Below, piece by piece: positions 1-64,000 of a stretch of DNA of 64,000 nucleotides. Under the pieces are notes generated by a model. The model made no database searches. It had not been told where the DNA came from and saw nothing but the letters and a program-made list of their open reading frames with translations. Origin of the DNA: Patiria pectinifera. Taxonomy: Eukaryota; Echinodermata; Asteroidea; Valvatida; Asterinidae. The stretch spans positions 8,690,465 to 8,754,464 of the forward strand of contig CM057149.1 in assembly GCA_029964075.1 (NCBI GenBank), written 5' to 3'. Numbering within the stretch: the stretch's first letter is position 1; every line of letters begins with the position of its first letter. A program made the position numbers and the translations under genes.

Positions 1-22
1 ATTGGGGCCATTCAATATGTAG
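1..22 (+). CDS. 3' end of a plus-strand FReD lectin gene (partial)
   Basis: The first 22 bases read, in frame, Leu-Gly-Pro-Phe-Asn-Met followed by TAG. This matches the C-terminus of gene D on the other strand (LGPFDTN then TAG at 24528). The similarity runs on through about 40 bases of 3' flank (roughly 23-63 against the reverse complement of 24485-24527). The rest of the gene must lie before the window. It would be the only array member here on the plus strand, so the array contains an inversion or a head-to-head partner. The protein should be a secreted PAN-FReD lectin like its relatives. Confidence rests on about 60 aligned bases. Confidence 0.6.
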
Positions 23-65
23 TTGGAAACATGCTGAAAGTTGACACTTGGAAATTAACTAAAAT

Positions 66-610
66 GTATGTTTATCAATGGCATTAAACCAATATTTCAG
101 GTCACAAGGGATGACACATTTTATTGAGCGAGTTTCATCGGCTTTGTGCAAGAGGGTGAGATTTAAACTCCATACTAAACAAACTCACTCACTTTCAGAA
201 TGTCGATACAACGCTAAGACGGTGGCGGAGGGCGCGTACTGCTGCCGAAAGCTTTTGGAGGAATGCAGGATCAACCCTAATGTCATTGCACACCTCATTG
301 ATCGTGTGTTGCCCCAAACGATAAAGGATGCGTGCAAAGGCATCAGGGGTGGTCCTGCTTTATTTTAGAAGCGTTTGACCGCAGCAGGCGCCTTTTGCCA
401 CTGTCTCCAGCGTTGTGTCGATATTGGAGGACGCCAAGACGAAAGTGGCACATTTTGAAAGGGAGTATTTTTTTCGTGTGGTGTTTAAATGTTACCATCT
501 TGAACAAAGCTGATGAAGCTTGCTCCACAGATTTGTGGTTGAATTTCATTGGTGAACAACCTAGTTATTTAGGATTAAATGTTGGACATGTGGTGTTTTT
601 TTTAACGTAG
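66..610. repeat. Foldback (long inverted repeat) element
   Basis: Bases about 80-250 and the reverse complement of about 360-560 are clearly alike: the shared core encodes SSAL(C/F)K and then FK.HTK in both arms, and a matching stretch around CGATACAACGCT follows. A related, more diverged sequence occurs twice in tandem at 55130-55330. The structure suggests a non-autonomous foldback transposon that inserted just behind the plus-strand lectin gene. The open frames in it are by-products of the repeat, and I see no gene. Confidence 0.55.
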
Positions 611-849
611 TACAAAGTGCATGGTTTCGTCTTTGCGCTAAAACGTGTAAATATAAAGTAGATAGCTGAACATATCGCATGATTGAAGATATTCTGTATA
701 CTTGTTGGTACTAAATCCGAAATATGAAATAATTCAAATTTTACTTGAATGAAAATTTCCTTCGTCTTCGAATGGAGTACATGTATATACCTACAGGGAG
801 CAGAAAACAATATTGTTTTGCGTAGATCTTACTGTGTACCCTATTTTGC

Positions 850-1075
850 TTGTATTATTGCTTGCATTAAATATAACGACAAATATATGAAGAGAATATA
901 CTGCAGTATAACCAAACCATTATCGGTATTTTTATCGCTCACTTTAATGTTTGCTATTTTGCTTGTATATTGCGGCACAAAACAAAAAAGGTTCCAATGA
1001 CCTATGACGTTGAATAAACCGAGTGACAAGAACCAATCCATGATTACTTTTGTCCAGATTCATTGACAGTTTGCT
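850..1075 (-). repeat. Dispersed ~220-bp repeat, inverted copy
   Basis: The core reads, on the minus strand, ATGGATTGGTTCTTGTCACT and continues into a stretch ending near a motif for 'cgtcataggtcattggaacc'. The same repeat occurs on the plus strand near 3700, 10500, 22240, 27690, 40610, 45510 and 59540. It is the only inverted copy seen, which agrees with the inverted lectin end at 1-22. Confidence 0.75.
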
Positions 1076-1339
1076 GTTTGCTGTGTTTAGCACCTGTATG
1101 ATCACCGGGGCTATACCTCAAGAAAAGTACATGCATGTCAGGTATCTGCAACCTGTTTCACACTGTGTACCAGAAAAAGACAGATTTAGTCTCAGATGAA
1201 TATCTGTTTAGATTATGATCGCTTATTTGTTCGGGCCCGCTATTTCTTGCACACTCTGATCAGATCGTCACTTCAATCTCGATTTGGACTTAGAACTAGA
1301 TTTCCAAATTTCTGATTGATTCCCTAAAATCAAAGTATT

Positions 1340-1668
1340 GTTCACGGCAGTCATTTTTAAATGTAAATACCCTTGAAGGTAATATACAACATTTGCTTTT
1401 GATGTAATTTTCTGAAACGGATTGATTTGGTGGTTAGGAGTTTATAGCAAATTTTGTTACACTGACCTGTTTACAGTTTGTGTCTAATGATGCTGGAAAA
1501 ACCAATGAAAACACGTATTGTTCTTTTAGTCTGGTCCAGTGACAATACTTAATTTAATGCGGATTAATTTTTAGACGTCGGGAATGTGTCATGTCAGAGG
1601 ACCAGACTAGCTGGCTTGCACCTATTCATCTAGTTCCCCCCCCCCTTTCCCCCCCCCCCCCCCCCCCG
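1340..1668 (+). repeat. Degenerate copy of the 39.5-kb TTAA element, plus poly-C tract
   Basis: Bases 1373-1630 resemble the 5' half of the element at 39492-40019: both have the AATRTACA-like end, the TGTAATTTTC stretch, the TTACACTGAC motif, and a short inverted pair around GGTCC/GGACCAGACTAGCTGG. The right end is not recognisable. A run of about 30 cytosines broken by TTT follows at 1636-1667. Confidence 0.5.
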
Positions 1669-1849
1669 CACCTGCTGCCATTTTACAGAGGCCGGGTGAC
1701 CAGTGAAAACAAATCCTGACTACCCTAAATAGATCCGCCCCACCCACAATGTAACATCCGGCCCCAATCTCCAAACCACCCCACCCCATGATCCACTTCC
1801 ATTGCAATTGCAATTAACTACAAATCACAGAGTGTCACTAGACATGCAT

Positions 1850-2345
1850 ATGATTGCACAATAACGAGGGAACAGCGCACATCCTATCTATGAGTGCGTC
1901 CGAGTAGCTCACACGAATCGCCTCGGGCTAGCCCCGTGCCGTTCGATGAGCTCTGACGTCATTCTCGGGGCTCACGCTGGTCAACCATCACAGAACCGGA
2001 GCAGAGTCACTGGTTGGAAATACGTTACACGCATGCGTTGTTCATTCCAAGAAACGGCGGCCGGGCAGCAGAAATCTCACGTGGATCGATAAATCAACAT
2101 TACTGGATGTCTAAAGGTAATTATTTATTGATTTTATTTCGAATTGTAAGGATATAATTCGAGCCCAACCTTTTTGAGTTTTCCAATTGACTGAAAAACA
2201 GTAAATCTCAAACTATAAGACCCAGTTCAGAACAGGCGTTTGGTCATGTGGCCGCGGCCGCGGCTACGGATATCAAGTGAGGATCGTGATGGCCCGCGGT
2301 TGAGCATTGGATTTAAGCCCGGCTGTCGTGACCGTGACTATTAAA
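1850..2345 (-). mobile_element. Relic of a TIR element also found at 37.0 and 58.2 kb
   Basis: Read in reverse complement, this stretch matches the elements at 36964-37312 and 58239-58749. Shared blocks include the CCGTGCCGTTCG stretch, the TGACGTCAT block, the CCCGGCTGTC block and the ACCCGTCTGCCTTTACCCG end. It sits next to a 76-bp minisatellite just as the other two copies do, but in the opposite orientation. It is the most diverged of the three. No transposase is present. Confidence 0.55.
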
Positions 2346-2394
2346 CCCGTCTGCCTTTACCCGAGTTGATCTGGGTAAGCAGCTTGAACAAACT

Positions 2395-2965
2395 AGCTAT
2401 AGAGGGCGGTACACAATGTACACAGTTTACCCAGAACCATCTCTTCCATTCAGAGAAACAGTGGGTATCTAATTTATAGAGGGCGGTACACAATGTACAC
2501 AGTTTACCCAGAACCATCTCTTCCATTCAGAGAAACAGTGGGTATCTAATTTATAAAGGGAAGTACACAATGTGTATAACTTACCAAACCATTCCATCCA
2601 TTCTGGGGAACAGTGGACACCCAATCTATAGAGGGCGGCACATAATGTATACTTTACCGAGAACCACCCCATACATTCAGGGAAACAGTGGACATCCAAG
2701 TTATAGAGGGCGGTACACAATGTGTACAGTGCACCGAGAAGAACCATTCTATTCAGGGTAACAGTAGATATCTAAGCTATATAGAGGGCGGTACACAATG
2801 TGTAAAGTTCACCGAGAGCCACCACGTCTATTCAGGGTAATAGTGGACATCCAAGCTGTAGAGGGCGGTACACAATATGTATTTTCACCGAGGACCATCC
2901 CATCTATTCCATAATGTACCATATGCCACTGCCAAACATTATCGCATTCAGCCTACAGAGGGCGA
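2395..2965. repeat. 76-bp minisatellite, about 8 units
   Basis: The motif AGAGGGCGGTACACAATG recurs at about 2401, 2478, 2554, 2630, 2705, 2783, 2860 and (degenerate) 2956, a period of 75-78 bp. Units also share an 'attcagggaaacagtgg' block. The same family lies in reverse complement at 36660-36950 and 57720-58215. Frames through it (for example on the minus strand at 2469-2747) are repeats and not genes. Confidence 0.85.
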
Positions 2966-3689
2966 CACACGCCTCAACAAGGTGTGATAATCTTTAGACG
3001 CAGCATCGTAAAAGTCGAATTCAAACAAGCTAGATGAAAATGCTCCACCAAAGCTCTAAACATACAGAGTGCTGAATAGTACACCTGAAGATTCATTATT
3101 TAGCATTATCTTCTTAGCACTTGCATAGTGACTGCACTTGCAGTGCTGGTTTCCCTTGGAGTGCAATCATAATATCAAATTTACATTCTACACGGGGTCT
3201 GGAATTGGGACAAAATATGAACATTTACAGTAAGCCCTGACATAGTTACGTGGTGCACCCAAGGGGGCGTTGGGGGTTTTGAGCCTCCCCCAAAAAAAAG
3301 AAGGCTGTCATTTTTTTTTCTTAATAGACCTACATATCGGCAAGGGTGGTATGGGGTAGTCCTTCCCACTCCATAATTACTGACCCTATATATAAAAGAG
3401 CCAACACAAAAAACCGTTAGGACAACAGGATGACATCAAGGGTGGAGTTTAAATTGAAACCATTTGAAGACAATTAGGTTCGCGAACTCTCTTTCCCCTT
3501 AAACTGAAATTATCCCAACGATGAACTTTAAGAAGAAAAAAGTCCCGAAAATACGAGGTCCATCTCACTGTTCATTAGTTTACTGTGGCAGCTTGCCGAT
3601 AACTGTTTTTTAGAATGCTTTAATTTAACTAGTTGACTCGACAAATACGACTGAGGGCGCACTTGGTCTCCCTACACAAACAAGAAACT
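2966..3689. other. Intergenic, nothing recognised
   Basis: I see no gene. There is a short C/A- and T-rich stretch near 3260-3330 and otherwise unstructured AT-rich sequence. Confidence 0.5.
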
Positions 3690-3910
3690 AAATAAATCGG
3701 GAAAAATCAATCATGAATTGGTTCTTGTCACTCGGTTTATTCAACGTCATAGGTCATTGGAACCATTTTTTGTGCCGCAATATACAAGCAAAATAGCAAA
3801 CAGCAAACTGAGTGATAAGAATTAATAATGGTTTGGTTCTTATCACTCAGCTTATTTAATGTCATTATTTATATTATGCAATGTACAGGCAAAAAAAGTG
3901 AAATAAACGC
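3690..3910 (+). repeat. Dispersed ~220-bp repeat
   Basis: The repeat contains the core TTGGTTCTTGTCACTCGG, then a second imperfect half beginning TTGGTTCTTATCACTCAG. It therefore looks like two related halves about 115 bp apart. It marks the 3' side of the A/B lectin unit, as in the other duplicated units. Confidence 0.8.
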
Positions 3911-4759
3911 TTTCAGATCCAACCAAATATAGCCTTTTTTCTGCTCCTTGTATCGTTATACTCCAGATGAGCAGGTGTCATTCAAGGTAAATTAAATTTG
4001 AGTTATTTATTTTTCTCAAAATTGATTTTCAAAATTAGACAGTGCATGCGTTGCATTATGTGGCATGTTTAGTTTTAGATTAACTGATGACAAAAATGGG
4101 ATATCTACCTGTTAATTTCATGTTAACAGTCGGTTTTTTTAATTTATATTTACATCTGTTACGCGCATCGACAAAACCACATTGTAAACAGCTGAAATGG
4201 CATATCTCCGTAACTACGATGACCTTGCGGATTAGTAGAAAAACCTTCACCCGTGACCAAAGTTTTGAATTGATACTATTGTTTTACTACATTTATTTGA
4301 TGAAATGTTTTACTTGTACAATATGTGTTTTTTTCCATCAAGACTGAAAAACATTTGGAATTTTGTCCTTTGTCCTTTTGTGAGCACTAGACAGTTTGAA
4401 ATCATTTGTTGTTTTTTGCTGCCATTTATCGATAAATCATAAAGAATGCGATACATTAATTTCACGTTTAATATAGTAATGCTCCGGAAAAGTTCGATTC
4501 ACCCACCTTTTTTTCGTTATTGAAGGGGTGACCCTACTCCGCAAATTGAACCCATTTACGCTATTTCACAAGAACTACCTGAATATAACTACGTGGTGTA
4601 ATTCAGCGGAGATTCGTTTTCTATGTGCAGATGTAAAATTGTTTACTTGCATTCCCCCACAATAACGTCCTCATTTTCTTCTGATATTCCTTTTCTCTAT
4701 CCTTCCTTCCTATTTTATTTTATTAATTTATTAATGTTATTTTATTATATTTATTTATT
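3911..4759. other. Intergenic, nothing recognised
   Basis: AT-rich sequence without a recognisable gene or repeat. Short open frames such as 4087-4347 show no family likeness. Confidence 0.5.
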
Positions 4760-5087
4760 TTCTATTTAATTTGTTTTGTTTGGAGGGGTTAGGGGGTTGT
4801 TGTTTTGAAATGAAAAAAAAAAGATCGCTGCCGTTACCCAGCAGTAGCGCAGAGAGTAACTCTTCAGGGTCGCGTTTTTTAAAGTTCATAAAGGGGGAAG
4901 TGACGATTGGAGGTCATTTGCCATTTTGGGGCGCAGTTGATTATACAATTTGTCTATACATAATTGTACATGTACAATGTATGTGTTATATGCAGTCTCG
5001 TAGCAGCATAACAGGAACCTGCCAAATACTTTCTATTGTTACATTTTCTACACTAAATAAAGCCAAACCGCCGTTTCAGTTTTCTTT
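4760..5087 (+). repeat. Block shared by the 3' flanks of lectin units
   Basis: This block aligns with 37810-38110 behind pseudogene F and more weakly with 28330-28500 behind E. Shared stretches include CAGTAGCGCAGAGAGTA, CTCTTCAGGGT, ATAAAGGGGGA and, near the end, AAATAAAGCC. The alignment breaks at 5088, where the tandem element starts, and resumes at about 7188. The block is thus an old part of the duplicated lectin unit. Confidence 0.75.
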
Positions 5088-5229
5088 AGCTGTTTCGGTG
5101 ACACACCGAAACAGCTCTTGTTTTCGTTAAGATTTTTTTTTTTCTTTTTAGCTGTTTCGGTGACACACCGAAACAGCTCTTGTTTTCGTTAAGATTTTTT
5201 TTTTTCTTTTTTCTTTTTTCTTTTTTTTT

Positions 5230-6000
5230 TCTTCTCCTTTTTCAGACTTTTTCTCCATAGGTTTAACACACGTTTCTTCCACCAATCCACTTTGCCACTT
5301 TTTCAAATCCGATTGATTTCAGACTTGGTACATACTTAGACCACCACCCACAGATGGTCCTAGAAGAAATTTGTGATCGTGACGTCATCAGGTGTCAGGT
5401 TACGTCACATTAAAGATGTATTTTTGCCCATATGTTTTGTACACGTTTTAAAACACTCTAGTTTGGCATCTTCGTAAATCCAATCGACTTTAAACTGAAT
5501 TTATACTTAGACCACCACCCACAGATGGTCCTAGACGAAATTCGTGATCGTGACGTAATCAAGAGTCAGGTTACGTCACATTAAAGATGCATTTTGCCCC
5601 ATAGGGTTTGTACACGTTGTAAAACGCTCCATTTCGGCACTTTCGTAAATCTGATTGACGTTACACTTGGTACACACATAGACCATCACCCACAGATGGT
5701 CCTAGAAGAAATTCGTGACCGTGACGTCATCAGGTGTCGGGTTACGTCACATTAAAGATGCATTTTTCTCCATATGTTTTGTACACGTTTTAAAACACTC
5801 CACTTTCGACTCTTTGTAAATCCGATCAACCTCAGACTTGGTACATACTTAGACCAACACCAACAGATGGTCCTAGAAAAAATTCGTGATCGTGACATCA
5901 TCAGGTGTAAGGTTACTTTACATTAAAGATGCATTTTTCCCCATAGGTTTTGTACAAGTTTTTCTTCAAATAATACTTTGGCACTATACACCTGTATGTC
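5230..6000 (+). repeat. 171-bp satellite, block 1 (4 units)
   Basis: Each unit carries CCACCCACAGATGGTCCTAG, then 'gtgacgtcatcaggtgt' and 'ttacgtcacattaaagatg'. Spacing of the first motif is exactly 171 bp across all four units (5351, 5522, 5693, 5864). Every unit has near-palindromic TGACGTCA-like motifs. Confidence 0.9.
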
Positions 6001-6135
6001 TGATTGACTTTTCACTTGGCAGATGACATTCGAAGTGACTTCATCAAGTGTTCATCACGTGCACAGAGTATTTAAAATATCCGAAACAGCTTGTGTTTGT
6101 CCACAAACACATTTCTAGTTTTTTTTTTTTTTCTT

Positions 6136-7040
6136 CTCCTTTTTCAGACTTTTTCTCCATAGGTTTAACACACGTTTCTTCCACCAATCCACTTTGCCAC
6201 TTTTTTAAATCCGATTGATTTCAGACTTGGTACATACTTAGACCACCACCCACAGATGGTCCTAGAAGAAATTTGTGATCGTGACGTCATCAGGTGTCAG
6301 GTTACGTCACATTAAAGATGTATTTTTGCCCATATGTTTTGTACACGTTTTAAAACACTCCAGTTTGACATCTTCGTAAATCCGATCGACGTTACACTTG
6401 GTACACACTTAAACCACCACCCACAGATGGTCCTTGAAGAAATTCGTGACTGTGACGTCATCAGGTGTCGGGTTACGTCACATTAAAGATGCATTTTTCC
6501 CCATATGTTTCGTACACGTTTTTAAACACTCCACTTTGGCCTCTTCGTACATCAGATCGACCTCAGACTTGATACACACTTAGACCACCACCCACAGATG
6601 GTTCTAGAAGAAATTTGTGATCCTGACGTCATCTGGTGCTGGGTTACGTCACATTAAAGATGCATTTTTCCCCATAGGGTTTCTACACGTTATAAAACAC
6701 TCCACTTTGGCACTTTTGTAAATCCAATCGACGTCAGAATTAGTACACACTTAGACTACCACCCACAGACGGTCCTAGAAGAAATTTGTGATCGTGACAT
6801 CATCAGGTGTCGGGTTACGTCACATTGAAGATGCATTTTTCCCCATAGGGTTTGTACACGTTTTAAAACATTCTACTTTGGCACTTTCGTAAATCCGATC
6901 GACGTTACACTTGGTACACACTTAGACTACCACCTACAGATGGTCCTAGAAGAAATTCGTGATCGTGACGTCATCAGGTGTAAGGTTACTTCACATTAAA
7001 GATGCATTTTTCCCCATAGGGTTTGTACACGTTTTTCTTG
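6136..7040 (+). repeat. 171-bp satellite, block 2 (5 units)
   Basis: Same unit as block 1, with motif positions 6253, 6424, 6595, 6766 and 6937, again exactly 171 bp apart. The first unit and the end sequence are nearly identical to those of block 1, so the two blocks are a duplicated element differing by one unit. Confidence 0.9.
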
Positions 7041-7187
7041 AAATCATACTTTGGCACTATATGTCTGATTGACTTTTCACTGGGCAGATGACATTCGAAA
7101 TGACTTCATCAAGTGTTCATCATGTGCACAGAGTATTTCAAATATCCGAAACAGCTTGTGTTTGTCCACAAACACATTTCTAGTTTT

Positions 7188-7368
7188 TCTCTATTTTTTT
7201 TATGGGCGAGGAGGTGGGGGAACAGCACTCGAACACCTATCCCGATCGCTGTATGTCACTGGGGGTGTTCCCGTGCCCCCCTCTCCCTCCCAGCATCAAT
7301 GGGCAAAAAATATTCATTACATATGTTTAATTGCAATACTGGTGCCGTGTTTGCAACTTATACAATAT
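7188..7368 (+). repeat. 3' flank block of the lectin unit, G-rich
   Basis: This continues the alignment with 38110-38280: GCACTCGAACACC, then CCCGATCGCT, then a C-rich stretch. Similar G-rich tracts lie behind C (14650) and H (48635). It would be the downstream region of fragment A. Confidence 0.6.
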
Positions 7369-7872
7369 TCACGGTCCCAATTCACGCATTTGTATGCTGC
7401 ACTTTTTCAGAGAATAGTAATAGTCTTTCCATGTCTGCCATTGCACGCCCTCGGCAAATCCTACATGCCCTTGTGGGTAATATTGACCATTCAAGTGAGA
7501 GATAAAACAATGATTAAACCACCAGGCTCCAGTGCGGTATTGCGCACAATTTCCATGATTTGCCGCGTCATTGTCACGATCCTTTGTTGTGAAGGGTTGT
7601 CCTCTGTGAACCCTGGTAGCATAATCTCGGTGATACCCAAGAGAGTCACCGGCAGTGCTGCTGGCATCGTATTGGCCAATAATCAGATTGTAGTTACCCC
7701 GGGATATTTGGAAATCTGCGTACTTTGCCCATGCCGTGTTGTTCTCCCAGTCCTCTAAATCAACTCGTAGCTCCCATGTTCCTTGTGAATCATCAGACGT
7801 CAGAGTCACCAAGTTGTCATTGCCCAACCAAAACTCACCGGACAGATCACCAAAGCCAGACTGGAACTCGAA
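7369..7872 (-). pseudogene. 3' fragment of a FReD lectin gene (copy A)
   Basis: An open frame of about 168 codons starts inside the FReD at the EFQSGFGDLSGEFW stretch and runs to a normal terminus, KMREL-type (here QMRELGP), then TGA. It keeps the calcium site (KDRDND), GAWWF and SHLNG. The signal peptide, PAN module and first third of the FReD are missing. Upstream of the homology (7873-7894) is a short unrelated stretch and then the stop codon of gene B, 23 bp away. The frame is undamaged, so it is either a recent remnant or a cassette still used through exchange or splicing. I see no convincing splice acceptor, so I call it a fragment. Confidence 0.75.
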
Positions 7873-7894
7873 ATTTATGTTATACAATATAACG

Positions 7895-8941
7895 TTAAAT
7901 TCCAATTTCACGCATTTTCATGCTACATGCTTTCAGAGAATAACGCAGTTTCCATGCCGACCATTGTACGCCTTTGTAACTACCTGCATTCTCATCTGGG
8001 TAATATTGACCATTCAAGTGAGAGGAAAAACACCCATTAAACCACCAGGCTCCAGTGAATGATTGTGCACAATTCCCATTTGCCGCATCATTGTCACGAT
8101 CCTTTGTTGAGAAGGCACGTCCTCTGTGATCCCAATAGGACAATGTGTGATGCTCAAGAGCAAGAGAGTCCCCGGCAGTGCTGCTGGCATCGTATTGGCC
8201 AATATTCAGATTGTACTCACCCGGGGATATTTGGAAATCTGAGTACTTTGCCCATGCCGTGTTGTTCTCCCAGTCCTCTAAATCAACTCGTAGCTCCCAT
8301 GTTCCACGTGAATCATCAGACGTCAGAGTCACCAAGTTGTCATTGCCCAACCAAAACTCACCGGACAGATCACCAAAGCCAGACTGGTACTCGGTCCAGT
8401 TGCGGTAGAAGTCCACGCTGCCATCTCGTCGCCTCTGAAACACGATCCATCCCCCGCCGTCAGTTTCCATGTCACAGTAGACACGAAGACCGCCATTACC
8501 GAATCCCTCTAGGTAGATTGTGTAGATACCGCTTAAACAATAACCGGCATCTAAGAGCATCTTGCAACTTCTGTAGCGATTCAAGGAGCTATCAGTCAGT
8601 GAGTAGAGAGGTGTGTCCTCATCTGCATCAAAGTACACACTCCCTTGAGTTGCATTGAAGTCTTTGGGGTGCTCTCGTCTTGTGACAATGTTCAGCTCGC
8701 ACATTTTACTGCAGTCGTTAAAGTTAAACGACTTGCAACGTTCATCCATGCTGCATTCCCGTCCGCAGATGACACGAGATCGCACAGTTTTGTTTGCATA
8801 TGCAAACCCTTGTAGTGCGCGATTTTCCGCAGCGTACATGATTTGTTGGCGTAGATGAAACTGATGTCCACCGACAAAAGTTATCACAACCAAAAATTGC
8901 ATCAGATTCAACACTTTGAAACCAGCATTTAGTTTCGTCAT
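7895..8941 (-). CDS. Secreted PAN-FReD lectin, copy B
   Basis: Predicted secreted lectin of 348 residues. I chose the Met at 8941 because it lines up with the starts of D, E and H; a Met 14 codons upstream is in frame but would spoil the signal peptide. Residues 1-25 are a signal peptide. Residues about 36-115 are a PAN/Apple-like module with Cys59, 63, 69, 77 and 81. Residues about 125-348 are the FReD, with Cys126/Cys156 and Cys291/Cys304 as the usual pairs, calcium-site Asp281/283/285 (DRDND) and GAWWF at 297-301. Cys339 near the C-terminus is shared by all copies; Cys135 is peculiar to B. FReDs commonly bind acetylated sugars on microbes through this C-terminal face; the ligand here is unknown. 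The loop at 260-273 is the longest in the array. Type-1 promoter. The 5' half is nearly identical to G. Confidence 0.93.
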   Translation of the reverse strand: MTKLNAGFKVLNLMQFLVVITFVGGHQFHLRQQIMYAAENRALQGFAYANKTVRSRVICGRECSMDERCKSFNFNDCSKMCELNIVTRREHPKDFNATQGSVYFDADEDTPLYSLTDSSLNRYRSCKMLLDAGYCLSGIYTIYLEGFGNGGLRVYCDMETDGGGWIVFQRRRDGSVDFYRNWTEYQSGFGDLSGEFWLGNDNLVTLTSDDSRGTWELRVDLEDWENNTAWAKYSDFQISPGEYNLNIGQYDASSTAGDSLALEHHTLSYWDHRGRAFSTKDRDNDAANGNCAQSFTGAWWFNGCFSSHLNGQYYPDENAGSYKGVQWSAWKLRYSLKACSMKMREIGI

Positions 8942-9400
8942 TTTGTAGAATCTGATCAAGCGTGTTGTTACTGAAATGTTCACTTACAGCCTGAAACAAG
9001 AGCGTCACGTTCCAAGTTGATAAAGATGCAGCTGTCGAAGTTATGAATCACATTCAACATGAAAATGACTCCTTGATTAACATGAAAATGACTCCTTGAT
9101 ACCTCTGCATTGAACCTTTATATGCTCAATTTATGACGAGTTCGATGATACGCCAACACGCAGTCAAACTTGTCCCGTATACAAACAGCTTAGCTCCGCT
9201 AACGTCGTTGCATCAGACCATCGCTAGCACTGCAGATATCAACGCGTTACCACAGCGCAGCGTCTGGAATGAAACTGGCGACGTGGCGCTCCTGGTTTCC
9301 AGCAAGGTTAGCATTCCACGGAGATGGGAAACAATGATTGGTCAGTGAAATGAATACTAATGAACAGCTCACACACGATTGGTCAACATCAAGCGCGAAC
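8942..9400 (-). promoter_or_regulatory. Type-1 lectin promoter, gene B
   Basis: A TATA-like GCATATAAAGG lies at 9115-9125, about 180 bp before the ATG. Two direct 22-bp repeats (AACATGAAAATGACTCCTTG) lie at about 9056-9100. A block at about 9241-9400 is conserved upstream of B, D, E, G and H. It includes, on the minus strand, two CCAAT boxes, a GGAAAC motif and TGTGGT (a Runx-like core). The factor names are inference from motif likeness only. Confidence 0.65.
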
Positions 9401-10484
9401 GTTCCCCTTGATAATTTGTGGTAAATTCAAAAGCTGTCAAACGTACTGTGAAGTGGAAGAATTATGATAATTATAATGAAGCGTGCGTAACGTTTTTTTT
9501 TTTAACCAATATTGATATGCTACGGTAATCGTTTTTGCCAAACAGTACTCAACGTCGTTTTGAGTGCCCTTAGTTATGTATTTATTTATTCATCTCTTTG
9601 TTAAACTGAAGCCGAGTAAATTGAAATTAAATGGGTTCAGTCGAAGATCAATTTCACAACTTATGTGAACTCACTGCAGCATCAGCAGCATGAACACACA
9701 GCTCGATCATCGTATTAGGGTCAGCGTTAACAAATATGCTTCATTCAAGTCTAAGTAACAATGACATCCAGTATGCGCCGGCGAGAAATCATCTTTCTTC
9801 ATTAGCCTCGACTCTGTCCTGACACTCGCAAACTACAATCTATTTATCAATTTGACATCACGCAGGTTCTTTTCATTGGTAGAAGCGGCTTATTTTGCGA
9901 GAGCCAAGAGGATGAAGCAAGCTAAATATTTCAATTCCTTCGTGTATATTATGCGTCAGTTCAAATATTTCAGATAAGTTTTGTTTTTTTTGCTGGTCTC
10001 ATAGGGCCAGCCTACAGTCCTCTTTGTACCTATAATGCTTTTGCCATTTAAAGGGGGCCTGCATGATAGAAATGCTAGCGTGCCCAGATTGGTCTTTACA
10101 TCAGCATATCACCAGGTAACCCTTGTACCGCCCTCTAGAGTTTAGATATGGGAAGCCAGCAGATAACAGTGGTTAGTTAGGCTGTATCCAAATCACATGG
10201 CTCAGCGTTTCGCTGACGGCGGGGCAAAAAAGTCAAGGAATTGTATTACCGCATTGGTCTTTAAAGTATCAGATCATAAATGTATTGCATAGTCCTTTAT
10301 GAACGATTTTCAACGAAATATTGTGGCAACCAATCGGGCTTGAGGGCTAGTTTTGATCCAGGCAAAAAATCGTAACATCGAGGTTGAAGTGACGTCCTGT
10401 AGACGAGGTTGAAGCACAGCCCAGTCGCCCTGCAGCTGCTAAACGCAGTACTGGAAACACATTCTTGTGAACAGAACACTTTTA
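9401..10484. other. Duplicated intergenic sequence (copy 1)
   Basis: No gene recognised. The whole stretch is nearly identical to 44400-45480, with only scattered single-base differences and small indels. Confidence 0.8.
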
Positions 10485-10690
10485 ATAAATCGGGAAAACT
10501 GAATCATGGATTGGTTCTTGTCACTCGGTTTATTCAACGTCATAGGTCATTCGAACCTTCTTTGTTTATTTTTGTGCCGCAATATACAAGCAAAATTATG
10601 ATAGCAAATAGTACACTGAGTTATAATAAAAATCAAAAATGGTTTGAAATTTGTTGTTAGCACTGAAATATACAAGCTTATCACCAAAAT
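10485..10690 (+). repeat. Dispersed ~220-bp repeat
   Basis: Core TTGGTTCTTGTCACTCGG at about 10511, followed by the 'gccgcaatatacaagcaaaat' block shared with the other copies. The second half is more degenerate here. Confidence 0.8.
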
Positions 10691-11235
10691 AAACGCGTTT
10701 ACGTCAACCAAACATAATGTAGTTTTCTGCTACCTGCGCACGCTATTACAGTTGTCATTCAAGGAAAATTAAATTAATTTGGAGTTGTTTTATTTTCTCC
10801 AAATTAGTATCAAAAGTAGACAGTGCATAACGTGAACCTTCAGATTGAGATTATCTTATGACTTAAAATGGGTTATCATCTTTTCTTTATTATCGTCTTT
10901 CCTCTAAGACCACCCACAGGCTGTCGGAGACCAGAACAAGAAATGTTTAATTCTTATTATTATAATTATTATCTATCATAATTATTTTCTTTTAATTTGT
11001 ACTGTCTGTCCGTCTTATTTGATTTTGGCGCAACGACAAAACCTCTATGTACAACAACTGAAAGTGCAAAGCTGAAGCTTTTACATTAGTTGAAAAACAT
11101 TTTAATTGTAATTTTTGACTTGTGAAATCACTGATATTATTTTGTTGTACTCTATTTCATAGATGTCACATTCTATTTGTAAAATATATACAGTAAAGGA
11201 TTTATAAAACATGTTAATTGTATTCATTATTTGTT

Positions 11236-13470
11236 TCCCTATTTATAATAAGGGAATAAATGTGTGTTTGGGAGGTATTATAGCACTCTGTTTAAGACCG
11301 GTTGGAGTCTGGATGGGTAATTATCACCCATACAGACTCCAACCGGTCTTAAACAGAGTGTTTAATACAGACCGAATACACATTTATTCCCATTCATAAA
11401 AACCTTTTCTGTCAAAAAAACACATCTTTTCCGTCCAAAAATCAAAAAAAGTCAAAAACTAGACATTGCTAACCATTTTGCTCAACAACTTTACTTCATG
11501 TTGTATCAAACACCCCTTTGACTATACAACGGAATGTCCCTCTACAATTCCTTACCTGATAAGGAGATTGGCGCAAGCGTAGCGCGTACTGCGCGATGTC
11601 GCGCAGAACGCGCACCTGGGGCGTTGCGTTGCGAATTTAGGACTACAAAATACTGACTCACTGGTAGTATTGCGCTTGCATACGTGAGTAAAATGAACGT
11701 TCAACCAATTAAACGGTAAAAGGCACTGGATTTCATAGCAGTCCAAATGTCATGTGACACTGGAAAAGTGTTAAAGACCAGCCAGCTATGTCTGTATCAT
11801 CCGTTTAAGACCGGCCACGTGACGGGCTCTCGACCGATAGGAATGGGTAAACTGTATATAAGGAATGTATGAATGATTATTCATAAATACGAAGACCTTT
11901 ACCCCTACTGATCGAGAGCTCGTCACGTGGCCGGTTTTAAACGGTTGTGCTGGCTGGTCTTGAACACTTTTCCAGTGACACATGAAATTTGGACTCTTAT
12001 GAAATGTGGTGCCAGTACCGTTTTATTGGTTGAACGTAACGTTCACAGTCCTCACGTAGACGTTAGCCCAGGTTGGACGAAGTCTTCATTGCAATACGAC
12101 TAACGTCCAGGACAAGACTTTTCTACATGAAACCACCCCAACATTTTTACCAGAGTTTTGTTATGTTTTACCTCGTTATAGAAGCTTATTTCACGCCTAC
12201 ATACTCTATGTATCCTTATCTATTGGCCACTGGGTTCAGGAATTCCATATGTGATGCTGACTGGCGTTAATCAGGAAAATAAACTCCAAAGCAACGTTAA
12301 ACTTGTACGTGTTTGTAGTCGCTTTTCATCAGTTTATTCCCAGAGTCGTACGTCATGTACAATGTACATGATATGTACAAATGTACGTGCGTACAATCCG
12401 AAAGCGCGCACGCACGCTAAGCGCCCTCATTTGTTTAGTTTTGGTTGGAACCGTGACGTCACTCCAGCCAACCGATGTCAGGAAAACGCTCAACCAATGA
12501 CCAAAGCCGAAACGTGTTTCTGGTAACTGGCGCAAAAACACGCTCGGTCATTGGATTAGCGATCGCACCTTCAAGTAAGTGCGCGTGCGTATGAGGGTGG
12601 TTACTAAGCAAATCGCGCGTGCGCACTGCATATTCATGCAGCATAGTCTGTCCCCCGGGCCAGATGTGATATGAGCGTCGAGAATAATTGTCCGGTCTAG
12701 GGAACCAGACTACACGCTGCACAGTACAGACGTACATGTACGACTAGAATAGACTCGGCGGTGAGAAACTGATGAAAAGAGACTAAACACGTACAAGTTT
12801 AACGATGCTTTTGAGTTTATTTTCCTGATTGACGTCAGTCAGCATGGCATATGGAATTCCTGAACCCAGCGTACTAACAGATAAGGACACATAGAATACT
12901 ACGACGTAAAAATTAGCTTCTCCAACAAGGTAGAAATATTAAAATTATTGGTCAGAAATGTCACATGAATGTTTTTGTTCGGTTGTGAGCACATGTGTAC
13001 TCAGGACTCCCTCCGTAACGTAGGGAGGAAAGGGAGTCCACCAGGGCTAACGTAGACGTGTGCAATACTACCAGTGAGTAACTTTTGTATAGTTCTAGAT
13101 TCGCACTACACCGGCACAGCTGCGTACTGCGTCACATCACGCAGTACGCGCGACGCGCACGCAGATCTCCAATAGCCTTACCATTGCATAGCTAGAGGGG
13201 TGTTTTGTTGAACGAAATCATGGGAAATGTATAATTTTTGACCTGTTTTGACTTTTGGACCAAACAGTTTTGCTTCATTTTACCGAAAAGGTGTTTATGA
13301 ATAGGAACAAATGTGCTTGGTCGGTATCAATCACTATGTTTAAGAGGGGTTGCAATCCGGATGTTGATAATTACCCGAGTCGAAAATGATCAGCATCAAG
13401 ACTCCAACCGGTCTTAAATAGAGTGTTTAAAGAGTGATTGAAACCTGCCAAGCACACCTTTATTCCCTTA
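11236..13470. mobile_element. Large foldback element, copy 1 (with nested insertion)
   Basis: The two arms are about 11236-11860 and 11880-13470, the latter interrupted by a 988-bp insertion at 12063-13050. They are inverted copies centred near 11865. Matching inner stretches include CACTGGAAAAGTGTT and GACCAGCCA on the left and their reverse complements at about 11940-11980; the ends match from AAGGGAATAAA inward. The left end also forms its own hairpin: 11283-11318 pairs with 11328-11363 (TTTAAGACCGGTTGGAGTCT and its complement). No coding capacity was found. A second copy lies at 46212-47445. Confidence 0.75.
12063..13050. mobile_element. 988-bp palindromic transposon with 8-bp target duplication
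   Basis: The 8-bp repeat CGTAGACG lies at 12055-12062 and again at 13051-13058. The paralogous locus at 47030 has a single CGTAGACG, so it is an empty site. The ends are inverted: TTAGCCCAGGTTGGAC on the left and TTAGCCCTGGTGGAC from the right. The interior is also inverted: about 12120-12345 pairs with about 12760-12990, including the GGAATTCCATATG-like stretches. An 8-bp duplication is typical of hAT and P superfamilies. No transposase frame is present, so it is non-autonomous. Confidence 0.85.
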
Positions 13471-14758
13471 TTTATTTATTAAGTTTTTAAAGTATTCCCC
13501 GTGCTATTTTTGAGTTTCACCTCGAAACATCGATTTTATTTTCTAACTGCTATTTTCCTGGTTGTTTTGAATGAGACATTGAACAGAAAAAATCCACCGA
13601 CGCTTAGTTATTGATTTTCTTTCTTCACACACAAATATACTGGCTGTCAGAAAATAATTATGTTCTCGCCCTTTCAGATAAGCCTTTTTTAGATGGTTAC
13701 AGACGTCAACATTTTAAATAATTAAATCAAAACACATTAACTGATGATTGGTGTAGAGAAAGAACCTCATATTTTGAAAAACACGCAGGTTATACAACTT
13801 TAAGTTTGTTTTCAACGAATGAAATGCAAAACTGCCAAATAAATGAAAAGACAGAGCAGACAACCTTTAAATGGCAAAGAGGGATCAAAGAGTTCTCCGA
13901 ACAAAAATAAAGATTAACAGAACATTGACAAAATCGTCAAATTTTACAAAATATACAGCATCCATGTCGATAATCTATCACATTCAAGTAATAATCACAA
14001 TAACTGCATCGTAGGACTATGTTTCTATTTACAATAACAGCAAAACGCACAACCATTGTTTTAGATTCCAGGCTATAACTGTATGAAAACAAATGGTAGT
14101 TGGCCTTTGTTAATAGTGACAGTATTTTGTCCATCAAGACTTAAAATTAGCTTTCGTTTTTTTGTGAACACTGGTCAGGTTCGACTACTTTGTTGCTTCG
14201 CCTGACATTCAGAGATGTATCAAATTGCATGCTACAGGGCCAGATTACACGTTATTTCAAATCCTTTGTATCATAAAAATGTTACGGCAAAAGTCTATGT
14301 CTTACTGCTGAAGATTCCTTAGCATAATTATGTACTGTGATAAACAATTTCGTACTCTCTAACAAGTAAAAATAGTGAAAACGAAATCTTTAACGAGCCA
14401 TAATTATAGTGTGTTTAACTCTTTTAGATTAAGTTTGCATCTTGTGGGGGTGAAAAAATAATCGAAGATTTAATTAACTTTCACACGTTTGAAAATGTTA
14501 TAGGAGACAACTTCGAGTGGTTTTTCACTGTTTTACATTTTAGAGAGTAGGCGTATTTTAGGGCAATTTGTATTTTCAAATTTTCTAACACTAAATACTG
14601 AAATTGTTGTTTTTCAGTAGTTTTATTTCTTTCTCTCTCTATTTTTTATCGGGGGGGGGGGGCAAAGACAGGGGATTCAGACACCTCCGGTCGTGCTAGG
14701 TACCTTGGAGATGTTTTCTCTCCTCAGGTGCAAATTCGTAACACGTTTGCAATGAGTA
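13471..14758. other. Intergenic and 3' flank of C
   Basis: Nearly identical to 47445-48745. A G-tract (14651-14662) and 'caaagacaggggattca' mark the 3' flank shared with H. No gene recognised. Confidence 0.7.
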
Positions 14759-15802
14759 TTATATATGTCCCATTTCACGCAATTTCATGCTGCACGTTTT
14801 CAGAGAATCATAAAAGCCACTCCACGGGTACCATTGCATGCCCCTGCTTCCAATATTACGCCCATCGGCGTAATATCTCCGACCATTCAAATTGGACTTC
14901 AAACACCTTTGAAACCACCAGGCTCCTGTGTACGATTTTGCACAACTTGACGACTCTCTGGCATCATTGTCCTGATCCTTTGTTGAGAAGGGAAAACCTC
15001 TATGATACCCAAGAGAGTCACCGGCAGTGCTGTTGGCATCGTATTGGCCAATATTCAGATTGTACTCACCCGGGGATATTTGGAAATCTGAGTACTTTGC
15101 CCATGCAGTGTTGCCCTCCCAGTCCCCCAAATCAACTCGTAGCTCCCATGTTCCACGTGAATCATTAGACGTCATAGTCACCAAGTTGTCATTGCCCAAC
15201 CAGAACTCACCGGACAGATCGCCAAAGCCAGACTGGTAATCGGCCCAGTTACGGTAGAAGTCCACGCTGCCATCTTGTCGCCTCTGAAACACGATCCATC
15301 CTCCGCCGTCAGTTTCCATGTCACAGTAGACACGAAGACCGCCGTCACCGAATCCCTCCAAGTAGATTGTGTAGATACCGCTTGAACGATAACCGGCATC
15401 AAAGAGCATCTTGCAACTTCTGTAGCGATTCATGGGGATATCAGTCAGTGAGTAGAGAGGTGTGTCCTCATCTGCATCAAAGTACACACTCCCTTGAGTT
15501 GCATTGAAGTCTTCGGGATGATCTCGTCTTGTGGCAAGGTTCAACTCGCATATTTTATTGCAGTCGTTGAAGTTAAACGACTTGCAACGTTCATCCATGC
15601 TGCATTCCCGTCCGCAGATGACACGAGATCGCACGGTTTTGGTTGCATATGCAAACCCTTGTAGTTTAAGATTGTCAGCAGCATAAAATGTATGTTCCCG
15701 TGTGTAAGATGAAGTTCCCAATCCGGAGACAATCAAGATATTTCTTTGGAACACCAATGACACTATGTAAAATAACTCCAAAACAAAGTTGTGTTTCGCC
15801 AT
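14759..15802 (-). CDS. Secreted PAN-FReD lectin, copy C (type-2 leader)
   Basis: 347 residues starting at the Met at 15802 (MAKHNFVLELFYIVSLVFQ), a good hydrophobic signal sequence that matches I and F. The frame runs 49 codons further upstream, but that part lies in the conserved promoter region. A short type-specific stretch follows (GLGTSSYTREHTFYAADN), then the PAN-like module with the same five cysteines as B, then the FReD. The calcium site reads KDQDND. The binding face differs strongly from B: GAWWFQRCLKSNLNG, RRYYADGRN, and a PWSGFYDSLK stretch instead of WKG(Y)YYSLK. The loop after GDSL is short. H carries nearly the same C-terminal third. Predicted secreted, sugar or microbe binding by family; no direct evidence here. 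Confidence 0.93.
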   Translation of the reverse strand: MAKHNFVLELFYIVSLVFQRNILIVSGLGTSSYTREHTFYAADNLKLQGFAYATKTVRSRVICGRECSMDERCKSFNFNDCNKICELNLATRRDHPEDFNATQGSVYFDADEDTPLYSLTDIPMNRYRSCKMLFDAGYRSSGIYTIYLEGFGDGGLRVYCDMETDGGGWIVFQRRQDGSVDFYRNWADYQSGFGDLSGEFWLGNDNLVTMTSNDSRGTWELRVDLGDWEGNTAWAKYSDFQISPGEYNLNIGQYDANSTAGDSLGYHRGFPFSTKDQDNDARESSSCAKSYTGAWWFQRCLKSNLNGRRYYADGRNIGSRGMQWYPWSGFYDSLKTCSMKLREMGHI

Positions 15803-15884
15803 TTTGCAGAGACTTCTTAACACCACAACGTAGATGACGTGAATGGTATCGTTGATCGGCGGTGATGGAATTTGGTATTGCATA

Positions 15885-16015
15885 GAAAGAAATGGGTAGA
15901 GGCAGACGATGTGTAAGTCACTGATTGGTCTACAGGGGTAGTACGTCATTCCCTGTTATTGGTCAGTTTTCCCGCCAGTAACAGACCGTAGCATTTGATT
16001 GGGTTACTGTTGTGA
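15885..16015 (-). promoter_or_regulatory. Type-2 lectin promoter, gene C
   Basis: Three CCAAT boxes on the minus strand (ATTGG on the plus strand at 15924, 15958 and 15998), a CRE-like TACGTCA at about 15942-15948 and an E2F-like TTTTCCCGCC at 15967-15976. The order is kept in front of F (38880-39000) and I (61545-61660), and in an orphan copy near 17620. The lack of an obvious TATA box and the CCAAT cluster suggest a different control from type 1. Confidence 0.65.
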
Positions 16016-17590
16016 TGCAGGAGTGTAATCTTCCTTCTTTGTAAGATATGGCAAAACGTTATGTAGCATTGAATTCTTATTTGGTTTAGTTGCTGGTCAC
16101 CTTATTGAAGTCGGTCCTGTAATAATAAAGATGCAGCCTTTGATATCAATTTCACGCTCTTTGATTCTATTCTCAATATTTAATAAGAGAGCCCTCTTGG
16201 ATTCCACCAACCGTAACTTAATGAGGACGCCTTGAATTAAGGCAGCATTCTTAATAACGAAGTACTACCGACGATAACCAGTTGACCTCCTACAATAGAT
16301 ATTTTGGTCCGGCGATTTTAACGAAAGTAAGTCAGGCTGGGTAGTTTGCGGTGGTTACTATGACTACATCTTGGGTGTAGGCAATAAGAAATTATTTCTT
16401 CAATGCCAAAGGTATACAGCTAGCCTGCTGACTGGCACAGTATAATAATACGGTATATAATAAATATATCATAATGCGGTCCTGTAATATTAAATTAGCA
16501 GCACAGTACCGTGGCATGATGGATGCAATAGCCGAAGAGGAAAGTCGGATTGGTGAATTATAACCAAATTTACAATATCGTTTCTAAGACGCATCAAGAT
16601 CTGAGCTCTGTTTAGCATATACTAATTTCTTTTTACCAAAATTGTTTTTTGATACCAAGTGAAAATCAATAGCAATTTTAAATGATCATCGTCATTTCAA
16701 ATTATTATGGCCTCATTTATGTCTTTGTTTGGCTTAAGAAGCATTGAGTCTGGCATGTGTTAGTAGGTGATGACATAATCGGCAAGTCTTCTATCAATTA
16801 TCATCAATATTTTCCTATCAAAAAAAAAAAATTTGCTGCCGCTGCATGGTAGAACGCCAACCAGCGTCACAATAAGCCCAGTTACTCTCAACTTATATTT
16901 CTTTCCGACCCTGGCGTCGTTCCCACGAGTTGTATGCTCTCCCACCTGGTGTCGTATCATGTCAGTATTTAAGCATCTGTCATACATGGTGTATCAAAGG
17001 AAGTCATCTTATAAATAGGTTACTATGCAAATTGATGAATTGAAAGCAATCTTAAATTGTGTTTATCATCACAAAGCAAAACTCCTACTTTTTCTAAGTT
17101 TGTCTGATCTGATTCAGTGGTGAATTGAGCTTTCCATAAAGGTGCGCAGTTGCAGCGGATTAGTGTTACACGGCAGGAGAAAGATATGTTGAAGTGTTTG
17201 AGCAGAAATGAAACTCAAAATTGAGCTTCATGATTAAATCAGTCATTTCAAACTTTGCTTTTGTTTGCCAACGCAGAGATCTGTTTCGCCATTGTCATCA
17301 TAAATGCTAAAGTCCTGCAAATTCGATCCCAGTTTGGTCTCACAATGGGAGAAATAGACAGTAAAGCGATATGTCTTGTCTAATAAACTATGGTATAAAC
17401 GTTGATGAACCTATCACTTACTCTAATACAACCACATTACCGTTGCAGGAAAAAAGACAATTCTTCGAAATTTGTTTCGTTATTCTTGCACAAATGCTGA
17501 TAAAAAATAAACACACTTCTGTACACCGCAGTTTCGATAACTGTATGTGGAGGATTGGCGGTGTTTCCAAGCAAATTTGGCGTTGATGGC
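16016..17590. other. Upstream region of C, duplicated at 61.7-62.3 kb
   Basis: 16016-16640 aligns closely with 61670-62300. From about 16650 to 18023 this copy has 1.4 kb that the I copy lacks. No gene recognised; the A-run at 16821-16831 and nearby frames show no family likeness. Confidence 0.6.
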
Positions 17591-17599
17591 ATTAGGTAG

Positions 17600-17745
17600 T
17601 GCTTGGAAGGAATGGGTAGAGCCAGACGGTGTGTAAGTCGATGATTGGTCATCCATGTTAATGCGTCATTCCAAACCAGTGGTTTGGAAGTGGTCAGTTT
17701 TTCCCGCCAATAATAAACCGTAGCGTTTGATTGGTTGACTTTTAT
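17600..17745 (-). promoter_or_regulatory. Orphan type-2 promoter block
   Basis: The sequence GGTAGAGCCAGACG, then GTGTAAGTC, ATTGGTC, TGCGTCATTCC, GTCAGTTTTTCCCGCC and TTTGATTGG repeats the type-2 promoter in order. No lectin coding sequence lies below 17600 on the minus strand. It marks a lectin copy that has lost its gene, or a duplicated regulatory piece. Confidence 0.6.
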
Positions 17746-18022
17746 GATGAGGGCGTGTAATCTTATCGCTGTATAACATGTTGGGGAAAGCAAAGCATCG
17801 ACGTCGAATTGGGTTGAGTTGCTTGATGCCATATCAAATTTAATAATAAAACTACCAACTGTTTTGTTCGACCACTGCGAACGATCTCACGGTCTTTGAT
17901 TTTCTCTCAATGTGAAACGGAAAGGAACTTGAAGCTTCTATTGTGTAATAATTGCGTCTTCGTCTTCAATGTTTTTGCAGCAGTCTTAACAATAGGAACC
18001 CCTCCACACGATAACAAGAAAT

Positions 18023-18868
18023 ATGCTGGCGATATTGATTTAGTTCCTGCGATTCCAATGACATAGGGGTAGGCATATTGTTGTTTCTCTGGTTATTATG
18101 CCTACTCCTGAGAGTGAAGGCCACAAGCTAATTACTCTACAATGAAAATAATTGCCAAACCTCAATTGGTGGTATGAAATTAAGAAATGTAAACACCATC
18201 ACAATATTTTCGGATTTGCGTCCACAAAACAACCAAACTCTAACATACTAAATTCGGACATAAAGTTGATTATGTTGGAAGAAATGAACAAGTCTGATCG
18301 CTTTTTCCATCTTACATCCTGGATTTCGCCTCTTCTGATCTCATATGAACAAGGACTAAATGTGATTTAAAACAAAACTGTATCGGCCGAAACAACTTGA
18401 CGTAGAGCATGATTATTTCAGGGCACGGAGGTTGAAGGAGATTCCATTGCATTTCTAGGGGTGTATATTTACAGATAAATAGTCGAAAAGTCCAGTAATA
18501 GGAAATGTACACAAAGCAATATATAGGCAAAGGAATGATATTTTTGAGCCAAAACGGCTCTGTTTAAGCAGAGGTTGAGTGTGAATGAAAATGTTTAGCA
18601 TTTTGGTGTATTGCAGGTTTAGACATTTTACAAGAACATATATAAGCACCTGAAATTTGTTTCCGAAGGTTTGTTGGTTTGCCTGCCCTCCTCACAGCGC
18701 CCTCCTCGCAGCCCCCTCCTCCCCTACACAAGACCTGGATACGCCTCTACACCAATCGATACGTTAGATAAAGTGCGATAAATGCATTTTAGGAAAGTGA
18801 TTTCTTGAATAATAGCAAATTTTCGAACTTAATACATTTTACTCTTTGAGGGTTTGGGAAGGGTGCCA
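18023..18868 (+). repeat. Segment duplicated at 62.3-63.2 kb
   Basis: Nearly identical to 62312-63220, including a 72-codon frame (18152-18370 against 62437-62655) that differs at few residues. That frame starts MPNLNWWYEIKK, has no recognised domain, and no splice or coding context supports it, so I do not call it a gene. Confidence 0.7.
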
Positions 18869-18871
18869 TAA

Positions 18872-19307
18872 CCCTCCGACGCAGAAAGCCCATTTACTAA
18901 CACGCTTACAGTAAGGGTCCCTCCGGGGACCCAGATATTTAGCGCCTTGGTTTGAGGCTACACAACACTGTATCTATATGTATACAATCTCGACATGTCT
19001 GTAGACTATAAATAAGGAGGTCATTGACAGGAAACAGATGTTGTATACATAGTCTGTGGTCAAGTCGTGCACTTGGCTACCCGCAAGTCTCTTTGTTTTG
19101 TGCACGTGTATATGGGCAGCCCAGGTTGTCAGGCTCAGATATGCCTGACCCGGGGTCACACACTAAAGGTGACTGCATATATCCGTAGAGGGTGTCTCTG
19201 GCTAGGATTAGATGGAAGATCACCAGAATTGGTTGGAAATTATTTTTTTTATTAAGGTAATTTACCAAATTGGGTCCCCAAAAGGGCTAGTTTCTGCGTC
19301 GGAGTGT
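18872..19307. mobile_element. 436-bp Harbinger-like MITE
   Basis: The ends are inverted: CCCTCCGACGCAGAAAG on the left, and ACACTCCGACGCAGAAAC from the right. Both sides carry TAA (18869-18871 and 19308-19310). The paralogous site at 63220 reads 'gccataagggatag' with one TAA, so it is an empty site. A 3-bp TAA/TTA duplication fits PIF/Harbinger elements. There is no transposase, and the left end is one base shorter than the right. Confidence 0.75.
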
Positions 19308-19310
19308 TAA

Positions 19311-20040
19311 GGGATAGACTTTCGGCTCTGAACATTACAAGGTGCATTTTCATTTGAACCTGGAAAGGGTCATTAGCGCCATTCGCGCCAAAGTCTTTGA
19401 ATATTGAGGAGCGGTTCATATGTGTTTTCCCGTTGAAATCCGTAAACATATTACTCACATTAATTGAAGTGGTCAAATTGAAGCGAATTTCTCCCTGTTG
19501 TCGTTCCGGCCCGTGGTTCTCATGAGGCCAAAAACGTCTCCGGTTTTTGGTATGGATCTTGCCCCAAAAGTGGTACGGCGACGCGTTTTCTTGCCACTTG
19601 TTTTTTCTTCAAATGTCGGCTGATATTGCAGATGACCTTCGACGCGACCCCCTTCAATCCCTCTACAATATCCTTCAGAGTGGAGCTTGAGGTGACCTTG
19701 CATTCACTTACGACCTAGACCGACACGAATATTCTTCGAAAAACTGGGATAGTCAAGACAAAAATCAGAGAAAACGGTAACGTCAGACCATATATAGTGA
19801 CATTGACATTGTGCTTGAGCTGCCAGGTGGGTCATTAGTCTTCTCCCTTACATGTTGCTCTAATTAAAAAGCGTTTACATGAGTTCAGATACACGACCAT
19901 CGCTCCCTCAGTCTTGCTTTCACAAAGCTCATACTCGATCGTAACCCCATCTAAAACACGTTAAAATTGTGCGCCAGCAGGATTCCAGTCAAACCAGGGA
20001 TTTTTAGCGTTTAAAACACTAGATTGTTACGATCATATTT
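19311..20040 (+). repeat. Segment duplicated at 63.2-64.0 kb
   Basis: Close copy of 63221-63960, including TTCGACGCGACCCCCTTCAA and the 'caggtgggtcatt' stretch. The I copy has a small insertion near 63608. No gene recognised. Confidence 0.7.
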
Positions 20041-21960
20041 TATTTATAGCTCCACAGTTTCTCAAGCCATTCAAACTACTTATGCTACACATCGTGAAAA
20101 CTAATTGCACGAAATTTCAATTCAATCAATTTTGTATTTCTTGAGTAGTTCATCTGAAACGAGTTTGTTCATTTTGTTTAATTATTGTGCAGCTTCGGTC
20201 TGTGCTGATGCGTTGTTGAGACCACTATTTATGTGGCGCGCCCTCTATTGAACGAAACTTTAAATATTCTACGGCGTGCGGTGTATTGTCTTGGCGGTGC
20301 GAGACCACTAGTTTTATTCAGCGCGCCCTTTCTCGATTTTTTTCCACACAACAGTCCTGGGTATTTATTTTTAGGCCACTTAAATAAAGGTTTATTCACT
20401 CACGTACGCCCTCTCTAGGCCTATAATTATATGCTGCATAATAGTACACAAATTCACAGATTTGGTTAATTGAGCAACTCCACGATGGCGAAGTTGAAAT
20501 GCGTAGTTCAATGTTTTACGTTGGGGGGGGGGGGGTATCTGATAACATTTGGGACACATTGCCTGCCGAGGATGACCACCCCTGTTTAAAAGTTGTGGGG
20601 AAGCCAATCGTCATCTTGATGAAAATGATCCCTACACTCCTTTGCAAATATAAAGCCACTACTATAACAGTCGTTATAGTGGTCTCGATCTCCATCACCA
20701 AACTCGATTTGGAGCCAACAACTCAAGAAATACACGTTACATTAAAATGAATTTTCGTACACTCATTTGTCATGATGTTTGACATCAAAAGATTTAATTT
20801 CATTAAAGAAAGTCAAATAATAACGCTATTATGACCGTAACAATACAGGGTTTTTCGCCACAAATACAATGATTATCCTAAATTTATAACTCCACGGTTT
20901 CTCACGCCATTCAAACTACTCATGCTACACATCGTGAAAACTAATTGCACGAAATTTTAATCTAATCCATTTTGTATTTCTTGAGTAGTTCATCGGAATC
21001 TAGGTTGTTCTTTTTCTTCACTTGTGCAGCCTCTGTATTGATGCGTTGTTGAGACCACTATTGATGTGGCGCGCCCTCTATTATAGTGGTCTCGATCTCC
21101 ACCACCAAACCCGATTTGGGGCCAACAACTAAAGAAATACACATTACATTAAAATGAATTTTTGTACACTCATTTGTCATGATGTTTGTCATCAAAAGAT
21201 TTCATTTCATAAAAAAACGTCAATTAATCAAGCTATTATGACCGTAACAATACCGGATTTTATTTGCAGCAAATGCAATCCTAATGGAAGTCAACATGGA
21301 TTTTTAACGTTTAAAACACTAGATTGTTACGATCATATTATATTTATAGCTCCACAGTTTCTCGCACAGTTCAAACTACTCATGCTACACATCGTGAAAA
21401 CTAATTGCACGAAATTTCAATTATATCCATTTTGTATTTCTTGAGTAGTTCATCGGAAACGAGGTTGTTCTTTTTCTTCAATTGTGCAGCATCCGTGTTG
21501 ATGCGTTGCCGAGACCACTATTTATGTGGCACGCCCTCTATTGTAGTGGTCTCGATCTCCACCACCAAACTCGATTTGGGGCCAACAACCCAAGAAATAC
21601 ACGCAGTGGCGTTGCCATGGGGGGCGTGGGTGACGATAGCCCCCCCCCTCCCCCCTCACATGAAATCTTGTCGCCCCCCCCCCAGGCGCCCCCATCCTCC
21701 CCCCCCCGAGATTTTGACTTTCTAAAAAAATTATCATTGATGTACATGACGCCCCCTGAAATGTTCTAGTCCCCCAGCGCCCCCGACTAAAAATTCATGG
21801 CTACGCCACTGAATACACGTTATAATAAATTGAATTTGACATCAAAAGACTTCATTTCATAACAAAAGCGTCAAATTTTCTTGCTATTATTACCGTAACA
21901 ATACCGGATTTTAATTGCCACAAATACAATCCTAATGGAAGCCAACACGGATGCTGCACA
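20041..21960 (+). repeat. Tandem array of a ~430-450-bp unit
   Basis: The stretch from 'tagctccacagtttctc' through 'gagaccactatttatgtggc' to 'gcgccctctatt' recurs at about 20048-20250, 20885-21085 and 21350-21545. It alternates with 'gtggtctcgatctccaccacc' through 'accgtaacaatac' at about 20680, 21085 and 21545. The third linker is split by the MITE at 21604. The window ends at 64000 inside another copy. Confidence 0.7.
21604..21811. mobile_element. 208-bp hAT-type MITE
   Basis: Begins CAGTGGCGTTGCCATGG and ends CCATGGCTACGCCACTG, a 17-bp inverted pair with one mismatch. The 8-bp repeat AATACACG flanks it at 21596-21603 and 21812-21819. The neighbouring tandem units (20730, 21135) show the uninterrupted site. 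The interior is C-rich. Confidence 0.9.
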
Positions 21961-22204
21961 ACTGTATTTTTCCACGATGGTCGGCCGACCAGCGTTGGAG
22001 AAAACTGGCTTTTTTTCAAAAACTTGATTTTTCAAGCATCTACAAGCCCAAAACGTGAAACAAGTCATTTTAACAATATTTGCTATAACATACTTATTCT
22101 CCAAATCCATTTATTTATGGAAATTGAAACAAAAGCAAATGTTGCACATTCCGACTGTTCAAGTTCATGTAGCTTACTGATTATGTGTCCCGCGTCAAAA
22201 ACAC

Positions 22205-22320
22205 ACTTTAAATCAAAGGAGAAACACAGTCAAGCATGAATTGGTTCTCATCACTCAGTTTATTCAACGTCATTGGTCATTGGAACCATTTTCATAGCAA
22301 TATACAAGCGAACAGCAAAA
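22205..22320 (+). repeat. Dispersed ~220-bp repeat, truncated
   Basis: Carries the ATTGGTTCTCATCACTCAG core and 'tattcaacgtcattggtcattgg', then the tract with 'caatatacaagc'. The second half is missing. Confidence 0.7.
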
Positions 22321-22467
22321 TGTGCATATTAATTAAGATTATTTTTAAAAATTCACAGGTCTTTGACTCTCCCTGTATCTTGACGTAAATGTCAAGTTAG
22401 CAATCAAAGTGTTACTAAACGCCATAAATTAATCATGCGTGTTATTCAAGTTTCGAATAATTTAATA

Positions 22468-22792
22468 ATCCGTCGTGTGCCCGGCAGAAGGGCATATGCG
22501 CGTATGCTCGGATGCAATAGCCATAATCACCAAAATGTTCCCAGCAAAAGGGCATATGCAGAAAACTGCCTCTATTTTAATGAAATTTAAATATTTTCAT
22601 CAGAAATTAATACAAGTTGTGTCGAAACTCATGATTCATTACGTGTAACAAATTTCAAATTTGTGCGATTTGTATTACGCGTGGGAGAACATTGGATTCA
22701 ATTTACGCGCGGAGGAACAATCAAATATTTCCATGCAATTTTCTTGAACATGACTTTTGCGTCAGAACGCTTCTGCCGGGCACCCGACGAAT
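22468..22792. mobile_element. 325-bp mariner-like MITE
   Basis: The left end ATCCGTCGTGTGCCCGGCAG and the right end, read in reverse, ATTCGTCGGGTGCCCGGCAG match except for two bases. Each is bordered by TA (22466-22467 and 22793-22794). This fits Tc1/mariner-type insertion. Inside are two copies of AAGGGCATATGC. No transposase. Confidence 0.75.
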
Positions 22793-24527
22793 TACAACCA
22801 ACTCCATTTTTATTTTCATTTCAAACAAATTGTGTTTCCCTTGAAATAGATTTTTGCAAAGCCCAAGACAAAAAAAGCCATTACTCTAATTTTTTTTAAT
22901 GTTCTATCTTTGACAGGAGGAATGTGTGCAGCAAAATATGAACAATAATTAATGACATTAGATTAAAATTATCTTGCTTTTTGAAGTTTGGAAAGAGCAG
23001 TTTTGCTTTGACACCTTTTTGCAAAAAGGGATAAAGCTCGTCCACACTTTCTAGGCTGACGTCATTTGTGCAGCAGTTTGTTCATGGAATATAAGTGTGA
23101 TTAATTAATAATGGAATTGGACTAACTTCAATTTTGATATTTTTTTTGTTTGTTTTTAGTTTTGGTTTGGTAGGCTTTTTTACTATTCGTTCGATTATAA
23201 CTGGACAAATAAATTTTTGGAATAAAACAAAGAGTTCAAACAACAAACGTTTTCCAGTTTTACGATAAAAATAACACTCAACCGCAATATCTAAGCTGAC
23301 GCCTCAATTTGCATGGACATTTTACAACATAGGCCTATCCCATCAGGTATCGGTTGGCATTGAAGAAACATAGCAAATCGCAAATATTGACATCTATAAT
23401 CAAGACAAAAAAATCCACGTCTTGTCGTTCTCCGATCACAAATATTGACGACATGATATTCTCGTCAAACATTTTTATGTCGCATTTATATTCCAAATGA
23501 ATTTCTGATTAAAAGTGGCCAATTTGAAATGGAGGGTCTCCATGGTTATAAATTTTGAAATCGAATGGACATTATCTTGTTAGCATTACAAATGTTATGA
23601 ACTAAGTCAACTCACTTTCCAGTGAGGAATTCAAGAAAGCAATGCGTTCACGCAAAATTATTATGTGTTTCTTTCAATTCAGCTTTACATTAGGACTGCA
23701 GTCGATATCCACAATTAACACACTGCCACCGCTACCCAGCCCTGCATTCTATCGTTCCTCAAGTGCAACAAGTGCCGTGTTAATGTGTACAACATAGACT
23801 AAGCGCAACGCTCGGCTTAGGACAAGTCTAAACTCAGCTTGAGTGCCAGCTTGCGCAACGCACAAAGCTCTTTTAGACCAAGTAAAAAAATTCTTGAATG
23901 GCCGCTACTTAGACTCAGGAAATTACATACGAGCTTTATATTGGCTATAGATGCAACAGATAAAGAGGCCAAAATGATGACACTGTTTAAAACTTATCAT
24001 GTTTTTCAACATAAAAAGGAGGCGGCCTCTAAAAAGAAAGCGGGCGGGGACGCTGAACATTTTTTTTTCATTTGGCCTTAAAGGAATCATTGCCTCTACA
24101 TGCTAAAAAAAATTCTATTATACTTTCAATGCAATTCAAATTGATAATTGTGTTGGAAAAGAAAAAAATTTAAGTGTAAAATAAAATCGAGAGGAAACTA
24201 GATTTAATATTAACAAAGAAAAGTGTGCTGTACAAACATCTTATCTTCATTTGCTAGCAGAGCCAGCTACAGCTATACATGTATAAGAAAACGAAACGTT
24301 CATGGGCAAATCTCACGTTTATACACGCTTCACGTTTTCAGGGAATATTTTGGGTAATATTTAGCATACAATTTTAGAGAGTACACAAGTAAAAAAAAAC
24401 CTATCTTTTACAAATTATTTTTGAACACATGGACAGTTTTCACGCAAACCGATAATAATTTATAGGCCTCCAACAAGTTATTATTTTTTAGTTAATTTCC
24501 AAGTGTCAACTTTCAACATGATTCCAA
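22793..24527. other. Intergenic, nothing recognised
   Basis: AT-rich sequence with short frames only (for example 23839-24081). I found no family likeness and no array-specific block until the 3' flank of D. Confidence 0.5.
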
Positions 24528-25562
24528 CTAATTGGTGTCGAATGGCCCCAATTCACGCATTTTCATGCTGCATGTTTTCAGAGCATACCAATCCCCTTTC
24601 CATCCCTTCCATTGCATTCCCAGGGCATATGTTTCACGCCCAGCTGGGAAATATGGACCATTCAGGTGAGAGACAAAACATGCACCAAACCACCAGGCTC
24701 CTTTCCAGGATAGTGCACAATTTTTCGGCCATGCATCATTTTCACGATCCTTTGTTGAGAAGGGACGTCCTCTGCTATACGCAAGAGAGTCACCGGCAGT
24801 GCTGTTGACATCGTATTGGCCAATATTCAGATTGTACTCACCCGGGGATATTTGGAAATCTGAGTACTTTGCCCATGCCGTGTTGTTCTCCCAGTCCTCT
24901 AAATCAACTCGTAGCTCCCATGTTCCACGTGAATCATCAGACGTCAGAGTCACCAAGTTGTCATTGCCCAACCAGAACTCACCGGACAGATCGCCAAAGC
25001 CAGACTGGTACTCGGCCCAGTTACGGTAGAAGTCCACACTGCCATCTTGTCGCCTCTGAAACACGATCCATCCTCCGCCGTCAGTTTCCATGTCACAGTA
25101 GACACGAAGACTGCCATTACCGAATCCCTCTGGGTAGATTGTGTAGATACCGCTTGACCAATAGCCGGCATCTAAGAGCATCTTGCAGCTTTTGTAGGAA
25201 TTCAAGGGGCTATCAAACAGTGAGTAGAGAGGCGTGTCCTCATCTGCATCAAAGTACACACTCCCTTGAGTTGCATTGAAGTCTTTAGGGTGCTCTCGTC
25301 TTGTGGCAAGGTTCAGCTCGCACATTTTACTGCAGTCGTTAAAGTTAAACGACTTGCAACGTTCATCCATGCTGCATTCCCGTCCGCAGATGACACGAGA
25401 TCGCACATTTTTGGTTGCATATTCAAACCCTCGAAGTGCCCGATTTTCTGCGGCGTACATGATCTGTTGGCGTGGATGATATTGATACCCACTGACAAAT
25501 GTGACCACTTCCAAAATGATCATCAGTTTAACAACTTCCAAATCGGCGTTCGGTTGTGCCAT
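24528..25562 (-). CDS. Secreted PAN-FReD lectin, copy D
   Basis: 344 residues from the Met at 25562, with a type-1-like signal sequence (MAQPNADLEVVKLMIILEVV) ending near VSG. The PAN-like module has the usual five cysteines; the FReD begins at about residue 121 (SYKSCKML). Its binding face is its own: short loop AYSRGRPF, calcium site KDRENDA (Asp to Glu at the second acidic position), WPKNCALSWKGAWWFGACF, and GPYFPAGRETYALGMQW. The C-terminus has four extra residues (FDTN), shared in length with the plus-strand gene at 1-22. Otherwise the framework is near identical to B and G. The role by family is secreted pattern recognition. Confidence 0.93.
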   Translation of the reverse strand: MAQPNADLEVVKLMIILEVVTFVSGYQYHPRQQIMYAAENRALRGFEYATKNVRSRVICGRECSMDERCKSFNFNDCSKMCELNLATRREHPKDFNATQGSVYFDADEDTPLYSLFDSPLNSYKSCKMLLDAGYWSSGIYTIYPEGFGNGSLRVYCDMETDGGGWIVFQRRQDGSVDFYRNWAEYQSGFGDLSGEFWLGNDNLVTLTSDDSRGTWELRVDLEDWENNTAWAKYSDFQISPGEYNLNIGQYDVNSTAGDSLAYSRGRPFSTKDRENDAWPKNCALSWKGAWWFGACFVSHLNGPYFPAGRETYALGMQWKGWKGDWYALKTCSMKMRELGPFDTN

Positions 25563-25854
25563 TATGGAATAATCTGAGTCTTTTTTTTAAATTAATTTGT
25601 CCACTACGTCAATCTTAAGTCAAGCCTCGAACAAGAGCGTAAGTCAAAGTTCTGAGGGGATAAAAATACAGACAGCTATTATGAATCGCACTCAACACAA
25701 AAGTATGTCTCCTGGAGCTTAAATCGGTTCCTTTTATGACAGTAAAATGATTAGTTTTGTGCGAGAACACGCAGTCAATCTTGTCCCGTACAGTCAGCTA
25801 AGATTCGCTAGCTCCGTTGGATCAGACCATCGCTAACAATGCAGACTGATGTAA

Positions 25855-26000
25855 ACTCGCTGCCCCAGCGTGGCGTCTGGAATGAAACTGGCGACGTAGC
25901 GCTCCTGGTTTCCAGCAAGGTAAGCATTCCACGGAGATGAGAGACATTGATTGGTCATTTCAATGAACACTAATAAACAGCTCGCACTGGATTGGTTGAT
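25855..26000 (-). promoter_or_regulatory. Type-1 lectin promoter, gene D
   Basis: Conserved block TGGAATGAAACTGGCGACGT, then GCGCTCCTGGTTTCCAGC, then 'acggagatgagagacattgattggtca' in two CCAAT-bearing parts, about 295 bp above the ATG as in B, E, G and H. A TATA-like CATAAAAGG lies at about 25730-25738. Confidence 0.6.
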
Positions 26001-26340
26001 ACCAGCATATCGCCAGACTAGATGAGCCACCTTTAGATTCATAATTTAGTGGTTTTCGTTACGATAAAAGATATACAATTTCATGTCAGACAGTCAATTA
26101 TCTTAATTTTTACAAATCTATTATTCTGGTCGTGTAATGTGCAATGTAATTGGCGCTCCATGGGCCAAACTGTTAAGCTGATTTCATTCAAAGCCATTTC
26201 GAATTTGCCAAGGAAGGCGAGGCAGGCAGTTGATGGTTTTCATCTATTGTGTGTATTCTCAGAGCTACCGCGTAATGGTGATTGTGACTCGTTTTGAAAC
26301 GCGCAAAAAGTACATCGACTGAAAGCCAAAACGAGTCAAG
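26001..26340. repeat. Type-1 upstream block, also at 30.8, 52.6 and 54.6 kb
   Basis: 'Gatgagccacctttag..ttcataattta', 'ggttttcatctattgtgtgt' and 'agagctac' recur at 52590-52800 and 54600-54810, and partly at 30850-31015. It belongs to the type-1 duplication unit beyond the promoter. Confidence 0.6.
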
Positions 26341-27660
26341 CTTTCTGTAGATGAACCAAGCGTGTCATGCGCTGATCAGTTTGGTTATAGCCCGTGACAT
26401 CTCTAATTGACATTCTGTCCAATTTGTGAATTCAAAACAGACTGAACTCTTGAGGATGTTGGTTGGTCTTGTATTAGGGCCTATGTACGATTAAAAGAAA
26501 TTCTAAAACATTTTGTACCATTTTTTTCGCTAAAACCGGTCCCTCGAATGGTAGTTTTTTTTTTATTTAACGGACCTCAAAAGGTATTAATTTTGATATC
26601 ATAAACAAAGGACTAGTTACTGGTATTACCTAACACAATGCGACAAAGTACAAAACCCATGTTCCCAAATGAATGACTGTAACAAAATAAAATGCTAGCT
26701 TTGAACATGCATACGAGACAAGCTGCTTGCACGTTTAATATGATAGTTATTTTGCTACTTGAAGTCAATTGTTTAACAAACGTACCAGTGGTCTTATATT
26801 TAGTGGAAATTATATATATAGGAATCATTATTCTATTCTATTCTATTCACTTGTATCCTATTTTCCGTCATTCTGCTGATGAGTGCCTTATGGTACGAAA
26901 CAGTCTGTCCAGAATATGCCAAAGTTTGTTTAACTCATATTCTGAAGTTATTGCATGGTTATAGTATCGAGCACTGTGAATTGTGATAGAAGACAATTTT
27001 ATTGGATAGGAATCATTATTATATATATCAGGCTTCCAGAGGCAAACAAAATCAGCGTATTGTATGCTTTTGTAAAAGAACCCTGATAACCTCAATATTA
27101 TTTCAATAAAGTATCCGGATTACTTTAATAATATTGATATTGCAGTCATCCGGGCATTTTCGCTGGTCCCTGCACACATAGAGCATAGAATGTCACCGTC
27201 AACCAGTCACAGAGCCTAACGCGCGACACGCGGACACAGCGCGCGGTACTATCTTGGTATACGCGCACTGTTATCAACAGCCTAAACTATAGCTTCATTT
27301 GAGCAGCGAGATAATAGAACGAAATTTGAGAAATAAAGGCTGTGTCATGAAATTTATTTCTTGTGGATCAAGCTAGTCAGCCTTGTATAAATAATAATAA
27401 TAACGTTGGATTGATCTTTTTTTTTCCAGGGATACAAAATATATTGCACTCGTGATATAACATAACAATCGACGTGAACAATTCGCAGAGACAGGTGGCA
27501 ATCAATTAGAATATTAGAAAACTAGGTCTGAGTCCTAAGTCCTAATCGATATTGAAGTGACGGTTTGTAGACGGGGATACAGATACTTGTCTTAAAACAT
27601 AGTCCCAGTCCCCTTCATGCAACTGAACTCAGTACTAAAATCACATTCTTACAAACATTA
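26341..27660. other. Intergenic, nothing recognised
   Basis: AT-rich. There is a short TTCTATTCTA microsatellite near 26830 and a repeated 'ggaatcattattat' at 26820 and 27008. No gene recognised. Confidence 0.5.
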
Positions 27661-27890
27661 AACGTTTAACAAATCGGGGACACTCAAACATGGATTGGTT
27701 CTTGTCACTCGGTTTATTCAACGTCATAGGTCATTGAAACCTGTTCGTTTTGTGCCGCAATATACAAGCAAAATATCAAACAGCAAACTGAGGAGGAAGA
27801 ATCAATAATGGCTTGGAAATTATCACTGAACGTCATAGGTCATTATTGATTTTAGATATTGCAATATACAAGCAAAATAAACATGTTAAG
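27661..27890 (+). repeat. Dispersed ~220-bp repeat
   Basis: Core TTGGTTCTTGTCACTCGG at about 27695 and the following 'gccgcaatatacaagcaaaat' block; the second half (GAAATTATCACTGAACGTCA) follows. Confidence 0.8.
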
Positions 27891-28317
27891 GTCCACCCAA
27901 AATCATCTGGGTTTTTTTTTGTACCTGCAGCTTTATACGCAATTTTATAAGCGGTTGTCATTTAAGGAAATTAAATATATTTTCCCCAATTTCAAGGTTT
28001 TTCCGTCCAATTTGGCAACATTTTTCCAACATTTCAATCCAACATTATTTTTTTCCAATTTCAAGAGGTTCAAAGGGTAAGGTAAAAAACAAGGTTTGTA
28101 ATTCGGAGTGAGAGCATTCGATCTCGTTGAATGTTTCGTTTTTTGAATGTTTGTGCAAGAAAGACCCGTTTTATTTGTTTTTTTTTATATTTTTCATTGA
28201 ATAGGCGAATACGATAGAATTGCGTACACTTTTTAACAAGTTAAAGTTGTGCCTGTAGTAGTCAGCCGTGTTAATATGTTATACATTCTTCATTATTTCC
28301 TTCTTGTGCATATTTTT

Positions 28318-28600
28318 CTCCCCCCCCCTTTTTTTCGGGGGGGGGGGGCTTTGATGAATTGCAAAGGAATGCCATTGGCGTAACCCAGCTGTAACATAGG
28401 GAGTAACCTTTAAGTTCATCAACGGGAATGGGGACGGTTAGATATCATTTGACGTTTATGTTTGCAGTTAATATACATTATGTATTACGTATATTGTATA
28501 TACAGCCACGTACCCGCATTTAGGTACGTGCAAGGAGTTAATATTGATACATTTTCTTACATTAAGTACGTGTACAGCTAAATTAAGAAGACCCAGAGGG
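28318..28600 (+). repeat. 3' flank block of the lectin unit, G/C tract
   Basis: C-run and G-run at 28320-28348, then a diverged copy of the 4830-4960 / 37860-37970 block (AACCCAGCTGTAAC, GGGAGTAAC). It lies just below gene E, as in the other units. Confidence 0.5.
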
Positions 28601-28809
28601 AACATCGATGACATGAAGATTTTTGTTTAGTATTACGCACATACGTATTAAATATCATCAAGTACGTACGTGTTACTCCTACGTACGTATATAGTATCAT
28701 TATGTTTCGTACATGACCATACAGAGCATTCCCCTGCCCCTCACCCCGCGATCTCAGATCCATTTTAGTGTACAAATATCACCAGAAGAAAATGCAAGAA
28801 ACAGATTAT

Positions 28810-29829
28810 TCAGGGACCCAGTTCACGTATTTTCATGCTGCATGATTTCAGAGAATAATAATGCCCTTTCCATGCCTTCCACTGCAGACCACGGGCATAA
28901 TCTACATGCTCAAACGGAAAATATGGACCATTCAAGTGAGAGTGAAAACAAGCATTAAACCACCAGGCTCCTTTCCAGGCCTGTGCACAATTATACGACA
29001 AGGCATCATTGTCACGATCATTTGTTGAGAAGGGACGTCTCTTATGCCACCGAAGAGAGTCACCGGCAGTGCCGCCGACGTGCCGATCATACTTCAGATT
29101 GTACTCACCCGAAGATATTTGAAAATCTGCGTACTTTGCCCATGCCGTGTTGTTCTCCCAGTCCTCTAAATCAACTCGTAGCTCCCATGTTCCACGTGAA
29201 TCATTAGACGTCAGAGTCACCAAGTTGTCATTGCCCAACCAAAACTCACCGGACAGATCACCAAAGCCAGACTGGTACTCGGTCCAGTTACGGTAGAAGT
29301 CCACGCTGCCATCTTGTCGCCTCTGAAACACGATCCATCCCCCGCCGTCAGTTTCCATGTCACAGTAGACACGAAGACTGCCATTACCGAATCCCTCTGG
29401 GTAGATTGTGTAGATACAGCTTGAACGATAACCAGCATCTAAGAGCATCTTGCAACTTTTGTAGCGATTCAAGGAGCTATCAGTCAGTGAGGAGAGAGGT
29501 GTGTCCTCATCTGCATCAAAGTACACACTCCCTTGAGTTGCATTGAAGTCTTCGGGGTGCTCTCGTCTTGTGGCAAGGTTCAACTCGCACATTTTATTGC
29601 AGTCGTTAAAGTTAAACGACTTGCAACGTTCATCCATGCTGCATTCCCGTGCACAGATGACGCGAGAACGCAGAGTTTTGGTCGCATATGCTAACCCTTG
29701 TAGTGCGCGATTTTCTGCAGCGTACATGAGTTGTTGCCGTGTAGGAAATTGATGTCCACTGACTAAAATGACCACCTCCAAAAGTACCATTACATTACAA
29801 ACTTTGAGACCGGCGTACAGTTTTGCCAT
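28810..29829 (-). CDS. Secreted PAN-FReD lectin, copy E
   Basis: 339 residues from the Met at 29829 (MAKLYAGLKVCNVMVLLEVV), the shortest intact copy. The PAN module reads RVICARECSMDERCKSFN: Ala in place of the Gly seen in most copies, a mark shared with H only. The FReD keeps the framework but differs in a further stretch where other copies have LNIGQYDA (here LKYDRHVGG). The loop is RWHKRRPF and the calcium site NDRDND. The face reads YNCAQAWKGAWWFNACFHS and PFEHVDYARGLQWK. An extra Cys (RSSCIYTIY) replaces Gly; B has an extra Cys two positions away. Secreted recognition lectin by family. Confidence 0.93.
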   Translation of the reverse strand: MAKLYAGLKVCNVMVLLEVVILVSGHQFPTRQQLMYAAENRALQGLAYATKTLRSRVICARECSMDERCKSFNFNDCNKMCELNLATRREHPEDFNATQGSVYFDADEDTPLSSLTDSSLNRYKSCKMLLDAGYRSSCIYTIYPEGFGNGSLRVYCDMETDGGGWIVFQRRQDGSVDFYRNWTEYQSGFGDLSGEFWLGNDNLVTLTSNDSRGTWELRVDLEDWENNTAWAKYADFQISSGEYNLKYDRHVGGTAGDSLRWHKRRPFSTNDRDNDALSYNCAQAWKGAWWFNACFHSHLNGPYFPFEHVDYARGLQWKAWKGHYYSLKSCSMKIRELGP

Positions 29830-30114
29830 TGTAGAAGAATCTGATCAAGCGTGATGTTATTGAAATGTTCACAATGATTAACTTTAGCCTCGATTTAGAG
29901 CGTCACGTAGATAAAGATACAAGTTGATAAAAATACAGCCGGATATGAATTATGAATCTCTTTCAAGATCAAAACGAATCCTCGAAATTACTACATTGTC
30001 TTAATCTGTTAATCTTATGAGTTCGATGATAGGTTTCAAGCCAGAACACGCAGTCAAACCTGTCTCGTACAATCAGCTTAGATCTGCTAACGTCGATCAG
30101 ACCATCGCTTACAC

Positions 30115-30265
30115 TGCAGATATCAACGCGTTACCACAGCGCAGCGTCTGGAATGAAACTGGCGACGTAGCGCTCCTGCTTTCCAGCAAGGATACCATTC
30201 TACGGAGATGAGAGGCAGTGATTGGTCAGTTAAATGAATATTAATAAACAGCTCGCACTGGATTG
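30115..30265 (-). promoter_or_regulatory. Type-1 lectin promoter, gene E
   Basis: Carries the same GCAGCGTCTGGAATGAAACT block, a variant GCGCTCCTGCTTTCCAGC, and an ATTGGTCAG, about 290 bp above the ATG. The whole stretch 29830-30430 is nearly identical to the upstream of H (49778-50380). Confidence 0.65.
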
Positions 30266-31030
30266 TTTATTATCACTTACCAATGTCATGTGGACCATTA
30301 ATGAAATCATAGAGAAATACACGTGTAGCTCCGCCCATGATGACGTCAAGATGGGATTGGCCAATGGACCTATTTCCAAGGGACGATGCTGACTCTCACT
30401 TGGATAACACGTAGAGCCAAGAATAAAGCACGATGAAAAGTAACAGTTAAACCACCCCCCCCCCCCAACAAAAAAAAACCCACCCCCCAAAAATACTATC
30501 TTACTTTTCTTGACACTACGAACACTGTTGAGTTCTTCAGATTCTGCAAATCTGGGGTGGTAAGAACCGCGTTAATAATGATATCCGTATAAATATCGCG
30601 AATATACGATATATAGCAATATCGGCAAAAGGTCACCACGTAGATAAGCTCACAAAGATGGCATTGAAACTGTTATCATTTACTTGTAAGTGTAAATGAG
30701 GAAAAGTGTTTCCCTATTTTGATTGATGTTCCTCCTGGACAATTTCTGTACGCTTGCTACTAATTGTCATTTATTTTATGAACACCCAACGACGGCCAAA
30801 AAGGCGAAACCGGTAGCTAATGGTTTTGTTCTTTTGTTCTTTTGTGTGTTTTTACAAAGCTAGGTACTGCATAATACATGGTAGTGGCTCGTTTTGTTTT
30901 GGAAAGAAAGGCAGCACCGGTGAAGCATTTTGAAGACGAATAAAATGTGTCCTTGCTCATCATGCTGGTTCCAGCCTGTGACATCCCGTATTGGCATTTG
31001 AACAATTTCATAACAGAACTCTTCTTTTCA

Positions 31031-34000
31031 GAAGACATAATGTGTTACGATGAAAAGAAGACAATAATGAAAATGGTTTCATCGATCATCCTTCCATTGC
31101 GAAGCTCACGAGTGCTTGACAAGTAAAGAATAGTAGCAAGCACTAATAGGTGTCATTTGTTATGAAGACTGCAAACTGCACAATATGTCGTTATGTACAG
31201 CAAATTACAAAAATAATTCATTAAACTAAAGGAGGCTGATGGCAATTGAACGTCTGGCTAATATGTTGGGAAATAACAGGTAACCAACGCTCATTGAGCT
31301 CGACACATCATTTTCATTTTTTATTTTCCTGAAAAGTACTTATCATCTTCCACAGAAGATCGTATACTAACAACGAGTCCTTAAAGTGGCGTTCACCGCT
31401 TTAATTGTTTTAAATCACCTATATTTGTTATAAGCATGAATTTCAATCATGGTATAAAAAAATTATACGTGTAAGAAAGCAAAATGTTTCATTGGGAACC
31501 ACTAGTGAAATTCTTTTAAAATGCTCAAAAGATGAGAAAAACTGAAATTCAAAAAAAAAATTATATTAAACAAACAAATGAAAGAAACATTAATACAAAA
31601 ACAAAAATTAAAGTAAACAAAACAAAAGGGTTGCCGTGTCTCGTTAATGACAAACATTAAATATACTTTGCAAGAACAATCACTTGAATATAGTACTAGT
31701 GAAAGCAGGACTTTTAACCTGGACTATTTCATTTAGGTCATTCTATTTACATTTGGGGTCCACTTTTTCCAATCCAAACAACAACAATTAGTTTGAAGTT
31801 GTGTTTACTGACAACTTGAGTGGCAAATTGCAAAGGTAACTGGAACAGGACAGAAAAATGCCACAATTTCGACGATAAATGTTTAAAATAAACCTTCTGT
31901 CGTCAATTTAGTAGGCCTACGTTTCTGAAGTTTGTTTATTTAGTGTGCTTTTTACCTTCTTTTTGTAAGAACATTGAATTTAACCGTCCAGTTCCAGAAT
32001 GCAGTATGCACGTTTTGCCAGTCAGTTCTATCAACGCAAAGCTTAATCATCCCATTTCGTTTCTGCGTTTTATAATTACTACGTAATTGTGCATTTTCAA
32101 GAATAACAAATGACACATACTTTACGCGAGCGAACAATCGGTTGTTTTTTAATCGGCCTTGCACGATTTCCTTACACTCGTAAACAACACATTTTTGAGA
32201 GCGGTTCTTTTTGCAAAAAGGGTGAAGCGGTTTAATGTTTTTATTCAGTTGTGTTAATTGTACTGGAATTCAAATATTACAGATCATTGTTTTGCTGGTT
32301 AGACCTCACCTTGTTACGAAAATTGACTCAGATGACAATCTAGAGCCCCTAGACCTTGGTCAAGGACCAGCTTTATTATAGTCTAGTTTGTTTGTATAGA
32401 TAAAACAATCGATAAATTGCCTTAAATGCAACAAATGACTTCAATAACCCAATACTCAATTTCATGGTCAGGTGACCAATTATACTGCCGGATGGGAATT
32501 CAATGCAACTTTTTTCAACTTTTTTGGCACAAATGTCTTTGTTTTGTGGTTCAAAAACCATTAATAACACTGACATAAGACTTCACAAGTGCCAATTTTG
32601 GTTTTAAAAATTCAAATTTTGGGTCAAAAACCACATAAAAAAGATTTTGCTCCAAACGTTGCTACAGTGCCCTCTAGCGGAGACGTACGATGCCAAAAGT
32701 AGTTTCATGAATACAAAATGAAGGCATTCTTCCAAAAATACTGTTTTCACCAGATATGAGGCAAAAATATAGGGAAGCATTATATTACGTTACCCCTTGC
32801 CAACATTGCTGGAATTTAGGATGGGTGTCCCCCTCCTAATTTGGGAAACAACCCAAAATACCTGGTCTTGATAAACTTAACGGATTCAACAATCAGACGA
32901 GTGTCAACATTAGATTGTCACGAATATCAGAAACAATCCAAAACTGAGAGCAAGGATACATGGGATTCCCAGAATCTAGAAAACACTCTACTGGAGGAAA
33001 AACCTCAGTGTCGTTGCAGGGTAAATTAGTCGTTTTTCAATGGCACATATGAAGTGCGCTGCTATCATTTAACCTATAGATTCAAGGAATACACACAAAG
33101 AAATGCAGCCATTTTAGCGTCTGCTTTGTCTTCTCTTCAGAAGACATATGTGTTACGATGAAAAGAAGACAATAATGAAAATGGTTCCATCAATCACCCT
33201 TCCATTGCGAAGCTCACGAGTGCTTGACAGGTAAAGAATAGTAGCAAGCGCTAATAGGTGTCATTTGTTATGAAGACTGCAAACTGCACAATATGTCGTT
33301 ATGTACAGCAAATTACAAAAATAATTCATTAAACTAAAGGAGGCTGATGGCAATTGAACGTCTGGCTAATATGTAGAGAAATAACAGGTAACCAACGCTC
33401 ATTGAGCTCGACACATCATTTTCATTTTTTATTTTTCTGAAAAGTACTTATCATCTTCCTCAGAAGATCGTATACTAACAATGAGTCCTCAAAGTGGCGT
33501 TCACCGCTTTTATTGTTTCAAATCACCTATATTTGTTATTAGCATGAATTTCAATCATGGTGTAAAGAAATTATACGTGTAAGAAAGCAAAATGTTTCAT
33601 TGGGAACCACTAGTGAAATTCTTTTAAAATGCTCAAAAGATGAGAAAAACTGAAATTCAAAAAAAAAATTATATTAAACAAACAAATGAAAGAAACATTA
33701 ATACAAAAACAAAAATTAAAGTAAACAAAACAAAAGGGTTGCCGTGTCTCGTTAATGACAAACATTAAATATACTTTGCAAGAACAATCACTTGAATATA
33801 GTACTAGTGAAAGCAGGACTTTTAACCTGGACTATTTCATTTAGGTCATTCTATTTACATTTGGGGTCCACTTTTTCCAATCCAAACAACAACAATTAGT
33901 TTGAAGTTGTGTTTACTGACAACTTGAGTGGCAAATTGCAAAGGTAACTGGAACAGGACAGAAAAATGCCACAATTTCGACGATAAATGTTTAAAATAAA

Positions 34001-35535
34001 CCTTCTGTCGTCAATTTAGTAGGCCTACGTTTCTGAAGTTTGTTTATTTAGTGTGCTTTTTACCTTCTTTTTGTAAGAACATTGAATTTAACCGTCCAGT
34101 TCCAGAATGCAGTATGCACGTTTTGCCAGTCAGTTCTATCAACGCAAAGCTTAATCATCCCATTTCGTTTCTGCGTTTTATAATTACTACGTAATTGTGC
34201 ATTTTCAAGAATAACAAATGACACATACTTTACGCGAGCGAACAATCGGTTGTTTTTTAATCGGCCTTGCACGATTTCCTTACACTCGTAAACAACACAT
34301 TTTTGAGAGCGGTTCTTTTTGCAAAAAGGGTGAAGCGGTTTAATGTTTTTATTCAGTTGTGTTAATTGTACTGGAATTCAAATATTACAGATCATTGTTT
34401 TGCTGGTTAGACCTCACCTTGTTACGAAAATTGACTCAGATGACAATCTAGAGCCCCTAGACCTTGGTCAAGGACCAGCTTTATTATAGTCTAGTTTGTT
34501 TGTATAGATAAAACAATCGATAAATTGCCTTAAATGCAACAAATGACTTCAATAACCCAATACTCAATTTCATGGTCAGGTGACCAATTATACTGCCGGA
34601 TGGGAATTCAATGCAACTTTTTTCAACTTTTTTGGCACAAATGTCTTTGTTTTGTGGTTCAAAAACCATTAATAACACTGACATAAGACTTCACAAGTGC
34701 CAATTTTGGTTTTAAAAATTCAAATTTTGGGTCAAAAACCACATAAAAAAGATTTTGCTCCAAACGTTGCTACAGTGCCCTCTAGCGGAGACGTACGATG
34801 CCAAAAGTAGTTTCATGAATACAAAATGAAGGCATTCTTCCAAAAATACTGTTTTCACCAGATATGAGGCAAAAATATAGGGAAGCATTATATTACGTTA
34901 CCCCTTGCCAACATTGCTGGAATTTAGGATGGGTGTCCCCCTCCTAATTTGGGAAACAACCCAAAATACCTGGTCTTGATAAACTTAACGGATTCAACAA
35001 TCAGACGAGTGTCAACATTAGATTGTCACGAATATCAGAAACAATCCAAAACTGAGAGCAAGGATACATGGGATTCCCAGAATCTAGAAAACACTCTACT
35101 GGAGGAAAAACCTCAGTGTCGTTGCAGGGTAAATTAGTCGTTTTTCAATGGCACATATGAAGTGCGCTGCTATCATTTAACCTATAGATTCAAGGAATAC
35201 ACACAAAGAAATACAGCCATTTTAGCGTCTGCTTTGTCTTCTCTTCAGAAGACATATGTGTTACGATGAAAAGAAGACAATAATGAAAATGGTTCCATCG
35301 ATCACCCTTCCATTGCGAAGCTCATAAGTGCTTGACAAGTAAAGAATAGTAGCAAGCGCTAATAGGTGTCATTTGTTATGAAGACTGCAAACTGCACAAT
35401 ATGTCGTTATGTACAGCAAATTACAAAAATAATTCATTAAACAAAAGGAGGCTGATGGCAATTGAACGTCTGGCTAATATGTTGGGAAATAACAGGTAAC
35501 CAACGCTCATTGAGCTCGACACATTATTTTCATTT
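31031..35535. repeat. Direct tandem repeat of a 2108-bp unit (two full, one partial)
   Basis: Unit starts (GAAGACAT) lie at about 31031, 33140 and 35248. The first and second units agree almost base for base, apart from scattered differences in their first ~500 bp. The third stops near 35535 at 'cgacacat(t)attttc'. Frames such as 31952-32164 and 34060-34272 are identical between units and show no known domain. Nothing indicates a gene. The high identity means a recent event, or an assembly artefact. Confidence 0.92.
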
Positions 35536-36659
35536 TTGTATCTTTAATTTTTATGAGATATGAATTGAAAGTAGGAAATGTAAGTTCATACAGTATTATC
35601 TTTAGTGTTACGTCCTTAAACATACTCTTATATGTGCACGTTTGTATTTCATTTGGCCTAGTCTTATTACTATTATGATGTTCATTGCAATATTGATATT
35701 TTGAATCCCTGATGATGTGACGTCAGCAACCTGAGGAAAGGTGGTATGAATACGTCCACTTTAATGTATTATCCATGTTTCCATACGGTATTTGCACGTC
35801 ATTATATCCTCTCCAAACTAAATCAGTATTCACTTCCACCTGACTGATGACGTCATCGAACCAGAAACAAATTTGTACGTGTACACAAAATGTTAATTGA
35901 TATGTATGATACCTTACAGGATGAATGTTTTTCTAAAACAAATATACTGTTTGTTACATATCTTGATCCTTTGTTTTGTCATAAAAATATTCATAACTCT
36001 ATTGGGCAGTGTCGAATGAAGTACATGTCTGCCCCACCACCCTGCGTTTGTAACTCAACAAACGCGAACTTGTAGTTTGCAATTGCTTTTTTTTTTCAAA
36101 GAATGTTTAGTAAACATGGCAAAAATGCAAGTTATAGTGATCACGATCAGTGACTATAATCCCTTAGAGTGAATTCAGAGTCTCAGACTCCATTTCTTCA
36201 TACAAAGTTTACTTTAGAAACTTCACCATTTTGAGTTTTCCCTTAAGTCAACATACTTTACCCGCGCCTGGAATAGAGTCTGAAAGTAAAAGGTCACACA
36301 GCTTCCGGAACCCTCGCGCGGTCTATCAATGGGTTGCCCTTTTCTTGCTATATTTTTTTTGGACCTCCACAGAATTGTTTCATATTTTTATCCGATGTGA
36401 GAGTACATTGAGATGCACTAGTCTACGTGTACTTGTAGAATTCGACCTAACTAACTAACTAACTCGAGACGCCATTTCATTTCCAAACAGGACTATTAAA
36501 TGTCGGATTGGAAGTGGTCGATTCGAAAGCAGTGTTTTGTAATACAATAACGGCCTGACATGGATCTTTGAAACCTAGACTACGGGTGAATGACCGAAGA
36601 CTCAATATCGAAACCGCCCGCTGATTGGTCAAAATCCAGAGGTCAAAGAGGTTGGACGT

Positions 36660-36955
36660 CTTGCATTGTACATCTTGTACATGTGTGTTGCCATCTATAG
36701 ATTGGATGTGCGCTGTTCCCCTAATAAATGGATGCAATTGTTCAAGGTAACATATACACTGTGTGCCGCCCTCTGTAGGTTGGATGTGTGCTGCTCCCTT
36801 GAATGGACAGGATGGTCCTCGGAATACGGTATACATTGTTTGCCGCCCTCTATAGATTGGATGTCTCCCCTGAATGGATGGAATTGTTCTCGATAATATG
36901 TGTATTGTGTTCCGCCCTCTATAGATTGGGTGTGCGCTGTTCCTCTCGTCATCAT
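36660..36955 (-). repeat. 76-bp minisatellite, about 4 units (reverse orientation)
   Basis: GCCGCCCTCTATAGATTGG-type motif at about 36690, 36762, 36841 and 36913. Same family as 2395-2965. Confidence 0.8.
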
Positions 36956-36963
36956 GCAATCAA

Positions 36964-37312
36964 AGGGTGCGTTCGTTTAGCTTACCCGGGTCGAAACGGG
37001 TATTAAGGCAGACGGGTCAGCCATGACAGCCGGGCTAATCGAACGATCAACCTAGGGTCATTACAATCCTCACGTGACGCCCGTAGCCGTGGCCGTAGCC
37101 ACTGACAAAACGCCCGTTTCGGATTTGGGCCTTAGTTTGAGATTTACTGACTTTTAGTCAATTCCAAAACTCAAACAATTTGGGCTGAAATTAAAGCAGG
37201 GTCTGATGTGGTGGCTGACCCGGCTGAAGACCGACAATGACGTCAGAGCTAACCGAACGGCATGGGGCTCACCCTCGTGGACCCAGATGAGCTATTTAAC
37301 GAACGCAACCAT
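36964..37312. mobile_element. TIR element next to minisatellite (copy 2)
   Basis: Left end GGGTGCGTTCGTTTAGCT and right end, read in reverse, GGTTGCGTTCGTTAAATAGC form an inverted pair; both continue to an ACCCGGGT/TCTGGGT motif. Shorter than the 58-kb copy, which has about 160 bp more in the middle. Target duplication is not clear, so the superfamily is left open. Confidence 0.65.
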
Positions 37313-37809
37313 TCAGTGAGACTCTGTGGTTCATGTTTTAATAGAACAATAGAGGTAGACAGCGGCGTGCAGTAGACAGCGGCATGGCCACGGGGGCTAG
37401 AATGTTGAAATGGAAGGGGCGCCAAATCATCTTGATATGGAGGCGTCATTCAAAGCGGACATTAGTGGACAATATGTGGCGCTCTTCATTGAGTACGATC
37501 GCGGAACGTCAAAAAGGGGAACTCGTGAAAATAGAGACGCTTTGAAAATGGAATAGCAAATGTTTTTACCACAGCGAAATACCGACTGAAGTGGGGGTGG
37601 GGGGGGGGCTAGAGGCAGCAGTTCAAATGTGAACAGTGAGGTGGGGGTTGGAGGAGGGGTTGAATGCCATTTAACTCTAGGGGGCGCTCTTTCCTCATTT
37701 TATTAATTTGCTTCTTTCCATATTTATATCACATATCTCCAAGATGAAAAATAGTGTGTTTAGCATCAACGTAAAAACCTCGATCAATCTATTGATGTTA
37801 CTTTATTTT

Positions 37810-38284
37810 TATGTTTATTTTTTTTTGGGAGGGGTTGGGGTGTCAGTGCAGTTGCTGTTACCCAGTAGTAGCGCAGAGAGTATCTCTTCAGGGTGGGGTT
37901 TATCAAATTGCATAAAGGGGGAGCAGACGATTGGACATCATTTGCCATTTTTTGGGTGTGGGCGATTATAGATTGGTCTATGTACAAAATACATGTATTT
38001 ATTATGTGTAATGTGTGTGTTATATTCAGTGCCGCGTAGCATTTGCCAAATACTTTAAATTGTGAAATTTTCCAAACTAAATAAAGCCCAATCACCGTTT
38101 TAGTTTTCTTTTTTTTTTCCCTATTCTTTGTTTATGTTTTTTAATGGGGGGGGGCAGCACTCGAACACCCACCCCAATCGCTATGTCATTGAGGGAAGTG
38201 CTCGTGCCCCCTCCCTACATAGGTAAAATATCCATTTCAGTTTACTTGCAAGACTAGTATAGTGTCTGCAACTAATACACAAAA
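37810..38284 (+). repeat. 3' flank block behind F, uninterrupted
   Basis: Equivalent of 4760-5087 joined directly to 7188-7368, without the 2.1-kb tandem element in between. It serves as the empty site for that element. Confidence 0.7.
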
Positions 38285-38794
38285 TCATGGTTCCAATTCA
38301 CGCATTTTCATGCTGCATTTTTTCAGAGAATAAGAATACCCTTTTCATCTCTCCCATTGCACGCCCTTGGCATATCCCGCATTCCAAAATGCGTGGTATG
38401 GACCATTCAAGTGAGAAATAAAACAATCATTAAACCACCAGGCTCCTCCCCACCTCTGTGCACAATTGAAAACCGATGCATCATTGTCACGATCCTTTGT
38501 GCTGAAGGGACGTCCTCTGTGATACCTGAACACGGCATAACTGTCGTCAAACCCAAGAGAGTCACCGGCAGTGCTGCTGGTATCGTATTGGCCAATAGTC
38601 AGGTTGAACTCACCCGGGGATATTTGGAAATCTGAGTACTTTGCCCATGCCTTGTTTTTTTCCCAATCCTCTAAATCAACGCGTAGCTCCCATGTTCCAC
38701 ATAAAGTTCTCAATCCGTAGACAATCAAGATATTTCCCTGGAATACCAATGACGATATGTAAAATAACTCTAAAACAAAGTTGTGTTTCGCCAT
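38285..38794 (-). pseudogene. Deleted PAN-FReD lectin, copy F
   Basis: The type-2 signal peptide (MAKHNFVLELFYISSLVFQ) runs in frame to GLRTL and then directly into GTWELRVDLEDW of the FReD. The PAN module and the first third of the FReD (about 170 residues) are deleted. The rest keeps KDRDND and GAWWF and has its own loop (GFDDSYAVFRYHRGRPF). At 38345-38347 TGA replaces the TGG of the usual W(K)G stretch; after it the frame goes on intact to MRELEP and a second stop at 38285. The promoter is of type 2 and looks complete, so it may be transcribed, but the product would lack most of the fold. Confidence 0.88.
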
Positions 38795-38869
38795 TTTCTC
38801 CATGTGAAATTTCTTAACATCACAACGTAGATAACGTGAATGATATCGATGATCGGCGGAGATGGAATT

Positions 38870-39010
38870 TGTTATTGCAAAGAAAGGAATGCTAAGAACC
38901 AGAGGATGTGTAAGTCCCTGATTGGTCTACAGGGGTAATGCGTCATACCTTGTTGTTGGTCATTTTCCCCGTCAGTGACAGACCTTAGTCTCTGATTGGC
39001 TAAACGTTGT
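38870..39010 (-). promoter_or_regulatory. Type-2 lectin promoter, pseudogene F
   Basis: 'Gatgtgtaagtccctgattggtc', 'aatgcgtcat', a variant 'ttggtcattttccccgtcag' and 'ctgattggct' follow the order in C and I. The E2F-like site is changed (TTTTCCCCGTC), in line with decay. Confidence 0.6.
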
Positions 39011-39491
39011 GACGCAGACTGGAAAGTGTCATCTTCTCTCGTTGTACGATACGGTGAAACGTTATATAGCGTTGGATTTTTATCTGGTGTAGATAATCAT
39101 ATCGAGGTCATTTCTGTAACAGTAATTATGCAGCCTCTTATATCAATTTCACGCCATTTGGATGCTTTCTCAATATTTAATAAGAGAGCCCTTTTGGATT
39201 CCACCAACCATCACTTAATGAAGACGCCTTGAATTTCGGCAGCATTCTTAATTACGAAGTAGTACTGATGATAACCAGTTGACCTTCTACAATAGATATT
39301 TTGGTACGGCGATTTTAATAAAAGTAGGTCAGGCTGGGGAGTATTGTTGTTTGCGATAGTTACTATGACTACACTCTTCGGCTGTAGAGAGTACGAAATT
39401 ATTTCTTCGATGCCAAGGTATACAGCTAGCCTGCTGACTGGCGCTGTATGTCATAATGCGGTACTGGTATTAAAAATAGCAGCACTCTTAA

Positions 39492-40019
39492 AGGGAATGT
39501 ACATCGTTGGCTTTTGCTGTAATTTTCAGAAATGAACTATTTGAGGGGTTAGTATAATAGATCAAAATATATTGTTACACTGACATGTTTGAAGTTTTGT
39601 GTTCGAAAATGCTGGGAAAAAAACAAGAAAAACAAATATGTTCAAATAGTCTGGTTCCTTGACTCCACTAGAGATAAAATGGATCAATTTATAGATGCCG
39701 GAAAATTGTAAGGTAAGGGAACCAGTCTAGCTGGCCTGCACCCGTTCATGAACATGTACCCAATAGCAAACAAAATTTGGACTGAAAAAAGTGTAAAGTT
39801 AGAGCAATAGTTGAACAATAGTTAGGTTTCTCCAACGGTGGTCAGCCGACCACCGTTGGAAATGTATACAAAAATACCATTTTCTTGAAAATGACTTCAC
39901 ACCAGGTGCCATAATTTTACAGGATGCTTTAGACTGTCATTTACCAACATCCTAGTAAGGTATTTCGTAAAAACTTGGTAGTTTTATTTTTCGATGTTTG
40001 CAAATGTTGTATATTCCCT
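39492..40019. mobile_element. 528-bp element at TTAA with internal palindrome
   Basis: TTAA lies at 39488-39491 and 40020-40023. The ends are AGGGAATGTACA on the left and, in reverse, AGGGAATATACA on the right. Inside, 39831-39860 is a near-perfect palindrome, CCAACGGTGGTC-agcc-GACCACCGTTGG; a related one lies at 21973-22000. TTAA target sites are typical of piggyBac and Kolobok; which it is stays open. A degenerate copy lies at 1340-1630. Confidence 0.65.
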
Positions 40020-40599
40020 TTAAACTGTAGTATTATGAATGTCATAGCCGAAGAGGAAAGTTGGATTTGTGAATTATAGCCAGATTTACAGTTTCGTTGC
40101 AATCAAGAGGAATCCAGATCCGAGTTCTGTAGACATTTGCTAGTTTTAAAAAAATATTGTTTTGTTGATACCAAGAGAAAAACAATAGTGATATTTTTTT
40201 TTAGAATAATCACCGTCATTTCAATTGAGTAAGGCCTCATTAAATCTTTAGAATTATTAATTTATTTACGGGCGACAATATACCCCATCACGTATACAGC
40301 GAATTGGGACAAATATTTTTTTGTTTGCCTTTGTTTTGTATAAATCAATGGTGCTCGGTCATCTGTGAATGAATAGGTACACGAACTAATATTTAAGATG
40401 AAACCTCTTTGACATTGTACAATTTCCTAGCGTGTACACGTGAGCCCATTGTTTTTGGATTACCTTAATTTTGATACACCCTGCATGTAGATGGAAAGGT
40501 AGATATACTTGTATTGAAGCATAGCCCCAACGTGTCACAGCTGCTTCATACAGTACTAGAATCGAATCTTTAAAAAAAAACACGAAAACGCTTAATGAA

Positions 40600-40830
40600 T
40601 CGGGAAAAATTTATCATGGATTGGTTCTTGTCACTCGGTTTATTCAACGTCATTGGTCATTAGAACCTGTTTTCTTTGTGCTGCAATATACAAGCTAGAC
40701 AAGAATTATTGAAAAGAATGAATAATACTGAGTTTGGTTCTTATCGCTGAAGTTATTCAATGTCTTAAGTCGATATCAATTTTATATAATGCAATAACTA
40801 TACAAGCAGAAAAGCAAAATGTTACATTTA
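40600..40830 (+). repeat. Dispersed ~220-bp repeat
   Basis: Core TTGGTTCTTGTCACTCGG at about 40621, then the second half TTGGTTCTTATCGCTGAAG at about 40734. Confidence 0.8.
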
Positions 40831-42898
40831 GCTCCACCCCAAATAATCTATATAAGGCGTGCTGCCTGTAGTTTTATACTTCAAACAAGTAGCTGTCATT
40901 TAAGGTTAACATTGAGATAATTCATTCACAAAAGGTTTTTCCGTTCAAATTCGCAACAAGAATGTTCATTCCATTTCTGAGAGGTTTCAGGGATTCGAGT
41001 ATGAATACGGTTTCTAATTAGCAGGTAGAGCTTTCAATTCCATAAATGTTTTGAAACAAGCGTGTCTTTAAAGTTTTCGTGCAAGCAAATCTCATTGTGT
41101 TAGTTGGTTTTGGATTTAGCACGAAATAGAAGAACTTGATACAAGTATCCATTCAAGGGCAATGACGTGCGGGTTCAACGTCATGTGGAAATTGCATTAT
41201 GCTAAACGTCAATCGCATTGGATTTAAAATATACCAGCTTCGTTTAAACATATCATGGTTTTATTTAAAGAAATGGCTGTGATTTTTAATATCTCTTTTT
41301 TGAGGTTCCAATTCATCGAAAAGATCACACCTCTTATGAAAGAACCACTTTGGTGTCAATCCATAAATGTGTTAAGTTTATCTAGTTTTATCGTTAAGTG
41401 TCCACCTTATCTGGTTCTATTACATTGACACTTTCCAATTGTTTAAGGTGTATGAAATGTGTTGTGCATTCTTCTCAAGCCATCGTACTTTTCGTATAAA
41501 AGGCTAGTCGGCTGTACATTCCTTGATAAACCTTTCTTAACGGTCATTTTTGACACATGCCTTGAACAAATTTCGCTGACTTTGAACATGGGCGGAACTG
41601 CAATCCAAAGCTCTCAAATTACATGCCCGAGTTATGTGATTTGCTGCCCACTTTTCACGCATGGACAAAAATACATTGAAACATTTTATTTTTATTTTTT
41701 GGCCATTTTAGCCTTTTTCATGTGCTTTGGATGAAAGTTTGCAAGACCGAATGAGCGAGGTTTGAAATTGGACGAGAAAACCTCATATTAACCAAAGTAG
41801 AGAGTGCATGTATGCCTTAAGAACTGGACATATTCAGTTTCAGATCAACTAGCATTGTTTTTTTTTTCCTTTTGAACTTCCACTTTTTATGTAACTTATT
41901 ACATGTTAATTGCATGACGACAAAACCATTAATTTTAAACTCTCTCATTTAAGAATTACTGTAAGGCAAAGTAAGCGGTCATAGTGAGTAACTAGATTGC
42001 AAAAGCAGACCAAAAAGCTTTAATATTTCAAGGAGGCATAAGTGAATTCTTTGGCAATAAAGATAGACCAAAAAAAATCTCTTTGCACTATACTCGGTGT
42101 CAGAAGTTCATCGTACTAAATTTGAGTCAGCAAAATATGCATTGGAAAAATAGATTATATAACAATTTCATCTTAAGCAAAATGCCCAAGCTTTCTGTTC
42201 ACTGCATGCTACCCTGCAAAAAGTGGGGAAAAAATATTATACGTTGGCATTTGTTCAATATTAATGAACGTGTCACAAAAATAATACCAAGACATTCTCT
42301 ATGGGTCGGGGAAGTCTATTTCTGTTAATACTACATTTCATACCTTTATATTTGTTTGTGTAATTATGGGTATAATCGTCACCTTTTTCACGAAGAGCCA
42401 TTAATAAGGATTTTGAAGAAAAAATCTATTGGAGATAATCGCAAAAGAAGTTTCTTTTATTTCCAAACTGTAAAAAAATACCACTTTGCAACAACTTTGT
42501 GCAGTAGTAAAACCATTATACGATTCTATGAAAGCTGAATTTGAACGTGATTCCAGTAATTATAATTAATAAAGTGGTTAATTACTGAAAAATAATTAGC
42601 AAAGATATTTTGCTTACAATAACATGTCAAAATGGTTAAGTACAATGTTTCAAAGCAAAAAAGTGAAAAAATCGAAATCGAAATCGAAAACATTTTTTTA
42701 AATAATTATGTGGCTCTTCGTGAAAATGGTGACGAAATATTGGCTGCATCTTCTGTTTTCCATTGTGTTTGAATTGAAAAAAAGGTTTTATATTCAAAAC
42801 TATCTCATTCGACTTAAGACTAACTGGGGTCACATTCCATTGGTAAAAAAAAAGTTATAGTTTATTTGCAAGTGCCGTGTTTGTAACGTATCAGAGGT
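40831..42898. other. Intergenic, nothing recognised
   Basis: AT-rich sequence with short frames only (41459-41734, 42083-42328), none with a known domain. A pair of inverted stretches near 42395-42415 and 42705-42745 share 'cttttcacgaagagcca', so a small decayed inverted repeat may lie there. Confidence 0.45.
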
Positions 42899-43942
42899 TT
42901 ATGGTCTCAATTCACGCATTTTCATGCTGCATGTTTTCAGAGAATAATAATACCCTTTCCATGTCTCCCATTGCACTCCAATGCTATGTTGGACACGCCC
43001 AAATGGGTGATATGGACCATTCAAGTGAGAGAGAAAACAATGATTAAACCACCAGGCTCCTGTGTAGGTTTGTGCACAATTTGATGACGAATCATCATTG
43101 TCGCAATCTTTTGTTGAGAAGGGCCGTCCTCTATGATACCCAAAGTGACTTCTGTCATCCCCAAGAGAGTCACCGGCAGTACTGTTTGTATCGTATCGAC
43201 CGACGATCAGATTGTACTCACCCGGGGATATTTGGAAATCTGAGTACTTTGCCCATGCCGTGTTGTTCTCCCAGCCGCCTAAATCAACGCGTAGCTCCCA
43301 TGTTCCTTGTGAATCATCAGACGTCAGAGTCACCAAGTTGTCATTGCCCAGCCAGAACTCAACGAACATATCGCCAAAGCCAGATTGGTACTCGGTCCAG
43401 TTACGGTAGAAGTCCACACTGCCATCTTGTCGCTTCTGAAACACGATCCATCCCCCGCCGTCAGTTTCCATGTCACAGAACACACGAAGACCGCCATTAC
43501 CGAATCCCTCTGGGTAGATTATGTAGATACCGCTCGAACGAAAACCGGCATCTAAGAGCATCTTGCAACTTCTGTAGCGATCGAAGGAGCTATCAGTCAG
43601 TGAGTAGAGAGGTGTATCCCCATCTGCATCAAAGTACACACTCCCTTGAGTTGCATTGAAGTCTTCGGGATGCTCTCGTCTTGTGGCGAGGTTCAACTTG
43701 CACATTTTATTACAATCGTTAAAGTTAAATGACTTGCAATGTCCATCCATGCTGCATTCCCGTCCGCAGATGACACGAGATCGCACAGTTTTGTTTGCAT
43801 ATGCAAACCCTTGTAATGCGCGATTTTCCGCAGCGTACATGATTTGTTGGCGTAGATGAAACTGATGTCCACCGACAAAAATTATCACAACCAAAAATTG
43901 CATCAGATTCAACACTTTGAAACCAGCATTTAGTTTCGTCAT
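42899..43942 (-). CDS. Secreted PAN-FReD lectin, copy G
   Basis: 347 residues from the Met at 43942 (MTKLNAGFKVLNLMQFLVVI), chosen as for B. The leader and upstream are nearly identical to B, so G is the duplicate of B's 5' half. Odd points: CSMDGHCKSFN (others have DERCKSFN), GDMFVEFWLG where all others have GDLSGEFWLG, and calcium site KDCDNDD, which adds a Cys. The face has a mid-length loop (GDDRSHFGYHRGRPF), SSNCAQTYTGAWWFNHCFL, and PFGRVQHSIGVQW. The two framework changes could alter folding, though the frame is intact. Secreted lectin by family. Confidence 0.92.
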   Translation of the reverse strand: MTKLNAGFKVLNLMQFLVVIIFVGGHQFHLRQQIMYAAENRALQGFAYANKTVRSRVICGRECSMDGHCKSFNFNDCNKMCKLNLATRREHPEDFNATQGSVYFDADGDTPLYSLTDSSFDRYRSCKMLLDAGFRSSGIYIIYPEGFGNGGLRVFCDMETDGGGWIVFQKRQDGSVDFYRNWTEYQSGFGDMFVEFWLGNDNLVTLTSDDSQGTWELRVDLGGWENNTAWAKYSDFQISPGEYNLIVGRYDTNSTAGDSLGDDRSHFGYHRGRPFSTKDCDNDDSSSNCAQTYTGAWWFNHCFLSHLNGPYHPFGRVQHSIGVQWETWKGYYYSLKTCSMKMRELRP

Positions 43943-44229
43943 TTTGTAGAATCTGATCAAGCGTGTTGTTACTGAAATGTTCACTTACAGCCTGAAACAA
44001 GAGCGTCACGTTCCAAGTTGATAAAGATGCAGCTGTCGAAGTTATGAATCACATTCAACATGAAAATGACTCCTTGATTCAACATGAAAATGACTCCTTG
44101 ATACCTCTGCATTGAACCTTTATATGCTCAATTTATGACGAGTTCGATGATACGCCAACACGCAGTCAAACTTGTCCCGTATACAAACAGCTTAGCTCCG
44201 CTAACGTCGTTGCATCAGACCATCGCTAG

Positions 44230-44405
44230 CACTGCAGATATCAACGCGTTACCACAGCGCAGCGTCTGGAATGAAACTGGCGACGTGGCGCCCCTGGTTT
44301 CCAGCAAGGTTAGCATTCCACGGAGATGGGAAACAATGATTGGTCAGTGAAATGAATACTAATGAACAGCTCACACACGATTGGTCAACATCAAGCGCGA
44401 ACGTT
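44230..44405 (-). promoter_or_regulatory. Type-1 lectin promoter, gene G
   Basis: Nearly identical to the B promoter, including the TATA-like GCATATAAAGG at about 44119-44129 and the duplicated 22-bp motif at about 44056-44102. Confidence 0.65.
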
Positions 44406-46211
44406 CCCCTTGATAATTTGTGGTAAATTCAAAAGCTGTCAAACGTACTGTGAAGTGGAAGAATTATGATAATTATAATGAAGCGTGCGTAACGTTTTTT
44501 TTTTTAACCAATATTGATATGCTACGGTAATCGTTTTTGCCAAACAGTACTCAACGTCGTTTTGAGTGCCCTTAGTTATATATTTATTTATTCGTCTCTT
44601 TGTTAAACTGAAGCCGAGTAAATTGAAATTAAATGGGTTCAGTCGAAGATCAATTTCACAACTTATGTGAACTCACTGCAGCATCAGCAGCATGAACACA
44701 CAGCTCGATCATCGTATTAGGGTCAGCGTTAACTAATATGCTTCATTCAAGTCTAAGTAACAATGACATCCAGTATGCGCCAGCGAGAAATCATCTTTCC
44801 TCATTAGCCTCGACGCTGTCCTGACACTCGCAAACTACAATCTATTTATCAATTTGACATCGCGCAGGTTCTTTTCATTGGTAGAAGCGGCTTATTTTGC
44901 GAGAGCCAAGAGGATGAAGCAGGCTAAATATTTCAATTCCTTCGTGTATATTATGCGTCAGTTCAAATATTTCAGATAAGTTTTTTTTTTTTTTGCTGGT
45001 CTCATAGGGCCAGCCTACAGTCCTCTTTGTACCTATAATGCTTTTGCCATTTAAAGGGGGCCTGCATGATAGAAATGCTAGCGTGCCCAGATTGGTCTTT
45101 ACATCAGCATATCACCAGGTTACCCTTGTACCGCCCTCTAGAGTTTAGATATGGGAAGCCAGCAGATAACAGTGGTTAGTTAGGCTGTATCCCAATCACA
45201 TGGCTCAGCGTTTCGCTGACGGCGGGGCAAAAAAGTCAAGGAATTGTATTACCGCATTGGTCTTTAAAGTATCAGATCATAAATGTATTGCATAGTCCTT
45301 TATGAACGATTTTCAACGAAATATTGTGGCAACCAATCGGGCTTGAGGGCTAGTTTTGATCCAGGCAAAAAATCGTAACATCGAGGTTGAAGTGACGTCC
45401 TGTAGACGAGGTTGAAGCACAGCCCAGTCGCCCTGCAGCTGCTAAACGCAGTACTGGAAACACATTCTTGTGGACAGAACACTTTTAATAAATCGGGAAA
45501 ACTGAATCATGGATTGGTTCTTGTCACTCGGTTTATTCAACGTCATAGGTCATTCGAACCTTCTTTGTTTATTTTTGTGCCGCAATATACAAGCAAAATT
45601 ATTATAGCACATAGTACACTGAGTTATAATAAAAATCAATAATGGTTTGAAATTCGTTGTTAGCACTGAAATATACAAACTTCAACGTCAACCAAACATA
45701 ATGTAGTTTTCTGCGACCTGCGCACGCTATTACAGTTGTCATTCAAGGTAAATTAAATTAATTTGGAGTTGTTTCATTTTCTCCAAATTAGTATCAAAAG
45801 TAGACAGTGCATAACGTGAACCTTCAGATCGAGATTATCTTATGACTTAAAATGGGTTATCATCTTTCCTCTAAGACCACCCACAGGCTGTCGGAGACCA
45901 GAACAAGAAATGTTTAATTCTTATTATTAAAATTATTATCTATCATAATTATTTTCTTTTAATTTGTACTGTCTGTCCTTCTTATTTGATTTTGGCGCAA
46001 CGACGAAACCACTATGTACAACAACTGAAAGTGCAAAGCTGAAGCTTTTACATTAGTTGAAAAACATTTTAATTGTAATTTGTGACTTGTGAAATCACTG
46101 ATATTATTAAATAATTTTTGTTGTACTCTATTTCATAGATTTTACATTCTATTTGTAAAATATACATAGTAAAGGATTTATAAAACATGTTAATTTTATT
46201 CATTATTTGTT
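44406..46211. other. Duplicated intergenic sequence (copy 2)
   Basis: Partner of 9401-11235, with the dispersed repeat at 45485-45690. Small indels only (for example a missing stretch near 45870 relative to 10880). No gene recognised. Confidence 0.8.
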
Positions 46212-47445
46212 TCCCTATTCATAATAAGGGAATAAATGTGTGTTTGGGAGGTATTATAGCACTCTGTTTAAGACCGGTTGGAGTCTGGATGGGTAATTAT
46301 CACCCATACAGACTCCAACCGGTCTTAAACAGAGTGTTTAATACAGACCGAATACACATTTATTCCCATTCATAAAAACCTTTTCTGTCAAAAAAACACA
46401 TCTTTTCCGTCCAAAAATCAAAACAAGTCAAAAACTAGACATTACTAACCATTATGCTCAACAACTTTACTTCATGTTGTATCAAACACCCCTTTGACTA
46501 TACAACGGAATGTCCCTCTACAATTCCTTACCTGATAAGGAGATTGGCGCGCGCGTAGCGCGTACTGCGCGATGTCGCGCAGAACGCGCACCTGGGGCGT
46601 TGCGTTGCGAATTTAGGACTATAAAATACTGACTCACTTGTAGTATTGCGCTTGCATACGTGAGTAAAATGAACGTTCAACCAATTAAACGGTAAAAGGC
46701 ACTGGATTTCATAGCAGTCCAAATGTCATGTGACACTGGAAAAGTGTTAAAGACCAGCCAGCTATGTCTGTATCATCCGTTTAAGACCGGCCACGTGACG
46801 GGCTCTCGACCAATAGGAATGGGTAAACTGTATATAAGGAATGTATGAATGATTATTCATAAATACGAAGACCTTTACCCCTACTGATCGAGAGCTCGTC
46901 ACGTGGCCGGTTTTAAACGGTTGTGCTGGCTGGTCTTGAACACTTTTCCAGTGACACATGAAATTTGGACTCTTATGAAATGTGGTGCCAGTACCGTTTT
47001 ATTGGTTGAACGTAACGTTCACAGTCCTCACGTAGACGTGTGCAATACTACCAGTGAGTAACTTTTGTATAGTTCTAGATTCGCACTACACCGGCACAGC
47101 TGCGTACTGCGCCACTCACGCAGTACGCGCGACGCGCACGCAGATCTCCAATAGCCTTACCATTGCATAGCTAGAGGGGTGTTTTGTTGAACGAAATCAT
47201 GGGAAATGTATGATTTTTGACCTGTTTTGACTTTTGGACCGAACAGTTTTGCTTCATTTTACCGAAAAGGTGTTTATGAATAGGAACAAATGTGTCGGTA
47301 TTAATCACTATGTTTAAGACAGGTTGCAGTCCGGATGCTGATAATTACCCGAGTCGAAAATGATCAGCATCAAGACTCCAACCGGTCTTAAATAGAGTGT
47401 TTGAAACCTGCCAAGCACGCCTTTATTCCCTTATTTATTTATTAA
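46212..47445. mobile_element. Large foldback element, copy 2 (uninterrupted)
   Basis: Same arms and terminal hairpin as 11236-13470, but without the nested 988-bp element: the site reads CTCACGTAGACGTGTGC at 47027. It gives the clean structure, about 620-bp arms around a short centre near 46845. Confidence 0.8.
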
Positions 47446-48745
47446 GTTTTTAAAGTATTCCCCGTGCTATTTTTGAGTTTCACCTCGAAACATCGATTTT
47501 ATTTTCTAACTGCTATTTTCCTGGTTATTTTGAATGAGACATTGAACAGAAAAAATCCACCGACGCTTAGTTATTGATTTTCTTTCTTCACACACAAATA
47601 TACTGGCTGTCAGAAAATAATTATGTTCTCGCCCTTTCAGATAAGCCTTTTTTTAGATGGTTACTGACGTCAACATTTTAAATAATTAAATCAAAACACA
47701 TTAACTGACGATTGGTGTAGAGAAAGAACCTCATATTTTGAAAAGCACGCAGGTTATACAACTTTAAGTTTGTTTTCAACGAATGAAATGCAAAACTGCC
47801 AAATAAATGAAAAGACAGAGCAGACAACCTTTAAATGGCAAAGAGGGATCAAAGAGTTCTCCGAACAAAAATAAAGATTAACAGAACATTGACAAAATCG
47901 TCAAATTTTACAAAATATACAGCATCCATGTCGATAATCTATCACATTCAAATAATAATCACAATAAACTGCATCATAGGACTATGTTTCTATTTACAAT
48001 AACAGCAAAACGCACAACCATTGTTTTAGATTCCAGGCTATAACTGTATGAAAACAAATGGTAGTTGGCCTTTGTTAATAGTGACAGTATTTTGTCCATC
48101 AAGACTTAAAACGAGCTTTCGTTTTTGTGTGAACACTGGTCAGGTTCAATTACTTTGTTGCTTTTGCCTGACATTCAGAGATTATCAAATTGCATGCTAC
48201 AGGGCCAGATTACACGTTATTTCAAATCCGTTGTATCATAAAAATGTCACGGCAAAAGTCTATGTCTTACTGCTGAAGATTCCTTAGCATAATTATGTAC
48301 TGTGATAAACAATTTCGTACTCTCTAAAAAGTAAAAATAGTGAAAACGAAATCTTTAACGAGCCATAATTATAGAAGATAACTTCTTTCGAGTGTGGTTA
48401 ACTCTTTTAGATTAAGTTTGCATCTTGTGGGGGTGAAAAAATAATCGAAGATTTAATTAACTTTCACACGTTTGAAAATGTTATAGGAGACAACTGCGAG
48501 TGGTTTTTCACTGTTTTACATTTTAGAGAGTAGGCGTATTTTAGGGCAATTTGTATTTTCAAATTTTCTAACACTCAATACTGAAATTGTTGTTTTTCAG
48601 TAGTCTTATTTCTTTCTCTCTCTATTTTTTATCGGGGGGGGAGGGGGCAAAGACAGGGGATTCAAACACCTCCGGTCGTGCTACGTGTACCTTGGAGATG
48701 TTTTCTCTCCTCAGGTGCAAATTCGTAACACGTTTGCAATGAGTA
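47446..48745. other. Intergenic and 3' flank of H
   Basis: Partner of 13471-14758, including a G-tract at 48634-48647. No gene recognised; the frame at 48048-48287 has no equivalent intact in the partner. Confidence 0.65.
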
Positions 48746-49777
48746 TTATTTATGTCCCATTTCACGCAATTTCATGCTGCACGTTTTCAGAGAATCATAA
48801 AGGCCACTCCACGGGTACCATTGCATGCCCCTGTCGCCAATATTACGCCCATCGGCGTAATATCTCCGACCATTCAAATTGGACTCCAAACACCTTTGAA
48901 ACCACCAGGCTCCTCTGTACGATTTTGCACAACTTGACGACTCTATGGCATCATTGTCCCGATCCTTTGTCGAGAAGGGAAAACCTCTATGATACCCAAG
49001 AGAGTCACCGGCAGTGCTGCTGGCATCGTATTGGCCAATATTCAGATTGTACTCACCCGGAGATATTTGGAAATTTGAGTACTTTGCCCATGCCATGTTG
49101 TTCTCCCAGTCCTCTAAATCAACTCGTAGCTCCCATGTTCCTTGTGAATCATCAGACGTCAGAGTCACCAAGTTGTCATTGCCCAACCAGAACTCACCGG
49201 ACAGATCGCCAAAGCCAGCCTGGTAATCGGCCCAGTTACGGTAGAAGTCCACGCTGCCATCTTGTCGCCTCTGAAATACGATCCATCCTCCGCCGTCAGT
49301 TTCCATGTCACAGTAGACACGAAGACCGCCGACACCGAATCCCTCCAAGTAGATTGTGTAGATACCGCTTGAACGATAACCGGCATCAAAGAGCATCTTG
49401 CAACTTCTGTAGCGATTCACCGGGTTATCAGTCAGTGAGTAGAGAGGTGTGTCCTCATCCGTATCAAAGTACACACTCCCTTGAGTTACATTGAAGTCTT
49501 CGGGGTGCTCTCGTCTTGTGGCAAGGTTCAACTCGCACATTTTATTGCAGTCGTTAAAGTTAAACGACTTGCAAAGTTCATCCATGCTGCATTCCCGTGC
49601 ACAGATGACGCGAGAACGCAGAGTTTTGGTCGCATATGCTAACCCTTGCAGTGCGCGATTTTCTGCAGCGTACATGAGTTGTTGCCGTGTATGAAATTGA
49701 TGTCCTCTGACTAAAATGACCACCTCCAAAAGTACCATTACATTACAAACTTTGAGACCGGCGTACAGTTTTTCCAT
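48746..49777 (-). CDS. Secreted PAN-FReD lectin, copy H (mosaic of E and C types)
   Basis: 343 residues from the Met at 49777 (MEKLYAGLKVCNVMVLLEVV). Residues 1 to about 105 follow E (ICARECS, ALQGLAYATKTLRSR). From about TDNPVNRYRSCKMLFDAGYR it follows C (LFDAG, YLEGFG, NWADYQ). The middle (TLTSDDSQGTWELRVDLEDW) is like B/G, and the binding face is again C (GAWWFQRCLESNLNG, RRYYADGRN). So type-1 control is joined to the binding domain otherwise found with type-2 control. Calcium site KDRDND. NVTQG and FDTDED differ from the common NATQG and FDADED. All framework cysteines are kept. Likely functional, secreted. Confidence 0.93.
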   Translation of the reverse strand: MEKLYAGLKVCNVMVLLEVVILVRGHQFHTRQQLMYAAENRALQGLAYATKTLRSRVICARECSMDELCKSFNFNDCNKMCELNLATRREHPEDFNVTQGSVYFDTDEDTPLYSLTDNPVNRYRSCKMLFDAGYRSSGIYTIYLEGFGVGGLRVYCDMETDGGGWIVFQRRQDGSVDFYRNWADYQAGFGDLSGEFWLGNDNLVTLTSDDSQGTWELRVDLEDWENNMAWAKYSNFQISPGEYNLNIGQYDASSTAGDSLGYHRGFPFSTKDRDNDAIESSSCAKSYRGAWWFQRCLESNLNGRRYYADGRNIGDRGMQWYPWSGLYDSLKTCSMKLREMGHK

Positions 49778-50064
49778 TGTAGAAGAATCTGATCAAGCGT
49801 GAGGTTATTGAAATGTTCACAATGATTAACTTCAGATTCGATTTAGAGCGTCACGCAGATAAAGATACATGTTGATAAAAATACAGCCGGATATGAATTA
49901 TGAATCGCTTTCAAGATCAAAACGAATCCTCGAAATTACTGCATTGTCTTAATCTGTTAATCTTATGAGTTCGATGATAGGTTTCAACCCAGAACACGCA
50001 GTCAACCCTGTCTCGTACAATCAGCTTAGATCTGCTAACGTCGATCAGACCATCGCTTACACTG

Positions 50065-50220
50065 CAGATATCAACGCGTTACCACAGCGCGCCGTCTGGA
50101 ATGAAACTGGCGACGTAGCGCTCCTGCTTTCCAGCAAGGATACAATTCTACGGAGATGAGAGGCAGTGATTGGTCAGTAAAATGAATATTAATAAACAGC
50201 TCGCACTGGATTGTTTATTA
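50065..50220 (-). promoter_or_regulatory. Type-1 lectin promoter, gene H
   Basis: Near-identical to the E promoter, including the GCGCTCCTGCTTTCCAGC variant, about 290 bp above the ATG. The similarity to E ends near 50390, where a G/C-rich insertion begins. Confidence 0.65.
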
Positions 50221-50399
50221 TCACTTACCAATGTCATGTGGACCATTAATGAAATCATAGAGAAATACACGCGTAGCTCCGCCCATGATGACGTCAAGAT
50301 GGGATTGGCCAATGAACCTATTTCCAAGGGACGAAGCTGACTCTCACTTGGATAATACGTACGGCCAAGATTCCAGCACGCTCAAAAGTAACAATCCCC

Positions 50400-51240
50400 C
50401 CATACGCGTAGCCAGCGGGGGGTAAGTGGGGTATTTACCCCCTCCCATATATTTTGTAAAGACTGCTTTTTCAATTCAACTGCCCTTTTTTGTCAACGGG
50501 CTTACCCCCCCCCAATAATTTGTAAAGAGTGCCTTTTTTACGAAGTGCCCTTTTTATCTGAACAAGTGCCCTTTTAAAAAAAGAAATGGGGCCCTTTTTG
50601 TGTCATCTGCCGTTTTGGGTGCCTTTTTCAGAATTTTGCACATGTATCGCCCTGAAAAGCACCATAAATTGGCCCTTTGTGTGCATAATTGTCGGTTTTG
50701 AACAGCGCCCCCATCGACAGATGATACCCCCCCCCCCACCCCGCGTGTTGATTTTACGGAGGCCAAGTGCCCGGAGAGAAAAACATGCCTACATTTCACC
50801 ACGGATGTGCAAGTGCCCTTTTCAAAAAAATGTAATACCCCCCCCCCCCAATAAAATGACCGTGCTACGATTATGTACTTTGTCTTCTTTACATTTATCT
50901 ACCGATTTGGTGGAGGCGTTAATTTTATCATTTTGAGAGGGGTAGTTGTGTTGTTAAGGGGTAGTTTTTCATCTCGAGAAGGTGCACAATCTTGTAAATG
51001 CGAGAGAGGTACTTGTGTTTTTGAGGGGCAGTTTTGCAGTACAAGAGAGGAAACAATTTTATTTGTGGTGCAATCACAATGCTTTTATACCTGTGCGTTT
51101 GATGGGCAGTTTTGTTTTCATCTGGAAAGGGCACATTTATAACAGCGAGAGCGGCATTTTTAATAGCCTGGGCAAATAGGGGTGGGGTATTTTTCCCCTG
51201 CCCCCTGCCCCCCCCCCACCACCGGTTCCGCCGCCCTCAC
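50400..51240. repeat. Low-complexity C/G-rich repeat region
   Basis: Runs of C (50506, 50729, 50838, 51210) alternate with repeats of 'gtgcccttttt' and 'aatttgtaaag'. A GCGTAGCC motif at 50406 is like the end of a MITE, but I see no matching other end. The many short frames here come from this composition. Confidence 0.55.
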
Positions 51241-51974
51241 ACTTGTAAACGACGCAATATTGATAGATGAAACGTAATTTCTGTTCATTCGGAAATTGGT
51301 TCATTTTGCAAACAGGGTGAAACAGGCTTAATGGTTTCATTTCTTTGTGTAACTTATATATGTGAATTATAATATTGAGATGCTCGTAACAATTTTACAA
51401 AGGCCTTACCGAGGATAGTTTGCTTAAGAAATCAATGAACCAAAATAATTGCTATTTCATAATTTTGGCACTTTGATTTACCTATTGAAGGGGTCAAGAA
51501 GCGCGCCACTAGGGTTGAACTTGACAGGTTCTATTGCCATTTATTTTGGAAATACTTAGAGACGGCCAATGTATACGGTTTGCCTGTACTGAAATATTAA
51601 CAGGTTATTCTCAGAACCACACATTGTAAAAACAAATACTCAGGCACACTTGTACCACAGATTCCATACATATCAAACATCAGAAAGTTGAAATACATCT
51701 GTGGGTACTGCTTCAGTCTTTCTAAGGCAAAATGCGTTGCCACTTTTGTATTGCTTTTTCAATTTGTGGCAATTTGCCACTGGCTACGTTGTTCTGTCTG
51801 TTTGTACTGTTTCGCGCTGCATATTTTTTGTGTGCTTGTATTCTAATGTCGACCTTATCCGCTCCGTTCACAAGTACCACCTCACCGGAAAAAGAGAGTA
51901 CAGTTGGGGCATAATGAAAAGTTGATATACCCAACGAAGATCATTCAAAACATTTGTGATATTACAGTATATCA

Positions 51975-52345
51975 CACAATATAGCACATGCATTTTCAAC
52001 CCGCGGAAGGCTGTCTAAATGCACAGGTATCCCATAGAGCAAGCTGTTACAATAATCCAGTTGGATGGAATATGCACGGACAAGTGTTTCTGTACCAGCA
52101 CGTGTTAAATTCTCCCTAATAGATCTTATTTTGTGAAGATAATAACAATCTACATTGCACGTTCATTACCACATGATCTTTCATTAACATCAAACCACGC
52201 TCCCAAGTTCCGGGCAAGAGTCACAGGGCTAACGACTGATCCCCCAACCTGTATCCTATTTATGTTAACTCTTGCCAATTGCTGACATTGTACCAATAAT
52301 GCCCTTTCAGTATTGTGGAACTCACAATGCTCTGACTGAAATGTA
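51975..52345 (-). pseudogene. LINE reverse transcriptase relic
   Basis: On the minus strand the sequence reads VTLARNLGAWFD, then after a frame change KIRSIRENLTRAGTETLVRA and then QLDYCNSLLYGIP. These are the late palm and thumb motifs of non-LTR retrotransposon reverse transcriptases of the CR1/L2/Jockey group, in the right order and spacing. At least one frameshift and a stop (TAG) interrupt it. No endonuclease or 3' end is recognisable. Confidence 0.8.
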
Positions 52346-52549
52346 GGGACAAAAGGTTATGAAATGTAAGGTATGACTGTAAATGGTTTTCTCAAGAATC
52401 TTCGGAACTGTAAATTGCTGACTGGACGATAGTTTTGGACTTTATTCTTTACAGTTTTGTTAATGTATCAGAAATTGGTTTTATCTTTACATGCGCCTCC
52501 CCGCCATTCTTGGAAGTCAGCTGTACTTTCATATAATGATCGCCATTCG

Positions 52550-53832
52550 GTATTGATGCATTTCCATGACAATATCGGCAGACCAGATGAGCCCCCTTTA
52601 GTTTCATAATTTAGGGGTTTGCATTTCGACAAAGGATATAATTTTCATTTTCAGCCAGGTTTTTGTCATCTTTGTTATTTCACTGAGATTTAAAACCAAT
52701 TAACATTTACCGAGGAAGGTGAAGCAGGCAATTAGTGGTTTTGATCTATTGTGTGTATTCGCAGAGCTACTGCATAATAAATGATAGCGGCTCGTTTTGT
52801 AACGCAGATGCCGTACATTGTCATAAAGGCAGCACCGGCGAAGCGAATAGGAGATGAACAACGTGGCATTGTTCGTCACTGTGGTTCAAGCTTGTGACAT
52901 CCCGTAAAACATGCTACTGTGCAATTTCATAAGGATGAACAATCTTTAAAGAAACTAAACAATTACCGACGAAAATTCATTTATTTCCAGCTTAAAATAA
53001 GTGCCAGTGCACAATAAGCTCTGGCGAAAAATGCGACACCGATGGCACATACAGAACACCATTCTTTCGGTGAATATTTAGCTCCTCCTGGTGTATCGAA
53101 ACCGTTCGAAACCACTACAAAAAATACCATGTCACTACAGCATTACTGCACAAAACTTGCCTCCGTTTACAAAATGCTAATAAACTCTACGAATTGTCAC
53201 AAATATTTGTAGAGTGAATTTACTGACGACGATATCTGCTTTATTTTTGGTCAAATTGTTCGGCCAATGTTTAGTACATTTTCCGGGGAACAGAAAATGG
53301 ACGCGCATGTGCATTAATCGAAACGAAGTGCATTTTCTCGATAACTTTGGTTAAGAGTGCATTTATTGACGACGGCATGGCATTTGCTCAATGTTGGTAG
53401 AATATTTGGGTCAATTTACGGGGACAGACTAGCCTTTAGAAGAGGCGCGTGTTGCTTTGACCCGGACGCGTTGTTCCCCGGATGCTGGTGGCACGAAAAC
53501 AGACCAGTGCGAGCGGCGAAGCAACGGGTGCCTGTACCATCTCGTGAAGAACGATTATGTACTTCTTTACATTTATCTACCGATTTGGTGTAGGCATTAA
53601 TTTGTCATGCATAATGCATTGCATGTTGTGAATATGGACCAAAGTAGCATCCTGTTTAGACGAAGTGACGTCACAAGCACTCGCAAGAAATCGGAGCAAA
53701 GCAAGATGGCGACTTCCGCGACGAGCGGTGTTTTTATCGGCAGCACACATCGTCAATGGATCATGATCATTCAGCTAGTTCGATGTTTATTGATCACGCC
53801 ATGTAATCGAATGTGTATTGGAAGGTAAAGAT
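52550..53832. repeat. Tandem segmental duplication, copy 1
   Basis: Aligns with 54585-56245. Shared stretches include GACAAAGGATATAATTTTCA, GCAGCACCGGCGAAGCGAAT and GATGCTGGTGGCACGAAAAC. The copies differ by an insertion of about 380 bp at 55000-55400 in copy 2. Its first part is also related to the upstream of D and E. Confidence 0.8.
53640..53832 (+). other. Possible promoter and first exon
   Basis: GTGACGTCAC (CRE-like) at about 53665, then GCAAGATGGCGACTTCCGCG with a YY1-like AAGATGGCG start at 53706. The frame begins MATSATSGVFIGSTHRQW and runs to GGAAG|GTAAAG at 53824/53825, a good splice donor. The stretch is richer in CpG than its surroundings. No domain is recognised in these 40 codons and I did not find the next exon. 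It may be a pseudogenised or captured promoter. Confidence 0.35.
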
Positions 53833-54176
53833 TATCTCGTAAACCTAGTGTCCAAGGGTTTCGGAAAAAGCTGGGGTTTTTTTCTTCAAACCGGCCGTCA
53901 CACCGAATTTGACATTAGCTTCAAATACCCCGTTCTAGACCCATGACATGGAGACTCTCCAGTACTGAAATCACCGACTTAGTCAGCTAAAATTCAGTTT
54001 TAGGGCCGATATTTTCAGCTTACATTTTAATTACAAGTGAACACTCACCAACGACAGGAGATTTCGTTTAACAGTCAAACAAATTCTCAAAATGACAATA
54101 CAATCAAGCTGAACTAGATAAAAAAAAATAACTATTTTCGGTGCAACTCCGGGTGTTATCATAGATAACGTGTTAA

Positions 54177-54330
54177 TCAAACCATGCTCCCAAGTTCCGG
54201 GCGAGAGCTATAAGGCTAACGACTGATCCCTCAACCTGTATGCTATCTTAACCTTTGCCAATTGCTGACGAGTACCAATAATGCCGTTTCACGTAGTGTG
54301 GAACTTACAATGCGCTGACCGAAATGTAGG
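54177..54330 (-). pseudogene. Second LINE fragment
   Basis: Repeats the part of the LINE relic that encodes LARNLGAWFD, in the same orientation, with its own substitutions. It marks the duplication of 52.2-53.8 kb, with the DYCNSLL part lost. Confidence 0.65.
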
Positions 54331-54584
54331 GGGAAAAGATTATGAACTGTAAGGAGGGATTTTACATGGTCACAAAAAGGGGTTGTTTTTTTTCAAGAAT
54401 CTTCGGAATCTTCAAAACCGTAAATTGCTGACTGGACGATAGTTTTGGACTTTATTCTTTACAGTTTTGTTAATGTGTCAGAAATTGGTTTTATCTTTAC
54501 ATGCGTCTCCCCGCCATTCTGGGAAGTCAGCTGTACTTCCATATAATGATCGCCATTCGGTATTGATGCATTTCCATGACAACA

Positions 54585-56245
54585 ATATCGGCAGACCAGA
54601 TGAGCTACCTTTAGTTTCATAATTTAGAGGTTTGCATTTCGACAAAGGATATAATTTTCATTTCAGCCAGGAATTTATCATCTTTTTTATTTCACTGATA
54701 TTTAAAACCAATTAACATTTACCGAGGAAGGTGAAGCAGGCAATTAGTGGTTTTGATCTATTGTGTGTATTCGCAGAGCTACTGCATAATAAATGATAGC
54801 GGCTCGTTTTGTAACGCAGATGCCGTACATTGTCATAAAGGCAGCACCGGCGAAGCGAATAGGAGATGAACAACGTGGCATTGTTCGTTACTGTGGTTCA
54901 AGCTTGTGACATCCCGTAAAACATGCTACTGTGCAATTTCATAAGGATGAACAATCTTTAAAGAAACTAAACAATTACCAACGAAAATTCATTTAATATC
55001 CTGCTTCACACGACGCCGTGTTCGGGAAATTTAGGCCTATCGCCGCTATAACCACTGTAACCAAACCGCTACTAAATGTCAAAACAGTCCTACATTTGAT
55101 CCTGTTGAATTAAACAAAAATATCAGATCATGTAAACTAGGCATGGACAATTTTATGTAGCATATTCCATCAGCTCTGTACAAGAGGGTGGATTTTGCAA
55201 TTGTTTAAAACTGTAAAACATTTGATCCTGCACACCAATAGAATTAAACCAAAATTTCAGATCATGTAAACGAGGCACGGACAATTTTATGGAGCAAATT
55301 TCATCAGCTTTGTACAAGAGGATGGGTTTTGCAATTGTTTAAAACCGCAAAACAGTCTTTTTGATCAGAAACTAGATATTTATATTCAAAAGAGGGATAC
55401 ATTAAAATAAGTGCCAGTGCACAATAAGCTCTGGCGAAAAATGCGACACCGATGGCACATACAGAACACCATTATTTCGGTAAATATTCAGCTCCTCCTG
55501 GTGGATCGATACCGTCAAACCACTACAAAGAATACCACGTGACTTCAACATTACTGCACAACACCTGCCTATGTTTACAAAATGTTAATAAATTCTACAC
55601 ATTGTCACAAATATTTTGTAGCGTTAATTTATTGACGACGGCATTTGCTTTATTTTTGGTCATATTGTTCGGTCAATTTTTATTACATTTTCCGGGGACA
55701 GACATTTGCAAAATGGACGCGCATGTGCATAGATCGAAACGGAGTGATTTTCTCCATAACTTTTGTTAAGAGTGCATTTATTGACGACGGCATGGCATTT
55801 GCTCAATGTTTGGTAGAATATTCGGGTCAATTTACGGGGACAGACTAGCCTTTAGAAGAGGCGTGTGTTGCTTTGACCTGGACGCGTGGTTCCCCGGATG
55901 CTGGTGGCACGAAAACAGACCAGTGCGAGCGGCGAAGCCACGAGTGCCTGTACCATCTCGTGAAGAACGATTATGTACTTCTTTACATTTATCTACCGAT
56001 TTGGTGGAGGCATTAATTTGTCATGCATAATGCATTACATTTTGTGAATATGGACCAATGTAGCATCCTGTTTAGACAAAGTGACGTCACAAGTACTCGC
56101 AAGAAATCGGAGCAAAGCAAGATGGCGACTTCCGCGACGAGCGGTGTTTTTATCGGCAGCACACATCGTTAATGGATCATGATCATTCAGCTAGTTCGAT
56201 GTTTATTGATCACGCCATGCAATCGAATGTGTATTGGAAGGTAAA
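54585..56245. repeat. Tandem segmental duplication, copy 2
   Basis: Copy of 52550-53832 with an added stretch at about 55000-55400 that contains two tandem copies of a 'cagctttgtacaagagg' sequence related to the foldback at 66-610. Confidence 0.75.
56060..56245 (+). pseudogene. Duplicate of the possible first exon, with a stop
   Basis: Same CRE-like and AAGATGGCG start (ATG at 56122) and the same GGAAG|GTAAAA donor at 56240. The CAA codon of copy 1 is TAA here (56170-56172), so the frame stops after 16 codons. Confidence 0.35.
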
Positions 56246-57719
56246 AATCATCTCGTAAACCTAGTGTCCAACGGTTTCGGTGAAAAGCAGGTTTTTTTTT
56301 TTCATACCGGCCGTCACAACCGAATTTGACATTAGCTTCAAATACCCCGTTCTAGACTCATGACATGGAGACTCTCCAGTACTGAAATTACCGACTTAGT
56401 CAGCTAAAATTCAGTTTTAGGGCCGATATTTTCAGCTTACATTTTAATTACAAGTGAACGACAGGAGATTTCGTTTAACAGTCAAACAAATTCTCAAAAT
56501 GACAATACAATCAAGCTGAACTAGATAAAAAAAGAGCTATTTTCGGTGCAACTTTCGGTATGTACACCATACATAGATTTTTTTTCTTAATTTAAATCAT
56601 CCGTCCAAATATTTTCAAATCGCCCCTTGATAGTAGTTGATTAACCACGGATAAATTTACAATCATGACGTCATCAGACCGGAGGTAACTGTAGGGGGAA
56701 TTTCAAAACGATCATTTATAAAGTTAATTCTATCATTCGGCCCAATCTTATTACTATTATGATGTCCATTACAACATTGACATTTTGAATCCCTGGTGAT
56801 GTGACATCATCAACCTGAGGATAGGTGGTATTTTTACGTCATAATGAACATATTATATCCTCTCCAAACTAAATCAGTATTTACTTCTACCTGACTGATG
56901 ACGTCATCGAACCAGAAACAACCTTTTACGTGTACACACAATGTTAATTGATGTGAATGATACCTTACAGGATGAATGTTTTTCTAAAACAAATTCACTG
57001 TGTGTAACATATTATCTTGATCCTTTGTTCCGTCATAAAGATATTCATAACTCTATTGGGCAGTGTCGAATGAAGTACATGTATGCCCGACCACCCTGCG
57101 TTTGTATCTCAACAAACGCGAACTTGTAGTTTGCAATTGTTTTTTCCAAAGAATGTGTAGTAAACATGGCAAAAATGCAAGTTATAGTGATCACGATCAG
57201 TGACTATAATCCCTTAGAGTAATTCAGAGTCTCAGACTCCATTTCTTCATACAAAGTTTACTGTACAAACTTCACCATTTTGAGTTTTCCCTTAAGTCAA
57301 CATACTTTACCCGCGCTTGGAATAGAGTCTGAAAGTAAAAGGTCACACAGCTTCCGGAACCCTCGCGCGGTCTATCAATGGGTTGCCCTTTTCTTGCTAT
57401 ATTTTTTTTGGACCTCCACAGAATTGTTTCATATTTTTATCCGATGTGAGAGTACACTGAGATGCACTAGTCTACGTGTACTTGTAGAAGTCGACCTAAC
57501 TAACTAACTAACTCGAGACGCCATTTCATTTCCAAACAGGACTAAATGTCGGATTGGTAGTACTCAATTCGAATGCAGTGTTTTGTAATACAATAACGGC
57601 CTGACATGCATCTTTGAAACCTAGACTACGGGTGAATGACCGAAGACTCAATATCGAAACCGCCCGCTGATTGGTTAAAATCCAGGGGTCAAAGAGGTTG
57701 GATGTCTTGCATTGTACAT

Positions 57720-58215
57720 CTTGTACATGTGTGTTGCCATCTACAGATTGGATGTGCGCTGTTCCCCTAATAAATGGATGCAATTGTTCAAGGTAACGTA
57801 TACACTGTGTGCCGCCCTCTGTAGGTTGGATGTGCGCTGCTCCCTTAAATGGACAGGATGATCCTCGGAATACGGTATACACTGTTTGCTGCCCTCTATA
57901 GATTTGATGTCTCCCCTGAATGGATGGAATTGTTCTCGATAATGTGTGTATTGTGTTCCGCCCTCTATAGATTGGATGTGCGCTGTTCCCCTAATAAATG
58001 GATGTATTGTTCAAGGTAACGTGTACACTGAATGCCGCCCTCTATAGATTGGATGTGCGCTGCTCCCTTGAATGGACGTACAGGATGGTCCTCGGAATAC
58101 GGTATACATTGTTTGCTGCCCTCTATAGATTGGATGTCTCCCTTGAATGGATGGAATTGTTCTCGATAATGTGTGTATTGTGTTCCGCCCTCTATAGATT
58201 GGATGTGCGCTGTTC
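57720..58215 (-). repeat. 76-bp minisatellite, about 7 units
   Basis: CCGCCCTCTATAGATTGGAT-type motifs at about 57737, 57812, 57889, 57958, 58036, 58119 and 58190. Expanded relative to the 36.7-kb copy by duplication of a block of three units. Confidence 0.85.
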
Positions 58216-58238
58216 CTCTCGTCATCATGCAATCAAAG

Positions 58239-58749
58239 GGTGCGTTCGTTTAGCTTACCCGGGTCGAAACGGGTATTAAGGCAGACGGGTCAGCCATGAC
58301 ATCCGGGCTAATCGAACGCTCAACCGAGGGTCATCACAATCCTCACGTGACGCCCGTAGCCATGGCCGTAGCCACTGACAAAACGCCCGTTTCGGATTGG
58401 GCCTTAGTTTGAGATTTACTGACTTTTAGTCAATTGCAAATCTCAAAAAGAATAGGGCTGAAATTAAAACCTCCAAAGTCGCAATTTCCTTAATTACCTT
58501 TAGACTTCAAATAAAGTGAACTTTTGAGTCCACTTGAGATTTCCGTTGTCGAATCAGGCCGCCATATTTGTTCGTTTCTAGGGAATGAACAACGCATGCG
58601 TGTCGTACTTCCAGCAGTGACTCTGCTCCACGAGCAAGGTCTGATGTGGTGGCTGACCCGGCTGAAGACCGACAATGACGTCACAGCTAACCGAACGGCA
58701 TGGGGCTCACCCGTGTGGACCCAGATGAGCTATTAAACGAACGCAACCC
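58239..58749. mobile_element. TIR element next to minisatellite (copy 3, longest)
   Basis: Ends GGGTGCGTTCGTTTAGCT and, in reverse, GGTTGCGTTCGTTTAATAGC. The interior includes about 160 bp (about 58465-58635) absent from the 36.9-kb copy but with a diverged counterpart near 1990-2130, so the 37-kb copy has a deletion. No transposase frame. Confidence 0.7.
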
Positions 58750-59514
58750 CATCAGTGAGACTCTGTGGTTCATGTTTTAATAGAACAATAGAAGTAGACA
58801 GCGGCGTGCAGTAGACAGCGGCATGGCCAGCGTTCCCACCACCGGGGTGGGGGGCTAGAATGTTGAAATGGAAGGGGGCGCCAAATCATCTTTATCATGG
58901 AGGCGTCATTCAAAGCGGACATTACTGGACAATAGGTGGCGCTCTTCATTAAGTACGATCGCGGAACATCAGAAAGTGGAACTCGTGAAAAATAGAGACG
59001 CTGTGAGAAAGGAAAGGCAAATGTTCGTACCACAGCGGAATACCGACCGATGTGGGGGGGGGGGGCGGACTACAGGCCGCTGTTCAATTGTGAATAGCGA
59101 GCTGGGGTTGGAGGAGAGGTTGAACGCCATTTCACTCTAGGGGGCGCTCTTTCCTCATTTTATGAATTTGCTTCTTTCTATAATTATATCACCTGTCTAC
59201 AAGATGAAAAAGAGTGTGTTTAGCATCGATGTAAAAACTTCGACTTCTTTCGTCTTCTGGTATCATAAAAGAAAATTACAACTGAAGTCGCATTTTTGTA
59301 GAGGGCGTAATAGCTCTTGTGGTCCCTCTTGATTCGCCGATTTACTGAATACTATATTCTGCGAGAGTATCAATGCCACTTCCTGTAGACGAAGTTGTAG
59401 ATTTAAGTGTGGACATATTATATTTTGAAGTATAGCACCAGTATCCCTACAGCTGCTTAACACTAATAGGCCTACTACTAGAATCACATTCTTGCAAACA
59501 AAACTCTTTCAATA

Positions 59515-59745
59515 AACTGGGAAAACTGATCAATCATGGATAGGTTCTTGTCACTCGGTTTATTCAACGTCATAGGTCATTAGAACCGTATTTTTTGCTA
59601 GTGCGCAATATACAAGCAAAATAACAAACAGCAAACTGAGTGATAAGAATCAATAATTGTTTGCTTCTTATCACTCAGGTTATTCCTTGTCATATGTCAT
59701 TATTTACATTATGCAATGTACAGGCAAAATAGCAGAATAAACACA
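59515..59745 (+). repeat. Dispersed ~220-bp repeat
   Basis: Core TAGGTTCTTGTCACTCGG and second half 'gcttcttatcactcagg', with GCAAACTGAGTGATAAGAAT between. This is one of the most complete copies. Confidence 0.8.
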
Positions 59746-60412
59746 TTTAGATCCAACCACGTTATTGCAGTTTTCTGCTCTGTGTATCTTTATACTCCAT
59801 AATATAAGTTATCATTCAAGGTTTATTAAATTTGATTTATTTCATCTTCTCATATTGGTACCCGAAAGTAGACAGGGCATACTTACATTATGTGACAATT
59901 TCAGTTTCAAATATACTAATGAAACGCTTAAGTGACTTCGCGCAGAATTTGCCCTTTAGTGGTGGTGTTTCCAAAGTTGAAAAACAGGGGGATGAATGGG
60001 GACGGTTTGACATCAAAATTATGCTTCTTTTTCTCAAGAGTGCCCCTTTTTTACGAGTGCTTTTTTAACGCCCCGCAAGCATTCCACCATGAATAGCGCC
60101 ACCTTTTGTTCGATAGTGCCCAAGATAGAAATATGGTGTATTATTATGCATCGTGTAAGTGTTATACAAAACATCATAGGTATACCTGCCAAACATCTAT
60201 AACTATTTTGTTTCTAACAACATAGTTTAACTTTAATCAGTCTTTTATTTAGGAAGGCCGGGCAGGGATTTCACATCCACACTCAGGTCGGTTCCGTCAC
60301 TTTGGAATTTGTCCTGCCCCTTCCTGGCGGGCGTATCAGACTTGGGTAAAAAAATACATTCAATTTTAAGTTTACAATAACCAACTTTAAGACATGTTCA
60401 AAAAAAAGGTAC
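59746..60412. other. 3' side of gene I, nothing firm recognised
   Basis: Contains traces of the lectin-unit flank (GGGGATGAATGGGGACGGTT resembles 28420). The frame at 59832-60068 has no known domain. Confidence 0.45.
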
Positions 60413-61450
60413 TCAGGGTCCCATTGCACGCATTTTCATCTGGCAGGTTCTCAGAGAATAGGAAGGGCCTTTCCAGTGATACCAATGCACGCCCCTATCA
60501 CCAGCTGTTACATGCTTATTGGGGTAATATCGACCATTCAAGTTGGAGTGCAAACAAACATTAAACCACCAGGCTCCGTGGTAGGATTGTGCGCAACTTG
60601 ATACCCATGCATCATTGTCACGATCGTTTGTTGAGAAGGGACGTCCATTGCTATACGCAAGAGAGTCACCGGCAGTGCTGCTGGCATCGTATTGGTCAAT
60701 GTTCAGATTGTACTCACCCGGGGAGATTTTGAACTCCGAGTACTTTGCCCAAACCGTGTTGCCCTCCCAGTCCTCTAAATCAACTCGTAGCTCCCATGTT
60801 CCACGTGAATCATCAGACGTCACAGTCACCAAGTTGTCGTTGCCCAACCAGAACTCACCGGACAAATCGCCAAAGCCAGACTGGTACTCGATCCAGTTAC
60901 GGTAGAAGTCCACCCTGCCATCTTGTCGCCTCTGAAATACGATCCATCCCCCGCCGTCAGTTTCCATGTCGCAGTAGACACGAAGACTGCAATTACCGAA
61001 TCCCTTTGGGTAGATTGTGTAGATACCGCTTGAACGATGACCGGCATCTAAGAACATCTTGCAACTTCTGTAGCGATTCAAGGAGCTATCAGTCAGTGAG
61101 TAGAGAGGTGTGTCCTCATCTGCATCAAAGTACACACTCCCTTGAGTTGCATTGAAGTCTTCGGGATGCTCTCGTCTTGTGGCAAGGTTTAACTCACATA
61201 TTTGATTGCAGTCGTTAAAGTTAAACGACTTGCAACGTTCATCCATGCTGCATTCCCGTCCGCAGATGACACGAGATCGCACGGTTTTGGTTGCATATGC
61301 AAACCCTTGTAGTTTAAGATTGTCAGCAGCATAAAATGTATGTTCCCATGTGTAAGATGAAGTTCCCAATCCGGAGACAATCAAGATAGTACCTTGGAAT
61401 ACCAATGACACTACGTAAAATAACTCGAAAACAAAGTTGAGTTTCGCCAT
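60413..61450 (-). CDS. Secreted PAN-FReD lectin, copy I (type-2 leader)
   Basis: 345 residues from the Met at 61450 (MAKLNFVFELFYVVSLVFQ), as in C. The leader and upstream are close to C. The FReD is its own: the loop AYSNGRPF, calcium site NDRDND, VSSCAQSYHGAWWFNVCLHS, and YYPNKHVTAGDRGVHWYHWK. The last stretch is SLRTCQMKMRAMGP, so the C-terminal Cys is kept while neighbours change. YPKGFGNCSLRVYC carries an extra Cys, and VWAKYSEFKISPGEYNLNID has several framework changes; this makes it the most diverged intact copy. Secreted recognition lectin by family. Confidence 0.92.
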   Translation of the reverse strand: MAKLNFVFELFYVVSLVFQGTILIVSGLGTSSYTWEHTFYAADNLKLQGFAYATKTVRSRVICGRECSMDERCKSFNFNDCNQICELNLATRREHPEDFNATQGSVYFDADEDTPLYSLTDSSLNRYRSCKMFLDAGHRSSGIYTIYPKGFGNCSLRVYCDMETDGGGWIVFQRRQDGRVDFYRNWIEYQSGFGDLSGEFWLGNDNLVTVTSDDSRGTWELRVDLEDWEGNTVWAKYSEFKISPGEYNLNIDQYDASSTAGDSLAYSNGRPFSTNDRDNDAWVSSCAQSYHGAWWFNVCLHSNLNGRYYPNKHVTAGDRGVHWYHWKGPSYSLRTCQMKMRAMGP

Positions 61451-61539
61451 TTTGCATCTGGGACTTCTTAACACCACAACGTAGATGACGTGAATGGTAT
61501 CGTTGATCGCTGATGATGGAATTTGGTATTTCATAGAAA

Positions 61540-61670
61540 GAAATGGGTAGAGCCAGACGATGTGTAAGTCACTGATTGGTCTACAGGGGGTAATACGTCA
61601 TTCACTGTTATTGGTCAGTTTTCCCGCCAGTAACAAACCGTAGCATTTGATTGGCTAACTGTTGTAATGC
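61540..61670 (-). promoter_or_regulatory. Type-2 lectin promoter, gene I
   Basis: Same order as C: GTAAGTCACTGATTGGTC, TACGTCATT, TTATTGGTCAGTTTTCCCGC, TTTGATTGGC. Three CCAAT boxes and an intact E2F-like site. Confidence 0.65.
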
Positions 61671-64000
61671 AGGAGTGATAAGAGTAGTCTTCTTGCTTTG
61701 TAAGATAAGGTAACACGTTACGTAGCATTGAATTCTTATTTGGTTTAGTTGCTGGTCACCTTATTGAAGTCGGTCCTGTAATAATAAAGATGCAGACTCT
61801 GATATCAATTTCACGCTCTTTGAATCTATTCTCAATATTTAATAAGAGAGCCCCGTTTTTGGATTCCACCAACCGTAACTTAATGAAGACGCCTTGAATT
61901 AAGGCAGCATTCTTAATAACGAGGTAGTACCGACGATAACCAGTTGACTTCCTACAATAGATATTTTGGTACGGCGATTTTAATGAAAATAAGTCAGGCT
62001 GGGTAGTTTGCGGTGGTTACTATGACCACATCTTGGGTGCAGGCAATAAGAAAGTATTTCTTCAATGCCAAGGTATACAGCTAGCCTGCTGACTGGCACA
62101 GTGTAATAATACGGTATATAATAAATAAATCATAATGCGGTCCTGTAATATTAAATTAGCCGCACAGTACCGTGGCATGATGGATGCAATAGCCGAAGAG
62201 GAAAGTCGGATTGGTGAATTATAACCAAATGTACAATATCGTTCCTAGGACTCATCAAGATCTGAGCTCTGTTTAGCATATACTAATTTCTTTTAAAAAA
62301 TATTGTTTTGCTGGCGATATTGATTTAGTTCCTGCGATTCCAATGACATTGGGGTAGGCATATTGTTGTTTCTCTGGTTATTATGCCTACTCCTGAGAGT
62401 AAAGGCCAGAAGCTAATTACTCTACAATGAAAATAATTGCCAAACCTCAATTGGTGGTATGAAATTAAGAAATTTAAACGCCATCACAATATATTCGGAT
62501 TTGCGTCCACAAAACAACCAAACTCTAACATACTAAATTCTGACATAAAGTTGATTATGTTGGAAGAAATGTACAAGTCTGATCGCTTTTTCCATCTGAC
62601 ATCCTGGATTTCGCCTCTTCTGATCTCACATGAACAAGGACTAAATGTGATTTAAAACAAAACTGTATCGGCCGAAACAACTTGACGTAGAGCATGATTA
62701 TCTCAGCTAAACCAAACAAAACATTTTGTAATCTTGGTAACGGGAGGGTACGGAGGTTGAAGGAGATTCCATTGCATTTCTAGGGGTGTATATTTACAGA
62801 TAAATAGTCGAAAAGTCCAGTAATAGGAAATGTACACAAAGCAATGTATAGGCAAAGAAATTATATTTTTGAGCCAAAACGGCTCTGTTTAAGCAGAGGT
62901 TGAGTGTGAATGAAAATGTTTAGCATTTTGGTGTAATGCAGGTTGAGACATTTAACAAGAACATAATTATATAAGCACCTGCAGTTTGTTTCCGAAGGTT
63001 TGTTGGTTTGCCTGCCCTCCTCACAGCGCCCTCCTCACAGCCCCCTCCTCACAGCCCCCTCCTCCCCTACACAAGACCTGGATACGCCTCTACACCAATC
63101 GATACGTTAGATAAAATGCGATAAATGCATTTTAGGAAGGTGATTTTCGTGAATAATAGCAAATTTTCGAACTTCTACTTATACATTTTACTCTTTGAGG
63201 GTTTGGGAAGGGTGCCATAAGGGATAGACTTTCGGCTCTGAACATTACAAGGTGCATATTCATTTGAACCTGGAAAGGGTCATTAGCGCCATTAGCGTAA
63301 ATGTCTTTGAATATTGAGGAGCGGTTCATATGTGTTTTCCCGTTCAAATCCGTAAACATATTACTCACATTAATTTAAGTGGTCAAATTGAAGCGAATTT
63401 CTCCCTGTTGTCGTTCCGGCCCGTGGTTCTCATAAGGCCAAAAACGTCTCCGGTTTTTGGTATGGATCTTGCCTCAAAAGTGGTGCGGCGACGCGTTTTC
63501 TTGCCACTTGTTTTTTCTTCAAATGTCGGCTGATATTGCAGATGACCTTCGACGCGACCCCCTTCAATCCCTCTAAAATATCCTTCAGAGTGGAGCTTGA
63601 GGTGACCTTAGTAAGGCCCTATGGCTTGAGAATGCATTCACCTACGACCTAGACCGACACGAACATTCTTCGAAAAACTCGGATAGTCAAGACAAAAATC
63701 AGAGAAAACGGTAACGTCAGACCATATATAGTGACATTGACATTGTGCTTGAGCTGCCAGGTGGGTCATTTGTCTTCTCCCTTACATATTGCTCTAATTA
63801 AAAAGCGTTTACATGAGTTCAGATACACGACCATCGCTCCCTCAGTCTTGCTTTCACAATGCTCATACTCGATCGTAACCCCATCTAAAACACGTTAAAA
63901 TTGTGCGCCAGCAGGATTCCAGTCAAACCAGGGATTGTTAGCGTTTAAAACACTAGATTGTTACGATCATATTATATTTATACCTCCACAGTTTCTCACG
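61671..64000. repeat. Upstream region of I, partner of 16.0-20.0 kb
   Basis: Aligns with 16016-16640, then jumps to 18023-18868, then to 19311-20040 of the C locus. It lacks the orphan promoter segment and the Harbinger-like MITE. The window ends inside the first unit of the ~430-bp tandem array. No gene recognised. Confidence 0.85.

Follow-up and report, generated by a model that had tools for sequence, protein, structure and literature searches.

The 64,000-nucleotide stretch of Patiria pectinifera DNA analyzed here (the window) carries an array of genes that quite probably constitutes a germline repertoire of predicted secreted PAN-FReD lectins whose ligand pocket was diversified by positive selection. 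The scaffold of these proteins (PAN, the N-terminal half of the FReD, and the P-subdomain frame of disulfides and calcium site) would be conserved and partly homogenized; ~25–30 codons lining or surrounding the canonical acetyl-binding pocket would vary, many of them driven by selection for amino-acid change. Unequal, non-allelic crossovers within the conserved core may alter copy number and the pairing of 5' and 3' parts, joining binding faces to different upstream DNA and signal peptides. The genes and gene parts are as follows (positions in the window):

7372–7869, minus strand: broken copy, an orphan 3' cassette with the FReD from about residue 184 and without a start
7895–8941, minus strand: copy A, an intact signal-PAN-FReD gene (PAN 8627–8824, FReD 7910–8575)
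14759–15802, minus strand: copy B, intact; an alternative ORF start is possible at 15949
24528–25562, minus strand: copy C, intact; the reference for residue numbering
24588–24782, minus strand: hypervariable face of C, codons 261–325
28810–29829, minus strand: copy D, intact
38288–38803, minus strand: broken copy in which an internal deletion joins the signal peptide to residue ~213
42899–43942, minus strand: copy E, intact
48746–49777, minus strand: copy F, intact and recombinant
60413–61450, minus strand: copy G, intact; an alternative ORF start is possible at 61534

The seven intact (A–G) and two broken signal-PAN-FReD genes of the original prediction were recovered, the broken ones at 7372–7869, which lies 25 bp downstream of the stop codon of A, and at 38288–38803, which has an in-frame stop near its end besides its deletion. 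Counted from a conserved ATG, the intact copies are 339–348 amino acids long, all are on the minus strand, and each reads as one uninterrupted ORF from the signal peptide to the stop codon, so the description "intronless" holds for the coding part, to which we limit it. They belong to a genome-wide set of at least 58 closely related copies. PAN_1 and Fibrinogen_C were both above their Pfam cut-offs in A, B, E and G, the four intact copies that were scanned, with Fibrinogen_C scores of 221–239 bits against a curated cut-off of 22, which places them in the FReD superfamily; at E 0.001 these were the only two domains in the four copies, with no collagen-like stalk and no IgSF domain before the FReD. 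Among proteins of solved structure, copy C matches ficolin-2 chains best (E 4e-63). AlphaFold2 models of the seven window proteins were unusable (mean pLDDT only 29.9), and the pocket was therefore located by aligning the copies with relatives of known structure and with residues from the literature. The P-subdomain frame is kept in the 69 copies studied (46 near and 23 distant): Asp274 and Asp276, which we take to be the predicted calcium ligands, are present in 66 and 68 of them, Cys295 and the equivalent of FIBCD1 Cys414 (the S1 cysteine) in all 69, and Cys282 is invariant among the 46 near copies. The array thus has the FReD in common with ficolins, tachylectin-5A (TL5A) and FIBCD1 and keeps the calcium-assigned Asp pair and the S1 cysteine; ficolins, however, have a collagen-like stalk, whereas the four scanned copies have PAN in front.

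As predicted, the C-terminal end varies sharply, and this applies to the last ~80 residues: in the window set the amino-acid difference is 0.369 over residues 256–337 versus 0.128 over residues 51–255. The signal, PAN and first FReD parts, described at first as nearly identical, are indeed alike overall, but the signal region (residues 1–34) also differs among copies (pN 0.32). The loop from GDSL to the following F is 8–17 residues long and changes length in whole codons, again as foreseen. Conserved face codons had also been thought to keep their silent bases, and here the original prediction fails in general. The GGA GCC TGG TGG TTT run is the same in 7/7 window copies but in only 31/46 near copies, and just three of its five codons are informative because TGG has no synonym. 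At codons with identical amino acids, the window set shows silent differences of 0.168 for the face versus 0.084 for the core, and for the 31 cluster genes the face/core silent ratio is 2.07 (jackknife CI 1.73–2.48), with greater silent change in the face for 9 of the 11 amino acids tabulated, Phe and Cys being the exceptions. Frame codons interspersed among the variable face codons have a pN/pS of 0.06–0.07, and the sites that vary here are also those that vary among the distant copies (Spearman 0.82 within the face).

A dN/dS above 1 over the whole variable stretch, on which the original prediction had staked itself, was not found on average: the median pairwise value is 0.61–0.68, since fast-changing codons are interleaved with invariant codons of the frame. 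Site by site on the codon alignment, about a quarter of the face codons fall in a class with omega 2.7–4.4; comparison of models M8a and M8 gave 2ΔlnL values of 147 for 46 copies (omega 2.7, 25% of sites), 162 for the 31 cluster copies (omega 3.7) and 29.7 for the seven window copies (omega 4.4, 24% of sites), and the highest value in 12 null simulations, eight of them with recombination, was 7.6. A codon class with omega above 1 that is robust to recombination was thus found, with site models of our own implementation whose optimizer is noisy (null 2ΔlnL values down to −21). The core gives a signal too (2ΔlnL 57), and some inflation of the selection statistics is therefore possible.

A non-circular measurement was obtained from sites picked in the 23 distant copies and pairs picked by 3' flank, namely the six near pairs with top 3'-flank identity and no copy used twice, which leaves out the L028 pairs (flank 85–90%) and pairs reusing a copy. 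At these sites the nonsynonymous rate is 0.130 versus 0.037 in the flanks (3.5-fold, p = 6e-10), and 1.9-fold the flank rate (p = 0.029) without the most extreme pair, L024/L025; a third pair list with other partners gave 5.2-fold, and our conclusions do not rest on that list. For the whole face, the pooled pN/pS of the six pairs is 1.02 (1.05 without L024/L025), and the remaining flank-chosen pairs have no excess of whole-face changes over the flank rate (0.74-fold, p = 0.22); one of the six, L017_5682/L018_891, has zero face changes. The pair test within the distant family (3 or 4 pairs) was not significant. We prefer flank-chosen pairs because choice by low silent distance, which for 14 near pairs gave a pN/pS of 1.66 at the variable sites, is biased upward. 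Taken together, these results support diversifying selection on the putative binding face.

The variable sites overlie, by alignment, the predicted equivalent of the S1 pocket of FIBCD1. The face of C includes all ten considered positions equivalent to S1 and extended S1, and when the 212 FReD positions are ranked by variability, eight of the ten fall in the top 30 (p = 2.4e-6). The enrichment is less marked when only the 82 face positions are considered: p = 0.003 by entropy, and the site model calls five of the ten (p = 0.03); the equivalents of Arg412 and His415 are among the most variable pocket positions, yet the model does not call them selected. The canonical pocket (aromatic, His, Tyr/Phe, Ala, aromatic, scored on FIBCD1 Tyr405, His415, Tyr431, Ala432 and Trp443) is complete in 0/46 near and 0/23 distant copies, and His occupies the His415-equivalent position in 0/46 and 2/23, respectively. 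Assignment to the acetyl-specific FReD lectins of TL5A, FIBCD1 or ficolin-1 type was considered and rejected, the full pocket being found in none of the 69 copies. In contrast, an excerpt of PMC3908420 describes the S1 acetyl pocket as conserved in FIBCD1, TL5A and L- and M-ficolin save one Trp/Tyr exchange. Different binding specificities among the copies are plausible; of the original proposal, diversifying selection on the putative binding face stands on the sites with omega above 1, the independent sites and the S1 overlap, but not on the stretch average or the silent-codon argument.

The array also contains two related duplication units:

7907–15703, unstranded: duplication unit with the core of A, intergenic DNA, and B from near its CDS start
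42911–49690, unstranded: second copy of the A/B unit, with the core of E, intergenic DNA, and F

They match in two alignments of 94.8% and 95.0% identity; both ends of the A/B unit lie inside genes, and its positions 12064–13046 are without counterpart in the E/F unit. Mid-gene breakpoints of the units are thus directly visible. B has its 5' half and upstream DNA in common with G and its 3' half and 3' flank with F; D shares its 5' half and upstream DNA with F, and its face and 3' flank with two copies at other places on the chromosome, L016_4908 and L021_843. E and A are 97–100% identical upstream and 99% over the first 200 CDS bases, and their 3' flanks are unrelated. F is a mosaic of D-type 5' flank and signal with B-type face and 3' flank, and trees of face and of core reject each other. 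Crossovers in the core would make duplication units span from mid-gene to mid-gene and would re-pair 5' halves with faces, hence the D-type 5' and B-type 3' parts of F. Part of the contrast between frame and face comes from recombination in the core, which did not enter the reasoning of the original prediction.

On this view the proteins would be secreted, bind calcium, act as lectins for distinct ligands, and be selected for the recognition of microbes. A bolder version, which we entertain tentatively and would not bet on, is an anticipatory innate repertoire in which the ancestral acetyl pocket was abandoned for a selected, highly variable paratope-like surface, new genes arise as core crossovers combine interchangeable 5' modules (upstream region and signal) and 3' modules (the binding face), and whole-codon face changes in at least one lineage exceed the stepwise expectation, hinting at an added diversifying process. 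It is unlikely, but worth serious attention, that the selection is real and its driver is something other than microbial defense: self/non-self recognition, gametes, wounding or regeneration, or one fast-evolving partner. Excerpted accounts report FREP families of the sea cucumber Apostichopus to be tandemly expanded and induced in visceral regeneration (PMC5638244) and ficolin to be among the expanded regeneration-related families of a brittle-star genome (PMC11310086), and the partner cannot be named from sequence alone. However, many parallel copies with different faces would suit many partners better than one, and the variable part corresponds to the acetylated-sugar-binding site of FIBCD1.

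We regard it as improbable that faces are exchanged mostly as conversion blocks with little single-codon selection. The L043_1090 protein is identical to L042_7139 over residues 258–293 despite flanks that match L042_4842 (92.7% 5', 98.5% 3'), and in a six-gene lineage, picked after inspection of the data, the share of changed codons with 2–3 base differences is 52%, where simulation expects 34 ± 4%; the excess is weaker in 11 sister pairs (28% versus 22 ± 3.5% simulated). Variable 12-base blocks are shared above simulation at tree distances ≥0.2 (110/16,507; simulated mean 33.8, maximum 67) and ≥0.3 (46/15,752; mean 15.2, maximum 40). The sharing is read as within-subfamily, since 38 of the 40 matches listed for ≥0.3 begin in codons 306–310, and at ≥0.5 there is none in 13,512 comparisons. 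Against such exchange, moreover, the assembly holds no donor of >90% identity for the L024 or L025 face (best other matches 90% and 84%), and in the young pairs D/L016_4908, B/F and L035/L036 amino-acid changes are scattered and silent ones few. The least probable explanation is that a relaxed face, with gene conversion homogenizing the rest, mimics hypervariability without diversifying selection: the doubled silent divergence of the face, the median dN/dS below 1 and the conflict of core and face trees favor it, but constrained frame codons amid variable ones, site classes with high omega, recombining null simulations that do not yield the observed signal, and hypervariable sites faster than flanking DNA argue against it.

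Expanded FReD families are already known in many invertebrates. In mosquitoes, according to an excerpt of PMC1242226, variation at the P-domain binding site of the likewise expanded FREP/FBN family had been suggested to underlie differences in sugar specificity, and most members keep a four-residue aromatic funnel, versus a full pocket in 0/69 copies here; in the sea star array, site-wise selection was measured. Biomphalaria FREPs are likewise diversified FReD proteins, and their diversity lies mainly in the IgSF regions and is partly somatic, whereas for the array the measured diversity falls in the FReD pocket. In mollusc FREPs the FReD follows one or two IgSF domains, where the four scanned array copies have PAN_1 and no IgSF; PAN/Apple with FReD is described for some FReDs of Lottia and for a single Biomphalaria gene, and two snail FREPs are single-exon (PMC7588048, in excerpt). 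Sp185/333 (SpTransformer) is, like the array, a clustered echinoderm family, for which excerpts of PMC5103432 propose segmental duplication, unequal crossing over and conversion and report almost no pseudogenes, versus two broken copies of nine in the window. Its genes, compared by description only, have two exons, the second with repeats (PMC5491942, in excerpt) and built as an element mosaic, whereas array genes are single ORFs with a known domain pair. The sea cucumber FREP expansion (21 tandem genes on one scaffold) resembles the array as a set of tandem echinoderm FReDs, and its excerpted account mentions no PAN, pocket diversification or mid-gene recombination (PMC5638244).

The array has the look of a heritable collection of diverse putative recognition molecules. 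To our knowledge, there are few measurements of whether FReD pockets are selected to differ, and the open-licence literature, searched at listing level, yielded no site-wise test of an echinoderm FReD ligand pocket. The array lets scaffold and pocket be separated codon by codon, which gives a residue list for binding tests, and it offers sibling pairs with a common 3' flank and either few face differences (D/L016_4908, B/F, L035/L036) or many (L024/L025). Its mid-gene recombination geometry is a pattern to look for in populations.

The seven intact lectin genes of the original prediction are borne out as open reading frames, together with its two broken copies, and its single-exon claim holds for the coding sequence, which runs uninterrupted from the signal region to the stop codon:

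7895..8941, minus strand, intact gene A
14759..15802, minus strand, intact gene B
24528..25562, minus strand, intact gene C
28810..29829, minus strand, intact gene D
42899..43942, minus strand, intact gene E
48746..49777, minus strand, intact gene F
60413..61450, minus strand, intact gene G
7372-7869, broken copy, an open-frame face cassette lacking a start codon, 25 bp downstream of gene A's stop codon
38288..38803, broken copy with an internal deletion

PAN_1 and Fibrinogen_C domains were found in all four intact copies scanned. In-frame ATGs lie further upstream in B and G, whose conserved starts are at 15802 and 61450, respectively. Long plus-strand ORFs opposite A, E and F (8059-8658, 43084-43659 and 48739-49494) probably just mirror the coding strand as shadow ORFs. 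The surrounding DNA includes an array of satellite-like tandem repeats with a period of 171 bases (5248-7035, directly 3' of the orphan cassette that follows A), a 2.4 kb tandem duplication of 98.8% identity between D and E (31020-35545) that has no ATG-started ORF of ≥150 aa, and two intergenic regions (35649-37783 and 56733-59243) with common 0.5–1.3 kb blocks that are 88–94% identical.

The window is part of a 40 Mb contig in a 613.5 Mb genome. One bindin match (E 1e-33, positions 100-165 of 238) suggests that the source is an echinoderm, bindin being known from sea urchins and sea stars. In this genome a search with copy C gave at least 117 matches; scoring covered 117 of its 661 candidates, so the counts are lower bounds. 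At least 58, including the seven window copies, have ≥65% identity over about 300 residues or more; 47 of these share the window's contig and the other 11 lie elsewhere. Our near set is the 46 intact copies among those 47 (the remaining one is partial, and the 11 elsewhere were left out), and our distant set is 23 PAN-FReD copies, mostly from other contigs. Nineteen incomplete stretches and a copy lacking an ATG were excluded, and four others were restored.

Beyond residue 260 (copy C numbering), per-site entropy shows fully or almost fully conserved frame residues (F268, D276, C282, G288, W291, C295, LNG 300-302, G315 and W318) alternating with highly variable ones (277-280, 284-287, 293-294, 296-297, 303, 307-314, 317, 319-320 and 323-325). 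The distant family tends to vary at the same positions (Spearman 0.82 within the face, the variable C-terminal FReD stretch), and of the 20 sites exceeding 2.2 bits, 16 are common to both families.

Selection for varied binding faces had been proposed, and here the answer depends on scale. Averaged over 261-325, median dN/median dS (pairwise NG86) is below 1, at 0.61 for the window copies and 0.68 for the 46 copies (0.38 and 0.40, respectively, over 35-260); site by site, the face contains a codon class with omega above 1 (2.7–4.4). Frame codons have a pN/pS of 0.06–0.07 and variable codons picked by entropy 1.08 and 1.00, and because that pick is circular we wrote our own implementation of the site models. 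For the face (256-337) of the 46 copies the lnL values were M1a −5459.8, M2a −5364.3, M7 −5431.2, M8a −5425.3 and M8 −5351.7, with omega 2.7 on 25% of sites (M8) or 3.0 on 36% (M2a) and posteriors above 0.95 at seventeen sites. The 31 cluster copies gave omega 3.7 on 23% of sites (2ΔlnL 162), and the seven window copies alone 4.4 on 24% (2ΔlnL 29.7, a value whose reading is limited by null simulations of a different size). In twelve such simulations, run with omega at most 1 and, in eight cases, with a third of the tips reshuffled in one half, 2ΔlnL ranged from −21 to 7.6, with the nulls fitted on FastTree and the real data on IQ-TREE trees; the negative values show noise in the optimiser, so a difference smaller than about 20 carries no meaning. 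The core (57), distant face (33) and distant core (13) gave weaker signals than the near face, which are possibly inflated.

An independent measurement used variable sites defined solely in the distant family and six near pairs chosen solely by a common 3' flank. Nonsynonymous change at these sites was 0.130 versus 0.037 in the flanks (p = 6e-10; the flank identities are from local alignments and could be slightly overestimated) and versus 0.044 at face silent sites (p = 1.6e-4). The pairs differ greatly: L017_5682/L018_891 have no face change and L024/L025 about 37 nonsynonymous changes, and without the latter pair the values are 0.066 versus 0.036 in flanks (p = 0.029). Pooled over the whole face of all six pairs, pN/pS is just 1.02 (core 0.42).

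Changed codons also differ at 2–3 bases more often than in simulations. In a six-gene lineage picked after the data were seen (L017_5682, L018_891, L021_5078, L022_1729, L024_895 and L025_6105; 15 pairs) this holds for 148 of 284 (simulated 34 ± 4%; reached in 0 of 60 simulations), and silent changes are half as many as in the simulations. Eleven sister pairs gave 33 of 116 (simulated 22 ± 3.5%; reached in 1 of 60). The excess could be due to selection stronger than one omega class describes, to multi-base mutation or to short conversions.

The variable positions overlap the acetyl-binding S1 pocket of FIBCD1, whose residues we took from PMC3908420 and PMC10825690 (ten S1 and extended-S1 residues; FIBCD1 number minus 119 gives the copy C number, with spacing checked through ficolin alignments). 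Tyr405, Arg412, Asn413, His415, Tyr431, Ala432, Trp443 and His396 fall at 286, 293, 294, 296, 312, 313, 324 and 277, all eight ranking among the 30 most variable positions out of 212 in the FReD (p = 2.4e-6 for the whole domain and 0.003 for the face alone); His382 falls at the moderately variable 263 and Cys414 at the invariant 295. The site model marks five of the ten (286, 294, 312, 313 and 324) and leaves 293 and 296 unmarked. Position 324 is missing in 10 of the 46 near copies, and none of the 69 near and distant copies has the full S1 pocket. Expanded FReD families (PMC5638244), PAN/Apple together with FReD in molluscs (PMC7588048) and, for mosquitoes, the proposal that P-domain sites vary (PMC1242226) are already published; no report of this combination was found in the portions of the literature searched.

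Recombination has left marks on the genes. A, C, D, E and F have about 430–440 bases of upstream DNA in common; beyond it, and 3' of the stop, pairs mostly align at background level, siblings excepted, with weak similarity retained by G and L022_1729. The segment 7907-15703 is repeated at 42911-49690 in two aligned stretches of 94.8% and 95.0% identity (nothing in the second unit corresponds to 12064-13046), and its ends lie inside genes, at A/E and B/F. A and E match at 97–100% upstream, 99% in the first 200 CDS bases and 64–73% in the face, then drop to the background level; for B and F the match starts only at about CDS base 100 and continues from there, and D/F and B/G match on the 5' side only. 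Among 18 non-independent pairs with 3' flanks ≥85% identical over ≥400 bases, the 5' flank is also common (85% over 300 bases) in 7 and below that in 11. The trees of core and face are mutually rejected (5000 resamplings). Contig C4 carries a further PAN-FReD cluster, where comparison of L043 1090-2157 with L042 suggests a half-face conversion between neighbours. Both broken copies, the orphan cassette downstream of A and the internally deleted one at 38.3 kb, would fit the same recombination turnover.

The claim that conserved face codons keep even their silent bases does not hold in general: at identical residues, silent change in the face is twice that in the core (CI 1.73–2.48), with Phe and Cys codons as exceptions. 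We infer that the core has been partly homogenised by recombination, and that the face is both older and selected.
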